DNA from: Xanthostigma xanthostigma
Taxonomy: Eukaryota > Arthropoda > Insecta > Raphidioptera > Raphidiidae
Direction: 5' to 3'
DNA: 64,000 bases
Assembly: GCA_963575645.1 (NCBI GenBank)
Contig: OY754470.1
Span: 4,162,501 to 4,226,500, forward strand
Part shown: piece after piece, positions 1 to 64,000 of the stretch
How positions within the stretch are numbered: position 1 is the first letter of the stretch
How the letters are laid out: the number at the start of each line of letters is the position of its first letter
Translations under genes and position numbers: made by a program
The notes under the pieces: generated by a model
The model's database searches: none
Seen by the model: the letters and a program-made list of their open reading frames with translations, nothing else
Told to the model about the DNA's origin: nothing

Positions 1-140
1 CGGTACATTCTGCAAAAAAAATTTTTATTTTGAGTTTTGAATGGTTTTTCTAAAAATTTGTTAATCTTGCCCCATTTCCTACAAACTCCATTTTAACTAT
101 GTCCAATAATATAATAAAAACAACAATGTTACAAACTGGT

Positions 141-158
141 GCCCCACGTTGGGCGCCA
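141..158 (-). other. LTR-element primer-binding site (tRNA-Lys)
   Basis: Read on the minus strand this is TGGCGCCCAACGTGGGGC, the 18-nt primer-binding site complementary to the 3' end of insect tRNA-Lys(CUU), as used by gypsy-type LTR retrotransposons. It starts 3 nt after the end of the LTR at 162-361, which is the normal spacing. The internal region of the element runs leftward out of the window. The site is also the middle of a near-perfect 40-bp palindrome (GTTACAAACTGG...CCAGTTTGTAAC). Confidence 0.75.
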
Positions 159-161
159 GTT

Positions 162-361
162 TGTAACAATTATTATTATTTTATTCAACATATTTATTAT
201 TTGTAACATGAATATTATATTCAATTCAATACATTTATTAATTTAAGTTTTTTTAACATGAACACTACTTCTTAGTTCATACGCTCCGCTGCCATCTTGT
301 CTCTGTTTTTTTACAAGACCACCAGAGTACACCAGTGGCGGCGTGACTTTGTGGTGTTACA
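162..361 (-). mobile_element. LTR of gypsy-like retrotransposon
   Basis: On the minus strand the segment begins TGTAACACC and ends TGTTACA, giving the inverted TGTAAC/GTTACA termini of an LTR, and is followed by a tRNA-Lys primer-binding site. A shorter related LTR lies at 3810-3973. Being next to the PBS, this copy is a 5' LTR whose coding part would lie left of base 1. No gag or pol reading frame is visible in the bases available. Confidence 0.65.
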
Positions 362-557
362 ATTTTTTTTGTTACTAACTAGTAAAAACAATAAATATAA
401 TGTTTAATTCCTTAATTAAGTGAAATGAGACACGTCTTTTCCGTTAAAGTAAGACTAGAATTGAACTGTGAAACTTTGTCGAAGAGGGAATAAATAACTT
501 TTGTGTATTCTGAATTCTTTTACCCGTAAAACACAAACCAAAAAGGCTGTATTTTTA

Positions 558-770
558 CACGCTTTATATTAACTTCACTTGTAAGATTGTATGTATGTAT
601 GTTTGTTTGTAACATTCCGTTGGACTACAGCAAGTGCTTTATAACTGTAGTATAATATGCCAGCACTGTAAATACAGTGGTTAGCTGTGCGGTCTAAGGC
701 ACGGGTCTTCGCTGACGTCAACTCTCGGAATCACGAGTCGTGGGCTGTAATCACGTCCACGCCGAAAAAA
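558..770 (+). repeat. tRNA-Leu-like SINE segment, copy 1
   Basis: The stretch GTGCGGTCTAAGGC resembles the A-box and variable region of tRNA-Leu, preceded by a short GTAT run. A near-identical copy lies at 7132-7325. In both places the segment is followed directly by the same foldback hairpin, so the two form one composite unit. The B box is degenerate. Derivation from tRNA-Leu is inference. Confidence 0.5.
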
Positions 771-825
771 AAAATTGTTTTTTTTCGGCAAATTTTTGAC
801 AATAAATCGAACTAAGAAGTGGAAA

Positions 826-1128
826 ATAAATATAGTTTAAAAAAAAACTAAAAAACACGCTTTATATCGAACTAAAAAGTAAAAAATATTTTTTTTAAAA
901 TAAGCTTAAAACAATAATGAATAAAAAATACAAGTATTATTGTGAAAAAAGCGTGGGGCGCTCGATGTACGAAAATGTGGAACAAAGCGCCCCACGCCTT
1001 TTTCACAATAATATTTGTATTTTTTATTCATTATTGTTTTAAGCTTATTTTAAAAAAAATATTTTTTACTTTTTAGTTCGATATAGGTATAAAGCGTGTT
1101 TTTTAGTTTTTTTTTAAATTATATTTTT
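826..1128. mobile_element. Foldback (hairpin) element, copy 1
   Basis: Two arms of about 140 bp are inverted copies of each other and meet at a loop reading GATGTACGAAAATGTGG, flanked by GCGTGGGGCGC/GCGCCCCACGC. The same hairpin occurs at 7365-7675 and 55230-55553, and a shorter relative at 25189-25292. There is no coding capacity. This is a non-autonomous foldback transposon, superfamily unknown. Confidence 0.8.
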
Positions 1129-1173
1129 TGTTCTTTAATTTTTATGAAACGTAACTTTGCGTGGAATACTTAC

Positions 1174-1412
1174 TTGGGATAGAGTCTAGGGTGTCCAATC
1201 ATGACGTATCTGTTGATTGTAATTGCGAGAACCGTGAAGAGCGAGACAGCCAATAATCCGTATCGCAAAAGAGGACTGAGATGACATAACAATTCACCGT
1301 GGGTCCACGCTCGTTCCCAAAACAAACGAGCAGCTAATGGTAGATTGAAACAACAAAACGCCAAGTCACTGACCGATAGATTCATTATGAATACGGCTGT
1401 CGCGTTCCGCAC
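1174..1412 (-). CDS. Tre1/moody-family GPCR, coding exon 2 (TM2-TM3)
   Basis: This exon encodes about 80 residues of a rhodopsin-class G-protein-coupled receptor in the plasma membrane. It starts after the acceptor TTTACAG and reads VRNATAVFIMNLSVSDLAF, which is TM2 with the conserved Asp (D2.50). Then come the extracellular Trp and the conserved Cys before TM3 (AWTHGELLCHL), and TM3 ending in ITINRYVMI. NRY replaces the usual DRY, a feature of the Drosophila Tre1/moody receptors that act in germ-cell migration and the blood-brain barrier. The exon ends CCCAA|GTAAGT (phase 2). It joins in phase 0 to the exon at 52759-52992, giving FRYKK|VRNAT, a contiguous TM1-loop-TM2. Later exons (TM4-TM7) are off the left edge. 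Which family member it is cannot be settled from this fragment. Confidence 0.88.
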
Positions 1413-3805
1413 CTGTAAATGAAAATATATTATCTCGTTAATTCCTGTGTTTTTTATTATTGAAATTTATTACACAAATTAAATCTTTCATTATTGAAAT
1501 ATAGAACAAAATAAAAATTTAGAGCGGCTACAATGGTTGTAAAAAATAAAATAAAAATCGAATGGTATGCAATAATACTGACCAACTCATTTTCTATTGT
1601 TATTGCCGGCTGTCAATTGTTTATGAACAACCAACTATTTTTTGTTGTTTTTGACCTTTTCAAATTTTTAATACCTTCTGTAGGCATATAATTTGTGAAA
1701 ATTTGAAGCTGATATAAAAATATTTCAGGATGTCATAATAAAAGCGTTTGTCTCTTTCGAATTCTACATTTGTACAACTGTTTATGTATTGTGAATTTCA
1801 ATAGATGCTTTTTATATGCTTTTAGAATTATTAGCAATTCGCTCGTCTGTTCGACGTTTGTACACATTTTCAGGACAAAAATTATTTACGGACATTGTTA
1901 GCACGATTATTATCATAATCTATATGGTTGAAATATTGATCAACATGGATAGATATGGTGGAAGAACGGATCAATATGGTGGAGGGACGTGTCAAGTTTT
2001 GATGACAAAAAGATATTGCTACTAATTGGGCTTTTGAATGAAATTTTTTTTTGTCATAAATGGAAAGATCGTATATAAGTTTTATAACAAAACTAATTTT
2101 CTTTTTTTTATTTTCGTTATAATTCAAAAGTTATATCAAATTAAAAATAAATTTTTGTACCCAGTTCCGAAAACGCGCCGACATTTCCCGAACATAATGT
2201 GACGTCATAATGGTAATTTATATTATTATAATAATACATGTAGAAACCATTGATAGTATACTGCGTATATACATTTTAACATTATGACGTCACAACTGTC
2301 AAAAACAATTTTAGTGCGTTTGCAGTCACGTGCTTTTTTTAAATATTTTATCAATTTTAAATTGCTTATAATTAATTTAAAAAAAGTTTTTCGCATCGAT
2401 TATCAATATTATTTACAACAAAGTTTTAAAATACAATAAAAAAATCGATAATTATTTTTTTTTCAAAAGCCTAATTATTGAGTTTCAACACATTTCGGTT
2501 TTCGTCAAAAATCGCATTTTTTTAAAGGAGTGTGCCTTGAAAAAATCGCAAAAATCGAATTCTTTAATAAACTTTTCAAATTGAGAATGCTTACAGATAA
2601 AGTTACGCTGAATTCAATGAGCACAAGCAAACGTTGTATTTCTTTTAGTTTGGAAACTACGGCCAACCGAAGGTTTTGTATGATTTTCTGAAAACTGTAA
2701 ACGCAAATAACTTCTAAACCAAAAGACATACAGACGTTTGTTTGTGCTCGTTGGATTCAGCGTGTTTTTTTTCTATAATCATGATGATTTTGCTAAAGTT
2801 CCGAAATATTTCAATTTTCGTCAAAAATCGCATTTTTTTAAAGGGGTATACTCACTTATCAAAACTTTTAATGTTTCCCGTTAACCTAGAATCTTGTTTG
2901 GCGCGAAAGAAGGTTGCATAGCACAAGTAAAGAAAAAAACCCGAAAATCATAAATTCCTTATTTTATACATATATAGAATTATTACATGACAAATTATTT
3001 TTTTTTTTAATAACGGTACGGAACCCTCAGGGCGTGAGTTCTACTCGCACTTGTTTTTCTTTTATTATGTGGTGAAATCACTGGTGGAAGAACGGGTCAA
3101 TATGGTGGAAGAGCGTGTCTATTATTATTGACTGTTTTGAAATAAAAAGTTGTTCGATAGCACTGGTCAGTATACTGGGTTATATTTCGGAACACACCCA
3201 CTAAGCTAAATAAACAGTACTTCAATTCACGTCTGTACAACATATCGACGCAACTAAATCTTGGCTATGTTGACGTATTGGAATTACGTAACTTGTCTCG
3301 TATAGTTTTAAGAGTTATATAAGGAAACTTAGACTTCTTAATGCCGCGAGATACAATGGATGTGTAATATAATCGCAATCAGGTTACACAGGGCGATATC
3401 AAAGTACTTGAGACAGTTTTCTCAAGTGAGCAAGTAGTTTGTTATGACGGGTTAAGGGGGTGGCGTAGTATAACGGCGGTGAGAGCTCGTGTAACGACAA
3501 CGAGATAACGATCGCATAACGGTTATTTACGACGACAGACGCACGTCGTTAACACGACGGCGGCATTTCATTCTCACACGACCGACGACGGAGACGTACA
3601 CTTATTATGCTATCAGCTGTAGCTTCGCGCGACGTTCTCTCTCTTTCTGTTTAAATGCGAATCGTATGAAAGTAGATAGAGAAAAAAAATGTATGGTGTA
3701 CGACGTTTGTTTACATTCACGTAACATTTGCAGAGTTATGTTTGAGTATTTACTATGGAGGGTAGAATTGAAAACAGGATTGTTTTCAGAAGCCGGAAAT
3801 ACGTA
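1413..3805. other. Intronic AT-rich stretch, no gene seen
   Basis: No supported coding region. Small structures: an inverted repeat TGTGACGTCATAATG / CATTATGACGTCACA (about 2199-2213 and 2280-2294), a phrase near CAATATGGTGGA present at about 1970 and again at 3098, and CGTCAAAAATCGCATTTTTT present at about 2503 and again at 2819. A GC-richer stretch rich in ACGACG (3437-3600) resembles the Harbinger-like element at 10308. Confidence 0.5.
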
Positions 3806-3809
3806 ATTT

Positions 3810-3973
3810 TGTAGCATGAATATGATTTAATTCAACACATTTATTAATTTAAGTTTTTTAACATGAACACTACTTCCTAGTTCATACGCTCCGCTGCCAT
3901 CTTGCCTCTGTTTTTTCCAGTGACCACCAGGGTACACCAGTGGCGGCGTGGCTTTTTAAGACGCGGTGTTACA
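3810..3973 (-). mobile_element. Solo LTR related to 162-361
   Basis: The minus strand starts TGTAACACC and ends CATGCTACA. It matches the LTR at 162-361 but lacks about 36 bp near the 3' end. ATTT flanks both sides (3806-3809 and 3974-3977), a plausible 4-bp target-site duplication. There is no primer site or internal region next to it, as expected for a solo LTR left by LTR-LTR recombination. Confidence 0.65.
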
Positions 3974-4479
3974 ATTTGAACATGAGCAAACCGGCCGGCA
4001 AAACTCATAATCACTTCAAGAAAGTTGTGGGCAAAAACAAGAACAATATAAATCTACACATTTAGTTACTTAAATATTATTTAAAGCCATTTATAATTTG
4101 TGTTCAGTGAACTTGACGACGTCACACGCTTTTTAATGATCAATTTAATGGCGTAACACTTTCAACATAACTCGCGTTGACGACGGAGTATGTAAATTAA
4201 ATGGAGCGTTATATACGAACAATGTTTCGGTATAGTTTTTAATTCGTTGATTTATGCGCTTGCGCAGAGGGTAACATAACAAACAACGTAATTTATAATT
4301 TTTACGCTTAAGAAATTTTCTTTAAGTATATTATGTAATATGCATAGGAAACGGAAAAGTGAAAGTTTTGAAATTATAAATTTTCATCAGTGTCGTCGTA
4401 AACTAAAGTTTTACATAAATATGTAAGATTTACATTTTACCTTCAGAGTGCAGTTCATAATTACAATATTTCGTTGGAT

Positions 4480-4967
4480 CAGTACCGGATTAAGACTCCT
4501 TGATGCCTTAAATATTTCTTGTTTATGGGCCCCATCTCTAATATGTCCAGTTTATAAGAAAATTCAAATTGATGGAAAAAAGTTAAAAAGTATAGATTTT
4601 TAAGAAAAAAATTGATTTTTACGATCAATGCTCCCATTGAAAATGTGGCTGTCTATAAAATCGGACCTTAGGCATTTTTATGCAATTAATAGAAAAAAAG
4701 TTTCAAAACTTTCAAATCAGAAAAATTAAACTAATTGAAAAAATGTTTTTTTCGTTTTCATTTTCAAAAATAAATTAGGTATTATTTGTTTTTAACTTTT
4801 ATACTTCTAAAGACAGTTTTATATCAGTAAATAAAATTTTTGAGAACATGACAAAAAGAAACGGTTTAGTGAGGTACTTTTCATTTCTGAGTGGTGCTTC
4901 TTGATGCCCCCTGAGATGTGATGCCCTAAGCAATTGCTTAATTTGCTAATAGGTTAATCCGACACTA
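4480..4967. mobile_element. hAT-type non-autonomous element
   Basis: The termini CAGTACCGGATTAA and TTAATCCGACACTA are imperfect inverted repeats. Both sides carry the identical 8-bp duplication CGTTGGAT (4472-4479 and 4968-4975), diagnostic of hAT transposition. The interior is AT-rich without a transposase frame. Confidence 0.85.
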
Positions 4968-5099
4968 CGTTGGATAATATTTTATCTAGTCGGTACGCTG
5001 GAGATTTAATCATTTTCATCTCTTATCGCACACATTTTCTTAAGGTGATTCAACATTCTGCTTTTGACTTGTACTATCACACGTTAAAATAATAAAAGA

Positions 5100-5240
5100 G
5101 GACAGCCTGTATATTATTCTTTTTTTATCGTAATCAAGACCTAGGTTTGCATCTGAGTTTAAACTACACTCTTCTATGACTTGTCCACATCTTGTATGTA
5201 ATACTGGATAAATAAAATTATGATTATGATTATGATTATA
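5100..5240 (+). repeat. Probable LINE 3' end with (GATTAT)n tail
   Basis: The sequence ends GTAATACTGGATAAATAAA followed by about four GATTAT units, typical of the 3' untranslated end and simple-repeat tail of insect non-LTR retrotransposons. No reverse-transcriptase frame is attached. Confidence 0.4.
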
Positions 5241-6325
5241 AATCTTAAATTTTAACTTTGGTAAAAATGTGTTTTTTATAATATTTTACTTGTTTATTTT
5301 GACACAAAGCGTTAAGGACTCAACAAATAAATAAGGATTAAATGAACCAAAATTTTTTCTATCGCTATACTGGGGTTCTTCAAATGGATGGAGCTTTAAA
5401 AACATGGCGACGATGGGGTATCATTTTCTATAGTTACTATGGTTACTATATAGTAAACAGAGCAATTGTGCTTTTTTTAAGTGCAATAAAATGATAAGTA
5501 TCAGCACAATATGTAATTGGGCTGATACAAATCACTGAAAAAGAAATTTCCTTGAAGGCAAAAATTCAATTGAAACAGAACCTTCAAGTAAGGTGAATTT
5601 TAATGCTTTCTGTTTACAAACTTCCGATTTAAAGAGTAATCCACAAGAAATAAAAGTGGTAAATAGAGATATATCAATGCAGTGTTGATGAACGTTGCAA
5701 ACATATTATTGAAACATTACTTTATTGCAACAGGTAAGTTCCCAACCAAAAAATAGTCATCTGTTAAAATGTATTTTCAACTTTTCTTTTTTATCAAAAT
5801 TCTTAATGTTATTTAATAATAATAACTATTCAATTAATAAATTAAGTGGTCAATACTAAGACCAAGTATAATACCTACTTACTTGGTAAAATAATTAACC
5901 ATCTGCATTTAAATGACGTAGTACTATTACAACCTTTTACTAACTTTTTATTTGTGTTTGCACGAGGTGATAACTTCGCAGGTTCCATAATAAGTCATTT
6001 ATAAATTTATCAACGTTTTTTATAATTATTATAAAAAAATCACGATTAATAGTATTCATTGACAGTACGATTCATATACTTGTTTCTCACATGTTAGTTA
6101 GTAAGTTTCGCCGCCAGATAGAGTAGTCCATATCGCGGATCCCCATACAGACCTGCACAGACTTACGAACCAAAGTGCAAACTAAGACTGGAAAAACATG
6201 CAAACTGAGTATTAGAATAAAATAGAATATCTTTTATTCAACTAGCCTTTCAGCATAGAATATTATATTAGTAAAACAGAGGTTTTTTTATAGTAGTGGA
6301 ATGTTTGACACAAAAAAAAAATAAT
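5240..6325. other. No gene or clear element seen
   Basis: AT-rich intronic sequence. Only scattered short inverted words are visible; no frame shows recognisable protein sequence. Confidence 0.5.
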
Positions 6326-6480
6326 ACTAGCGGTTCGTCCTGGTTTCACCCGGGTTGCGATAGATATAGTTCTGCAAAACGTATTTCGTTTGCCTATATT
6401 ACAGCGGGTTCAATGAACTGAAGTAATTACAGGTATGAATGAATTTATATTTTGGAAGGTTCGTTAATTACTAATTATTT
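6326..6480 (+). repeat. Interspersed repeat B, 5' fragment
   Basis: Begins ACTAGCGGTTCGTCC and continues with CACCCGGGTTGCGATAGATA, the 5' start shared with copies at 16334-16693 (-), 17831, 33147, 48168-48412 (-) and 49635. Only the first 100-150 bp are recognisable here. Confidence 0.55.
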
Positions 6481-7131
6481 TGACTCCGGTTATTGCTGCT
6501 ATAAATGGCGGTATCATGTACATTGTACGTAGTGTCATTCACGAATATTTTGACCGACAACAACCCCTGGCTGGTTTCTCAGCGGTATCGGATTTCATAA
6601 AGTCCATGCATTAGGCACATGTGTATAGAGCCAGTACGCTCTGGATTGTAGACACATTATGGTGTTAATATCATCACGTGTGGACTCTCTGTTAAGGGTT
6701 CATAGACAGTCGAGTGTCCTTGACAATCACTCTCTTCGTACAGCTTTGACGGATGTCGTTTTTCCATAGAACTTTCATAATGGAATGACAAACAGGCTCT
6801 TCAACCTGTAGACAACACCTATTTGTCTCATTTTATTTTCTCGAAGCCGCTCGCGTCTCGAGAACTTACACTACCGCTCAAAAGAATTTCGCTACTGAAC
6901 GTCATCATTTGAAATAATAAAGCAAGAGCAAGATAAATAAAGCTGATTGTGTCGTAATTATTCTTGTTGAAGAAGAAAGAGCGGAAAAGATTGATCTGGA
7001 TGAAACGGTGGATTAAAAAACGCCGTGTTTTTACATTCGAATTTTTATACAAGTCGCCATAAATACCTATATCTTACAGGCAGACAACATAATATTCATG
7101 GATTTGTTGAGATCTTTTAATTTTATATTTT
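6480..7131. other. No gene or clear element seen
   Basis: Ordinary AT-rich intronic sequence without a supported coding region. Confidence 0.4.
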
Positions 7132-7325
7132 TACACGCTTTATATTAACTCCACTTGTAAGTTTGTATGTATGTATGTTTATTTGTAACCTTCGTTTGGA
7201 CTACAGCAAGCGGTTTATTACTGTAGTATAATATGCCAGCACTGTAACTACAGTGTTTAGCCGTGCGGTCTAAGGCACGGGTCTTCGCTGACGTCAACTC
7301 TCGGAATCACGGGTCGCCGCCGAAA
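7132..7325 (+). repeat. tRNA-Leu-like SINE segment, copy 2
   Basis: Near-identical to 558-770, including the GTAT run and GTGCGGTCTAAGGCACGGGTC, in the same orientation and again directly before a foldback element. The B box is degraded. Confidence 0.5.
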
Positions 7326-7364
7326 AAAAATTGTTTTTTTCGGCAAATTTTTGACAATAAATCG

Positions 7365-7675
7365 AACTTAAAAGTGGAAAATAAATATAGTTTAAAAAAA
7401 ACTAAAAAACACGCTTTATATCGAACTAAAAAGTAAAAAATATTTTTTTTAAAATAAGCTTAAAACAATAATGAATAAAAAAATACAAGTATTATTGTGA
7501 AAAAAGCGTGGGGCGCTTTGTTCCACATTTTCGTACATAAAGCGCCCCACGCTTTTTTCACAATAATACTTGTATTTTTTATTCATTATTGTTTTAAGCT
7601 TATTTAAAAAAAAATATTTTTTATTTTTTAGTTCGATATAAAGCGTGTTTTTTAGTTTTTTTTAAACTATATTTA
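7365..7675. mobile_element. Foldback (hairpin) element, copy 2, loop inverted
   Basis: Same roughly 140-bp arms as 826-1128, but the loop reads CCACATTTTCGTACAT, the reverse complement of the loop in copies 1 and 3, although the left flank (7132-7325) is in the same orientation as in copy 1. Confidence 0.8.
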
Positions 7676-7754
7676 TTTTAGTCTTAAGACTAGTATTTGC
7701 TTACATCTACACAAATAAATAAAATTGAAGTGTCTGTAATGTCAAAATGCATAT

Positions 7755-7998
7755 GACAATATATAGTTACGGTACTTATAACAAAAAAACTATTTTTAAA
7801 CTTTTTGTCTGTCTGTCTGTTTGTTCTGGCTAATCTCCGAAATGACTGGACCGATTTTGACGGGATTTTTACTGCCAGATAGTTGGTGTTATACCTTAGG
7901 CTTTAAAAAAATAAAAAATAGAGAAGTAATTTCGTAAACTCTGCGAACTGAATAAACATACGTTCCATGCGGACGAAGTCGCGGGTAACAGCTAGTCA
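7755..7998 (+). repeat. Interspersed repeat G (Helitron-like 3' end)
   Basis: Contains GACTGGACCGATTTTGACGG and ends GACGAAGTCGCGGGTAACAG-CTAGT, a 3' end common in lepidopteran non-autonomous Helitron-like repeats (CTAG end). A diverged copy lies at 38298-38515. No protein remains. Confidence 0.5.
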
Positions 7999-8321
7999 TT
8001 TAATAAAATCACGCCAATATGGGTGTGTATTTGATGAGTTCGCCATGTCTGAAATTATTAAATTAAGCGTGCACTACTAAAATGATAGGCATGTAAGTTT
8101 GGCTGTCTATGAACCCTTTTAGGTTTATTGTGAGACACTGCCAGATTGACTATTCAATATGCCAGCGAGGAGACGCTTTCTGATTCATAACAAACGCAGT
8201 TTATTAAGTATCCAATTCACCTGTATGAGCTATTATCAACTGAAAATCATTTTTCAGAAACGCACTGATTATTTAATAATAATAGATATACAAAACTTTG
8301 ATTAACGTCTGATTAGAATTC

Positions 8322-8402
8322 TTCAATAAATAAAATGATCGACCAATTTTTCAGACAATGTATTAATTATTGAAAAATTGGTCGATAATTTTATTTATTG
8401 AA
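8322..8402. repeat. Short foldback of family J
   Basis: TTCAATAAATAAAATGATCG and its inverted copy flank a short loop, giving arms of about 33 bp. The preceding TTTGATTAACGTCTGATTAG is shared with longer family members at 26838, 60436 and 63490. Confidence 0.65.
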
Positions 8403-8586
8403 TAATAATTATATTTAACCGAGTTCTGTAGCAACACTATAATATGTTAATTTTTTGAGATCTCATTATTTTGTCTATCTGTCCGTCCTTCTAGCTTCAG
8501 AAGTGCAGCGTTAATGGAATTGAAATTATAGATAGTCAAAATCCAGATAAATATTATTTTTTAGAACTCATATTAAAGGCATCTAA

Positions 8587-9003
8587 AGGCCGCTGCACAC
8601 GGCTAGAAACGCTGCTAGAAATGCTGCTAGGAGTTCTGCTAGCTGGTAGGCTGGGTACGAAGCTGGAAATGACATCACTGCGGGCTGCCTTGCTAGCTCA
8701 GAAGATAGGTTTTAAAATTAGAACACGGGCTAGATTTGCAGCTAGGTATGAGCAAGAACCAATCAGGAAGCAGTATCTTGTCACGTGGGCACTTGAACAA
8801 ACACCCACATAGCGTCATTCTGCTTAGAGTCAAACACGTTTTGCTCTGTGTTTTATTCGAACTGTTACTGCGCGCACACCAGATCTATCCACAATACAAT
8901 GTGAAGCGAGCACTTAACAGCAATCAAGAAAACCAGCGCTAGAACACTAGTAGGCAAATCTAGCAAGGAATCTAGCAACGTTTCGTCTCGTGTCCAGCGG
9001 CCT
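8587..9003. mobile_element. Harbinger-type MITE D, copy 1
   Basis: Terminal inverted repeats AGGCCGCTG / CAGCGGCCT with TAA duplicated on both sides (8584-8586, 9004-9006), matching the 3-bp TWA target site of PIF/Harbinger. Rich in GCTAGNA words. Other copies: 40601-41040 (full) and 19389-19570 (partial). Open frames inside it are spurious. Confidence 0.75.
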
Positions 9004-9183
9004 TAAAATTGGGTAAAAATATTATTTCATTAATGTACGCCCGACTGTTATCGAGTGATGTCGATACAGACAAATGTACAAACAAAAATTCTGGAAACAT
9101 GTTTATTCAAAACCTTGCAAAATTGTCGACAGATATACCAATACAATTTTAATAAAATATAATAAAAAAAAACTTTGTCATTT

Positions 9184-9570
9184 CAACAGACGCCATTCGC
9201 ACCATTACTATTTTTTTTCTACCACACTTCCTGTTATTTTGTACAATTTTTAAATTTCAACTTAATTTAATAGCAATGGACGAATGAAAGAATTTTTAGG
9301 AAATTAGGATAAGGCAGGCAAATTTTGAGTATAGAAGCTTGACAGGTAATCGGCCATGGCCTTGAATAAGGAACCATCTCGATATTTATCTGGAATCGTT
9401 GAGGGAAACCATGGACAACCTCAACAAGATGGCCGGTACAGGAATTACCGTTTCTCGGTGAGAGGTAGTGGGAAAAACTCCCAGCTACACTTGCCTCCGC
9501 CGGTATTCGAACCCGGTACCTCCCGAATGCGAGTTTAGTGCTCTCACCGCTATATGCCACGCCGCTCGGT
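9184..9570 (-). mobile_element. tRNA-derived SINE, copy 1
   Basis: The minus strand opens with a tRNA-like head containing GGTTCGAATACC, a one-base variant of the pol III B box, followed by a body shared with 21090-21431 (CGGTAATTCCTGTACCGGCC) and an end near GGTGCGAATGGCGTCTGTT. The head is tRNA-like but not a functional tRNA. Confidence 0.7.
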
Positions 9571-10307
9571 AATTATAATAAAATAAAAAACATAACGACG
9601 ATTTTCCTTGAGAAACTTAAAATAAGCACATAAAATTATGTAATCTAAAACTTCATTTTTATCTTTCTTGTAAAATACAATTTTAAACAAGGATTAAAAA
9701 TGCAGTAGCGTATTACATCCATAACTTTGCCGATTTCACTATGCGGTAATACATTTCCCATTTCCCGAGGTTTTGTAAAGTTAATGCAAAGGTCATAAAA
9801 GATATACAGCCGACATAAAAGTAGCGGACAGACAGATCGACGTACGGACAGACAGCATAATGTGACATATAGACGAATCACACGAGTCGCTGGCCCCGTC
9901 GATGTGACATTTGGTGATTTTCTATCCTTAGATGATGTTGGTAAATCTTTTTATAGTGATTTATGGCAAATTGATTGCCTGTTTCAATGTTTTGTGTGTC
10001 TTACGGGTTTCCTTTCAACTTTAGCTAACAAACGAGTTTTTCTTATGTTTGCGTGTTTGATAAAATGTTATACAACCTCCCCAAAAAAGTACCTATCTTG
10101 AACAAATGGCGTAGATTGAAAACTGTTTTGCAGGGCTGGGAAAGAACGATCTCCTTCGATTAATACCTCATTGAATATGTATTTACACTGATATAGAGTG
10201 GGAAGTGTCGAAATAAGGATAATTAGGATAAATATTTTTCAATTATTTAATCATATTGCACGGATTTGCCGGCCAAGTTACAGGACAGAATATTTTCATG
10301 GGAGTTA

Positions 10308-10761
10308 GGCCTCTTGTTAACGACAACGGATAACGGCCCGATTTTTATGACGAGCGACGGGCCGATGCGCAGTGTTCAATAGGTTAGTGTGGGTGTTTGT
10401 TAACGCGACGGGCATGTAACCGTTGCAACAAAACTCAACGGCAGTGGACCACGTAATTTCATAGAAGTCTGTTGACGACGACAGATGTTCGCGCACGTTT
10501 TTACCTATACTTATCTACCTATCTTGTGCTGCTAAGTGTGAATATGGAGTTTAAAAGTGATATTGATATAGATTTATTAATAGGACTTACAAAAATAAGC
10601 AAACAAGACATAACATACTTGCACTTCTTCGCCCTTCAAGTATAGAACTGATATCGATAACAACGGACGCGGTCACGTATATTAGCGGATCGTGTACAAA
10701 GGCATAATCGTTTCGCGTCGGCCCGTTACCCGTTGACTAAAACGGTCGTTAACAAGAGGCC
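10308..10761. mobile_element. Harbinger-type MITE, second family
   Basis: Inverted termini GGCCTCTTGTTAACGAC / GTCGTTAACAAGAGGCC with TTA on both sides (10305-10307, 10762-10764), as expected for PIF/Harbinger. No transposase frame. GC-rich CGACGG words recall 3437-3600. Confidence 0.75.
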
Positions 10762-11309
10762 TTAAGGTTACCATAAGGCAGAATTCCAAATTTTCATACG
10801 TCTATAGGTGAAATCGTTTCTAAGATATGAGTTTTCAAAAATCACGATTTTTTTGTCTTCAAAGCACTGTGAGTAGTTAACTAAATAGCGACGATTCTGT
10901 CTATCACAGTAACTTATATACCTAAGAAAATGTCAAAAATGTTAACGTGAAAGATACAGAATCGCCGCTAATGTATTCATCTATGGACACTTTAGGGTTA
11001 AAACTCTACGCAGAGTATAAATACATAAGTAATACGCGTAAGTACATAATATGAAGTATATAACGCCATATGTGTAATTTTATGGGCGATGTAGAACACT
11101 GGATAGACATCGCGACATTACCAGAGCCGATTCGACTAACCGACGCAGATAAAACACTAAAACATCGAGATAATAGTGTGATCCGCTTTTTGATACTGTT
11201 TTAACGGTACTGCATATCAATTGCCAAACCATCTTTCAGTTTTTCTTCAAAACCGCAGGAGAAGAAACGTTGGCTATTAAAAAAGCCAGCAAATAAATTC
11301 TTTTCCACC

Positions 11310-11740
11310 ATATCTTGATTCAAAGTGCATACTTTCGGCATCAATTGTACGGCGGAAAGTCCTTGGTGGGATTACACGCACCAATACAGGAAGTTCGTGC
11401 TGTAGTAAAGCAAAACCAACCAATCAACTGTTGTCTAGATGTCGTTTCCATAGCAACCCTATTACATTTTAGCTAATAGTCGTGAACAGCTGTCGTTCGT
11501 GTTTCTACGTATAACCTTAAAGCTTCTTGCTTGGAATTTATCTGTGTTTTTATGTAATTAATACGTAATTAATTTAATTAATGTTATTAATAAGCGTGCT
11601 TACGACCGAGGTATGAAGAAAAATAGTATATATACCACACTGCCCGAAAGTGTGAGACCTTGCCCTTCGCGCCATGATGCCTGAGGCGCGCAGGGCAAGA
11701 ATATCACACTTTATGCTCTTGCGGTATAATATATACTATT
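11310..11740 (+). repeat. Repeat K, copy 1
   Basis: About 430 bp, present in inverted orientation at 59025-59462 (shared: ATTACACGCACCAATACAGG against CCTGNATTGGTGCGTGTAAT-like text, and GCGCGCAGGGCAAG palindromes). It ends in a hairpin of CTTGCCCTTCGCGCC / GGCGCGCAGGGCAAG. A third, more diverged relative is at 54190-54500. No coding frame. Confidence 0.6.
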
Positions 11741-12099
11741 GCATTTTATCCCGTTCTTTTTGAGTAGATACATTTAAAAAAGGGTGTTTTAACAAACGTA
11801 ACGTTTATTTAAGGAAAAAAGAAATGCCTCGCGGCAATTGTATGTATCGTGCGAAGTCAAGAGTCGAATGACTGATTGATTGAACATACACCCCGCGAGC
11901 TGTGCGACGGTTGAAGCTATTAATTGTTTATAAAACATGCCCAGCAGGTAGAGGGTGTCACTCATGTTTTCTTTTCATCAAACTTTTTACTCTTCAAATC
12001 ATCATCACTTCAGAAAATTATCGTGGGTCTCGATAGACCCGTAGGCTTAAAAACACTACCAACTGTGCGTTATAAGTCTGTTTTTCTGAGAACTTTTTA

Positions 12100-12343
12100 T
12101 TTTGACGTGATAACGTCTTATAAATTGATGAAATACCAGCTGCACGCGCGAAAAGTGTAACGTTCTGCCTGACTCTGTGCGTGCAAGCGAGAGCGCAGTA
12201 TAAGCGATAGAGAGTCGGTAAAAATATAGTTTGACAGCTACTAAAATTTAGGTTATGTATTATTAAATATGATATTCGAGCGGAATACGTTATCACGTAG
12301 AACTATCGTCCGTAAACCGACTTTGCAGACAACCAATTTTTTT
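12100..12343 (+). repeat. Interspersed repeat A, copy 1
   Basis: Starts TTTGACGTGATAACGTCTTA and ends CAGACAACCAATTTTTTT. Both ends contain the palindromic word ACGTGATAACGT or its inverse. Other copies: 18720-19380, 41681-42294 and 46654-46828 (minus). Class unknown. Confidence 0.65.
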
Positions 12344-12349
12344 GAATAA

Positions 12350-14000
12350 GCTATAGACAATCATCTTTTGTTCCTGTTGGGGGATGCTATCTTTGCGTTG
12401 TTCCTATTTCAATTACTGCGGTTTCCTTCTATTGCTCCACACAATTGCGTAGTTATTATTGGCAGCATTTAATTCTCTCTCTGTCTCTCGTACTCTTTCT
12501 GATATTTAGCACGTAAGAAGATTTAAGTGTTTAAAATGGAAGATATAAAATGATGAGAAATTTAATAAGAAAAAAGAACGAACAATAATGGAGCGGGTAG
12601 TGTCTATGAGATGCAGTTTAAAAACAAAAAAGACTTCAACGAATTGGCATTACTACTGTTTGTTAAATATATACAGAGTGTTCACTGTTCAGAGTCTTCA
12701 AAATTTAATGTTGTTACTTATTGATTTTTTAGGTTAGTAAATAAAGTTGCGTGAGTGGTATAGTTCGATAAATAAATTCGTCCATAAAAATTACATTGAA
12801 GTTTGGTAATTATATCATAATGAAGTGACGAAACGGTCTCTCCTTCTCGGTTAAATATATTTACGCCTACAGTAAACAATTATTTATTATTTATTTTTTT
12901 AACGACCAGTAAATTTTCAGTAATGCCCTTAATTTTTGTTGTTGTTTAAATACCTTTACGGCCTCGACGCCCAAAGACTTATAGAAATGTCACGGAAGTC
13001 ATGCAATATAATTTCTCTCCTTGGTCAGCTTTCAAGGTCATCGTATTCGAGTCTCTAGTATTTACACATATTTAGACGGTACAGACGACTTATCCATAGT
13101 ATTAAAATGATAAATATTAAAGTGGATATTCATTTTCCGAAATCCATTAAAAATATCGTTAAAGATATGGACTTATTTATGTTACGGTTTATGTAATACA
13201 AGTGAAAATAGTGTCAATTTTATAGCCCGTTAAAAAGACTACCGTAAACCTCGGGCTAGGCTAGAATTCAATGCATATACATTTGCATAATAAAATTGTT
13301 AAACGTTGAACAAAAGAAGAGAATTAAGTTCCTGCGTGTTTTTTGGGTTTGATACTTGTAATTAAGAATATTACCACTGTTTCTTCCCTAGGACGTATAT
13401 TTTCTTTTATAGTTTCATATAAAATTTATCTAAAGTCGGAAATTTTCCCGTCCAGTTATCTAGTCATTGGTGACATGTAGAGCTTCATTCTTGTTGGTTG
13501 CACGTGATGTGTTGTCGTCACGATATATCTACGTAGTAAACTTAGAGATCAGAGAAAAATAACCACTGGACAGACAGTCAGACATCTGTACTGATCCCCC
13601 CCATTTCTGACATAGTTACGGTGAATATATTACGGAAGTTTACTGCGAAAGTGACGCAGAATCCTGTGTCACCTGTATTTTACCTTTTTCGGTCAGCTAT
13701 GAACTTTTTTTGACGCATATGTAGCGGCCATCGTATTGGAATATCTTAATGTTCTTCTTGAGAGTATTATTCATTGTTTTTTTATGTTTTCAGTACGTAT
13801 CAAAATGATGCAGTAAATACCAAATGTTTTATAGCAGCCAAATGTCAGTACAGTTCTATAAGGGTTCAGAATTTTATGGCAAAATGAAAGCTATTTTACC
13901 TATTACAGTTATTCAATGTTTTCTACCTTCTGTCTGTTATTATATTTTACTTATTTATTTACTTTGTGTAATGAATTGATGACCCCTCCTGCGGTTTGTA
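12350..14000. other. No gene or clear element seen
   Basis: AT-rich intronic DNA. I see a CTCTCTCTGTCTCTCG run near 12476 but no supported gene, and no inverted termini that I could pair. Confidence 0.45.
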
Positions 14001-14006
14001 TGTCCG

Positions 14007-15041
14007 AAATACGGGCAATGTCGACAATGCCCGGGGAATGTCGACATTGACTGGTCAATGTCGACAATGCCCAAGCCACATCGGGCAATGTCCGAAATCG
14101 GACAAGGTTAAGAAAAATTGATGTTTTATAAACATGAAACGCTGACTTTTGATTGTATCTTTATCATGATAAGTTATCATTAACGCTTTATGTAATTTTT
14201 ATCACTGATATCAACTATTGAAGAATTTATTTTTCAGCTTTCAAATAGTGTCTTAAATAACTCAAATTTGAACAAAGTATTTTGTAAGCACTTGAATGAA
14301 ACACAATTGAAACTCATTGAAAAACGACCGACTATTACGAGAATTATAAAAAAAATGACAGCGCTAGAACTTACCAACGCCTTATAGAGCCGAATTTTGT
14401 AATAAATGGAAGGTTTTTGTATTTGAGTAATAAGAAGATTATGAGTAGATCAGCTTAAGAGAGCAATAAACATATTTTCATTTATTAAAATAAATAAAAT
14501 ATGTGAAAATAAATTATCCGTATTTTGATTTTTATTTTTATTGTTGGAATAAAAGTGAGTTCTGAAATTTAATGCATTGAGATATATTGTTTATTGCTCA
14601 TATCATGTAAATAATAAATAAATTATACGTGTTTTCAATCATCAATAATTGTAATAGAAAGTTGAAAAATATATTCTTCAATAGTTGATATCAGTGATAA
14701 AAATTCCATAAAGCGTTAATGATAACATATATTAGATATCGTGTCCATCGAGATAATTATAAATAAAAAATCGCAGGATTGTGGACAAATATTAGATTTA
14801 TTAATTGTACGACGTTTCGTCTATAAATTTAGACTTTTTCAAGTACAAGTTGAAAATTATTAAAACAATAATTATGAAAATAAACATTAATTACTAACCA
14901 TAGCAATTAACAAAAGTTAAGGTACAATCAAATGTCAGCGTTTCATGTTTATAAAAAATCTATTTTTTGAGCCTTGTCCGATTTCGGACATTGCCCGATG
15001 TGGCTTGGACATTGTCGACATTGCCCGTATTCTGGACATTG
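14007..15041. mobile_element. Long-TIR element with TGTCGACA repeats
   Basis: Left end ATGTCCGAAATACGGGCAAT and right end CCCGTATTCTGGACAT form long inverted repeats (about 14007-14260 and 14670-15041). They contain GGGCAATGTCGACAATGCCC-type palindromes and CCGATTTCGGAC. The left arm has an extra duplicated TGTCGACA block. A half-copy of the 63022 foldback family (about 14736-14900) is inserted in the right part. No transposase frame. Confidence 0.65.
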
Positions 15042-15479
15042 ATCGTAACATATATAAAGGTTAATAAATTTTTTATTATTATTATAACTGTTTGTAGCGA
15101 TTGAGGAAAAAAACGCCAGTCAAAGTTGTCGGTCGTGGGGTAAATTAGAATCACATCCATTAAAACATAACTTTTCTATGATGAAAGTTGTGATCAGATA
15201 ATGCGTTTTTCCGCTGCAGTGTGTCTTTTTTCCTCAACTAAGAAAGAAAAATCATTGTTTTTGTCGCGCTCTGCCTTCTTCATTTGACGTCACATTGGAA
15301 TTGGCCAAGCGTGCAAATGATATAGAAATGAATTTAACGTTATTATCCCAACACAAATTTATTTTATCGTCTATTACCAAAGCATTCCCTAGTTTTCACT
15401 TAAATTAACAAACTTTCTCTTCTATTCGAACAGTGAAAATGGAACACGGTATAGAAAAAAAGAGATAGGTATTGAACTA

Positions 15480-15860
15480 CTTATTTTTTCCGATTAATTG
15501 GACGTACCGCTTAATTAGCGGTATGTGCTCTATTATCGCTTTGTGCGTCAGAGCTGACTCGTTCATACAAGAAGTTAATTTCACACGAAATCCATTCAAA
15601 CTGTAGCTTTTTGAAAAGAGGAGATCCTGTTCTATAAAACAGAACCGTTTTTAAATCGATTCGAGTTCATAATTACTTCTAAAATTGTAATTGAAACAGC
15701 AGTTGTCGGTTGGTCGGTACGTATGTACGGATGTACGTATGTACGGATGTACGTATGTACGGATGTATGGATTTACGTATGTACGGATGTATGGATGTAC
15801 GTATGTACGTGCACGGCGGCCTTTAGTTCGAAACACAATAGAACGGTCAGCATTGTTTTC
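15480..15860 (+). repeat. Interspersed repeat L with minisatellite
   Basis: Inverted relative of 26545-26830: shared phrases are AGCGGTATGTGCTCTATTAT, TTCTATAAAACAGAA and CAGCAGTTGTCGGTTGGTC. In this copy a GTAC-rich minisatellite has expanded where the other copy has only ATACGTACGTCC. Confidence 0.6.
15717..15811. repeat. GTAC-rich minisatellite
   Basis: About 95 bp of GTACGTAT and GTACGGAT units in tandem. The register also produces repetitive reading frames on both strands, which are artefacts. Confidence 0.9.
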
Positions 15861-16333
15861 AGAATTTGTGACAAAAAATCTGATACGGGTCAGTATTGTT
15901 AGAAATTAACCTCAAACTTTGAGATTAAACAATTGCCGTTATCGTGACAAAATACAATATGTGCAAGCGAAACAGTATTGTTGTGGCTGAAGCAAATGTA
16001 ATTAGGCCGCCACTAAAGCAGCGGTCAACGATTTAATGTGTTAATCGTTTTACTTTAATTGTTTATATAATGCGATGCTATAATGGTAAAGTTTTAGGGT
16101 CGTATTAAGAGGATAAAGTCGTGAAACTTTACTGTTACTGCTGTTTTCGTTTGAATTTTGTAAGATACGAGTTAATGTACCCGGCGTTGTACGGAAAACA
16201 AAAAAAAATGTCTGTTATGTCGTAGTCATAAAAGTAAAACCGATAAATTATATGTTATTGTAAAATTTCGGCAGAATTTGTAGGTTAGTTCGTCGCAAAA
16301 TTGGTATCCACGAACGGCGCTTTTATTTTAACG

Positions 16334-16693
16334 CAATAATATATAGCCTGTGTCCATCCTGAAGGTTCATTCTAAACCAGTGGTGAAAGAATTTTTTAAA
16401 TAGGTGCAGTGGTTCCGGAGATATACACACAAACACAACATTCACACTCTTTCTTTATGATATTAGCATTTTGTAGCGACATCTGTACTCAAAGCTATTC
16501 AGAAGGAAATGAAAGGAAACTGTTTCAGTATCACGTAGCGACATCTGTTAGAATTTGATCAAAGATATTATTTCAGAAGCAAGTCTGGAATAATTTGCTC
16601 AAAATTATTAGTCCAGACGCCGGGCCGCAAACGAAACACATTTTGCAGAATTATATCTATCGCACCCGGGTGAAATCGAGACGGACCGCTAGT
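16334..16693 (-). repeat. Interspersed repeat B, minus copy
   Basis: The minus strand begins ACTAGCGGTCCGTC, then CACCCGGGTGCGATAGATAT, then several units of about 55 bp around CTTTGAGCAAATTC and AGATGTCGCTAC. The right part (CCGGAACCACTGCACC) is the family's 3' segment. Confidence 0.6.
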
Positions 16694-16699
16694 AGATAC

Positions 16700-17740
16700 A
16701 TATTTTTGTAAATATCTAGGTATACTGCGTTTTTTTAAAATATTTTTTAGCTTTAAAATTGTGTTTTTCTCGTACTTGGTGTTTATAAACAAAAATGTCA
16801 AAATAGAGTAATGTTAGAGTGATATTATTTATTTTTTATTTAACTTTTTATTTCTTATTTTTGATGTGTAGGTACGCATAAATTCAGGGTAGCCGTTTTG
16901 TCTAACACTTTATAAGTACAATGATTTGCGACTCATCTCAATATTATTTTTCGCGATAAAAACAATCGAGAATTCTGAAATAATAAATTTTAAATGAAAA
17001 TAAATTCTCACTTTATTTAAAATGGGTTTTTTATTTGCTACGAATAAGAGGTGATATATTAGCAAAGGAATAATGTATTTGCAAGTGAAAAGAAATCCTT
17101 GTGTAATTGAAAACGGTAGAAGTGATGCTTCTTTTTCCAAATTAATAAAAAAATCAAGTCACGGAACTTTGTGTGCAAAGACACGTACCATTGAGTGTAG
17201 CAACGTTAACGCGTATAGCTTCGTTTGTTTCTTCCCGGGCTTTCTTTGTATCCCACAAATATATAAAAAACCTTTTCATTAAGATTCTTGAGTAGGTACT
17301 GTTTTTGAAACGTTAATCAATTTTTTTTCGAGTTTATTTTTTTGTCCACAAAATATTTTTTATGAGACTGATTTCATCAACTTTATAAACTCCTATTTTT
17401 ATTCCATGAATTGTTCGTCGAAATATAAATTATTGTCCGAGTTTTTGATCGAAATTTATTTTTAAGTTGTATCGCGAAGATGTTACAACTCATTTATTGC
17501 ATGAAACTTTTATTGCAAAACATACGACAATCTATGTCAAAGAAACTAGCATGAAAAATGTCTTTTGTTTTAACCTAGTTTTCTAGAATGCTTAGTTTCT
17601 ATTAAATTTTTTCCTAAGCTTTTTTCCACGTGATATTTTTTAGTTTGAAGTTTTCAATTCGTGTTTTATTTTTTAGTGACAAAAGTTAAAAAAATAAAGA
17701 AAATCAAGTGATATTGGAATCTATCAAGAGTTGCCGTGTT
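16700..17740. other. No gene or clear element seen
   Basis: AT-rich intronic sequence with only short spurious frames. Confidence 0.45.
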
Positions 17741-17776
17741 CACACACACACACACAGAGAGAGAGAGAGACACGCA
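17741..17776. repeat. (CA)n(GA)n microsatellite
   Basis: A CACACA run passes directly into GAGAGA, then ACACGCAC. Confidence 0.9.
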
Positions 17777-17830
17777 CATTTCTGTGGATAGTCATCATTT
17801 TATGTTGATTATATTATCAACTTATGTATA

Positions 17831-18440
17831 ACTAGCGGTCCCGCCCGGTTTCACCCGGGTGCAAAAAAACGAATGGGGAAGGAAGGGACATCTTTTAATA
17901 TAATAAATATTTAATTGAAAACACTGTAGGAAAATTATTTTTATATATACTTAGGTGCCTATATAGTTGTAACAGTTTTCAAATGAGCTATTAATTAGAT
18001 TTATGTAATTTTAATTAGTCGTAATAAAATTTTAAAAAATTGAAATGTAAACCTTAGAAGAAAGCAATGTAGAAAATAAAAAAAAAATAAAAATATATTC
18101 GCCGACGTGGGACTTGAACCCTAGACCCTGGCATTAAGAGTCTTACACTCTACCGACTGAGCTATCCGGGCTTGTACTCTTGAACGCTAATATTGCAGTA
18201 TTTAGTTAAGGCATTTCACCTGATAATATTTGTCGGACGGACTAATTTTGAGACACATCTTGCAACATTTTTCATTTATGTTCCGCTCCAATTAGTCGTA
18301 GCGTAATATTATATAGCCTATAGCCTTCCTCGATAAATGGGCTATCCAACAAAAAAAAAATTTCAATTCGAACCAATAGTTTCTGAGATTAGCGCGTTCA
18401 AACAAACAAACAAACTCTTCAGCTTTATATATTAGTATAG
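17831..18440 (+). repeat. Interspersed repeat B, long variant
   Basis: Starts ACTAGCGGTCCCGCCCGG and ends near TTTCTGAGATTAGCGCG plus an AAAC run, the family's two ends. The middle differs from other copies and includes a decayed tRNA-Lys-like unit (18100-18171). Confidence 0.5.
18100..18171 (-). pseudogene. tRNA-Lys(CUU)-like relic
   Basis: The minus strand reads GCCCGGATAGCTCAGTCGGT, a good D-arm, with anticodon loop CTCTTAA (CUU) and T-loop TTCAAGT. The anticodon stem (TAAGA/TGCCA), T stem and acceptor stem (GCCCGGA against GTCGGCG) each contain mismatches, so it should not fold as a working tRNA. It is a tRNA pseudogene or a SINE head. Confidence 0.75.
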
Positions 18441-18719
18441 ATTATATTAAATAGTCTTGTAAGTTAATTAGTTTTCTCTGTGAATAGTTTAGTTACAATT
18501 TTCAAACGACGCGGCGCGGCGGTATTATTCAAATATCTGTTACTAATATTTTGATCTTGTTAAACGCTGTGATTAATAACGAGCTCGCGCATTCAAAACA
18601 ATGATTAATTAAACGAATCGGTAATTTAGACAATACGGGTTCAGGTCAACAATGTCATAATCACCCTCTGGTCTGAGTGTATACAAGGTGGCTTTTTATT
18701 TTAGAACATGAACATTTAC

Positions 18720-19380
18720 TTTTTGACGTGATAACGTCTTATAAATTGATGAAACACCGCCAGCACATACGAAAAAGAGTAACGTTCCGCAAGCGAGAGC
18801 GCGATATAAGCGATAGAGATGCACGATCGGTCCAAGCGTCGGCTTGTGCGCATTTCTCCCTCTTCTCGCGTGACGTCAGAGAGTAGTGTGCGTTCAACAT
18901 TTTTTTCGGCTGTTCCAGCGAAAGCTACATCTGACAGATGGCCTTTGTTTTATAAACCGTGGAAATTAAGACTTAAAATCAAGATATCTAATAAAAATGT
19001 CATAAATTATCGAATTTTTAAAGCAATTTTTCAGATAATACATCGTTATGTGTCAATTGATAGTTTGTACACAAACGCAGCTACATTTTGTATCAAAAAC
19101 AAATCTTGGGAGATATCTTCATTTCATAACAGCAGATAAATTATACGGTTTGTTAACAAATATATAATATATATATGTACATTCTTTTAAATGTCTTTTA
19201 TAATAAATTGCTTAAAAATATGTATTTTGCTTTGGTTGATCAAATTATTAGTCGGTAAAAATATAGTTTGACAGCTACTAAAATTTAGGATATGTATTAT
19301 TAAATATGATATTCGAGCGGAATACGTTATCACGTAAAACTATCGTCCGTAAACCGGCTTTACAGACAACCAATTTTTTT
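18720..19380 (+). repeat. Interspersed repeat A, copy 2 (expanded)
   Basis: Ends match copy 1 (start TTTTGACGTGATAACG, end CAGACAACCAATTTTTTT), but about 400 bp of unrelated AT-rich sequence (about 18830-19250) separates the halves, probably a nested insertion. Confidence 0.6.
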
Positions 19381-19388
19381 TAAGTATT

Positions 19389-19570
19389 AAAGCCGCTAGA
19401 TTCCTGGCTAGATTTGCCTACTAGTTTTCTAGCGCTGGTTGTCTTAATTCCTTTTATGTGCTCGCTTCACACGAGACGTCTTTTCAAGCTTGCTTTGCGG
19501 ATAGATCTGGTGCGCGCGCAGTGACAGTTCAAATATAAACACAGAGCAGAACGTTTCTGTTGTCTGACTC
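19389..19570. mobile_element. Harbinger-type MITE D, truncated copy
   Basis: Matches the interior of the 40601-41040 copy (GCTAGATTTGCC...GTGCGCGCGCAGTGACAG) but lacks the outer terminus on one side and stops where repeat E begins, near 19570. Confidence 0.6.
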
Positions 19571-19574
19571 TGAG

Positions 19575-19665
19575 CTGGTGGGGGTTTCAACGGCTCTAAA
19601 ATGTGCCTTTGCGACGCTGTTTGTGACTAACTTCCGAAATTTTTAGATCCGTGGCGCGTATTATA
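19575..19665. repeat. Element E, right-end fragment
   Basis: CAACGGCTCTAAAATGTGCC through GATCCGTGGCGCGTATTATA matches the right end of the complete element at 46960-47264. Confidence 0.6.
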
Positions 19666-19669
19666 CACT

Positions 19670-21085
19670 GCTGATCGACTAAAATAACGGGCAGTCGGTA
19701 TGAACAACTATGACACTATAGTGTGAGTAGTGCACTAGAAGTCGTGTCACAATAGCCGCTTGCTGTGGTGACACATTGTTGTACAGTTGGTACTATCGCC
19801 ATACAATGGCGGTGGTGTTATGTCTGTCCAACACATGCAATACACATGCCTTGTACTAAGAGTCGCCTCGCTGTTTACACTGTACAAACAATAGTAAATG
19901 TATGATGTTTGTAGGCAGTGACCTATTCGAAACTTAATGGCTCATCATATCCTTTGATCGGATGAGATGGCTTTGCAGTAGGTACAGATGTTCTAAAAGC
20001 GGCCATTGCAGCGCATCATGTTCTTAACACTCCTAGTCGGAGTCTGGAAAAGGATGACGATCGAACGGTGCAAACATATTACATAAGTCTTGCTACCATA
20101 TATTTAATACCCTCTATATTGCTAGCAAAGATCGGGAGAAAGACTTAAACACTACGGTGTATATATGTAACAAGATACAATTTAAAATAACTACTTACGT
20201 CACGTCTCATTTCTCTTTCTTGACCCATCAAAAAATTTGGATCATCAATTATCTATAACCTATTAACCTATTAAAACAATTTCAATAAAGCTAACGAGTC
20301 AGGTAAGGCGATGCTGCAGCATCAAGTCAAAGAAATTATGTTGTTACAATATCACATAAGACATTGTAGTAACAGGATGCCTGGAGCCGATCATCTGGAA
20401 GTTACTCATATCCCTTCATCAACTTGAAAAGACCTGATTGCATTGCCTAAGGGCCCGGACAGGGTTAATCCAGCCCTGCTGATCATGACAAAATTTTGAT
20501 AACTGAATAAATGTTGGTTATTCAGAGTAGAACACGTAAGCTGACTAAAATTTCAACGCCTTCTTTAATGTTGACAAACTAAGTTGCAACACGATATTTT
20601 CTAAAGCTGTTTTATATGAATATCTAAAAGCAAATGAGTTTAGTGTAGTCAGTAACACTCTTTCCCTTTTGTTCCAATTACATATTAACAGATAATTTCA
20701 GCAATAAAATGTGTCTCCCATTTGTAAGCCCTTAAAAACAGTATGTTGCCATGCTGGCGCTTCGTTGTAATAGAATAAACATTACTGTAGCATGTTATGC
20801 TCTGTAGTATGAACTAATTAAAAATTATGACAGGTCGAGAAGTGTGAGAGGGATGTCACAGCGGCGTTGAACGTGGAGGATGTGCCGCCATTAATGCACA
20901 TAACAAAATTGTGTAAATAATAAAAACGTGCCCCATTGGCGCAGTAGATTCAATTTGAAATTTCATATTTTCTTTTTTACTTACGAACGACAATAGCAAA
21001 GGCAGAGATTTTTCACTATAGACTGAGGTTGTACTTATTGAACTTTAAATAATATGTAATTATCCGATGTGTATATTGCTTATTT
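19670..21085. other. No gene seen; possible hAT end near 20450
   Basis: No supported coding region. GGGCCCGGACAGGGTTAATC-CAGCCCTG (about 20450-20480) resembles a hAT-like terminus, but I could not find its partner or a target duplication. Confidence 0.35.
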
Positions 21086-21089
21086 CCAC

Positions 21090-21431
21090 CGAGCTGGGTG
21101 GCGTGTTGGTGAGAGCACTAGACTCGCATTCGGGAGGTACCGGGTTCGAATCCCGGCGAGGGCAGATGTGGCTGGGACTTTTTCCCTCTGCTTCTCGCTG
21201 AGAAACGGTAATTCCTGTACCGGCCATCTTGTTGAGGTTTCCCTCAATAATTCCAGATAAACGAGATGGTTCATAGGCCATGCCCGATTACCTGTCAAAC
21301 TTATGTGCTCAAAATTTGTTCAAAAATTTCTTTATTTGCCTATTGCTAGTAAGTGGAAGTTTAAAAATGTGGAAAATAACGGGAAGTGTGATAGATAGAA
21401 AATAGTAATGGTGCGAATGGCGTCTGTTAGG
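21090..21431 (+). mobile_element. tRNA-derived SINE, copy 2
   Basis: The head carries a perfect pol III B box, GGTTCGAATCC (21143-21153), in a tRNA-like context (GGTGAGAGCACTAGACTCGC). The body (CGGTAATTCCTGTACCGGCC) and 3' part match the minus-strand copy at 9184-9570. Confidence 0.75.
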
Positions 21432-21544
21432 ACATAAAGTCTAGAAACGGACGTTAAACACATTAGTATTATTATTTATTTCCCCTGTTTTTTCCAGACT
21501 TTCCGTGACATTTTCAATTTTCCCGATGTTCCTGGTCGTCAGTT

Positions 21545-21855
21545 TCGGACATATACTTTTATTATATACCGAGCATAGAAATAAAGTCGCAATCGAACCA
21601 TTGGGGTGTGAACATATACTTCTGTCTTTCTTAAAATCTTAAGAGCTCGTTGATTCTGATTGGCTAACGCCATAGATAAAGACATAAAACTTTTGATAAA
21701 AAGAGATATATTCCATGCTAATATATATAATATAAATATTGTCGGAATAACCTAGGAATTACTTCGAAAAAAGAGACGCAGATATGTTTTCGATACGCTT
21801 TGTTGCCTTTGCTTAATGCACATTGAATAAATAGACAATGCCTCATATATTAATT
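21545..21855 (+). repeat. Interspersed repeat H, copy 1
   Basis: Shares AGACGCAGATAT and TCGCAATCGAAC phrases with an inverted copy at 59475-59850 and a partial copy at 55840-55980. No coding frame. Confidence 0.55.
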
Positions 21856-21859
21856 ACTA

Positions 21860-24800
21860 TAATGAATGACTTTTGTGATGATGGTTGTGTTCGTTGATTT
21901 CACTTTTTTTAAATTTTTCGTCAAAATGATCTGGGGCGATACGAATATCGCAAATGCAGTCTAAAAATAGACTGGCCTTCCATTACCTTGATGAAAATCT
22001 TCAAAAAGATTAAAGAAGAATCCAATGAACACACCCAAAGTCATTAGTAACAGGTTATTTCGTACCAGCTATACTTAATTGTTCTTTGTTAATAAATAAC
22101 GACAGTAATTATTGTTCACTTTAATATCTATTAAAAACAATTAACACTCTTATGCGATGTGTGCTTGACGCATTCATGAATGAACGAATGTTTAGTACAA
22201 ATTAAAATTAATTGCATTCAACTGAATAAAACAAAACACAGTAGTCGGGTTTTTGTTAGATCAAAAATAGGACACAGTAATTTATTCTTAATTTATAGGT
22301 CAGTCCTTTATTTCACAATAACTGTAGAATGTTACTTTTTTTTTAACATTCCATTAATTTTTTTAAAATTTTTATTGACGTATTTGAAAATGGCCAAAAA
22401 GTGTAAAACTTGTTAATTAGAAGTTAAAGTAACTTTTTAAGGGTTAGTAGGTACTTCAGAATGAAAAAAAAACCGGAGTGCTTGTCTGTCTGTCTCTCCG
22501 TCCGTCAAGACTCGCTTTTTCTCCGAAATTTATTGATCTATCAATTTGAAATTAATATATCAAATACTTAGTTCTACAATTTCATACTCGTAAAAATTCA
22601 GGTGTCCACCTCAATGCAATAAAAATATACGACCTTTAAAAAATAACGCTTTTTGATATTGTCTCAGTGACTCACCGAATCTTGAAATTTGGTACGAAGT
22701 AAGATTTCATAGTACAAGGAAAGAAAAACATTCGGAGGTCATGAATTTCCAGTTCCAAGTGAATATGACGTCACAAGCTCAATTTTTATAACATAAAATA
22801 CGGGAAGAAAAAACGTTGTGGCACCGATTTGAGTGTGTTAATTCGCGCGCATTGTGATGAATCATGCATCGTTTTCTTCGTTTCATTGAGGGGACGTGCA
22901 CAATATATGTTTCATCACGATGTGTACGAACTGACACGGATAAAATCGATTCAGGAGAAATCCATAACCTCAATAACGTTCAAACTTAAAAATTTAATGG
23001 ATTCCGGTCAAATTTAGACTACTTGGCGATCACTAGTTATTATAAGTACGAAATACTTCAATCAAAAACAGCGCTTTACGTTTTAACTAATTTTAACTCA
23101 ACGGTGAAGTTGAATACAAAAAAAAATATTTATTTATTTTCATAGGTTTTTTGTGAAAGTTGGTATATTTTATATACATCTGTTAGTGTTCTAATGCATA
23201 AAATGTTTTAATGTTTATTTATTATACATTTATGTAAATTAATATACTCTTAATATGCATGCGAGAATGTTCCTTTATGTTGGTGGAATTATTGTTTAAT
23301 AAACAGTATACATAATATGTAAATAAAGTATAAACAAAGCATATTTTTGTTATAGACGAAACAGTTTTTGTAGAATCAAATACATTTTTTTTCTATAAAA
23401 TATTTTAACTTTTTCTGTTAACAATTCGTAATTTTACTGATGTGATCTATCATCGGCTATCATTTTACTAGAACTCATCAAAAGTGATGACGTAATAATT
23501 AAAGTTTACAAATTTTTCTGTGGATTAGAAGATTTTTGAATTAGGCCAGGTTTATATGAGAGGCGTTCAACGCGCGTTAGCCTAACGCGCGTTTACAATT
23601 TCTATACAATTGTATATAACTGTTTATATGATAACGCGCGTTGGTGTGAACGCTCTTCATGTGCGCTAGCCCTTAATCTTTAATCACTTGATCAGATTTG
23701 TTTACAAATATTAGGTGGTCTAGGCCAGCGGCCCGTGAGTAAATTTTATTGAAATCTCCAGTTGATATACATACATTTTTTATGTTTCTTATTGCTAATT
23801 TTGCATAAAAAATAAACGGTTGGAGATGTTCATGTTAAATGTCTTTTCAAATAATTAAATCAAGACATAAAAAAACGAGTGTGCTTTAGACCACAAGACT
23901 GAAGTAAAACTTATTCCTGCCATAATTTGTTATTATTCACTCGAAAATTCACAAAATATGAACTTTAAAATGAATTTACAATTTTATTCACTTTAAACGT
24001 AGAATATTTAATGTATCGAACAAAATATTAATTTATAAAATTGTTCAAGAACGAAATGAAATGACGAAATAATCAAGAAATCACCGTTGCGTAACGCTAT
24101 TCCGTTCGCCTCGCCCGATCACACAATTTTCGTAACGCTCTCGTCACGCATTCACCAGCTTACTCCGAAGTTAAGCGTGGATAAAGAAGTTTTACTTCAA
24201 AAATTATATGGAATCGTAAGAACTATTCTTAAAGAAGACACTGTGACCCTTTATTTAAAAAGTTTGAAGACATCTGGTTTAAGTAGTTGCGATATTAACA
24301 ATTATTCGCAAATTTTAATTGAAAAGGGTCTAAGTTCCCACAATAAAATTATCAACTCTACGGCACTGACAAAAGAATAATATAAGCTCAAAAAAGTGAT
24401 TTAAACTTTTCCAATTATCAAAAAAAATTGACTGAAATTATGTAATCAAGTATTTATGTTAATTAAAAAATATTTTTTCGTGTTTTTACACTAAAATATT
24501 TACTGTATGCTTGCAGTTATTTTTACGATTTCAAAAGAGTGAAATATCTTTTTTGGAATTAAAAAAATGATATTTGTTTGTTTTTAACTAATTAAAATTT
24601 TTGGTAATTTTCCATACAAATTATTATAGTTCATAAAGTGTACGAAATAATATTCAATATACACGTTTTAACACAAAAAAATTAATGTAATCAGAATATT
24701 AAAACCACAGCGCTTCATTTTGGTTTTGTTAATTTTATTGCCTGCTAAATGTGACAAAAGAGTACAGATTGTGGTTGAACGTAGTTGTATTTATTTTGTT

Positions 24801-25185
24801 TTTTTATTGCATTATTATCAATTCATATTTATTAGCGATCTAATTAAAAAATATAGATATACACTTTTACTTTTTATTTCTATATTTATTTGTTCGCAAG
24901 TACTGCGATGAAATCTAAAAAAAATTTTTTTTTATTATTTATGATACTAAAGTCATTATCCGCTATTATATGCTTTGTTCTTTAGTGTTAATTAACTAAT
25001 TGTGCTGCTAATTGAAGCACTAATTATAGTTTATCATCTGGACAGTAGTTTCGTGACATATACGGAGCCGCCTTTTGTGTCAACTAGAAAATTAACCCGT
25101 ATTCAGTAAATGGACAAGTGTAGGGTACATAGTTAGAGTATTAACAACTGAATAGTTCAAATCAATAATTCTTAATATAAGCAGA
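21860..25185. other. Mostly unassigned intronic sequence
   Basis: I see no supported gene. It includes a small MITE-like hairpin (23545-23673). A 97-codon frame at 24087-24380 has no recognisable domain and was not accepted as a gene. Confidence 0.4.
23545..23673. repeat. MITE-like inverted repeat with AACGCGCGTT
   Basis: AGGCCAGG...GGCGTTCAACGCGCGTTAG on the left is roughly mirrored by AACGCGCGTTGGTG...GAACGCTC...GCTAGCCCT on the right. CGCG words are rare elsewhere in the window. Confidence 0.4.
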
Positions 25186-25188
25186 AAC

Positions 25189-25292
25189 TAATAATGAACA
25201 AAATATATTAGTATTATTGTGAAAAAAGCGTGAGGCGCTCAATATACGAAAAATATGGCACAAAGCGCCTCACGCTTTTTTTGCAATAATAC
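25189..25292. mobile_element. Foldback element, short diverged copy
   Basis: AGTATTATTGTGAAAAAAGC-GTGAGGCGC and its inverse flank the loop CAATATACGAAAAATATGG. Core of the family seen at 826, 7365 and 55230, with G-to-A changes that are matched in the other arm. Confidence 0.7.
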
Positions 25293-25293
25293 T

Positions 25294-25621
25294 GTAGCAA
25301 GCTTTGTTACATTAACTCTCTCTCTCTTTTTTGTAATTTGTCAAAATTAGTTTTCCTTAGCTACGCTGGAAAATTGAAGGTTGTTATTATTTGGAAAAAA
25401 TTTAATTAATCACTAACGACTCTTGAGAAAACATCAATTACTAATCTTTACTAATCTTTAAATGTAGCAAGCTTTGTTACATTAACTCTCTCTCTCTTTT
25501 TTGTAATTTGTCAAAATTAGTTTTCCTTAGCTACGCTGGAAAATTGAAGGTTGTTATTATTTGGAAAAAATTTAATTAATCACTAACGACTCTTGAGAAA
25601 ACATCAATTACTAATCTTTAA
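25294..25621. repeat. Tandem duplication, 170-bp period
   Basis: Two near-identical copies, starting GTAGCAAGCTTTGTTAC at 25294 and again at 25464, each ending CATCAATTACTAATCTTTA. An extra CTAATCTTTA sits between them. Confidence 0.9.
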
Positions 25622-25680
25622 AGTTCAAGCTTGTGTTTTATTGATTTCTAGTAAGAACTTTATTTAGTTCTTACAATACT

Positions 25681-25773
25681 AATATTTTTTCATCATCGGG
25701 GTCTCAATGCAAGTTTATCATCTTAACTTGCATTGACGCCCTGATGATGAAAATATATTTTTCGAAACGTTGG
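25681..25773 (+). repeat. Palindrome followed by GAAACGTTGG module
   Basis: TTTCATCATCGGGGTCTCAA and TTGACGCCCTGATGATGAAA form imperfect arms of about 33 bp. The right arm runs into CTGATGA...TTTTTCGAAACGTTGG (25741-25773), the hammerhead-like module discussed in the findings. Confidence 0.6.
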
Positions 25774-26449
25774 CCACGAGCGATACTCTGGTAAAGCTTA
25801 CTTTTCAATTGTTCCTCAACCAGACATATATATCCTTCAATACAATTTACTTTTTACGTAACTATTTCAATTCGTTATTATTTTCACATCAAAAATTTTT
25901 TAATTCAATCATGGAGTAAGAACGGTTCTACGAAGAATATTTGTACACAGATAAAATTACAGATTTCGAACACATTTTCTGTTCAATTGTTCGTACCATT
26001 TATTTGCGGTGGATAATAAAGAATAAACTCAGAGCAATTTCGATAAGTTTTATAAGTTCTAGAAAAAGAAAACAAAAAAGTTTTGTCGGTGTTTTGTACA
26101 AAAATTGTGCAACCTATATTCTGAATAAAAGTGATAGCAGTTTCTTTCCGATTAACTTTGTATTTAGTTTCCTACTTTTTTTTGATAATATATTATCAGA
26201 ACATATTTTTGGTGCTTCCTGCGTACGTTCGTCTTCGTATAAAACATTCATATTATTACTCGGATTTTCCAAACAAATTATTATTTTAAAACTGGAGTTC
26301 GTGGTTGCTTGTTTAATATACATAACATGTTTATGGAAAATTGTAAGAAATTTTAGATTATAGATAGTTCGCAAAACCAAAAGTTTTTTACTGTATGATA
26401 AAAATAAAAAACGATATATAAAATGCAAGGATGTAAAAAAATTGATGAC

Positions 26450-26528
26450 GTCGGCCGGGATCGAACCGGCGAACTTCGTACTGCCATCGCCTTTAACACT
26501 TCTTCTCGGACCTCAACGGGTATCTAGC
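26450..26528 (-). repeat. tRNA-like pol III B-box segment
   Basis: The minus strand contains GGTTCGATCC flanked by a GC stem (CGCC...GGCCG), as in a tRNA T-arm. No complete cloverleaf is visible. Likely a SINE head or tRNA relic. Confidence 0.45.
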
Positions 26529-26544
26529 TATTTTCATGGTATAG

Positions 26545-26830
26545 CTGTTCTAAACCAAAGGGATCTGCTAAAAATTGCGTTCTGTAGAGCTCGGACGTAC
26601 GTATAGAGTGACATAGACCAACCGATAACTGCTGTTCGCGATTTTCAATTAAACTTAAACTCGAATCAACCTTAAAACGGTTTTGTTTTATAGAACAGAA
26701 TCTTCCCCTTTCAAAAAGCTTTAATTTGAATAAATATCGTGCCAAATTAGCGAAACGAATAACTTCTTGTAAGCGCAAAGTGATAATAGAGCACATACCG
26801 CTAGCAGTGTAGCGATATGTGCAATAATAT
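26545..26830 (-). repeat. Interspersed repeat L, minus copy
   Basis: Inverted relative of 15480-15860, without the minisatellite expansion. It ends near AGCGATATGTGCAATA, just before foldback family J. Confidence 0.55.
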
Positions 26831-26870
26831 TGAATATTCAAATCTTTGATTAACGTCTGAATAGAACTCT

Positions 26871-27136
26871 TCAAATAAATAAAATTGTCGACCAATTTTT
26901 TTCAGACTATATGTTGACAAAAATAAAATTATAAATCAATATTATACAAAAGATGACGTTTTGATCCGGATTTGGATCTTCTTCAGAAATAATCTAAAAA
27001 ATATAAAAATTAATTAGTATATATCTACTTATTTTAAAATAGAATGAAAACGTCATCTTTTGTAATATTGATTTATAATTTTATTTTTGTCAATATATAG
27101 TCTGAAAAAAATTAGTCGACAATTTTATTTATTTGA
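26871..27136. mobile_element. Foldback of family J with GATCCGG module
   Basis: Arms of about 90 bp (TCAAATAAATAAAATTGTCG and its inverse) surround a middle carrying GACGTTTTGATCCGGATTTG-GATCTTCTTCAG. Related members: 8322, 60436 and 63515. Confidence 0.75.
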
Positions 27137-27506
27137 ATATTGAATATTTTTTGTGATTTTAGTTTGAAATCAATACCTAAATATATGAAGAAAAACTCCT
27201 TAAACTTTATAAATTAAGAATGTTATGCGTTGTAAGTTTCTTAAGAAAATTAAACTTTCGACGCTACAATATTGAAAAGCGCTAATAAAGTTGATCAATA
27301 TTATCAGAATAGATTAATTCAACGAAAACTTATGCAATTTCCGCCACGGTCTATTATTAACTTCAAAGAACATGAGAAGCTTGGATGAAGCTTCTCGTTC
27401 GTATATGTTATTGACCCCTTAAGAAGCGTGGAACTTTTCTGACATGTTTATTAAATGAATATAATGAAGCCATTATAAATTAACTTAAATAATTATGATG
27501 CACTTT

Positions 27507-28535
27507 CAGTGGCGTAGCTAGGTAACCAAGGGCCCTGGGGCAAGTTAAAAAATGGGGCCCCACTGCTATCTAAACTGGTTAGGTTTTATCAAGTAAAAAT
27601 ATTAAATATACAAATACTTTAATATTGCTAAGCTACTTTATCATTGATGATAAAGCTCTTATTGATATGATCAGCTCTTTTTTGTGCACTGCAGGGCAGG
27701 TAATAAAAATATTAAACAGTAACAACAAAAATTACAATTAATACTTGGTGTAGATTTGGGCAATAAAACGAAATAGAAAAGATTCAAGGGTTTATTATAT
27801 GTATAAAGGTCGGGCCTACCAACTGACTAAATAACAATTATATTTACAATCTTTTTCCAGCTTTAGTTTTTGGAAAAGTATATTAATGACTTCGATTAAA
27901 TTCAGGCTTGATGCGGACATCAATATAAGTGGTACTAAAATTTTTAGTACCACTCATATTGATGTCCGTCACGTCAATAAATCGTGTCAAATCTATACAT
28001 TTAGAAAACTAAAATTATGGACAAAAAGAAGAAACCCAGTGGTGCATTTAAACGCAAACAACGCCAAGAAAGAGAAGATAGTAAACAAAAATTGCCCAAA
28101 ATTGACAAGTTTTTTAGTCAGCCTTCTGCAAGTATTTCTGGATAAAATATTTCTATTGATACTGACTCAAATAATGTGGTAAAATCAAATAAAATTGAAC
28201 CGCTATTTTAACCAGTACTAAAAAGTTTATTGACATTAACAATAAAACACATATCGATGAATAATAAAACGCACATATCGCTATCCGTCAAATTGACAAC
28301 ACTGCCAACCCACAGAAAGAATTTAGGGGATTTCCCTGAGTATAACTTTCGAATTTCTCTCAACTGAGTTGCCATGATTAAAGTCGGGTTGCAACCTGTC
28401 AAATTTATTTTGAAAATGGGAGAAATTTTCAAAAGTTCAGTTCGATCGAGATTTTCTGGTAAGGATTCGAGGGCCCCCTGAGCTTGAGGGCCCCGGGGCA
28501 CTGCCCCGCCTAGCCCCTCGGTAGCTACGCTACTG
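27507..28535 (+). mobile_element. hAT element, internally deleted
   Basis: Termini CAGTGGCGTAGCTA / TAGCTACGCTACTG are good inverted repeats and TGCACTTT is duplicated exactly on both sides (27499-27506, 28536-28543). Inside is only the N-terminal stub of a transposase (28017-28145), so the copy is non-autonomous. A small hairpin around TAGTACCACT (27915-27965) lies upstream of the stub. Confidence 0.9.
28017..28145 (+). pseudogene. hAT transposase N-terminal stub
   Basis: A 42-codon frame (MDKKKKPSGAFKRKQRQERE, then SKQKLPKIDKFFS) resembles the basic N-terminus of ZMYM1-like hAT transposases, which open with a KPSGA motif and a KKLPKIDSFF-like motif. A stop follows at 28143 and neither the zinc finger nor the RNase-H-like core remains, so it cannot act as a transposase. 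Family recognition is from memory of the motif, not a search. Confidence 0.6.
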
Positions 28536-28544
28536 TGCACTTTG

Positions 28545-29239
28545 TAAGGGAAATGGAACAAGGAAATTTCCTATGAACAGAAACGAAGCGTGCCAATTCT
28601 GACGGAGTAGTCAAAATCTAATTTGATTAATTAAACTTTGGTAATATTATTTAAACGCAAGACTACATTAAAAACATTAAAATTATTCTTTCTGTCTAGT
28701 TTTAAATCATAATTGGTTACATGTATAAACCGTATAATATCGTTTAAATTGATTGATTATTTTTCGAGTAGGATCGATTTTAAATGCTACAATGCTTTTC
28801 TTATGTGGCAAATCAAGGGTTTCTGCAATCCATCATAAAAATAAACGTACCAAATGCCACGCTTCGCCTTCTGACATGTGAGCTAGACATGATAGCTAGA
28901 CATTTCGATCGATTTCTAGGAAATGCACGGAAAAAGATAAACCAAGTTAAGCGAATACGTCGGCTCGGAAAATGCGTTTGTTTTTCAAATGTATGAAAAA
29001 TGCAACAAAAGAAAAAGTACTTGAATAAAATTGTTTGTATTTCATAAATATGAAACAACACACTGTCGATATTGTTTGCTTTCTGTATAACGAGACAATC
29101 ATTTCAACCAGATAACTGGTAGTTTCGGGTTGAATTTTATTTTCTTATATATATACCCTTGTAAGCAGCATTTTATCTGGAGTTTAGAATTCATGAATGA
29201 AAGGAGTTATAACCTATAAATCATTTATTATTATCCATA
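28545..29239. other. No gene or clear element seen
   Basis: AT-rich intronic sequence with spurious short frames on both strands. Confidence 0.4.
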
Positions 29240-30022
29240 TTAATGTCTGTTTGTCTGTTATGCTTTCACGACCAAATCGCTGGACCGATTGTGATGAAAT
29301 TTAATAGATAGATAGATTTATTGGTTTTAAATTATACAGAAAGTTAAAAAACACGTCAAAAAGTACATATAAACTAAGGCAAATTATTTGCCTCTAAAAA
29401 TTCTCTAACAGAATAAAAGCATTCCCTACGTAGGTATTTATAAATAATTTTTTTAAATATGGAGATAGTTTAAGCTCTGTGGAAGGACATAAACTACTGT
29501 TTTTTCAAGAATTAACCCCTGATGGGGTTAAATGCCTTTTCATAAATTAAGGTAAAAAACGGGTGTTCCGGTACATTTAATGCGAAATCTTGATGCGCCC
29601 AAATTATGTAATACACGTTTACAAGTTTCTTACCTGGGTCGAAATATTGTTAGGGCTATTATAATTAGTGTTTTAATACCACGAATGTCAATTATACTGA
29701 CGGATTTACCGTTTCAATTTAAAAGATTACAATTTTCTTTGAAAATTGCTTTCGGAATAACTATAAACAAAGCCCAGGGGCAAACATTTAAGGTAGCTGG
29801 CATTTATTTAGAAGAACCATGTTTTTCGCACGCTCAGCTGTATATGGCTTGCTCATTTGTATCGAATCCACAAAATCTTTATGTGTTTGTAAAAGCTGGT
29901 AAAACAAAAAATATTGTTTATAGGGCCGTCTTTAATAATTTAGAGTCTTGCTTGAATTTATGAGTTTATATAAATTGTACACACTGATTCCACGCAGACG
30001 AATTCGCGGGTAAAAGCTAGTA
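29240..30022 (+). mobile_element. Helitron remnant
   Basis: Holds the C-terminal piece of a Helitron helicase (29580-29963) and ends CGCGGGTAAAAG-CTAGTA, compatible with the CTAG-type 3' end of Helitrons. The Rep nuclease and most of the helicase are missing. Confidence 0.65.
29580..29963 (+). pseudogene. Helitron Pif1-like helicase, C-terminal fragment
   Basis: 127 codons from ATG; homologous sequence extends a few codons upstream (GVPVHL) before a stop. Recognisable blocks are LRNLD-like MRNLDAPKLCNTRLQV, the LPFQFKRLQFSLKIAFGITI block, INKAQGQTF (the conserved helicase motif in which family members read INKSQGQT) and the HAQLYMACSFV block. These match the last helicase motifs of eukaryotic Helitron Rep-Hel proteins, which move DNA by rolling-circle transposition. 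The N-terminus, Walker motifs and Rep domain are absent, so the copy is dead. Confidence 0.8.
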
Positions 30023-30455
30023 GTAAGTATAATAATTGTTGTTATCCACAAGCTATTAAGATTTATTATTTGCTATTTAATTCAGTTTAATCATTCCGCA
30101 TATTTTAATAATACAAAACTTTTGTTTGTTTATGTTTTTGCTATAAAAATTATGAAATTGCTAGAGCTGTTCGTTCAACAAAAATGTATTCAATTTATAT
30201 GTAAAATTTAAAAGCTTCAGTACGAGATGCTTCAGAAAAGCATAATACAAAGAAAATCGAATATTTGTATATCTAATTGGGATATTCATGCAATTCAATT
30301 TATATGCTAAGTTCTAGATATAAATTCTTTCACAAGGTAACTTCAAGAAAAAGCAATTTTGCCTGTCATTCATACCGCGTATCATCTATAGAGGTGAATT
30401 GTAAACAAATTGTGCTAAAAACGACCCTGTCTGGCATGAAGACGAAGAAAAAATA

Positions 30456-30541
30456 AAATAGAAGAATAGTTAAAAATTTTAACTATTCTTCTATTTTATT
30501 TGATTACCTACATTTTAACTTAAAATGTAGGTAATCAAATT
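30456..30541. repeat. Two adjacent perfect hairpins
   Basis: ATAGAAGAATAGTTAAAA is followed by its inverse, and then TTGATTACCTACATTTTAA is followed by its inverse. The two hairpins, each with arms of about 20 bp, abut. Confidence 0.8.
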
Positions 30542-30720
30542 TTTAAACAACGTCGAAAAATAACATCCGAGACAAAAGCCAAATTCGGGTTGTTAATTTC
30601 AGCCGGAGCGAACCTGAACGCTGCTCCGGTAATTTTCAGTGAAACTTTTCATACTGAAAATCATTTTGGAACATTGAGGTTATTTCTCATATTTTTACTA
30701 GAAAATAATTTCTTTTAATA

Positions 30721-30912
30721 TTCGGAGCCCAAAGGAATGGTGAGACCTCTGCTGAGAAATGCGCCGAACTATCCTAAGGGGGTGTTTGACCGATAAACAT
30801 TAATTAGAAATGATGGAGGCTAACCTGCCTCCATAGTTTATCTGTCAAAAATCCCCTTTAGAACAGTTCAGCGCATTTCTCACCAGAGGTCTCACCATTC
30901 ATTGGGTTCCGA
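30721..30912. mobile_element. Foldback MITE with 80-bp arms
   Basis: TTCGGAGCCCAAAGGAATGG through GCGCCGAACTA is mirrored by CAGCGCATTTCTC...CCATTCATTGGGTTCCGAA. A small inner palindrome (GGAGGCTAACCTGCCTCC) forms the loop. No coding frame. Confidence 0.75.
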
Positions 30913-31051
30913 ATTATAAGAGTGAAATCTATAATTAATATTGTGAAAAAAAATTAGGGACATTGTAACATTTACATCTATACTTTTAAAATTATGTATT
31001 ATTTTCGATTTAAAACAATTAACAAAAATACTATCCTAAACCGCATTTGAG

Positions 31052-31086
31052 CTCCGAAGATGACAAAAATAACTGTCGAAACGTCA
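31052..31086 (+). ncRNA. Hammerhead-like GAAGA-hairpin-GAAACGT module
   Basis: CCGAAGA, T, GACA, 8-nt loop, TGTC, GAAACGTC. The 4-bp stem sits between a CUGANGA-like and a GAAA-C box. Transcription and self-cleavage are hypothetical. Confidence 0.3.
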
Positions 31087-31115
31087 GCATAATAAATGCA
31101 ATTTCTACCATAGTA

Positions 31116-31323
31116 CAGTAGAGCAGTAGGGCACTTCAGTAGTCCGGTACGTCCAATAATCCGGCACCCTCCGCTCAAGTCTCCCTCACCCCTCCTTCGT
31201 TCCATGCTCGTTAGCTTTACATTATTTACATATTATGCATTTTTCTATACAATCCAATCCGAACATTCCAATAATCCGGCACCCGCTAGTTTTTAATAGT
31301 GCCGGATTAGTGAGACTCTACGG
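31116..31323. mobile_element. pogo-like MITE
   Basis: CAGTAGAG... and ...CTCTACGG are inverted termini, with CCGGCAC repeats just inside, and TA lies on both sides (31114-31115, 31324-31325). The right end (GTGCCGGATTAGTGAGACTC) closely resembles the termini of pogo/Tigger elements. Confidence 0.7.
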
Positions 31324-31363
31324 TATTGCTTTTTTTCTGATCTTATGCTACGAAGAATTTCTT

Positions 31364-31815
31364 CTCTCTAAACATGAATCAGTGATTTTTCACTAATTAC
31401 AAGTGCATATTCACTATTTGTCAATGCTAGAATCGTACCACGTAGAGTTAGTGAATACTCACAATATGAATTAGTGAATATAAAAATTCACTAATTATAT
31501 AAGTGACCATTAAATTGCTATAGAACGATCTACATTCTACATGAAAAATAATAAGTATCTATAGTAACTGTATGGAGGCGCCACAAGCAACAGGTATAAA
31601 ATCAGGGATCACTATTCTGAGAGTGAATTTTACTTGAATTCACTATTCCGGAAGTGAATCAGAAGTCACTATTTCAAATAGTGACATTTTCACTATTTCA
31701 GTTTTTGAGAGTAAATTTATTAGTGAAAATTCACTAATTTGTTGTGAAAATCACTGATTATTAAGTGATTCACTTACGCAATTAGTGAAAATTTCACTAA
31801 TTCATGTTTAGAGAG
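31364..31815. mobile_element. TIR element rich in TTAGTGAA words
   Basis: CTCTCTAAACATGAAT and ATTCATGTTTAGAGAG are inverted termini. Throughout the 452 bp, ATTAGTGAA / TTCACTAAT and CACTATTT words recur more than a dozen times in both orientations. No coding frame. Superfamily unknown. Confidence 0.7.
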
Positions 31816-31819
31816 TTCA

Positions 31820-33146
31820 TCCAAACATCAAAATAATATTAATTGTATAAAATAAGTAAAATTTATAGTGGAGCTGTATTTCTATATTTGATGTTTCTAT
31901 GATGTAGAATCAGCTGTATGACTGTTTCTTGTTTTTCACTTTCACGTTCCGTTTGCATTTGTTTTGACGTTTCTCTGTTGTTTCGTTTTTCCAGAATTAA
32001 CATTTTCCTTCGCACATTTCGACGTTTACATCATTAATCAGTCGAAATAACTTTTTATCGTTTGAGTAGAGTTATGTGAGGTTGTGTTTTCACTTTCACG
32101 AGGTGTTCTCAGAAAAGAGCACAGTCTCAACTCTAAAATATAACTGCACTTTAAAATTTGTTGCTTAGGGATGTTTACTTTACTTTATTAATAGAAGAAA
32201 AATATAAACAAAAGCATCCCTATTATCTTGGCTATTCTCAAGATATGTTAAAAACAAAAAAATATTATTTATTTTTGATTTAGTGTGTTAAACATATTTT
32301 AAAGCTAATTTGGGTGACAAAGTACAGTTAAAATGGAAAGTTGTGATTTATTTTTAAATTATTTTCAGAGTTAGCAGCGCGCGTAAAATTTATTTAATTT
32401 ACCAAAGAAAACGCAATAAACATTTCAAGAGAAATATATTTTCTGCTTTTGTCGTTTTTAAGCTTTTTTGTAGTTTATTCTTTTTTCTCGTTAAAGTTTT
32501 TGTGGGTATAATTTCTGGTAATAAAATTTATATTATTCAAAATAAAATACGATCATAAAAATTTTACATAATGCGCTGTAATTTTTTCGTAAGCGGCTTA
32601 GAGCGCGTTTATATTTTTCATGTCCGTTTTCCGTTATAAATTTTATAGATTTGATGGAAGGCCATTTACAGTACGTGATTTTAAATATTTGTTTTTTTGG
32701 TACGAATCTCATGTAAACATAGGATCCTTTATTCTGACCACATCAATAAGTACCAACCGTAAAATTTTGAAGTGCTCTATGCCTATGAAAGCTGCAGAAC
32801 CGATTTTATGTAAGGACGTGACATTTTATGCTTACAGCTCCACGACAGATGACAACACGAAATGTCACCACGTCTTGTGAAAAAAACTTTCAACTCCAAT
32901 TCGTAAGAAAAAAAAAACTACATTCGTTAACATTGTTTTGATTTATTATTCTGACAATTAAAATAACAGAATAGTTTAACGATCGAACACTTAAAAAACA
33001 CAATGTTAAAAAACAATAGTGTATCTAGATGGCAATGGCTTATTTTTTTTTACGTGTGTGACATGTGATACCAAGGGCCAATTGTGATACATATTATATT
33101 TTTGGCACGTTTCTCTTAAAAGTAGCTGATTTTAACTTTATAATAA
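31820..33146. other. No gene or clear element seen
   Basis: AT-rich. An 86-codon frame at 32620-32880 has no recognisable domain or splice context and was not accepted. Confidence 0.4.
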
Positions 33147-33560
33147 ACTAGTGGCCCGGCCCGGTGTCGCCCGGGTGCGATAGATATAATTCTGTAAATA
33201 TGTATTTCGTTTGCGGCCCGGCGTCTGAACTAATAGCTTTGAGCAAATTCTACCGGATTTGCTTCTGAACTAATGGCTTTGAGCGAATTATAACAGATGT
33301 CGCTACTTGGTACGAAAATAGTTTTTTTCTTGTTTGCTTCTGAACTAATAGCTTTGAGTAAATTCTATGAGATGTCCTTACATGTTACTAAAACAGGTTT
33401 TTTTAAAAAACACGTAATTTTGTACAAAATATTTAATAAAAACTATCCTATAGCCTAAGATGAACCAAGCAAAACACATTTACAAAATTTCATTAAAATC
33501 GGTTCAGTAGTTTCGGAGATTAGCGCGGACGAACATCGTGACGAAACAAAGCAGAACTTT
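33147..33560 (+). repeat. Interspersed repeat B, most complete copy
   Basis: Starts ACTAGTGGCCCGGCCCGG, has three internal units of about 55-95 bp around GCTTCTGAACTAAT...CTTTGAG...AGATGTCGCTAC, then the 3' segment AAAATCGGTTCAGTAGTTTC-GGAGATTAGCGCGGACG. It is non-coding. The internal units vary in number between copies. Confidence 0.6.
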
Positions 33561-33564
33561 TTGT

Positions 33565-34079
33565 TATAAATATTTTAAGAAAAGTATATTTCAATTATTA
33601 CTGAAATTCAATTAAATGAAAATTATTTACGATACCTCTTTGTTGTCCATAAAGTAATTTAGATTAAACAAATAAACTACAAAGAAAGAAAAAAAAAGAC
33701 AGTAGGTAATAAGTGAAACAAAATAAGCGTCGAAACGTATAATAAAATTTAGTGAACAACGTATATCGTATTTAAATGTCTGTAATAATATGACATAATG
33801 GGTCTGATGGGATTGCAGAAGTGGGATCAAGACAGTACTTGAGCCACGAAACTGCGTTATAACTCTCAATTAAGGATGGTTAACATCTAGTATTAGATTC
33901 TGACGTTGTAAATCTTAATAATTTAGTATATTGCATAGAATCGTACATTCGAAACACAATATCATCTCTATTTACTTATACCAGGTGTTGGTTATTTTCA
34001 AAATCAGCCCGTATATTTTCTTGATGTTAATATCTATATTTCATTTTAACCTTGAAATATTTTAATTCTCTTAACGTTG
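33565..34079. other. No gene or clear element seen
   Basis: AT-rich intronic sequence without a supported coding region. Confidence 0.4.
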
Positions 34080-34944
34080 TAGTGATGTGTCGCTCCTGAG
34101 AGAGTCGTTCATAATGAACGACTCTTTGCTTGGAGCGGAGCGAGCCGCTCTTTTTTTGTGAATGACTCACTCCGAGCGCCATTGCTCTGTGCTGTTGCAG
34201 TCGCACATTTACAGAGCGCACTCAGCACAGGCCACAGAGGCATTGGTGAATTTTGCACGTACGGAGTTATCTTTGTGGAGTCATTTAATGTTGAATGACA
34301 CACTGTAAGTGTAATAGTACTAAGCTTGCAGTGACTTAAACCATTCACATTGACGTCGTTGACAATGATATAATATTGTAACAATAAACATTATTACTGT
34401 TAAGCTTTTATTATACTTTATATAGTTTATCCGAAATGCGAATAATATAATATAATATAGGAATCATATGAAAATGAGCTCAGAGCTGAGTGTGTGTATT
34501 GTGCTGTGCAATGCTACGTGACTCCTGAGCATGCATGATGACAGTTCACATCTCTTGTGTAGTGCGTACTGTCTAGTGTCGCTCCTTTGAACGACTCCCT
34601 CTGAGCGACTCTTTTTAGTGAGCGGAGCGCACGGAGCCAGCTCCCAATAAAGAGTCAAACATTATTACTGTTAAGCTTTTATTATACTTTATATAGTTTA
34701 TCCGAAATGCGAATAATATAATATAATATAGGAATCATATGAAAATGAGCTCAGAGCTGAGTGTGTGTATTGTGCTGTGCAATGCTACGTGACTCCTGAG
34801 CATGCATGATGACAGTTCACATCTCTTGTGTAGTGCGTACTGTCTAGTGTCGCTCCTTTGAACGACTCCCTCTGAGCGACTCTTTTTAGTGAGCGGAGCG
34901 CACGGAGCCAGCTCCCAATAAAGAGTCATGTGGACACATCACTA
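34080..34944. mobile_element. hAT-like element with internal duplication
   Basis: Termini TAGTGATGTGTC / GACACATCACTA resemble hAT ends. No convincing 8-bp duplication is visible. Inside, GAGCGACTC / GAGTCGTTC words recur and a 271-bp block is tandemly duplicated (34386-34927). Reading frames within it are identical because of the duplication and are not genes. Confidence 0.6.
34386..34927. repeat. Tandem duplication, 271-bp period
   Basis: Copies at 34386-34656 and 34657-34927 appear identical base for base by eye (start AAACATTATTACTG, end CAATAAAGAGTC), indicating a very recent duplication or an assembly artefact. Confidence 0.9.
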
Positions 34945-35048
34945 TTGTGTTAATGTTTTGGGCCTATAAGTATTTAAAATGATTAAAAGTATTCAAGTAG
35001 ATAACTTGATTGAAATATTTACTCATATGTATATATCACCACATAGTA

Positions 35049-35198
35049 TATATGTTACGATTAATACAAGAAAGTAGTTAATTCGCGAATTAATCGGCTA
35101 ATTACCCGAAATAACCAATCCTTGACGTAGGTTAATTCGGGTATTAGCCGGTTAATTCGCGAATAAACTACTTTCTTGCATTAACCGTAACATATATA
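35049..35198. mobile_element. Foldback MITE with 65-bp arms
   Basis: ATATATGTTACGATTAATAC...GTAGTTAATTCGCGAATTAA is mirrored by GTTAATTCGCGAATAAACTA...GTAACATATATAT with few mismatches. The inner GGTTAATTCGGG / CCCGAAATAACC also pairs. Confidence 0.75.
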
Positions 35199-35199
35199 T

Positions 35200-37025
35200 T
35201 ATAATGTTTATTTCTAAAAACACGAGAACTGCTGAACGTATTTGAATGCATTTATACCATTCACGCTTATTCAAAAACCCATACATTGTACGTGCGTATA
35301 ACTTGCACTTATAATACAAAGATGACGTAAATATATACTAGTTGGTTGAGCCCTATAGATCAGCGCTTGCCAGCAGACAATGATGTAGATATAAATTGTG
35401 GAAGCATTTTCCCCTCCTAGGTGTCATAAAATACTCAAAATGAACAAGAAAACCGAATTACAGAAAAAGACTATTTTACTTATTATTATGTTATACTCTA
35501 TTTCCATTGATTGTAAGACAACTCTTGCATGGAGGTCCTCCAGTAACTGTTGGTATTTTAAGATATGCGCGTGTTTAATTGCAGATGGTTTCGATATAAC
35601 GACATCGGCGGTTGGGTGACCTAATAAAAATTAGAGTAGTTAACCAATTCTGCGCACAGCAATTGTGTGACGTTGCATCTTCAAGCGAAGAGCTTATATG
35701 CTCCACTCTTTTGAAATGTTTCATCTACTAGACTACTGCTGAGGCTTACACTAAGCCATAAATATTTTATGTTTCCCTTTGCTTTGTTCTTGTACTTTTG
35801 TACAGGATCAGACTAACATACTAAGTTTTAATTTATTTTAGTCACCAGCTGCCATATAAAAATTAAAATGGAGTTCGGAATTTTCATTTTATTGTTGTGG
35901 CTTTTTTCTCGAGTGTATAGTACGGCCATTTGGTGCCGATAAAAGAGATTACCTGGAAAGTTTTCCGGGAGTTTTGAAAATTGGTGATTTTATAGATTTC
36001 GATGTGCTCTTTCCGAATTTCTACTTTTCCACCTCGTATCGTTGCCGCTTGCGTCGCCATATTGGAAAATGACGCCTAAAACAGTTTTCTCCTTCCCGAC
36101 TCTCATTTAAAAAAAAAATTTGAATAGCGTCATTGGAAACAACGGAAAATTTTACGAAGGAAACATGCGTAACATATATTTTTTCACATAAAATTCGAGC
36201 GAGCAAAAATTTGTTAATTGACACGCGTCGATCGCTTGCTCAGATTGTAATAGGCTTGTAGGTCGTGGGAGCGGGCGCGCTGTACGGAAATGGCTGTAAC
36301 TTTTGACTGGGACAAGCAAATGAAACCAATTGCACTTGAAATAGTATCATTTTCTTGAAGTACTACGTGTGTTCCAAAATTTTTTTAAAGTAGTACTTTA
36401 TAACAATTATATATGTAGCTCTACAATGGAGCACTGCGTACCTACTGTCAAAGAATTAATTACAACTTTTAAACTAAGCCCACCTCTGAATTTATATTCT
36501 TGATAGAAGTGAGTCACATGAGTTAGTAAGAGAAGGACGTTCATAAAAAAACTTTTTTTATTCCCGCTAAAACTCAACTAACTCGCCGTTAAAAGAGGGC
36601 AAGTAAGTTGAAGAAGTGAAAGTAGAGAATCGTTCAGTGGGGTTATATTTCTCTTTTTTTCTATTTTGTCGTTGGCGATACTGTGTTGTTGATTTGTTAA
36701 ATGCATTGGGCGGAGATGTGGACAACTTACTGCTTTATAACTCTTACGAATTTTTGTATACTTGTGTGCATTTATCCTCAGAGTTAACGCACTTTTATCT
36801 TTTATTTTATTAGGTATAAAGCGTGATAATATTTATTATAAAAATAATTAGTATTTTATTCAAATTGTTGGGCCTGAGGCCTCTTAATAATCACACCGTA
36901 AAGAAAGGTTCATATTTAATCAAATATATAGTTATTCAAACATTTATACGAAGCTTGTATTTTTCAACGGTTTTCTTAAGTTTGAAATCCTGTCTTAGTT
37001 TAGTCAATGAGTGCTCATAAGGGGC
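35200..37025. other. No gene or clear element seen
   Basis: Intronic sequence with a few short frames of no recognisable content. A GC-richer patch (36230-36290, GGAGCGGGCGCGC) has no coding support. Confidence 0.4.
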
Positions 37026-37026
37026 A

Positions 37027-38194
37027 TCTAGATGGAAAAGTCGAAAGCAGAACATTTGACTTAGGAACTTTGTTTGGACTAGTTAGGAGATAAACATACT
37101 AAAAGTCATTGCCCCTCTGAGGTACGCCCGAAGGGGGGGAGCACAAAGAAGGTCCCGTTTTTTGGTTTTTTGCTTTCATCTCGAAAACGGTACGTCGTAC
37201 GAAATTTTGTTGTAATACATAATGAAAGCTGATAAAATTCTCTACAACTTTAGTTTTCACACTTTTTATCTATCTCCAATCTTTGCCTAGCTATGAGCTC
37301 CGAAAAATGGTCGATTTTCAAAAATGTGTTAAATTCTCTGTAGCACATTGTAACAATACGAATTTGTCAAAATCATTTCGTATCGCTCATCCAAACTATT
37401 AAAAACACCCACACACTATTAAAAAATAACATAAGCTTTAACCTATTGAAGGCCCTGGGCACATTAGAATTATGGGGCCCCTATGACCTTAACAGAGCAC
37501 TATTTTGTTAGAATAGACAAAGGAAATAGATAAACAAGGTTCTAGATTCTAAGTCGAGGAATGTGATATAAAATGCATATATTTAAAAGGATCACGTTCC
37601 CAATTTTAACATGAAGGACACAAAAAAAATAAGTATATGAAAAATAGTTCACTGATGATTTTTGTTTAAAACAGTTTAGGTACTTAGTATACCATTAAAC
37701 TAGGGGGTCCCTATCGATCGCGGGGCCCTGGGCACGTGCCAGAGTGCCCAGTGGGAAAGAGGACCCTGTGTGGAGGTACTCCCAGCTTATGTTATTTTTT
37801 AATAGTGTGTGGGTGTTTTTAATAGTGTGGATGAGCGATACGAAATGATTTTGACAAATTCGTATTGTTACAATGTGCTACAGAGAATTTAACACATTTT
37901 TGAAAATCGACCATTTTTCGGAGCTCATAGCTAGGCAAAGATTGGAGATAGATAAAAAGTGTGAAAACTAAAGTTGTAGAGAATTTTATCAGCTTTCATT
38001 ATGTATTACAACAAAATTTCGTACGACGTACCGTTTTCGAGATGAAAGCAAAATACCAAAAAACGGGACCTTCTTTGTGCTCCCCCCCTTCGGGCGTACC
38101 TCGGAGGGGTAAGGACTTTTAGTATGTTTATCTCCTAACTAGTCCAAACAAAGTTCCTAAGTCAAATGTTCTGCTTTCGACTTTTCCATCTAGA
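37027..38194. mobile_element. Foldback element with 411-bp arms
   Basis: Arms 37027-37437 and 37784-38194 are inverted copies, nearly identical by eye, each starting TCTAGATGGAAAAGTCG at the outer end. The 346-bp spacer holds GGGCCCTGGGCAC words like those of hAT-derived sequence at 27507-28535. No coding frame. A transcript across it would form a very long double-stranded RNA. Confidence 0.85.
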
Positions 38195-38297
38195 ATTATT
38201 CGTTGCTTAAGCTATCTGTATAGGTCAAATTCAAATATTGAAATTTGACCCATTTTTTGTAATGTCAAAATAACAGCTTTTTACTAAATGTATATAA

Positions 38298-38515
38298 AAG
38301 TATATACGCGGTACTTATAACAAAAAGAAAAACAATTTAAAAATTTTTTGTTTTTCTCTTCCGGCTAATCTCCAAAACGACTGGACCGATTTTGACGGGA
38401 CTTTCACTGGCAGATAGCTGAGGTAACTTAATTTTAGAAAAATAATTATGGTTCCGCGCAAAACAATTAAAACCCATCAAATCCAGCAAAGCAGGCAGGT
38501 ATCAGCTAGTATTAT
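38298..38515 (+). repeat. Interspersed repeat G, diverged copy
   Basis: Shares CGACTGGACCGATTTTGACG-GGAC and GGCTAATCTCC with 7755-7998 and ends GGTATCAGCTAGT. Confidence 0.5.
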
Positions 38516-38519
38516 ATAT

Positions 38520-39688
38520 AAGTACTTCAGAGTAGCTTTTTTAACCAAGAAAAAGTGCAACTTGGATAACTTTTTTTATGAAATTTCGTTTCAAATTTAA
38601 TATAAATTGCATTTTTGACAAAACAATGCATTGCTGTGTTACATAAATCTTATGAAATAAGATTTATTTCACTACTCAGATGAAGATTAAAAAATTGTTT
38701 TGTGTTTACTAAAAAGAACGAAAAGAGACACTATCATGTTCAGAGTTTTTGTGACAAGGCATTAATGTTTAATGCGTTTAGTTAAGAAAAACATTAGTAT
38801 GTTATAGTTTCTTTTCTAATTTCATATTTCATTTCAAATGTGACAGCAAACATTTATAATAAATTTTGGTCACTTTGACATAGATTTATCTTTTTTTCGT
38901 AGTGGACATCCTGCTTGAAGTGATAGTGATGAAGCTATTGAACAGGGTGTGAATTAACTGGTCTGAATTTGTTGGATGTAAATAATATCTGTGGAAACAG
39001 GATAAAATTGTGTATGTTGAATTATTAACAATTTGTTTGTACTTAAAACATTTTTCTTTTTGTTGTTTTGGATACACTTGAAAACAAAAAGTATTTTACA
39101 CAAATCAGAAAAAACTACTGCATTTCAAAACATATAATTAGAATAAGAACGTGCCAAATGTAATACCCCACTTCGGCTTGTGACAACAGAACTGAAATTA
39201 AGCTACACGTATGAAGTTTTTATTGCCTTTTTAATAATTCATTCGGAAATTATTTTTGAAGGGTAACTTTTAGTATCACGAAATCGCTTAATCTATTGCC
39301 ATTAAACTGACAAACCAATGGAAAACTAAATAAGCCAGAACAAATAGCGATTTTTTATTCGATGGCTGCTTTTACACCAGTAAGAATGATTTTTTCTAAT
39401 ATGGAGCTAAACTTTAGTCCACTATTGTTTTATTGTTTTAACCAGTCTGTGAAAATTTGTGATTTTGATGTTCATTTAATTTTTTTGAAATTCTAAAAAA
39501 AAATGTTTTTATTTAGCTTCTGTGCAGGTGACTTTTTTATTATTTTAAATAATGATAATTTTTCATGACAGTCAAACCTGTGTGACTTTAACCTTTCAGG
39601 GAAAAAAAATGAGTTCTTACGTCAATAACAACTACGACATTGGTATTTCCAGACACACATTTAGAGTTACTTAGGCGGGGACGTTAAA
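38520..39688. other. 5' flank of the gustatory receptor gene
   Basis: AT-rich, with no repeat that I recognise. The promoter of the plus-strand receptor gene must lie here or within its 5' untranslated region, but no TATA box or initiator can be assigned with confidence. An in-frame stop lies a short way upstream of the ATG at 39689. Confidence 0.4.
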
Positions 39689-40585
39689 ATGGCAGAAAAT
39701 TTTGGAAAACCCTTAAAGTCTATTGGTGGTTTTTTGAAACTGTGTCAATGGTGCAATATATCTTTTGTTAAACCAGTAGTCGTTAAACGGAAACAAATAT
39801 TTCTGGCATCATCTTTGACACGAAATATATTTGCCAAATTTGTGCTTTTAGTTTCTTTGTATAGTGCAGCAGTAATAAATCAGTGTCACATTGGAAAAAA
39901 TTGTCACATTAATTTTGATTTTGTGATTGAATATGCAACCATGTTTATTTCAGTTTTCATTATAATTTATTTATTTGTAAATCGAAATAAAATCGCAATA
40001 ATTTTTAACAAAGTGAATAAGTTAAACGATGATATTAGAGCGAAATTCCGTTTGTTTATAGTTTATGATAAAAACGTTCAAAGAATAATATTCATTGTAT
40101 ATTCAATTGATATAATTTTGAGTTCGAAATCTTATTTAAACGGAGTTCTTAACGGCGATGGCATTTTTTCTGGATGCTTGAATTATTGGATTCGATTTGT
40201 AATTCCACTGTATCTTCTATACTTACCAATTCATTTGTCGTCTTCTTTAGTTTCATTGTTGGTACAACAATTAAAACCTTTAAATAAATTCTTAGCTCAA
40301 CATGATCGTGAACAATCAAAAGATGAATTAAAATTTCTCGAAACTTACAGACAAGTTTCGGCTATCCATGTTGAAATTTCTACCCTTGCTTTATTGATAA
40401 ATTCAACATTTGGGATATGTATTTTATGTTTAACTGTAGTTTTCATGACTTACAAGACAGTTAACTTATTTAGAATTTACTTTGCGGACGAATATTTCGT
40501 AATTTTTGAAGAACTCATGTGGTTTTACTGGAATATTCAAATACTCACAATACTTATCAGGCCTTATGTGAAGTTACAAGAGCAG
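39689..40585 (+). CDS. Gustatory receptor, coding exon 1 (residues 1-299)
   Basis: This is the large first exon of an insect gustatory receptor (Gr), a seven-TM ligand-gated cation channel of chemosensory neurons with an intracellular N-terminus. ATG in context TTAAAATGG; an in-frame stop lies just upstream. Hydrophobic segments are near residues 45-62, 76-97, 133-146, 167-192, 232-256 and 272-291 (TM1-TM6). The exon ends CAAGAGCAG|GTATTA in phase 0, matching the phase-0 C-terminal introns of Gr genes. The open frame continues to 40747, but that extension (from VLIVLRL on) is intron and MITE sequence. It joins exons at 42606, 42733 and 43236 to give 369 residues, a normal Gr length. Ligand unknown. 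The whole gene lies inside the GPCR intron, on the opposite strand. Confidence 0.85.
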
Positions 40586-40600
40586 GTATTAATTGTGTTA

Positions 40601-41040
40601 AGGCTGCTGACCACAAGGCTGGATTTGCCGCTAGATTTGACTACTAGTTTTCTAGTGCTGGTTTTCTTAATTGCTTTTATGTGCTCGCTCTACACGAGAC
40701 GTCTTTTCAAGCTTGTTTTGTGGATAAATCTGGTGCGCGCGCAGTGACAGTTCAAATATAAACGCAGATCAAAACGCGTCTGTTGTCTGACTGTGAGCAG
40801 AATGACGCCATGTTGGCTTGTAGGCGTTTGTTCGTGTCGCCCACGTGACAAGATACTGTTTTCTGATTGGTTCTTGCTCAGAGCAAGCAGAGGAGCTAGC
40901 AAAACAGCCCTTGTTCTAATTTTAAAATCTATCGTGTGAGCTAGCAGGCAAGCCCGCAGTGACGTCATTTCCAGTCTCGTACCCAGTCTGCCGGCCAGCA
41001 GAAGTCCAAGCAGCGTTTCCAGCCTCGTGTGCAGCGGCCT
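40601..41040. mobile_element. Harbinger-type MITE D, copy in Gr intron 1
   Basis: AGGCTGCTG / CAGCGGCCT termini with TTA duplicated on both sides (40598-40600, 41041-41043). It begins 15 bp after the splice donor of Gr exon 1, leaving GTATTA intact. In the antisense sense it is the counterpart of 8587-9003. Confidence 0.8.
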
Positions 41041-41519
41041 TTATTTTTGATTACAGTGCAAATAATTTACTTTATTTTACGTAAGAATTAAATGTAAGAA
41101 AGTAACAATAGTTTAATGGTCATCAGACATAACGACTTTAACGCGACAATTTGTCGTTTCAGAAAAATATTTTTAATTGAAAGATATACTTTCGAAATTT
41201 GCGATCGCGACGGAAGGCAATGCCATGCGACACATGCAACAACAACGTGTTTCCAAAACACTAATTAAATATGTTAATCAGTTTAGAATGATTAATGAAT
41301 GATCGGAATCGGCATCGTGATGGCGCATCTGTCGAAAAGAGGTCGCTGTCGCATGTCACTGTCGCGATGGCAAGCTTCAAAAGTTTACCCTAACTACGAA
41401 GATATACCACGACGAAGTAATTGTACCTTGGCTCCAAGAAAATGATCAGTCGCTTAGTGGAATTTAAGGAAGTGCAAGACAAAACGTTTCAAAACCAACC
41501 ATGTTTGAATTATAAGGCC

Positions 41520-41553
41520 CTGAGAAAGACACGGTTGGTGTTGAAACGTCGAC
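41520..41553 (+). ncRNA. Hammerhead-like GAAA-C module in Gr intron 1
   Basis: CTGAGAAAGACAC, a 5-nt loop, GTGTT, GAAACGTC. A stem GACAC/GTGTT (one G-U pair) lies between the two boxes. Activity is hypothetical. Confidence 0.3.
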
Positions 41554-41680
41554 CATTAAAGAAATTAGCGGGTCTAGTATATAACTCTATGTGACCAAAT
41601 TTTGACTTTTTTTTTAACTTTGTGGATTATTCACAAATTTCCTCGAAAATGCGTGAAAACATTTCGTCTTTCACTGTCAT

Positions 41681-42294
41681 TTTTGACGTGATAACGTCTT
41701 ATAAATTGATGAATCACCAATCTTATAAATTGATAAAACACCGGCTGCATGCACGAAAAAGTGTAACGTTCCTAGCGTAACGTTCGTAACGCGTAACGCG
41801 TAACGTTCCGCCTGACCCTGTGCGTGCTTTTCTCGAAAACGGCCCTAACGATTTGGATGAAATTTACTGAAAAGGGATTTTGGGGGGCAAAAAATCGTTT
41901 TAGCTAGGTCTCATCTCTCGAAAAAATCGTTTTCTTACAAATTTTATCATTATAAAAATTAATTTTTTGACGTATGAAAATACTTAAATATTGTAAGTAG
42001 GTTTTGGAATTTTATATACTTAAACAATAAAACAATTGTTTTCTAAATATTATGACAGTTAATCTTTGAGACTTAAATAAATACGGAAGAAAGAAAGTTA
42101 ATAAAAAAAATTATTTTTATAGGTGGTGAGTAATTTAATAAATAAAATTAACTTAAATTTGAAGCGAAAGATGCAATATCATAGATTCGAATTATTATAA
42201 TTATTATATGTAGAATTTAGGTTATGTATTACGGAATACGTTATCACGTAAAACTATCGTCCGTAAACCGACTTTACAGACAACCAATTTTTTT
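41681..42294 (+). repeat. Interspersed repeat A, copy 3
   Basis: Starts TTTTGACGTGATAACGTC and ends CAGACAACCAATTTTTTT. The interior differs from other copies and includes short tandem GTAACG words (41765-41810). It lies in intron 1 of the Gr gene. Confidence 0.6.
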
Positions 42295-42403
42295 GATTAT
42301 AACTAATCAGAAATCACGTATACTCGATTCCGTAATTGCTTTTTAAAGAACTCCCCTCAAACGCCATCGCATCGATAAATAATAAATAAAATATTATTAA
42401 TTT

Positions 42404-42505
42404 TTTTCGATGAAGGAAGGTTTTGGTTGAGGATCATAAAAAGCTTTACCGACGTTACGCTAGTGGCCAACGTTTCGAAAAAATTATTTTCATCTTCAGG
42501 GTTGA
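42404..42505. repeat. Half-copy of the 56464 foldback family
   Basis: CGATGAAGGAAGGTTTTGG through GGCCAACGTTTCGAAAAAAT matches one arm of the perfect palindrome at 56464-56634. The minus strand carries CTGAAGATGAAAATAATTTT-TTCGAAACGTTGG. Confidence 0.65.
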
Positions 42506-42605
42506 TTTTTTTGTCTTGATTCTAAAATTACGTTATGTTTTGAAATTACAATTAATTTTGTGTAGTTGACGAGAGATGTGAGTATTTATCTTTTATTTTT
42601 TAAAG

Positions 42606-42665
42606 ATGTCGGAGATGGGCCGCATATTGTTTGCGAATGAATTATGTCCATTATTTCAAAGCGAG
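42606..42665 (+). CDS. Gustatory receptor, coding exon 2 (20 codons)
   Basis: Acceptor TTTTTTAAAG, then MSEMGRILFANELCPLFQSE, then donor GAG|GTATTT, phase 0 on both sides. Short exons between TM6 and TM7 are usual in insect Gr genes. Intron 1 before it is 2,020 bp and intron 2 after it is only 67 bp. This is the least certain of the four exons, because it is short and has little conserved sequence. Its phase and the 67-bp intron to the clear exon 3 support it. Confidence 0.65.
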
Positions 42666-42732
42666 GTATTTAAATATTATTTTCCAATTAAAAATTTAAT
42701 TGAAAATAAATCTTTTGAAATTTTTGTTTTAG

Positions 42733-42822
42733 AAATATGATTGCGGATTTGATATATTTCGTCATAAAATTAAGTTTTCTGCGTGCGGACTTTTTGCTAT
42801 TGATTATTCTCTTATAACTCAT
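42733..42822 (+). CDS. Gustatory receptor, coding exon 3 (TM7 start)
   Basis: Acceptor TTTGTTTTAG, 30 codons, donor CAT|GTAAGT, phase 0. The stretch KIKFSACGLFAIDYSLITH is the hallmark FSACGLFxIDxSL motif preceding and entering TM7 of insect gustatory receptors. This exon identifies the gene as a Gr and shows that the gene continues past the MITE in intron 1. Confidence 0.9.
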
Positions 42823-43235
42823 GTAAGTATTTTTCGACAAGAAACGATCAAAACAAAAAACAAATTAAAAACCATGTTGTCCAGGTTTATCTGAATTTAT
42901 AATAATTTTGTTTCACAGTTTCCGATGTAGAAATTAAAAGAATTATAATTTATTTTCGTAACAATTTGAATAGTTTGATTTTAGAAATATTGGATTGATA
43001 GATTCTAATGATAGTTGTACATATCCCTTTATTTATAGTAAACAATGCATGCTCTTCTATTTAGAGAGAGATGATAGATTATAGACGCCCAACATCTGAG
43101 GTTATCATCGTCTATTAATGCAATCCATCGTTATTATATCTGCATGTAAGAGAATCTGGTGGAGTTATAGTATTTTACTACTCGACGCCTATACACTGAC
43201 AACAATCTGATTAATTAATTATTTGTATTTTGCAG

Positions 43236-43298
43236 ATCATATTTTTTGCGATTACTAATGCCGTGGTTCTCATCCAATTCAAACAAATTGAAGAATAA
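43236..43298 (+). CDS. Gustatory receptor, terminal coding exon (TM7 end)
   Basis: Acceptor TATTTTGCAG, then IIFFAITNAVVLIQFKQIEE and TAA. The C-terminal Gr signature TYhhhhhQF appears as TNAVVLIQF, with Asn replacing the usual Tyr. That position helps form the channel pore in the family, so the substitution is notable. An AATAAA lies at 43301-43306, two bases past the stop, and could serve as the polyadenylation signal, implying a very short 3' UTR. Intron 3 is 413 bp. Confidence 0.88.
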   Translation: MIFFAITNAVVLIQFKQIEE

Positions 43299-43306
43299 TT
43301 AATAAA

Positions 43307-46300
43307 TCTTTTTGTGACTTTCATTTACTGCTTTTGTAACTTTTCAACAGAGAGACGTTTAAATTATTTTGGAAAATACACATGCCTAATTTAGAATCAA
43401 TCTAACAGAATATTTAGACCGAGTCCGAATCAGAATTTTTATCGGTCTATCAAGTTTTTTTTTGTCCGGATTAACTTAAAAACTACTAAACGTATTATTA
43501 TGTGAATAAATAGATAAACATAAATAAATAAATAAAGAGGCTGAGTAGTCGACAAGAATGTGTTATCAATAATCACAATGGATGTTAATAATTTCTTTAC
43601 ATAAATTCTTTTGTAAAATGTTTATAAGCTCTAGGACTGGCCTGTAAGCTTTTTCAATCAGAATTTATTTATAAAATGAAGACACCTGCTCCAGAAGATA
43701 TTTTATTGCGTCTTTTATTTCCTTGGTGGGCGATTTTGTAATAGGTCCAAAGTGATACTGATTAATTTGTTTGCAAGTGTTTATAAATAAATTTTGACAA
43801 AAATGTACTAAAAAGATAAAATAGTTTAATAAATTGTTTTGGAATAATTTGTCTAAATAGCTATAGTTTTTATCACTTGTGGAAATGCGTTTGTTGATAC
43901 ACTTTTATGGGTCACATTTTGATTGTGACGAAACTGCAAATTATTTTATCATTTCTAATTTAGGTTAAAAATTGAATTATAATGATCTCTTTGAAAAAAA
44001 TCTGTAAATACAACGTTAAAAGTAACTGTTTTAAAAAGTTAGAATATTTTTTTATGATTTTTGAAACAAATAATTATAAATAATAAAAACGTGTGACCCT
44101 CTAGATAAAATTTTGGTTAATTATTTGATGCATTCAGGAGTGAGGAAAAAAGCGGTACAAAACACTTGAAGATCTGTGAAACGTGTTAGATATGAAACAA
44201 AAATAATAACATAAATTTCGTATTGGGGAAAAAACAATCAAATAATTTGGAAATGGTCCAAGAGTATAATTGATATAAACAAACTTATAAATTGTTAATT
44301 GTAAATCTGAGAATTTTACGGTGTCTTCTTTTCTTTCTGGATTTTATTGTATTATGTAATTTGTGTATAACCATACAATTTATCTGTAAATGGCGTAATC
44401 ATAGTCCGTAGAAATAGTTATTATAGTAATCAGTTGTTATTTGTAAGTTATATAGCGATTCAAAGAAAAACAATAAAAAATAAATGTTTTGACGGTAGTT
44501 ATCTTTAAAATTATACCTGTTGTTGTTGGTGTCGTGATCATGGCCTAACATATTACTTGTCTATATCTAAACTATGAACTCTCGAATCTCTGAACCGATT
44601 TGAAAAATTCTTTCACTGTTTAATTGCATTTTACTTGTGTTTATTCTAGCTGTAGTCGTCTGTAATTTTGTTTTTAAAGCCACCCATCTTTCACAGTTTC
44701 AATTTATGATTATTTATTAAAATCTAACAAATGGTGTTATTTTTCAAGTTAGAACGTTATAGAAACTGTGGATATACAATAACCATATCGTACATAGTTT
44801 TGATTATATCCCCGCAAATTTAATTGTTTTCGACAAAATCTTCTGGGACAGCCTGTATGTCTATTAGAATGATATTAGGGTCATAATAAGTTTAAATTTG
44901 TGCGACAACTATTTCCGTAATCTGCAACAGAAGATATGTTTCCCGGAACAAGGATCTGTGAACATATTGTATATCTATTTCGCTTGAACTTCGGGCTAAA
45001 TCTCTTTCTGTCTCTCTTTGTATTTAAATGTGTTTAGAAATCGTGTAGTTTGCTTAGGACTTGGCATTAAGGATGGCAAAACTTTTAATAAACAATCCCT
45101 CGAGGAATAATAGGAACTGGTAGATCACAAAACTCGTGTCTTCTGTGTAAGACTTCCTTACGTTCAGGAGCTGTTCTGCGTCAACACATTAGTACAAATC
45201 AGCATCTATCACTGTCATGCTATAGAAGTGTTCTCTGAATCTATCTCATTCAATCAACACCTTTGACGGTTATGGCTCAGCGATACGTGTGTCATACATA
45301 AATTAACACATGCATGATACAAGACACACGGCTGGTGGCAGTAGTACAAAGCTAAATTGCATATTGTAGTTTGTTGTCAACAGTGTTTGAAAAAAGTTAA
45401 TAATTGAAACATAAATATAAAACCGTTAGTTCTTTATAAAACAGACGAGACTTTAATAAACAAACTTCATTTTTAGCAAGAAAAAATCAAATTACTAAAC
45501 GAGTCATTTTGTAACGGATCTTTGCTCGTCCTTGGTATGTCAACAATATATAATTGGCTTGGGTAACTTAAGCCAAACAGTAAACTTACAGCCCCTTCCA
45601 ATTAATCGCTCTTGCACTTGTGGATTTATTATAAACCACTGAACGTAATGTTTGTTTGTTTCCCAAATACCATTTACTGGAAATTGATTCATTTTTGTAT
45701 ACACTGAGTCACATTAAATACGGAATGTTTATATTGGTAATAGGAAAAACATTCTTTCAGTCATATTTATTATTAACAAAGTTCCGTAAAAAAATATTTG
45801 TTAATGTGGTTGTGATTTCAATTTTCTGTAATTTTAAGAATTATGCAAGAAAAAGTACAAATACTAAAGAAGCTAAGCTATTAGAGAAATACTTATATTT
45901 CTATATTTTTAAAGTACTGGTGGTTGAGCGTATGATCCTATTGAGCGACAACGCTTGCTTGGAAAAATATTTAAAGTTTTTTTCCGCTGGCATTAGCATA
46001 ACCCAAGACATACCAGGGCTAATGTCAGCGGTAAACCACGATAAAAACGGCGCAAATCGAAAAATAGTTCAGACATTTTTTATAGCATTTTTTCTCCTCT
46101 ATCAAATGGGCTAATAAAAAATATAGGTTTCCACTTAAAAAAACACTTTTGAAATGCGTATCTCCGAAGTGGCGCCATCTATCGGGATGTTCATGTGTGC
46201 ATAATATTATTTCTCCCTCCAAACTGAGCAACTTTTATTCGGAGAATTTTGTGCTATCTTCAAAATTAACGGAAATATAAGGGTAGTTACTTTAAAATGG

Positions 46301-46650
46301 GACAGTCTGTATATATAAATAACAAAAAATCAGAGAAAATCAATCAGTTGTTTCGTGTTCAAGAAACAGCTTGTATAAAAAGTGTGAACTAATTTCGCTT
46401 ACTGGAATCCAGCAAATTATTGTTATTCTCAGTGGAGAGTATTGTAAGTTTATTTATTGTCTGTATGTGTGTGTGTTTAGAATTCACACACACATGCACA
46501 GAACAAGGACTGCGCGATTCTGGCGAAGACACTGAACAGACGGGCGTCTTTATAGACAGGGGCGGCTTAAAAATATTTCGTAATTTTGTGTTTCAATTTC
46601 ATAACACAACAGGGCTATTTTTACGAGAATATTCTCGGTACCTAAATAGT
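43307..46650. other. Mostly unassigned intronic sequence
   Basis: AT-rich; no supported gene. A 152-codon frame (45656-46114) is hydrophobic but shows no family motif. A CATAAATAAATAAATAAAG run lies near 43520. Confidence 0.4.
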
Positions 46651-46653
46651 TAA

Positions 46654-46828
46654 AAAAAATTGGTTGTCTGTAAAGTCGGTTTACGGACGATAGTTTTACG
46701 TGATAACGTCATAAAGAAACATTAATGAAAAATTGCATACTTTTATGAGTTACACTTTTCGGAACGTTACACTTTTTCGTGCATGCAGCCGGTGTTTCAT
46801 CAATTTATAAGACGTTATCACGTAAAAA
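46654..46828 (-). repeat. Interspersed repeat A, short minus copy
   Basis: Reverse-complement copy: AATTGGTTGTCTGTAAAGTC on one side and ATCAATTTATAAGACGTTAT on the other, only 175 bp apart. Confidence 0.65.
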
Positions 46829-46959
46829 AATTCAGAATTATGAAAGGTATTCAATTCAAGTAGGTACCTACAGTGTAAACTTTATATAGCGAGCTTCCAT
46901 TTAAAGAAAAACTTTTTAAAACGTAGAAATTGCTAGTATTTGTTTGATTTACATTGTTA

Positions 46960-47264
46960 TAACACGCGCCACGAATCTAAAAGGCTCGGAAGTTAGATGC
47001 GAATGTGGGCTTGCGCTTGTACAGTCTGTTGAAAAACTGCAAACTCGCAACTCAACAAAACTAAAATAGCAATAACAACTTGACAATAGCGTACTCGACT
47101 ACTTTAAAGCAGGAAAGCGACAAGTGACAAAGCCAATCACCGACGAGCGCTCGTTCCGTTCAGGTACCTGGGAGGTGGTGGGAGTCTCAACGGCTCTAAA
47201 ATGTGCCTTTCCGAGGCTGTTTGTGACTAACTTCCGAACCTTTCAGATCCGTGGCGCGTATTAT
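46960..47264. mobile_element. TIR element E
   Basis: ATAACACGCGCCACGAATCT and its inverse GATCCGTGGCGCGTATTAT bound about 300 bp. The inverted match extends into GGCTCGGAAGTTAG / CTAACTTCCGAACC. Non-coding. Partial copy at 19575-19665. Confidence 0.65.
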
Positions 47265-47721
47265 ATGTCGCAATGACAATATCATTAAAAAGTTTTTAAT
47301 CTTTTTTTATGTTTGAATCGGCCCTGTTTTGTTTCTCTGTTCTATTCCCGTTTCTCACTGCGGGATTTATACTACACAGTAAACTCACAGTATTGTCCAT
47401 TCCTACGGGAAACCAAATTAAAAATATTCAGAATAAATCCGGAAATAATGTACGCATGCATTTAAAATATAGATAAACATAATTTGTTCTTTATTTTGGC
47501 TGGTAAATAATTCGGTGAAGTCGGGAACATTCGGGAAATTTGTCATTAAACAAACGTTTACTACGTTTTTTTATGAATATCTATTCTATAGGTTTTTAGT
47601 AGGGTTACAATAATCAAATCGCCTTGGTTCCTCTTTGACCTTGAATGATCTAATTGTTATGAAATATTTAAAACTGCAGAATACAACAAAATTGACGTTC
47701 TATACATTTTCTTTATAATAT

Positions 47722-48195
47722 TCAGTTACAGCTATTGCTAGATCATTTTAACACCTGAAACATGTGACTTATTCTGTTCTTGATTACAGTTTAGTTTGGA
47801 TCTTGTCTTAGAGATGTCACCGAGGTAGTAGCAATACATTAACTGATGTCAGCGTCCCAATGTAAAATATTATTGATTCATCCCAGCCCGAGATATTATA
47901 ATGTACTTTACGGTGTTTTCTTAAAAAAATTGTTTTATTAACATGCAGCGACATATAACATTCAGTTATTGCTAGATCATTTTAACACCTGAAACATGTG
48001 ACTTATTCTGTTCTTGCATTACAGTTTAGTTTGGGTCTTGTCTTAGAGATGTCGCCGTGGTAGTACCAATACATTAACTGATGTCAGCGTCCCAATGTAA
48101 AAGCTTATTGATTCACCCCAGCCCCAATTATTATAATATACAAATTTATGGTGTTTTCTCAAAAAAACCTGTTTTATTAACATGCAGCGACATCT
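47722..48195. repeat. Tandem duplication, about 238-bp period
   Basis: CAGTTACAGCTATTGCTAGA...ACATGCAGCGACAT occurs twice in a row with small differences (for example GTCACCGAGG and GTCGCCGTGG). The right copy merges into repeat B. Confidence 0.8.
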
Positions 48196-48412
48196 GATAG
48201 AATTTGTTTAAAGTTATTAGTTCAGAAGCAAGCAAAAAACGGTTTTAGTACCCAGTAGCGACATCTGATATAATTCGCTCAAAACTATTAGTTTAAAAGC
48301 AAATCTGGTATAATTTGCTCAAAGCTATTAGTTCAGACGCCGGGCCGTAAGCGAAATACATTTTGAAGAATTATATGTATCGCACCCGGGTGAAACCGGG
48401 ACAGACCGCTGG
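48168..48412 (-). repeat. Interspersed repeat B, minus copy 2
   Basis: The minus strand starts ACCAGCGGTCTGTCCCGG and carries three GCTTCTGAACTAATA-type units with AGATGTCGCTAC. Confidence 0.6.
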
Positions 48413-48800
48413 TATAAATATAAAATAATTAATTAACCGTATAATGGGTCACTTTAAATTTAAGTGGGACCAATGCGTCGACTGGGAGGCAGAGTGGTTG
48501 AGTCCTACTGTGTGCGCATACACTTTTTGACTTATGTCTCTAGAACGTTCAGCGTTGGTTCAGCGGCTGATAGTGAAGTTGGGAAACGAAGGCATTAGAC
48601 TCTCTGATCTGAATTCTGAATGCAAACTTTGTCGCGTATCCCTGCTTTACATCTACTGTTATAACACAGGGGATGCGTAGCTCAAATCTGGCACAAAAAT
48701 AAATAACCTATATAATGCGTTCTGAATACACAAATGCTAATGGATTTTTTCTAATAAAAAAACAATAAGTCTTATGTGTTGTGAATATTAATGCTTATTT

Positions 48801-49497
48801 GAAACGAAATGTATTCAATCTAAATTTTTGGGGGTAATTCTTGATGAAAACCTGAGATGGGTAGCACATGTTAGCAATGTGTGTAAAAAATTAAACTTTT
48901 ACTATTATCGACTGAAACAGATGAAAAATATTTTTGACCAAAAAATGTTGCTGACATTCTATTATGCGTATATTGCGTCCACAATCAATTATGCTATTAT
49001 TATTTGGGGAATGTCGAAAGATAAAGACCGAATATTTATCATCCAAAAGAAAATAATACGGTTAATTTTTAACTTGAAACGTAGAGAAACTTGTCGACAC
49101 ATCTTTAAGAACAATTGTATTCCAACCTATTACGCAATTTATGCAATAGATTTGCTTACTTACATACACAACATAGCTGCTGCAGTCGATAACAAAAATA
49201 GAAACAATAGTGCTTATAATACGCGCCCAAAGAATTACAGCATAAAGCATAACACGACTTTCTTTGAAAAGAGTGCCACCTATCTTGGTTATAAAATGTA
49301 TAATAATGTCCCAAAATCAATAAGAGATTCCAAAGATTTTGATAAAAAGCTGAAACAATACATAATTAATATAGTTTCATATTCTATAAACGACTTGTTA
49401 TCGGATTAATAATTATTTTAACATGTTCTGTGTACTGACGTTTTGTATCCATTTTAATAATGGCGCAACAAATAAACATTTATTTATTTATTTATCC
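48801..49497 (+). pseudogene. Non-LTR retrotransposon RT C-terminal fragment
   Basis: An open frame running from about 48801 to the TAA at 49407 encodes the last part of a LINE reverse transcriptase: FLGVILDENLRWVAHV, then an IASTINYAIIIWG block, then QKKIIRLIF. These are the usual post-catalytic motifs of jockey/CR1-type enzymes. The catalytic YxDD region and the endonuclease are missing, as in 5'-truncated insertions. An ATTTATTT tail (49476-49497) follows, as at a LINE 3' end. The frame is intact over its length, suggesting a fairly young insertion. Confidence 0.8.
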
Positions 49498-49634
49498 TTT
49501 TTTATAAAATTTTATGTCGGATGTTAGATTCAGATTCAGTAAATGTTTGCGATATGGATTTTGAATGCTTTACAATTATTGTTACTTATCTACTGTAGCT
49601 AATTTTGTTACGTTTTTAGTGGTTTTATGATAAT

Positions 49635-50420
49635 ACTAGCGGTCCGTCCCGGTTTCACCCGGATGCGATAGATATACAGTGTAACCTCTTTATAACGAAT
49701 CTCAAGAGACCGAGCATTTTTTTTTCGTTATAAAGAGTTTTCGTTATATGGAGGGAAGAAAGAAATTAACCAAATTTCACCTAATTAATTTATTCCATGT
49801 AGTCTGTTAACTTTGCTTGGCGTTTTTGCTATGCCAATATTTGTTTTGTATTTTATTAAGTATTATGCATGTCTTGACTCTTGGGATGTGGTGGAATCAC
49901 CTTCATTAAACAATAGGAATGTTTCGATAAGTTTAGCGGCATCAAGTGCTTGTTGAATAGTTGATGATGGTTAAAAATCGTCCTCTTTATCATCTTCTTC
50001 ATCTTCATTTTGTTGTATAAAAACAATTACACTGTTAAATACGCCTAAATATGAACATATTTCATCGTAATAGAGAATGATTGTTACGCTATAAAGAGGG
50101 TATTAATGTATGGGTTTTAAGGTAAACCAACCAAACTGTAAAATTTTCTACGTTATAAGGAGTTTTTCGTTATAACGAAGGACGTTATAAAGAGGTTACA
50201 CTGTATTTTGTGTTATCGGGAAATTCAGCAAAATATAATGAAAACGACTACAGCGCAGAAATGTCTGCTTTGAGCAAATTCTACCAGATTTGCATCTGAA
50301 CTAATACCATTGAGCAAATTCTATCAGATGTCGCTACTTGGTACTATAACAGTTTTTTTGTTTACAAATTCTATTAGATGCGTATCACGTGATTTGGTTT
50401 GAAAGGTTTATGTCAAGTTT
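49635..50420 (+). repeat. Interspersed repeat B split by a pogo-like insertion
   Basis: The 5' part (ACTAGCGGTCCGTCCCGG...GATAGATA) is cut at 49676 and resumes after 50205 with the CTTTGAGCAAATTC units. Confidence 0.6.
49677..50203. mobile_element. pogo/mariner-type MITE
   Basis: Termini CAGTGTAACCTCTTTATAAC and GTTATAAAGAGGTTACACTG are perfect inverted repeats with TA on both sides (49675-49676, 50204-50205). A second inner CGTTATA repeat follows. The 527-bp interior has no transposase frame. It is inserted in repeat B and is therefore younger than that copy. Confidence 0.85.
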
Positions 50421-50424
50421 TCGA

Positions 50425-51135
50425 TAAAGATTGGATAGATAAACTGACGTTTACTATTGTAGTTTATAATAAATATAAGGAACTGGCGTATTGTGACGGT
50501 GACTCACTTATGCGAGTTCTCTTATCAAACATCAGTATTTGCCCCATACATTTTACTTTAGACATTCCACTTTTTTAACAAATTTATTGGTTGACTGTTT
50601 GAGATTGATGATAAAATGTGATATATTGGATTACGGCACATACCAATAAAAATAATACAGATGCTGTGCTGCCTCGTTGTTTTGCAATTGACTTTGAGTA
50701 ATCGTTTTTCAATAGTCTTCATATAAAATTTTATTTTGTTTTTTTTCAAATTTCGGATTCATTTTACTTCACGGATAAGTAATTAATGTCTCAAAGCACT
50801 TTAAAATATACATTTTCATTAATTTTCGTCAACCTATCAGCTACCAGTAGTACATTGAACTAAAAAATTCCAGCCAATTGGGCGACGGGACCATTCCGAC
50901 TTCAAAAATGTTGACATTTGATTATAATAAAGAAAATAACATTTCTGATATCGCGTGAGGTGACGCGGGTTATGGCTAGTATTCAATATGAAATTTGCTA
51001 TTCATTGCCATGGTTAGCTATAGAATATGTTCCACGTCATGTAAAAATTAATCAAAGCATGCTTAACTAGTTTATTTCTGACAGATCCATAAAACAAAAG
51101 AGCGGCTGATTTTTTTTTATTTTCAAAATATTTCC
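50425..51135. other. No gene or clear element seen
   Basis: AT-rich intronic sequence; only spurious short frames. Confidence 0.4.
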
Positions 51136-51139
51136 GAAA

Positions 51140-51400
51140 CTAGTTTAGAAAAAAATTTTTTTTTGTTTGCTTCTAAACTAATAGCTTTAAACAAATTCTA
51201 TCCGATGTCGCTGCATGTTGCTTAAAGTTTTTTTTGAGAAAACACCGTAATTTTGTACAAAATATTTAATAAAAACTACCCTATAGCGTAAGCTAGACTA
51301 ACAAGACACATTTACAAAATTTCATTAAAATCAGTTTAGTAGTTTCGGAGATTAGCGTGGACGAGCATCGTGACACGAGATTTTTATATATTTAAAGATT
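51140..51400 (+). repeat. Interspersed repeat B, 3' part
   Basis: GCTTCTAAACTAATAGCTTT, GATGTCGCTGCATG and AGTAGTTTCGGAGATTAGCG appear in family order. The 5' start is absent. Confidence 0.6.
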
Positions 51401-51404
51401 TCAA

Positions 51405-52057
51405 AGAGACTTGAAGGTTAATGTGACGTATTCTGATTCCAGTAGTTCAGTCCATAGCGGTATTATGACGTCACACGATAAATCAACGAACGACACGCGA
51501 GCCAGGCGTTCGTGCTCGGATTGTTGTCTATGTTAGAATTAGCATATTATCTACATCAGAAAATAGGCAAACTCATTTTCGAAATAAAATTGTTTAAATA
51601 CGGTCCTGAAATACTATTTTCGATAAGAAAATTGTGCGCGTCTAATTGAATAAGATATAGTAACAATGTATTTGGGACACGTAAATATACCAAAACAACA
51701 ATTAATGATAACCATTTAAGATAACAATAATACACTGGAGTCATAGGGTGAGAGTTGCAGTTCGTGACAGTGTAACAATAAAAAAATACTGACGTAAAAA
51801 TTTACAATAATTCTTATTTTCTGATTATTACTGTTTGATAAAAAATAAAAATAAACTAACTTTCCATTTTTATCAGTTTTTTAAGTAACACCTGAAAATG
51901 CTCTGAAACTGCAATCCGAAAGCATAGTTGTTGAGCATCCATAATCTAAATGCCTGGACATTTTTATTCTAATCTAAAAGCTTTAAACTTATAACTCACT
52001 TCTTTTTGTAAACCAATGTTCTCTTTAATTTTTTCGCTATGTAAAAAGTTATCATTG
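51405..52057. other. No gene or clear element seen
   Basis: AT-rich intronic sequence between repeat B and the hAT fragment. Confidence 0.4.
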
Positions 52058-52563
52058 CAGTAGACCAGCGGTCGGAAACCTTTTGGCAAGCAAGGGCCAC
52101 ATAGTGGCAAATTGAAATAAAGGCGGGCCGTACTTGTTCATAAGTTAATAATAGGTATTTGTGATATTAAAAATTCGAAAACATTTCATTTGAATTTTAT
52201 TAAAAATTTAACTGAGAACTTCAAAATAGAACTGTTCTTTTACAAAAATTAGTGTGACGTTTGAAATTGTATTTGAGTGGCTATTTGTTGTATGTTAGCT
52301 TGCAGGTTTGTAGTCGCAATTCGTAGAATAGCTCTCAAATGCTCATCTGTGAGACGAGAAGCATATTTATTTTTTCTGTAACTGAGAATCGAAAAGGTTT
52401 GTCCGTATAAGTAAGTACTACCAAAAATTGTAATTAATTGCAGAGCAAACCTTTTCAATTCGTCAAAATTAGATGACAAACTGAAATAAAATTTAACAAG
52501 ATCTTTGATTTCAAAGAACGAGTTCTTGAGAGTATCATTAGATTGGAGATCAATCACGTTCAT
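52058..52563 (-). pseudogene. hAT transposase C-terminus with terminal repeat
   Basis: The minus-strand frame (52249-52563, 104 residues) carries the hAT dimerisation region: LITIFGSTYLYGQTFSILSY, then RLTDEHLRAILRIATT and a final QFQTSH before the stop. This is the conserved C-terminus of hAT transposases related to ZBED5/EPM2AIP1-like proteins. The catalytic core is missing. The non-coding tail ends at 52058 in CAGTAGACCAGCGGTCGG (plus strand), a hAT-like terminus. The usual Cys-Glu before the QTFS motif is replaced by Tyr-Gly. It lies about 200 bp inside the intron from GPCR exon 1. Confidence 0.8.
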
Positions 52564-52758
52564 TTGTAAAGTACATCCTCAATATCATAAGAAAAAGGAT
52601 TTGTGAAAATTAATTTAATTATTTATTTATGTAGGTAGGTATATATAAGATTTTTATTTATAAAACAGTCACTAGACGAATCGTAGTTACGTCGAATATC
52701 GCAGCGAAGAAATGTATCAGTGACCTTATGTGAAATGAAACAAACATATAAAACTAAC

Positions 52759-52992
52759 CTTTTTGTACCGGAAGAGTGCGATAACCGTGATAAGGTTCCC
52801 CGGAACTCCAATGATCATAAATAGTATACAGCAAGCGGCAGCGAAGTCCAGCAATGGTCCGGGATAACCTTTGAATAATTCCTCCGGCTGACTGTCCCCT
52901 AACCCGTTTCCCGCTTTTATAAACACGTCATCGTCGTCCAGACCGGTTGTGTTCAACCATGGCGTCGTAACAGTTGAATACAGATATTCCAT
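52759..52992 (-). CDS. Tre1/moody-family GPCR, coding exon 1 (N-terminus, TM1)
   Basis: Seventy-eight codons from ATG (context GAACCATGG, a strong start) to the donor AAG|GTTAGT. Residues 1-47 form an extracellular N-terminus with one N-glycosylation site (NTT at 14-16) and an acidic DDDD run. Residues 48-73 are TM1 (PLLDFAAACCILFMIIGVPG, then NLITVIALF), with the conserved class-A GN motif (N1.50). The exon ends RYKK, the start of the first intracellular loop, and continues in phase 0 at 1412. Read-through past the donor gives only a short tail. Receptors of this family signal through heterotrimeric G proteins in glial barrier and cell-migration contexts; the ligand is unknown here. The 5' UTR and promoter lie to the right and were not identified. 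Confidence 0.88.
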
Positions 52993-54185
52993 GGTTCACG
53001 TCATTTATTGATTTATATTCCCCAAATAAAAGGTCAGTCTAATTTTTAAAGCCACTTTGTAACTTCATGTTTATTCTATCATCGTTTACCCGTTTTGTTG
53101 CTTGTGATTTTTAAAAATTTAAAGTAAAAACACACTATTTAACATTTCTAACGGTTCTGTTAAGAAGTTCGGTTTGTAATATAAATTGATAATATTTATG
53201 TAAATATTTCATAACACTATTTATTTATGATACTGATTGAAGTAAACATTTTTCAAATATTATTATTGTCGCATTTTAAACTATATTTATTAAACACATA
53301 TTTTATATTAAGGCGTATTTATTGTCCGTTTTAATTGGTTATACATTTTTTTGATTAGTTATTTTACACAACAAATTCAAAGCTAATTCAGCTAATATAG
53401 TTTAAGTATTTCCACTTTCCTTAGTGCTAATTTAGCTTTCCAAGTAGAGTCAATAATTTATTTAATGAGATAATTTATATTTTAGTATAATGATCTATTT
53501 ATAAGATGAAGTTTATGTAAAAGTTCCGTTATTGATTACATTTTAATTTGATTATTCTTTGCCAGCCAGACAAGCGTAGAGACAAAACTGTTATTACGTT
53601 TATTGCGAATGACATTCGATGATAGAAACTTCTTATGTGTGAAGTTAGTCATTGAATTTATATGATGTAAAGAACTCTTCTTCGTGTAGCGTAAAAACGG
53701 AAGTCTGAAAACACACATATTTCAGTTAGAATATAGTAATAAAATAGTGAGAGTATAGTGTTTGCCGTCAGTGTCGGAGATTTTTATTTTGATTGTAACC
53801 AGGATTTTTAATACTTTTGAGTACATATAGAAGCGTATCTGAAGTATGGTAACCTAGTTCACAATGTACACATGTCCCTTTTTGATGAATTCTAGTCCTA
53901 CTTCAACGAAAAATATGATCATAGTGTCATTCGATTCGGAATGACATCTAGAAACTTTTTGGGGGACGAAAAAATTGCAATAGTTACAAACATTTTAGTA
54001 AAATAAAAAAGAGGGGTTGTTTTTATTTGCAAATATCTCAAAAAATATTGCAGATATCTGATTCTGAAAGAGCAGGAAATTTCCTACAAAAAGTTTCATC
54101 TCCCGGAATTATACCACCATTATTTCTAATTTTAATTTAGAGGTAAAAAAGGAGCTAACATTTTTTTTTCTATTTTTTATATAAT
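52993..54185. other. 5' flank of the GPCR coding exon
   Basis: AT-rich; no supported gene. It may contain 5' UTR or the end of an upstream intron of the GPCR gene. No core promoter motif can be assigned. Confidence 0.4.
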
Positions 54186-54189
54186 TTTC

Positions 54190-54500
54190 AATATTTTTTC
54201 TTCATACTTCGATCGAAAGTACGTACTTTCGTCCCTTATAGCAGGGACGAAAGTTTGACATTTCCTCCCTGTTATTTATTATATTAAATGACAGCGATAA
54301 CCCTAGTTACGAGTATAAATACGCATGAGAAAATTTTTCCTCCCGCGCGCGCCGTTCTCACTAGGAGTAAATGTCAATCTTTCGTCCGTGCTGACGAAAG
54401 TACGTACTTTTGAGCGGATATGAAGAAAAATCGTATACACCACACGCTTCGGGCTCATGACGCGCAGGGCCGAAAATTCAACTTTCGGCCCTTGTGATGT
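54190..54500. repeat. Repeat K, diverged relative
   Basis: GAAAGTACGTACTTTCG palindromes near 54212 and 54402 and the CTTCATACTTCGATCG / GATATGAAGAAAAAT ends recall repeat K at 11310 and 59025. GACGAAAGT words recur in both orientations. Confidence 0.45.
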
Positions 54501-55225
54501 AATATACTATTTTGTATTTTAGCTTGACGATTAAAAAATAGGAAAAAAATTGTTGGCCATATTTTCACCTCTAAATTAAAATTATAAATATTGGTGGTAG
54601 AGTTCTGGGAGATGGAATTTTTTAGTACGAAATTTCCTGCTCTTTCTTTTTTAAAGACGTGATTACACGGATAACAATGGAAAGCACAAGATGTAAAAGC
54701 AGGAAGAGAAAGCTCAGATATATAAAAACTCAAAGTGTATACGAGAAATATTTTGACGTCTAAATCAACGCCCATATTGTAATTTTGAAAGTTGGGTTGC
54801 GTCATACAGCTATGGATATAAATTCGTATTTCCAGGATAAAACCACGCTACGAGAACGCGAACGTTTCTCTCCGATATAGGAGCTTTGCAGCTTCTAAGT
54901 ACATACATAAACGCATGGAGCAGAAATAAAGTTACACAGTTTATTGACAATATATCTATGTAGGTATTGCAGTGTTCTGCAAAGAGGCGGATGTCGGTAT
55001 ATATAATAAACATATTATATTACGTGAAATATCAAACGTGAAAAAACTATTTTCATGTATATCAAAATACGTTTTCAACTTTCATCAGTAAAGTTTCTAT
55101 TAGTTGTGAATTTTTTTAACCTAACACAAAATAAAAATCCCTTAGAATTATAACTACTGCGCTGACTTTTTAGAGTAAAAATATATTGATCAGGATTCTT
55201 TAAAATAAAAAATGTTTTAAATTTA
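54500..55225. other. No gene or clear element seen
   Basis: Only spurious short frames on the minus strand. Confidence 0.4.
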
Positions 55226-55229
55226 AAAA

Positions 55230-55553
55230 AAAAAATTCTTTAAAAGTGGAATATAAATATAGTTTAAAAAAAACTAAAAAACACGCTTTATATCGAACTA
55301 AAAAGTAAAAAATATTTTTTTTTAAATAAGCTTAAAACAATAATGAATAAAAAATACAAGTATTATTGTGAATAAAGCGTGGAGCGCTCGATGTACGAAA
55401 ATGTGGAACAAAGCGCTTCACGCTTTTTTCACAATAATACTTGTATTTTTTATTCATTATTGTTTTAAGCTTAATTTAAAAAAAATATTTTTTACTTTTT
55501 AGTTCGATATAAAGCGTGTTTGTTAGTTTTTTGTAAACTATATTTTTTCGATT
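55230..55553. mobile_element. Foldback (hairpin) element, copy 3
   Basis: Same arms as 826-1128, with the loop GATGTACGAAAATGTGG in the copy-1 orientation. The SINE-like left flank of copies 1 and 2 is absent, so the hairpin is a separately mobile unit. Confidence 0.8.
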
Positions 55554-55839
55554 GTTTCAACAATAAGTAAAAAAAAAACACTAAAAATTGTTCAAATCGG
55601 ATGGCATTCGAAATTTATTCTGTCCTAAGTACAAATAATGGTGTGTATCAATGCCATCCGATTTCGATTAAATTAACCCCTATTTAGCCACCCCCCAAAC
55701 CTCATGAAAATAACAATAATGCCATACGCTGCAAAAAATTGTTGAAAATCCTTTTCAATGAATATTTAACGACTGCTTGGACTTTTAAAAGGTCTGTGCA
55801 TGAACAATTTTTGCCTGTCCGATATCGGATCTACGTGCC

Positions 55840-55980
55840 ACTGCTTTGAATAAAATACATCAACCAATCCTATCATCGGAGAAATCAGGGAATTACATCG
55901 AAGAAAGAGACGCAGATATATTTTCGATAAGCTTTGTTGTATACACTCAGTAGATAGGCAATGATTCATATAGGTTATTA
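55840..55980 (+). repeat. Interspersed repeat H, partial copy
   Basis: CATCAACCAATCCTATCATC, then GAAGAAAGAGACGCAGATAT and GATAGGCAATG; an inverted match to 59480-59600. Confidence 0.6.
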
Positions 55981-56463
55981 TTAAATATATGGATAAATCT
56001 AAAACGTCTCAATGTTCTACGTCTATGCAAATGATGGCTCAAAACATAATTCTGTTGACTGGTCGGAACGTAATGCATATGATAATAAAAAAATAAGAGT
56101 TGCCGGTGTGTGTACACAATATGTTCAGAAAGATCCTTTGAGAAACTGACATGTTTGTTTGCGTTGTGAGTTTAGTTTAAAGTCGGAGGCCGCCGTAATA
56201 ACGCCAGCCTGTGTACACCTTTGTCAGTCTGTCAGCCAGTTTGTCAGTTTAATGTATTTACACGCGCACCCACTAAACACGCTGCGGATTCGCTACTCTG
56301 TCAAAATGTTTCACAACTTTTGCTTGTCTGCGCATTTCTTGTTTCTTTCGTGAGCTTTTTTGCCTTACTTTCTTTTTTTGGGAGTACTTTTCGCAGCACA
56401 TTTAAGCCCGGATATGCTAAAAGTCTTTTACCGTTTTCATCTTCATGGCTGTGTACACACATA

Positions 56464-56634
56464 TACGATGAAGGAAGGTTTTGGTTGAGGATCATAAATA
56501 AGCTTTACCAATGTTACGCTAGTGGCCAACGTTTCGAAAAATTTATTTTCATCTTCATCTTCGAAACGTTGGCCACTAGCGTAACATTGGTAAAGCTTAT
56601 TTATGATCCTCAACCAAAACCTTCCTTCATCGTA
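56464..56634. mobile_element. Perfect 75-bp-arm palindrome
   Basis: Arms 56464-56538 and 56560-56634 are exact inverted copies (outer end TACGATGAAGGAAGG, inner end GGCCAACGTTTCGAA) around a 21-bp AT-rich spacer. A single-arm relative is at 42404-42505. A frame reading through it (56221-56679) is an artefact. Confidence 0.9.
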
Positions 56635-57384
56635 ACATTCTATTGGATTAATATTACTTTATGTTGTAGTAAATTATGACAAATGTTTTCTTTAAAAAAT
56701 CGTTTTCGATTGTTGAACGCAATCTTGACGTTTCAATAAGACATAGAAGCACAAAGCAGTCGGGTAAAAAAGTAGAGATGACCTTGATATCTCAGAGGCA
56801 TCTCCACCAAATGAAAAAAAAAAACTACACCAATGTTTCACACTTTTGATTCTCTGCAACTTTTGTCCGAAACTATTTTTTTTTTGAAAACCCTTCCTCT
56901 ACAAATTAAAGAGTGTTCGGGTTTTAAAAATACACTCTATATATTATATCACTTCTACCCCCGCTTGACCAGTCCGTGATTACATTAAAAACTTCAAAAA
57001 TATCCACACGTCATGTCGTGTGGAAATATTTCTAGGTATCCATTTTAATTTCTTTCATTGAAAGATAGTTGAAAATAGACAAACAATATACATTTCAATG
57101 ATTGTATAAAGTTTAATGTCAATTTTATAATGGGCTAATGGATGCAGAGATATTATAGCGCCATCGAAATTTCCGCCGTCATAATTCAATTAAAGATGTA
57201 TTTTTCTGATTGACATTGTGAATCAAAGACGTAGGTATATAACCGGACCTAGCATATTCGTTAATACAATGTAGTGATTACTAAATCCAATATGAGATAT
57301 AACCACTCATCTTTTTCTAAAGACCGATAACAGATAGGTGTGCGGTTTTGAAGGGTATAAAAACGACAATTAATGGGATTTATA

Positions 57385-57957
57385 CAGTATGTAAACACGT
57401 AAGGTGCACATAGGGAAATTAACATTGGGAAAAAATGACTAGATCAGAGTGAGCCTTGAAATCTTGTTTTTCAATTTGACAGATAATATTCTTTTGCAAA
57501 ATGAATGTGTATACTACCGAAGAAAATATTCATTTGATTACAACATAATCGGACTTTTTTTATTAATGGGACATTAAATTCCGAAAAATACTTAAATATG
57601 GTGCGAGATCAAATATCTCCGCTCTTTCGTGTTGAACCTGAAGACATTGGGTCACTGATTTACCAACGCGCATACGTCATACCAGTCAGACAATTTTTGA
57701 ATGAAATGTTTCCAAACAGATGGAGTTGTTTTTTTGTTTTATTTTTGTACAAAAAAATTAAAATAATGATTTATAAGAGCTTTTTATTATTAAAAAAGCC
57801 AAGAAAAATAAAAATAAATCGAAATAAAATAGAAATCCTCAAGATTACCACGATAATTCAATAGAAATAACAATTAATGCAGTCATGGCTAACTCTGATC
57901 CAAGTATTTTTTCCCAATGTTAATTTTTCTATGTGCACCTTACGCGTTTACATACTG
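57385..57957 (+). mobile_element. Tc1/mariner-type element, internally deleted
   Basis: Inverted termini about 70 bp long (CAGTATGTAAACACGTAAGG and its partner, continuing into TTAACATTGGGAAAAAAT) with TA on both sides (57383-57384, 57958-57959). Inside is a short transposase relic (57598-57720). Confidence 0.85.
57598..57720 (+). pseudogene. DDE transposase relic
   Basis: The peptide EPEDIGSLIYQRAYVIPVRQ followed by FLNEMFPNRW resembles the region around the second catalytic Asp of mariner/Tc1 transposases (a Q-QDGAPxH-like segment followed by LnemFPxRW). Here the catalytic QDG segment is degraded and the flanking domains are deleted, so it is inactive. Confidence 0.55.
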
Positions 57958-58325
57958 TAGGTATAGTTGACAAATGTATATTTTAGATTTGTTGAATCAA
58001 ATTAAACTTTCTCAAAAACATTCTACACCTAAAGTAAAATGTCGTATTTATTTACCGGTGAAATGACAGGTTGGGACTATTATTTAGTGATTTCTTACAT
58101 ACATACTGTTTACTCATCTTTAAATATTCTTAAAAATCGTAGACGATTCTAAAAAAACACTTATTCATTCACAGCAAAAATCGCAAAGAAAATGTCACTT
58201 TTCGGACTGCCAAAAATGTCAGCAAAGCTAGGTCCCTATCATTTATTTGTCTGAGGTATGAACCAAGCCGATGACTTCGAAACAACCATATTTTGGATTA
58301 TTTAACAAGTAGCGTTTATTTATAG

Positions 58326-58409
58326 GTAGACGAATACATGTACGCCACGCTGATAGGATCAATTCCAAGGAAGGTGCTGGTGTCGCTATTCACGATCCAT
58401 GAAATAAAG
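58326..58409 (+). CDS. Unidentified internal coding exon
   Basis: Acceptor TTTATTTATAG, 28 open codons (VDEYMYATLIGSIPRKVLVS, then LFTIHEIK), donor AAG|GTCAGT, phase 0 on both sides. GC content is clearly above the flanks. The other two plus-strand frames contain stops, and the minus strand lacks splice signals here. I do not recognise the protein. It is likely one exon of a plus-strand gene whose other exons lie elsewhere, either beyond the window or undetected in it. The exon may overlap 5' non-coding parts of the minus-strand GPCR gene. Confidence 0.5.
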
Positions 58410-58419
58410 GTCAGTGATT

Positions 58420-59020
58420 CGAATAGTATAAAACGCTAAAACAGGCAAAACTGAACTTTTAATTAAAATTCTTACAAAGAAATAAATTTTGTTAAATGAA
58501 CACTATTTCAATTGTTATTTTTTACGTTACTATTATAAAAACTATTTTAATTTTGATACAATTTATAAATAAATTGTTTTGACATTTTTCAATTAAGCGC
58601 CACGGAAATGTGTCTGTCATAATTCAATTAATTATTTAATTGTATTTATATTTAATTGCTTTATATATTTACGATTAAAGCTTCGATATATATCACTGAA
58701 AAATGTTTACAATGTCAACTATCTGTGCAATTTTCAAGTTGATTTAATAAATACACAAAGTTATAAAAGTCGGGTGTCCACTAGATCGGACCCAGCACAA
58801 ATCACAATCGCCTCAACCCGTAAATGAGATATATTTGCGCTATTTGCATTTGTCATAGCGTCAAATATGTCAAATTGCAAATGAAAAAATCTATTAGGGA
58901 GCCAATTCTATAATTTCCACCCAGAGTCGGATTTGAAGTTTTTATGTCCTGGGCTTAAATATTCACTTCAAAAAATACAAAAATATTTTTATTTTGTTCC
59001 AGTTACTTATTTTTGTAAAA
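58420..59020. other. No gene or clear element seen
   Basis: AT-rich sequence. I looked for partner exons of 58326-58409 and found none with clear splice sites. Confidence 0.4.
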
Positions 59021-59024
59021 AAAT

Positions 59025-59462
59025 AGTATATTACACAAGGGCCGAAAGTGGGATATTCTTGCCTTGCGCGCCATGATACAGCTATCATGGCGCGAAGGGC
59101 AAGGTATCACACTTTCGGCCAGTGCGATTATACTATTTTCCTTCATACCTCAGTCGTACGCACGCTTATTAAATACATTAATTAACTGCTTATTAATTAA
59201 AGATAAATTCCAAGCAAGAAGCTTTGAGGTTATAGGTAAAAAAGCGCTTGACAGCTGTTCGCGACTATTAGCTAAAATGTAATAGGGTTGCTACGGAAAC
59301 GACATCTAAACAACAGTTGATTGGTTGTTTTTGCTTTACTACCGCCCGAACGTACAAACTTCCCGCATTGGTGCGTGTAATCCCACCAAGGAGTAAATGT
59401 TAGACTTTCTGCCTTATAATTGATGCCGAAAGTATGCACTTTCGATCGAGGTATGAATAAAA
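59025..59462 (-). repeat. Repeat K, inverted copy
   Basis: Opposite orientation to 11310-11740. Contains the hairpin CCTTGCGCGCCATGATA / TATCATGGCGCGAAGGGCAA and ends GAAAGTATGCACTTTCGATC. Confidence 0.65.
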
Positions 59463-59474
59463 TGCATAAATTAA

Positions 59475-59850
59475 CTATATGAATCACTGCCTATCTACTC
59501 AATGTGCGGTGAGTGAACGCAAAAAAGCGTATATCGAAAATATATCTGCGTCTCTTTCTTCGATGTAATTCCCTGATTTCTCCGATGATAGGATTGGTTG
59601 ATGTACTTGCATTCAATCTCTGAATAAAGTATCTCTGTTTCAAAAACTTTGCCTTTTTCTATAACGTTAACATGGGCGTACCCAGCTTTTGGCCCAGAAG
59701 GGGGCCAATTAGAAGCCTTCCGTGTTTGTTTTGCTCTCCTGGATACGCCAATGCTTACGGCGTAAAAAAAGATAAAAGTATATGTTTGCACCCTATTAGT
59801 TCGATTGCGATTTTATTCCTATGCTCAGTATAGAATAAAAGTATAATATG
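59475..59850 (-). repeat. Interspersed repeat H, inverted copy
   Basis: ATATATCTGCGTCTCTTTCT and TTCGATTGCGATTTTATTCC match 21545-21855 in reverse. A small element (59671-59753) is inserted. Confidence 0.6.
59671..59753. repeat. Small hAT-like MITE
   Basis: CATGGGCGTACCCAG and CTGGATACGCCAATG are inverted termini resembling the CAGTGGCGTAGC ends of hAT elements. 83 bp. Confidence 0.45.
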
Positions 59851-60309
59851 ATAAAATGTTATTTTTAAAAAAGTAACACAAAATGTAAAATGAACCACAC
59901 TGTTTCTTATACACGTGTTTTAAGATAATATTTCAAAATGCACGTGGCCTGTGTAGTACAAGTCACGTTCGTGTGAACTAGTTAAAATAATAATTTATCA
60001 TCAGGTTTGAAATTTATACGACTGCATTGCGTTTGCAGAAGCGCTTGATAACACGTATGACCAGAATTGCAGTTCCAGTGGTATGAAATTACTATGAAAA
60101 TGATGACATAACAACTTTTATGTAGCTGTAGAATGCAATAATAATTGTATTTCTGCTGCCATTGTTGTAATAAATTTAACACTGTAACTGCGGGGTTTGC
60201 CACAAGTTGGCGGAGGTCATACAGGATAGGTTCACTCGAAGAGGAAGGGATGAATGGTGATACAAAAAATTGTTTTCATTCAAAATATCTATTAATTTCT
60301 TGTAAAAAA

Positions 60310-60893
60310 TGTGATTTTTAAGTTGACTCTTTTTTTAACAGCATGTAGAAATCAAATAAACGATCAACTATTTTAAGTAACTTTTTTATCAAAACTCAAA
60401 AATAAGAGAGAAACAGCTCAAAGTTTAATTAAAACCTTTGATTAACGTGTGATTAGAACTCTTCAATAAATAAAATTAACGACCAATTTTTCAGACAATA
60501 TATTAACAAAAAAAAAAAAAACATTAACGTTTCGATCCGGATTTGGATCTTCTTCAGAACGGATCTAAAAATATAAAAAAGAAATGATAGCACGAATCGG
60601 AAATGCATCCCAAATAATTCGCGTAAGGCCCTTATCGCTGCCACAAGCATGGCTATTGGCTACGACGCATGCATCTTTGTGTCCAACAAAACTTGAACAA
60701 TTTCTGTAGTGAATACTTGACAATAACGTAGGTAACACGTTTCCATAGTGACATAATATAACCTCATAATTTGATAAAATTTTGAAAGCTCGTTCATTTT
60801 TGAGTTTTGATAAAAAAGTTACTTGAAATATTTGTTCGTCTATTTGATTTCTACATGCTGTTAAAAAAAAGAATCAACTTAAAAATCACTCTG
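60310..60893. mobile_element. TIR element with inserted family J half-copy
   Basis: AAGTTGACTCTTTTTTTAAC...GTAACTTTTTTATCAAAACT and the inverse near 60790-60890 form arms of about 95 bp. A family J half (60436-60570, with GATCCGGATTTGGATCTTCT) lies between. Confidence 0.6.
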
Positions 60894-60894
60894 T

Positions 60895-61655
60895 ATATAC
60901 CAATCATATTTTCTTGATGATTTCGCAACTTTTGTTAATCCTTCATTTGTTTTTAAGTTTAAATGAAGAATACGGAATTTTAGTTCACTAATATATTTTG
61001 ATGAAAATACGTGACTAAAAAAATAAAAAACTAAGACCCGACTACGTAAATGAAAAAATCAAGCAAATCAAAACATAAGACAGTATTTATAGCTTAAAAA
61101 CTTCAACCAAAACGCTAAAATAATGTTCTCTGACAACCATTTAAAATGTCTGACACCTCAAATATGTCGAACATCTATCCAATTAAAAAAACAAACAGTA
61201 TCTATAAATTTTTACATGTCGTCAAAACGACATCTTTCAGAAAATTTAGAGGGAAAACGCCCCAAAATCAAGAAAAGTCATAGAGGAAATAGGTGTCAGA
61301 CTAGGCCTATTGTAGCCATATACAAAATTTGGGGAGAGGATGTGTCAGTAAAATTTTTGCTGACGGGCACTCTGACTATAACGGATCGTGGAAGTAAACA
61401 GCCTAATAATTTAGCATTAATATAATAATTATATCTACAATAATCCTCTATTTATTCGAAACGGTAAACGCCCGCCGAAACAATTAATATTTGAACATTT
61501 CGATTAAAGCCAATAGTTATTGTGTTCTAACAAATTATTAGTCTAGCCGAATGCCCTTAACAGCCGTTGCACAATTAATTTGTTAAACATGAATTGACAA
61601 TAGGTAGTCATTACGTTTATTGTCATCATACGTACTGCACATCCATGTTTATATA
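60895..61655. other. Unassigned; one open frame of unknown meaning
   Basis: A 100-codon plus frame at 61123-61425 has higher complexity than its surroundings (for example KRPKIKKSHRGNRCQTRPIV) but no motif I recognise. It may be a transposon protein fragment. Confidence 0.35.
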
Positions 61656-61659
61656 TGAC

Positions 61660-62703
61660 TAGCCGCTACCCGCGGCTACGCCCGCGATTGAGATGGAAAT
61701 CGACTTTTGACATGCATATCAGGGGTTGAGGTATTGCACATATTTTGACAAAAAATTTTCTTATTTTTCGTAAAAAATTTTTATTTTTTTTTAATAAAAA
61801 GTATCCTATGTTACTTCTAATACCTTCAAGAGTGTATGTGCAAAGTTTCATGATGATCGGTTAAGTAGTTTTTGCGTGAAAGCGTAACAAACAAACTTAC
61901 ATTCGCATTTATAATATTAAGTAAGTATGATATGATAACAATTTTCTTATTTTTCGTAAAAATTTTTTATTTTTTTTTAATAAAAAGTATCCTATGTTAC
62001 TTCTAATACCTTCAAGAGTGTATGTGCAAAGTTTCATGATGATCGGTTAAGTGAAAGCGTAACAAACAAACTTACATTCGCATTTATAAAGGGATTAGTT
62101 TAGTAGGGAAGTAAGTCTAAAATAATAAAGTGACAGCTAACCACAAAAATTACGGATAACCTCAAAAATGTGAATAGTATTATACTGCATGTAACGACAG
62201 AAGAAAATAACAATAAATATAGAAAAATAACTATATTCAATTGAATTAGATATTGAATTAGATATTGTCGTCACCGTCGGTAATACAGTGGGTTGGTATT
62301 ACAGTATTCAGGGTTGAAACTTCATTACTATGATGCTAGATGGCGTTGAAGTAGCTAAATTTGACGATATTTTGACAATTTTCTTATTTTTCGTAAAAAA
62401 TTTTTATTTTTTTTTAATAAAAAGTATCCTATGTTACTTCTAATACCTTCAAGAGTGTATGTGCAAAGTTTCATGATGATCGGTTAAGTAGTTTTTGCGT
62501 GAAAGCGTAACAAACAAACTTACATTCGCATTTATAATATTTTTCTTATTTTTCGTAAAAAATTTTTATTTCTTTTAATAAAAAGTATCCTATGTTACTT
62601 CTAATACCTTCAAGAGTGTATGTGCAAAGTTTCATGATGATCGGTTAAGTAGTTTTTGCGTGAAAGCGTAACAAACAAACTTACATTCGCATTTATAATA
62701 TTA
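61660..62703 (+). repeat. Repeat C cluster, four 165-bp units
   Basis: Units at about 61749-61917, 61937-62089, 62375-62540 and 62541-62703 are nearly identical (TTCTTATTTTTCGTAAAAA, then TCATGATGATCGGTTAAG, then TTACATTCGCATTTATAA). Unit 2 lacks about 12 bp around AGTTTTTGC. The first unit is preceded by CTAGCCGCTACCCGCGGC, the usual start of such repeats. Confidence 0.85.
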
Positions 62704-62709
62704 GTATGA

Positions 62710-63020
62710 TTTCGAATAATAGGATAAAGCTGGCTACAGACGCCACCTCTGTCGGCTAGTCTGTCGATTTATTCCATATGATGGAAAAATTTGTTATTTT
62801 TTTATCACATAATATGTTACCGTTATTATTATAATGATACAAAATAATGTTATGGAGTATAGACTGTGATCACATTACGATTATTGTAATGAGTATATCC
62901 GCAGTCTAACGTCATCAAATTTTTTATTTGTTGAATGTTTGATGGTACTCAGTACTCACAGAAAATAAATGACTCATCTGCATAGCAAAGTTTCGTTTTT
63001 TAAGTTAAACTATGATCAAA
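62710..63020. other. No gene or clear element seen
   Basis: AT-rich sequence between repeat C and the 63022 palindrome. Confidence 0.4.
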
Positions 63021-63021
63021 A

Positions 63022-63284
63022 TTAATAAGAAAAAATTCTCAGGTTTGTGGACAAAAGTTATATTTATAATTGTACGACGTTTCGTCTATAAATTTAGACT
63101 TTTTCAAGTACAAAATTGAAAATTATTTAAAACAATAATTATGAAAATAAAATGTTTATTTTCATAATTATTGTTTTAAATAATTTTCAATTTTGTACTT
63201 GAAAAAGTCTAAATTTATAGACGAAACGTCGTACAATTATAAATATAACTTTTGTCCACAAACCTGAGAATTTTTTCTTATTAA
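63022..63284. mobile_element. Perfect 130-bp-arm palindrome
   Basis: Arms 63022-63151 and 63155-63284 are exact inverted copies by eye, separated by 3 bases. Each arm carries GTACGACGTTTCGTC...GACTTTTTCAAGTAC. The right flank CGATGGACACGATATCTAAT matches a half-copy at about 14736-14900. Confidence 0.9.
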
Positions 63285-63514
63285 CTATTATCGATGGACA
63301 CGATATCTAATATATATGATCAAAATGATTCGAAAATGTGTCGAAGAGGAAATGGTATAAACATAAATGTTAACAAAGAAAAAGAAAAAAATATGTTGGT
63401 ACAGTCGGATTCATGTATTTTCAACACCATTTCCTCATACGCTGCTGAACTATTGAAAAAATACGTTTAACAATATTAACTGACAAATATTTGATTAACG
63501 TCTGAATAGAACTC

Positions 63515-63732
63515 TTCAAATAAATAAAATTGTCGACCAATTTTTTTTCAGACTATATATTGACAAAAATAAAATTATAAATCAATATTACAAAAGTTGA
63601 CGTTTCGATCTGGATTTAGAGCTTCTTCATAAATAATCTAAAAATATAAAAAATTAATATTGATTTATAATTTTATTTTTGTCAATATATAGTCTGAAAA
63701 AAATTGGTCGACAATTTTATTTAGGTATTTGA
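63515..63732. mobile_element. Foldback of family J, right copy
   Basis: TCAAATAAATAAAATTGTCG and its inverse bound a middle with GACGTTTCGATCTGGATTTA. The stem of the internal module is partly decayed compared with 26955-26988. Confidence 0.75.
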
Positions 63733-64000
63733 AAATATTAACTGACATTTATACTTAAAAAAAATGAAATAGATTACTCGACCATTCTTCTAATCTCTGA
63801 AGGATCTGTGGAGGAAAAGTTTAGGAAACGCTGTATTTGACAAAAAAAACAAACAAAACAAATGTCTCTTTACTTGGATATAGGAAAGTTTCATATTTCT
63901 ACAGTCCAGGCAATAATGATATGATAAAATTCTGCTCACGAATGTAGTAAAGTACAAATGAGTCATGTAGGACTGACCAACTATTGCACATTGATTTATT

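Follow-up and report, generated by a model that had tools for sequence, protein, structure and literature searches.

Probable minimal hammerhead ribozymes of Penelope-like retroelements in short insertions of Xanthostigma xanthostigma

A 64,000-nt stretch of Xanthostigma xanthostigma DNA (contig OY754470.1, positions 4,162,501 to 4,226,500; hereafter the window) contains 11 hammerhead-like modules in five sequence families. They are very probably hammerhead ribozymes of the minimal type I form that belonged to Penelope-like retroelements (PLEs) and have stayed behind in short insertions, which fall into at least five families; most copies are now probably passive remnants. Penelope-like membership rests on the architecture of the elements. 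The sequence families are new; the hammerhead kind itself is already known from PLEs, minimal type I forms reportedly having been described by Cervera and De la Pena in 2014 and by Lunse et al. in 2017.

Modules and their excess over chance

The module layout is CUGANGA, one extra base, stem II, GAAACGU, and then position H17. The C3-A9 core, stems I and II, ACGU followed by H17, and the inverted copies with one longer end can all be read directly from the letters. Three cores are intact (F1b, F3a, and F3b), three carry a compensatory U3/A8 swap (F2), and five are damaged (F1a, F1c, F3c, F4, and F5):

F1a module, 26955..26986, minus strand: CTGAAGA core; G12 to A; stem I 1 bp; stem II 5 bp
F1b module, 60526..60557, minus strand: core intact; stem I 4 bp; stem II 5 bp; H17 is U
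F1c module, 63599..63630, minus strand: C3 to A; stem I 2 bp; stem II broken after 1 bp
F2a module, 14811..14842, minus strand: U3/A8 for C3/G8; stem I 6 bp; stem II 5 bp; H17 is C
F2b module, 63076..63107, minus strand: left arm of an inverted pair; features as F2a
F2c module, 63199..63230, plus strand: right arm of the inverted pair; features as F2a
F3a module, 25741..25771, plus strand: core CTGATGA intact; stem I 3 bp; stem II 5 bp
F3b module, 42469..42499, minus strand: core CTGAAGA intact; stem I 2 bp; stem II 5 bp
F3c module, 56528..56558, minus strand: C3 to A; stem I 0 bp; stem II 5 bp
F4 module, 41520..41550, plus strand: G8 to A; stem I 1 bp; stem II 5 bp
F5 module, 31054..31085, plus strand: U4 to C; stem I 3 bp; stem II 4 bp

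F4 and F5 have one copy each in the window, both imperfect.

A sequence-only reading of the window had proposed a shared hammerhead-like module in at least five families. All nine modules that it listed could be read, above shuffles and viral contigs, though its list was incomplete, lacking those at 56558 and 63630 on the minus strand. The letters it gave for the boxes fared less well. At 26955-26986 CTGAAGA is present, but AAAACGT stands in place of GAAACGT; CTGAAGA had also been assigned to the copies at 14809 and 63022-63284, where the letters are TTGAAAA, and to those at 41520 and 31054, which read CTGAGAA and CCGAAGA.

The window was searched with a descriptor consisting of CTGANGA, 0 or 1 base, a stem of at least 4 bp, a loop of 3-13, and GAAAC. 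Exact matches numbered three (25741 plus, 60557 minus, and 42499 minus), against none in 100 dinucleotide shuffles. Allowing at most one core mismatch gave six matches, against a shuffle mean of 0.31 (maximum 2), and at most two gave 12, against 2.6 (maximum 7); nine of these 12 are modules, and the other three (45387 plus, 60767 minus, and 56330 minus) are taken as chance. In the box-matched control, 5 of 120 viral contigs having identical boxes showed a flush stem 4 bp or longer. As copies of the same family are relatives, the independent units are the five families, not the 11 modules. The site at 8976-8985 (CGAAACGTTG) was also considered as a hammerhead, and none was visible by eye.

Helices, core variants, and the extra base

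Stem II reaches at least 4 bp in 10 of the 11 modules, and stem I at least 3 bp in six, being weak in F1a, F1c, F3b, F3c, and F4. Both minimum lengths are reached together in 6/11 modules versus 1/120 control contigs. Against a null of random window positions, with one copy taken per family, stem I pairing gave Fisher P values over the five families of 6.4e-4 for the best copy, 0.0046 for the median, and 0.030 for the worst; the median and worst copies were added, as a test on the most intact copy per family favours pairing. Stem I is a helix outside the pattern of the sequence-only reading.

Covariation of stem II was scored with three families represented by four rows; among 32 cells, 90.6% were paired, compared with 62.1% after shuffling and at most 31.3% when slid (score 0.938 versus 0.339). 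RNA-level pairing is supported by stem II covariation and by stem I, in agreement with the earlier argument that stems which differ yet pair point to RNA-level selection. A custom model built from F1a, F1b, F2a, and F5 recovered the held-out F3b, F3a, F4, and F3c at ranks 8-11 of 48, with E values of 1.5e-5, 0.005, 0.047, and 0.15, respectively, the next row standing at 0.17. In folding, the two-stem structure was the monomer energy minimum in F2a only, and the dimer hammerhead was never the minimum-energy two-strand fold, being less stable than the minimum in all six copies tested.

Chance matches in AT-rich DNA, together with recent duplicates of a few ancestors, might account for the close relationship of copies within families, for the single and imperfect F4 and F5, and for F3c, hardly above the next row of the model search. 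The shuffle and viral-contig controls, as well as stem I pairing and covariation between families, make this explanation extremely improbable.

All 11 modules have U or C immediately 3' of ACGU, a candidate cleavage position, where the sequence-only reading had noted no clear cleavage site in most copies. Its remark that stem III is missing does stand, in that none of the 11 has a closed helix III: ACGU, H17, and then the stem I position leave no room. PLE hammerheads without helix III are a published minimal form, thought to work as a dimer. The minimal type I hammerheads described for PLEs (PMC6155905, PMC7761336) are alike in their type I layout, absence of helix III, possible dimer action, dispersed copies, and, as those accounts have it, a link to PLE pseudo-LTRs. 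Compared with them, the families here are new, and F2 has U3/A8. The C3/G8 to U3/A8 covariation seen in F2 is itself in print, described for other hammerheads (PMC3088659). Metazoan retrozymes, small circular-RNA elements bearing canonical type I hammerheads, share the type I layout and the short element length. They are, however, described as tandem repeats of ~170-400 nt, with most invertebrate type I hammerheads having a stable helix III, whereas none of the 11 modules is covered by any of 19 tandem-repeat rows and none leaves space for a closed helix III. We therefore consider a retrozyme origin very unlikely.

The base between A9 and stem II had been noted earlier as a departure from the hammerhead core. 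Of 122 viral-contig sites with a base at that place, 95 are complete hammerheads, so it is no objection, and the likeness to PLE hammerheads, whose minimal form is published, holds up. The covariance-model check against Rfam returned no hammerhead row for the window, at gathering or at E up to 10. The nine extra-base sites of L011 and L121-L128, each set in complete type I or III surroundings, were likewise missed at gathering scores; the Rfam test is thus blind to this form. MicroRNA rows of Rfam at 56475-56626, all below gathering scores and lying on the F3c palindrome, were set aside. In the viral-contig sample the inserted base is mostly U. A speculative idea, to which we lend limited credence, is that this base marks a selected hammerhead subclass common to animal PLEs and viruses, and that F2 unites the base with the U3/A8 core in a family which would have spread in this condition.

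In PAc (Poseidon) of Anolis carolinensis, the hammerhead is described at the ORF start (PMC11167929), whereas here no ORF is preserved. If A9-U-G10.1 of F3 and F5 is read as an AUG, the cut would lie 25 or 26 nt downstream of it, the distance being 26 in PAc (PMC11167929). Such an AUG is possible without an ORF, since the inserted base is mostly U in the viral-contig sample and G10.1 is fixed by the pattern, and its use as proof of an ORF start was dropped.

Element architecture

The insertions around the F1, F2, and F3 modules, with a shorter F1 copy without one, are as follows:

F1a element, 26839..27137, minus strand: inverted pair in head-to-head arrangement, 31 nt longer at one end; flanking word of 13 bp, AATATTCAATATT, at about 27136-27148 and 26826-26838
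F1b element, 60428..60579, minus strand: single copy extending into the longer end of F1
F1c element, 63486..63733, minus strand: inverted pair, one end 29 nt longer; 14-bp flanking word TGTCAGTTAATATT at about 63734-63747 and 63472-63485
F1d element, 8284..8406, minus strand: shorter F1 inverted pair without hammerhead, one end 34 nt longer; 9-bp flanking word ATTATTATT
F2a element, 14720..14888, minus strand: single copy
F2b/c element, 63022..63314, plus strand: almost perfect inverted pair whose two modules face outward, 22 nt longer at one end; flanking word of 11 bp, TATGATCAAAA, at about 63011-63021 and 63315-63325
F3a element, 25681..25822, plus strand: palindrome only 5' of the module, ending 13 nt before the predicted cut; without flanking word
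F3b element, 42405..42501, minus strand: short single copy
F3c element, 56464..56634, minus strand: inverted pair with equal arms; without flanking word

Four of the seven palindromic copies tested (F1a, F1c, F1d, and F2b/c) have a Penelope-like layout: they are head-to-head inverted, one end (the tail) is longer by 22-34 nt, and a word of 9-14 bp flanks each of them, with individual null P values of 0.004-0.019. The flanking word is absent from the other three (F3a, F3c, and F4), and the palindromes of F3a and F4 are partial, covering only the module surroundings and ending short of the predicted cut. Head-to-head inverted pLTRs, palindromic junctions, and short TSDs are likewise described for Penelope elements of Adineta vaga (PMC3846280), where the inverted pLTR is shorter, the tail is 31 bp, and the TSD is 8-10 bp; here, just short terminal pieces are left, and the flanking words are 9-14 bp.

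An origin from MITE-like or foldback DNA transposons, with hammerhead-like boxes lying by accident in their palindromic ends, would suit near-perfect palindromes such as 63014-63292, the equal arms at 56464-56634, and the absence of RT from the flanks searched. Yet the same families include single, non-inverted copies (F1b, F2a, and F3b), the tail in four of the seven palindromes departs from symmetric TIRs (F3c alone fits), and the core and helices recur in families whose stems differ; we regard such an origin as improbable.

Proposed mechanism and meaning

For PLE ribozymes, published work suggests how these insertions could have arisen, and cleavage, dimer formation of helix III, RT initiation, and two-strand extension are all taken over from it. 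The ACGU of two copies may pair to form helix III, whereupon each ribozyme would cut after H17. Reverse transcription would start at either of two neighbouring internal sites of the RNA beyond the hammerhead; each of the two nicked target strands would be extended, and the two cDNAs could join to give head-to-head pairs with the tail kept at one end. The tail of PAc is attributed to two RT start sites (PMC11167929), and a PLE tail of 30-40 bp between two such sites is reported, with both target strands extended. Self-priming on an antisense template, the preferred cause of head-to-head pairs in the Adineta vaga account (PMC3846280), is a rival to the two-strand extension step. In none of the six module-bearing palindromes does the shared part begin at the predicted cut: in five it begins upstream, by 76, 47, 22, 11, and 11 nt, and in one 8 nt downstream. 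The insertions therefore look copied from uncut RNA; hammerhead mutants are reported to be without effect on PLE insertion.

A Penelope-like or GIY-YIG reverse transcriptase with the same module had been suggested as a check. Neither RT nor GIY-YIG gave a match in 18 frames (three sense frames per 2.4-kb flank, upstream of F1b, F2a, F3b, F4, and F5 and downstream of F5) or in ten window ORFs, and RVT_1 was found in 0/13 viral records containing such motifs.

The find is real but mostly ordinary, its layout matching broken copies of PLEs, known carriers of such motifs. PLE debris is recognisable without protein, through a covarying two-helix module and the layout of inverted pair and tail. The inverted pairs fit published in vitro work where extension takes place on both target strands and the template is mainly RNA that has not been cut. 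For the tolerance of the hammerhead core, two test cases are at hand in the U3/A8 family and the inserted base.

Recurring hammerhead-like modules in five repeat families

The descriptor used to scan the window required CTGANGA, then zero or one additional base, a hairpin with a stem of 4 bp or more and a loop of 3–13, and lastly GAAAC. Exact cores yielded three matches, versus none in 100 dinucleotide shuffles; allowing at most one core mismatch yielded six, versus a shuffle mean of 0.31, and at most two yielded 12, versus 2.6. Nine of these 12 are modules, and the remaining three were taken as chance. As a control, 120 viral contigs with the same two boxes were examined, and five of them carried a flush stem, 4 bp or longer. 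CGAAACGTYG occurs eight times in the window (0.31 expected) and GAAACGT alone 25 times (11.25 expected). Two modules escaped the scan, F1a through a changed G12 and F1c through a broken stem II. Altogether, 11 modules were sorted into sequence families F1–F5, with letters marking single copies. The recurrence of one module in at least five repeat families, as the sequence-only reading proposed, is therefore real: all the places it listed read as modules, and descriptor matches exceed shuffles. Its list lacked only the modules at 56558 and 63630, both on the minus strand.

Modules in the window, by family
26986, 60557, and 63630, all minus: F1
14842 minus, 63107 minus, and 63199 plus: F2
25741 plus, 42499 minus, and 56558 minus: F3
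41520, plus: F4
31054, plus: F5

In sense orientation, every module has a stem I strand, positions 3–9, the extra base, a stem II hairpin, GAAACGU, H17 (U or C), and the second stem I strand. The extra base is U in F3 and F5 and A in F1, F2, and F4. The GAAACGU box that had been claimed for the module holds outside F1a, which reads AAAACGU. The core is intact in F1b, F3a, and F3b (3 of 11) and damaged in five modules: G12 is A in F1a, C3 is A in F1c and F3c, G8 is A with C3 unchanged in F4, and U4 is C in F5. This becomes eight of 11 if the swap in the three F2 modules, U3 with A8, is also counted. C3 and G8 form a pair that has covaried to U3/A8 in a number of natural hammerheads, for which in vitro activity had been shown (PMC3088659, section 8). 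By eye, a T-rich stretch ending in TTTTAG, resembling a 3′ splice site, lies 7 nt before the core of the F1 modules at 26986, 60557, and 63630 (all minus).

Stem pairing and the extra base

Stem I, a helix flanking the core, lay outside the originally described pattern and so provided an independent test. Outward pair runs were 1, 4, and 2 in F1a–c, 6 in each F2 copy, 3, 2, and 0 in F3a–c, 1 in F4, and 3 in F5. Against 200,000 random window positions, Fisher p combined over the five families was 6.4e-4 for the best copy per family, with the fairer median and worst copies giving 0.0046 and 0.030. Six of 11 modules, versus 1 of 120 control contigs, combined a stem I run of three or more with a stem II of four or more.

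Covariation was examined in a small alignment of four rows from three families (F1b, F1a, F2a, and F5), F3 and F4 being left out because their lengths differ. Here, 90.6% of 32 cells were paired versus 62.1% when shuffled, slid versions never exceeded 31.3%, and both sides had changed in seven of eight pairs. The stems do differ yet pair, as had been claimed, and the alternative of pairing no better than chance disagrees with both comparisons. A covariance model from the same four rows, run without filters, returned 48 rows, headed by the four it was trained on and three close relatives of those. Directly after these ranked the held-out modules F3b (E 1.5e-5), F3a (0.005), F4 (0.047), and F3c (0.15), the last hardly separated from the other rows, which begin at E 0.17.

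The single extra base before the stem, present as described, had been raised as a doubt. We compared viral-contig sites that have a base inserted between A9 and a GGC/GCC stem II with sites that lack one, counting distinct sites at loci numbered 121 and up and dropping those near a contig end. Among the matches listed, 95 of 122 sites with the base had a hammerhead surround (51 of type I, 44 of type III), as did 119 of 130 without it (101 and 18); with shuffled flanks, these surrounds appeared in 0.9% and 0.7%, respectively. The base in the 95, among the matches listed, was T in 84, A in seven, and G in four. Nine extra-base sites, in viral loci L011 and L121–L128, all passed the same kind of surround test, and none was listed by Rfam at gathering scores. 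Since the surrounds are complete, a hammerhead can carry the insertion and still be complete in its other parts, and the doubt loses its force. A viroid hammerhead reportedly, from a title, has an extra core nucleotide; nothing on such core insertions appeared by title among the literature matches listed. Separately, a type II hammerhead at 4638–4729 (minus) on L122, a contig that also has one of these extra-base sites, exceeds Rfam's gathering score, and in L011 an ORF at 3329–3883, GIY-YIG-like by eye, lies ~300 nt from that contig's hammerhead.

Host repeats and Penelope-like layout

Self-comparison, together with aligning the regions to their own reverse complements, revealed head-to-head inverted pairs that are clear in five cases (F1a, F1c, F1d, F2b/c, and F3c; F1d is an F1-family palindrome without a hammerhead), two partial palindromes (F3a, which ends 13 nt before the predicted cut, and F4, which ends 2 nt before it), and single copies F1b, F2a, and F3b.

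Palindromes with a longer end, and the flanking word repeated at the other edge
F1a: 31 nt longer, AATATTCAATATT (13)
F1c: 29 nt longer, TGTCAGTTAATATT (14)
F1d: 34 nt longer, ATTATTATT (9)
F2b/c: 22 nt longer, TATGATCAAAA (11)

Each word has a null probability of 0.004–0.019, with lengths good to several bases and some words overlapping the palindrome edge; none was found at the F3a, F3c, or F4 palindromes. Judged from sequence, the arrangement matches the one reported for Penelope. According to PMC3846280, the Adineta vaga element has an inverted shorter pseudo-LTR, an optional tail of 31 bp, and a short target site duplication, like the longer end and short flanking word of these four palindromes. 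PMC11167929 gives PAc, the Poseidon element of Anolis carolinensis, a tail of 30–40 bp between two internal reverse transcriptase start sites; the longer ends here are 22–34 nt.

The two sources either differ in how they account for inverted pairs or offer no account; PMC3846280 favors self-priming on an antisense template. We prefer extension of both target strands as their probable origin, because PMC11167929 reports both strands cut and extended in vitro, though the window itself cannot decide. Relative to the first base past the predicted cut (after H17), the shared part starts at −11 in F1a, +8 in F1c, −76 in F2b/c, −47 in F3a, −11 in F3c, and −22 in F4, and thus at 0 in none of the six palindromes with a module. 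Such starts fit unprocessed RNA as the main template, as PMC11167929 reports for PAc.

In all three sense frames, the flanks upstream of F1b, F2a, F3b, F4, and F5 and downstream of F5 gave no reverse transcriptase or GIY-YIG match, and neither did ten window ORFs. A 7tm_1 match (1173–1466), together with the Penelope-like layout, suggests an animal-like source. The window also holds the following.

28656–31053, plus: relic of a Pif1 helicase 2B domain (E 8.8e-6) that may derive from a Helitron, with F5 downstream
34386–34928: exact 271-bp tandem duplication
37027–38194: inverted repeat, 411-nt arms, 99% complementary, 346-nt spacing
39665–40744, plus: 360-aa ORF that by eye resembles a chemoreceptor, with multiple hydrophobic segments; Pfam gave no match at 0.01
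52252–52578, minus: weak hAT dimerization-domain match (E 0.002), under the Pfam cut-off

Absence of stem III

The lack of a clear stem III was correctly noted, but it is no objection: as described in PMC6155905 and PMC7761336, Penelope-like hammerheads are minimal versions without helix III, for which dimeric cleavage is possible. As ACGU is self-complementary, two module copies could pair there, replacing the absent stem in a dimer. Calculated energies disfavored the dimer hammerhead in all six copies tested (F2a, −19.3 versus a cofold minimum of −21.8; F1b, −12.7 versus −29.8), and the two-stem fold was the monomer minimum in F2a only. Since cleavage by the PAc hammerhead was seen only once protein was added (PMC11167929), a poor calculated fold alone would not exclude function. 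The sequence-only reading was thus essentially right. A bench test would be worthwhile for the F2 core and for the extra base, and the modules are very probably new members of an already published kind, the minimal hammerheads of Penelope-like elements.
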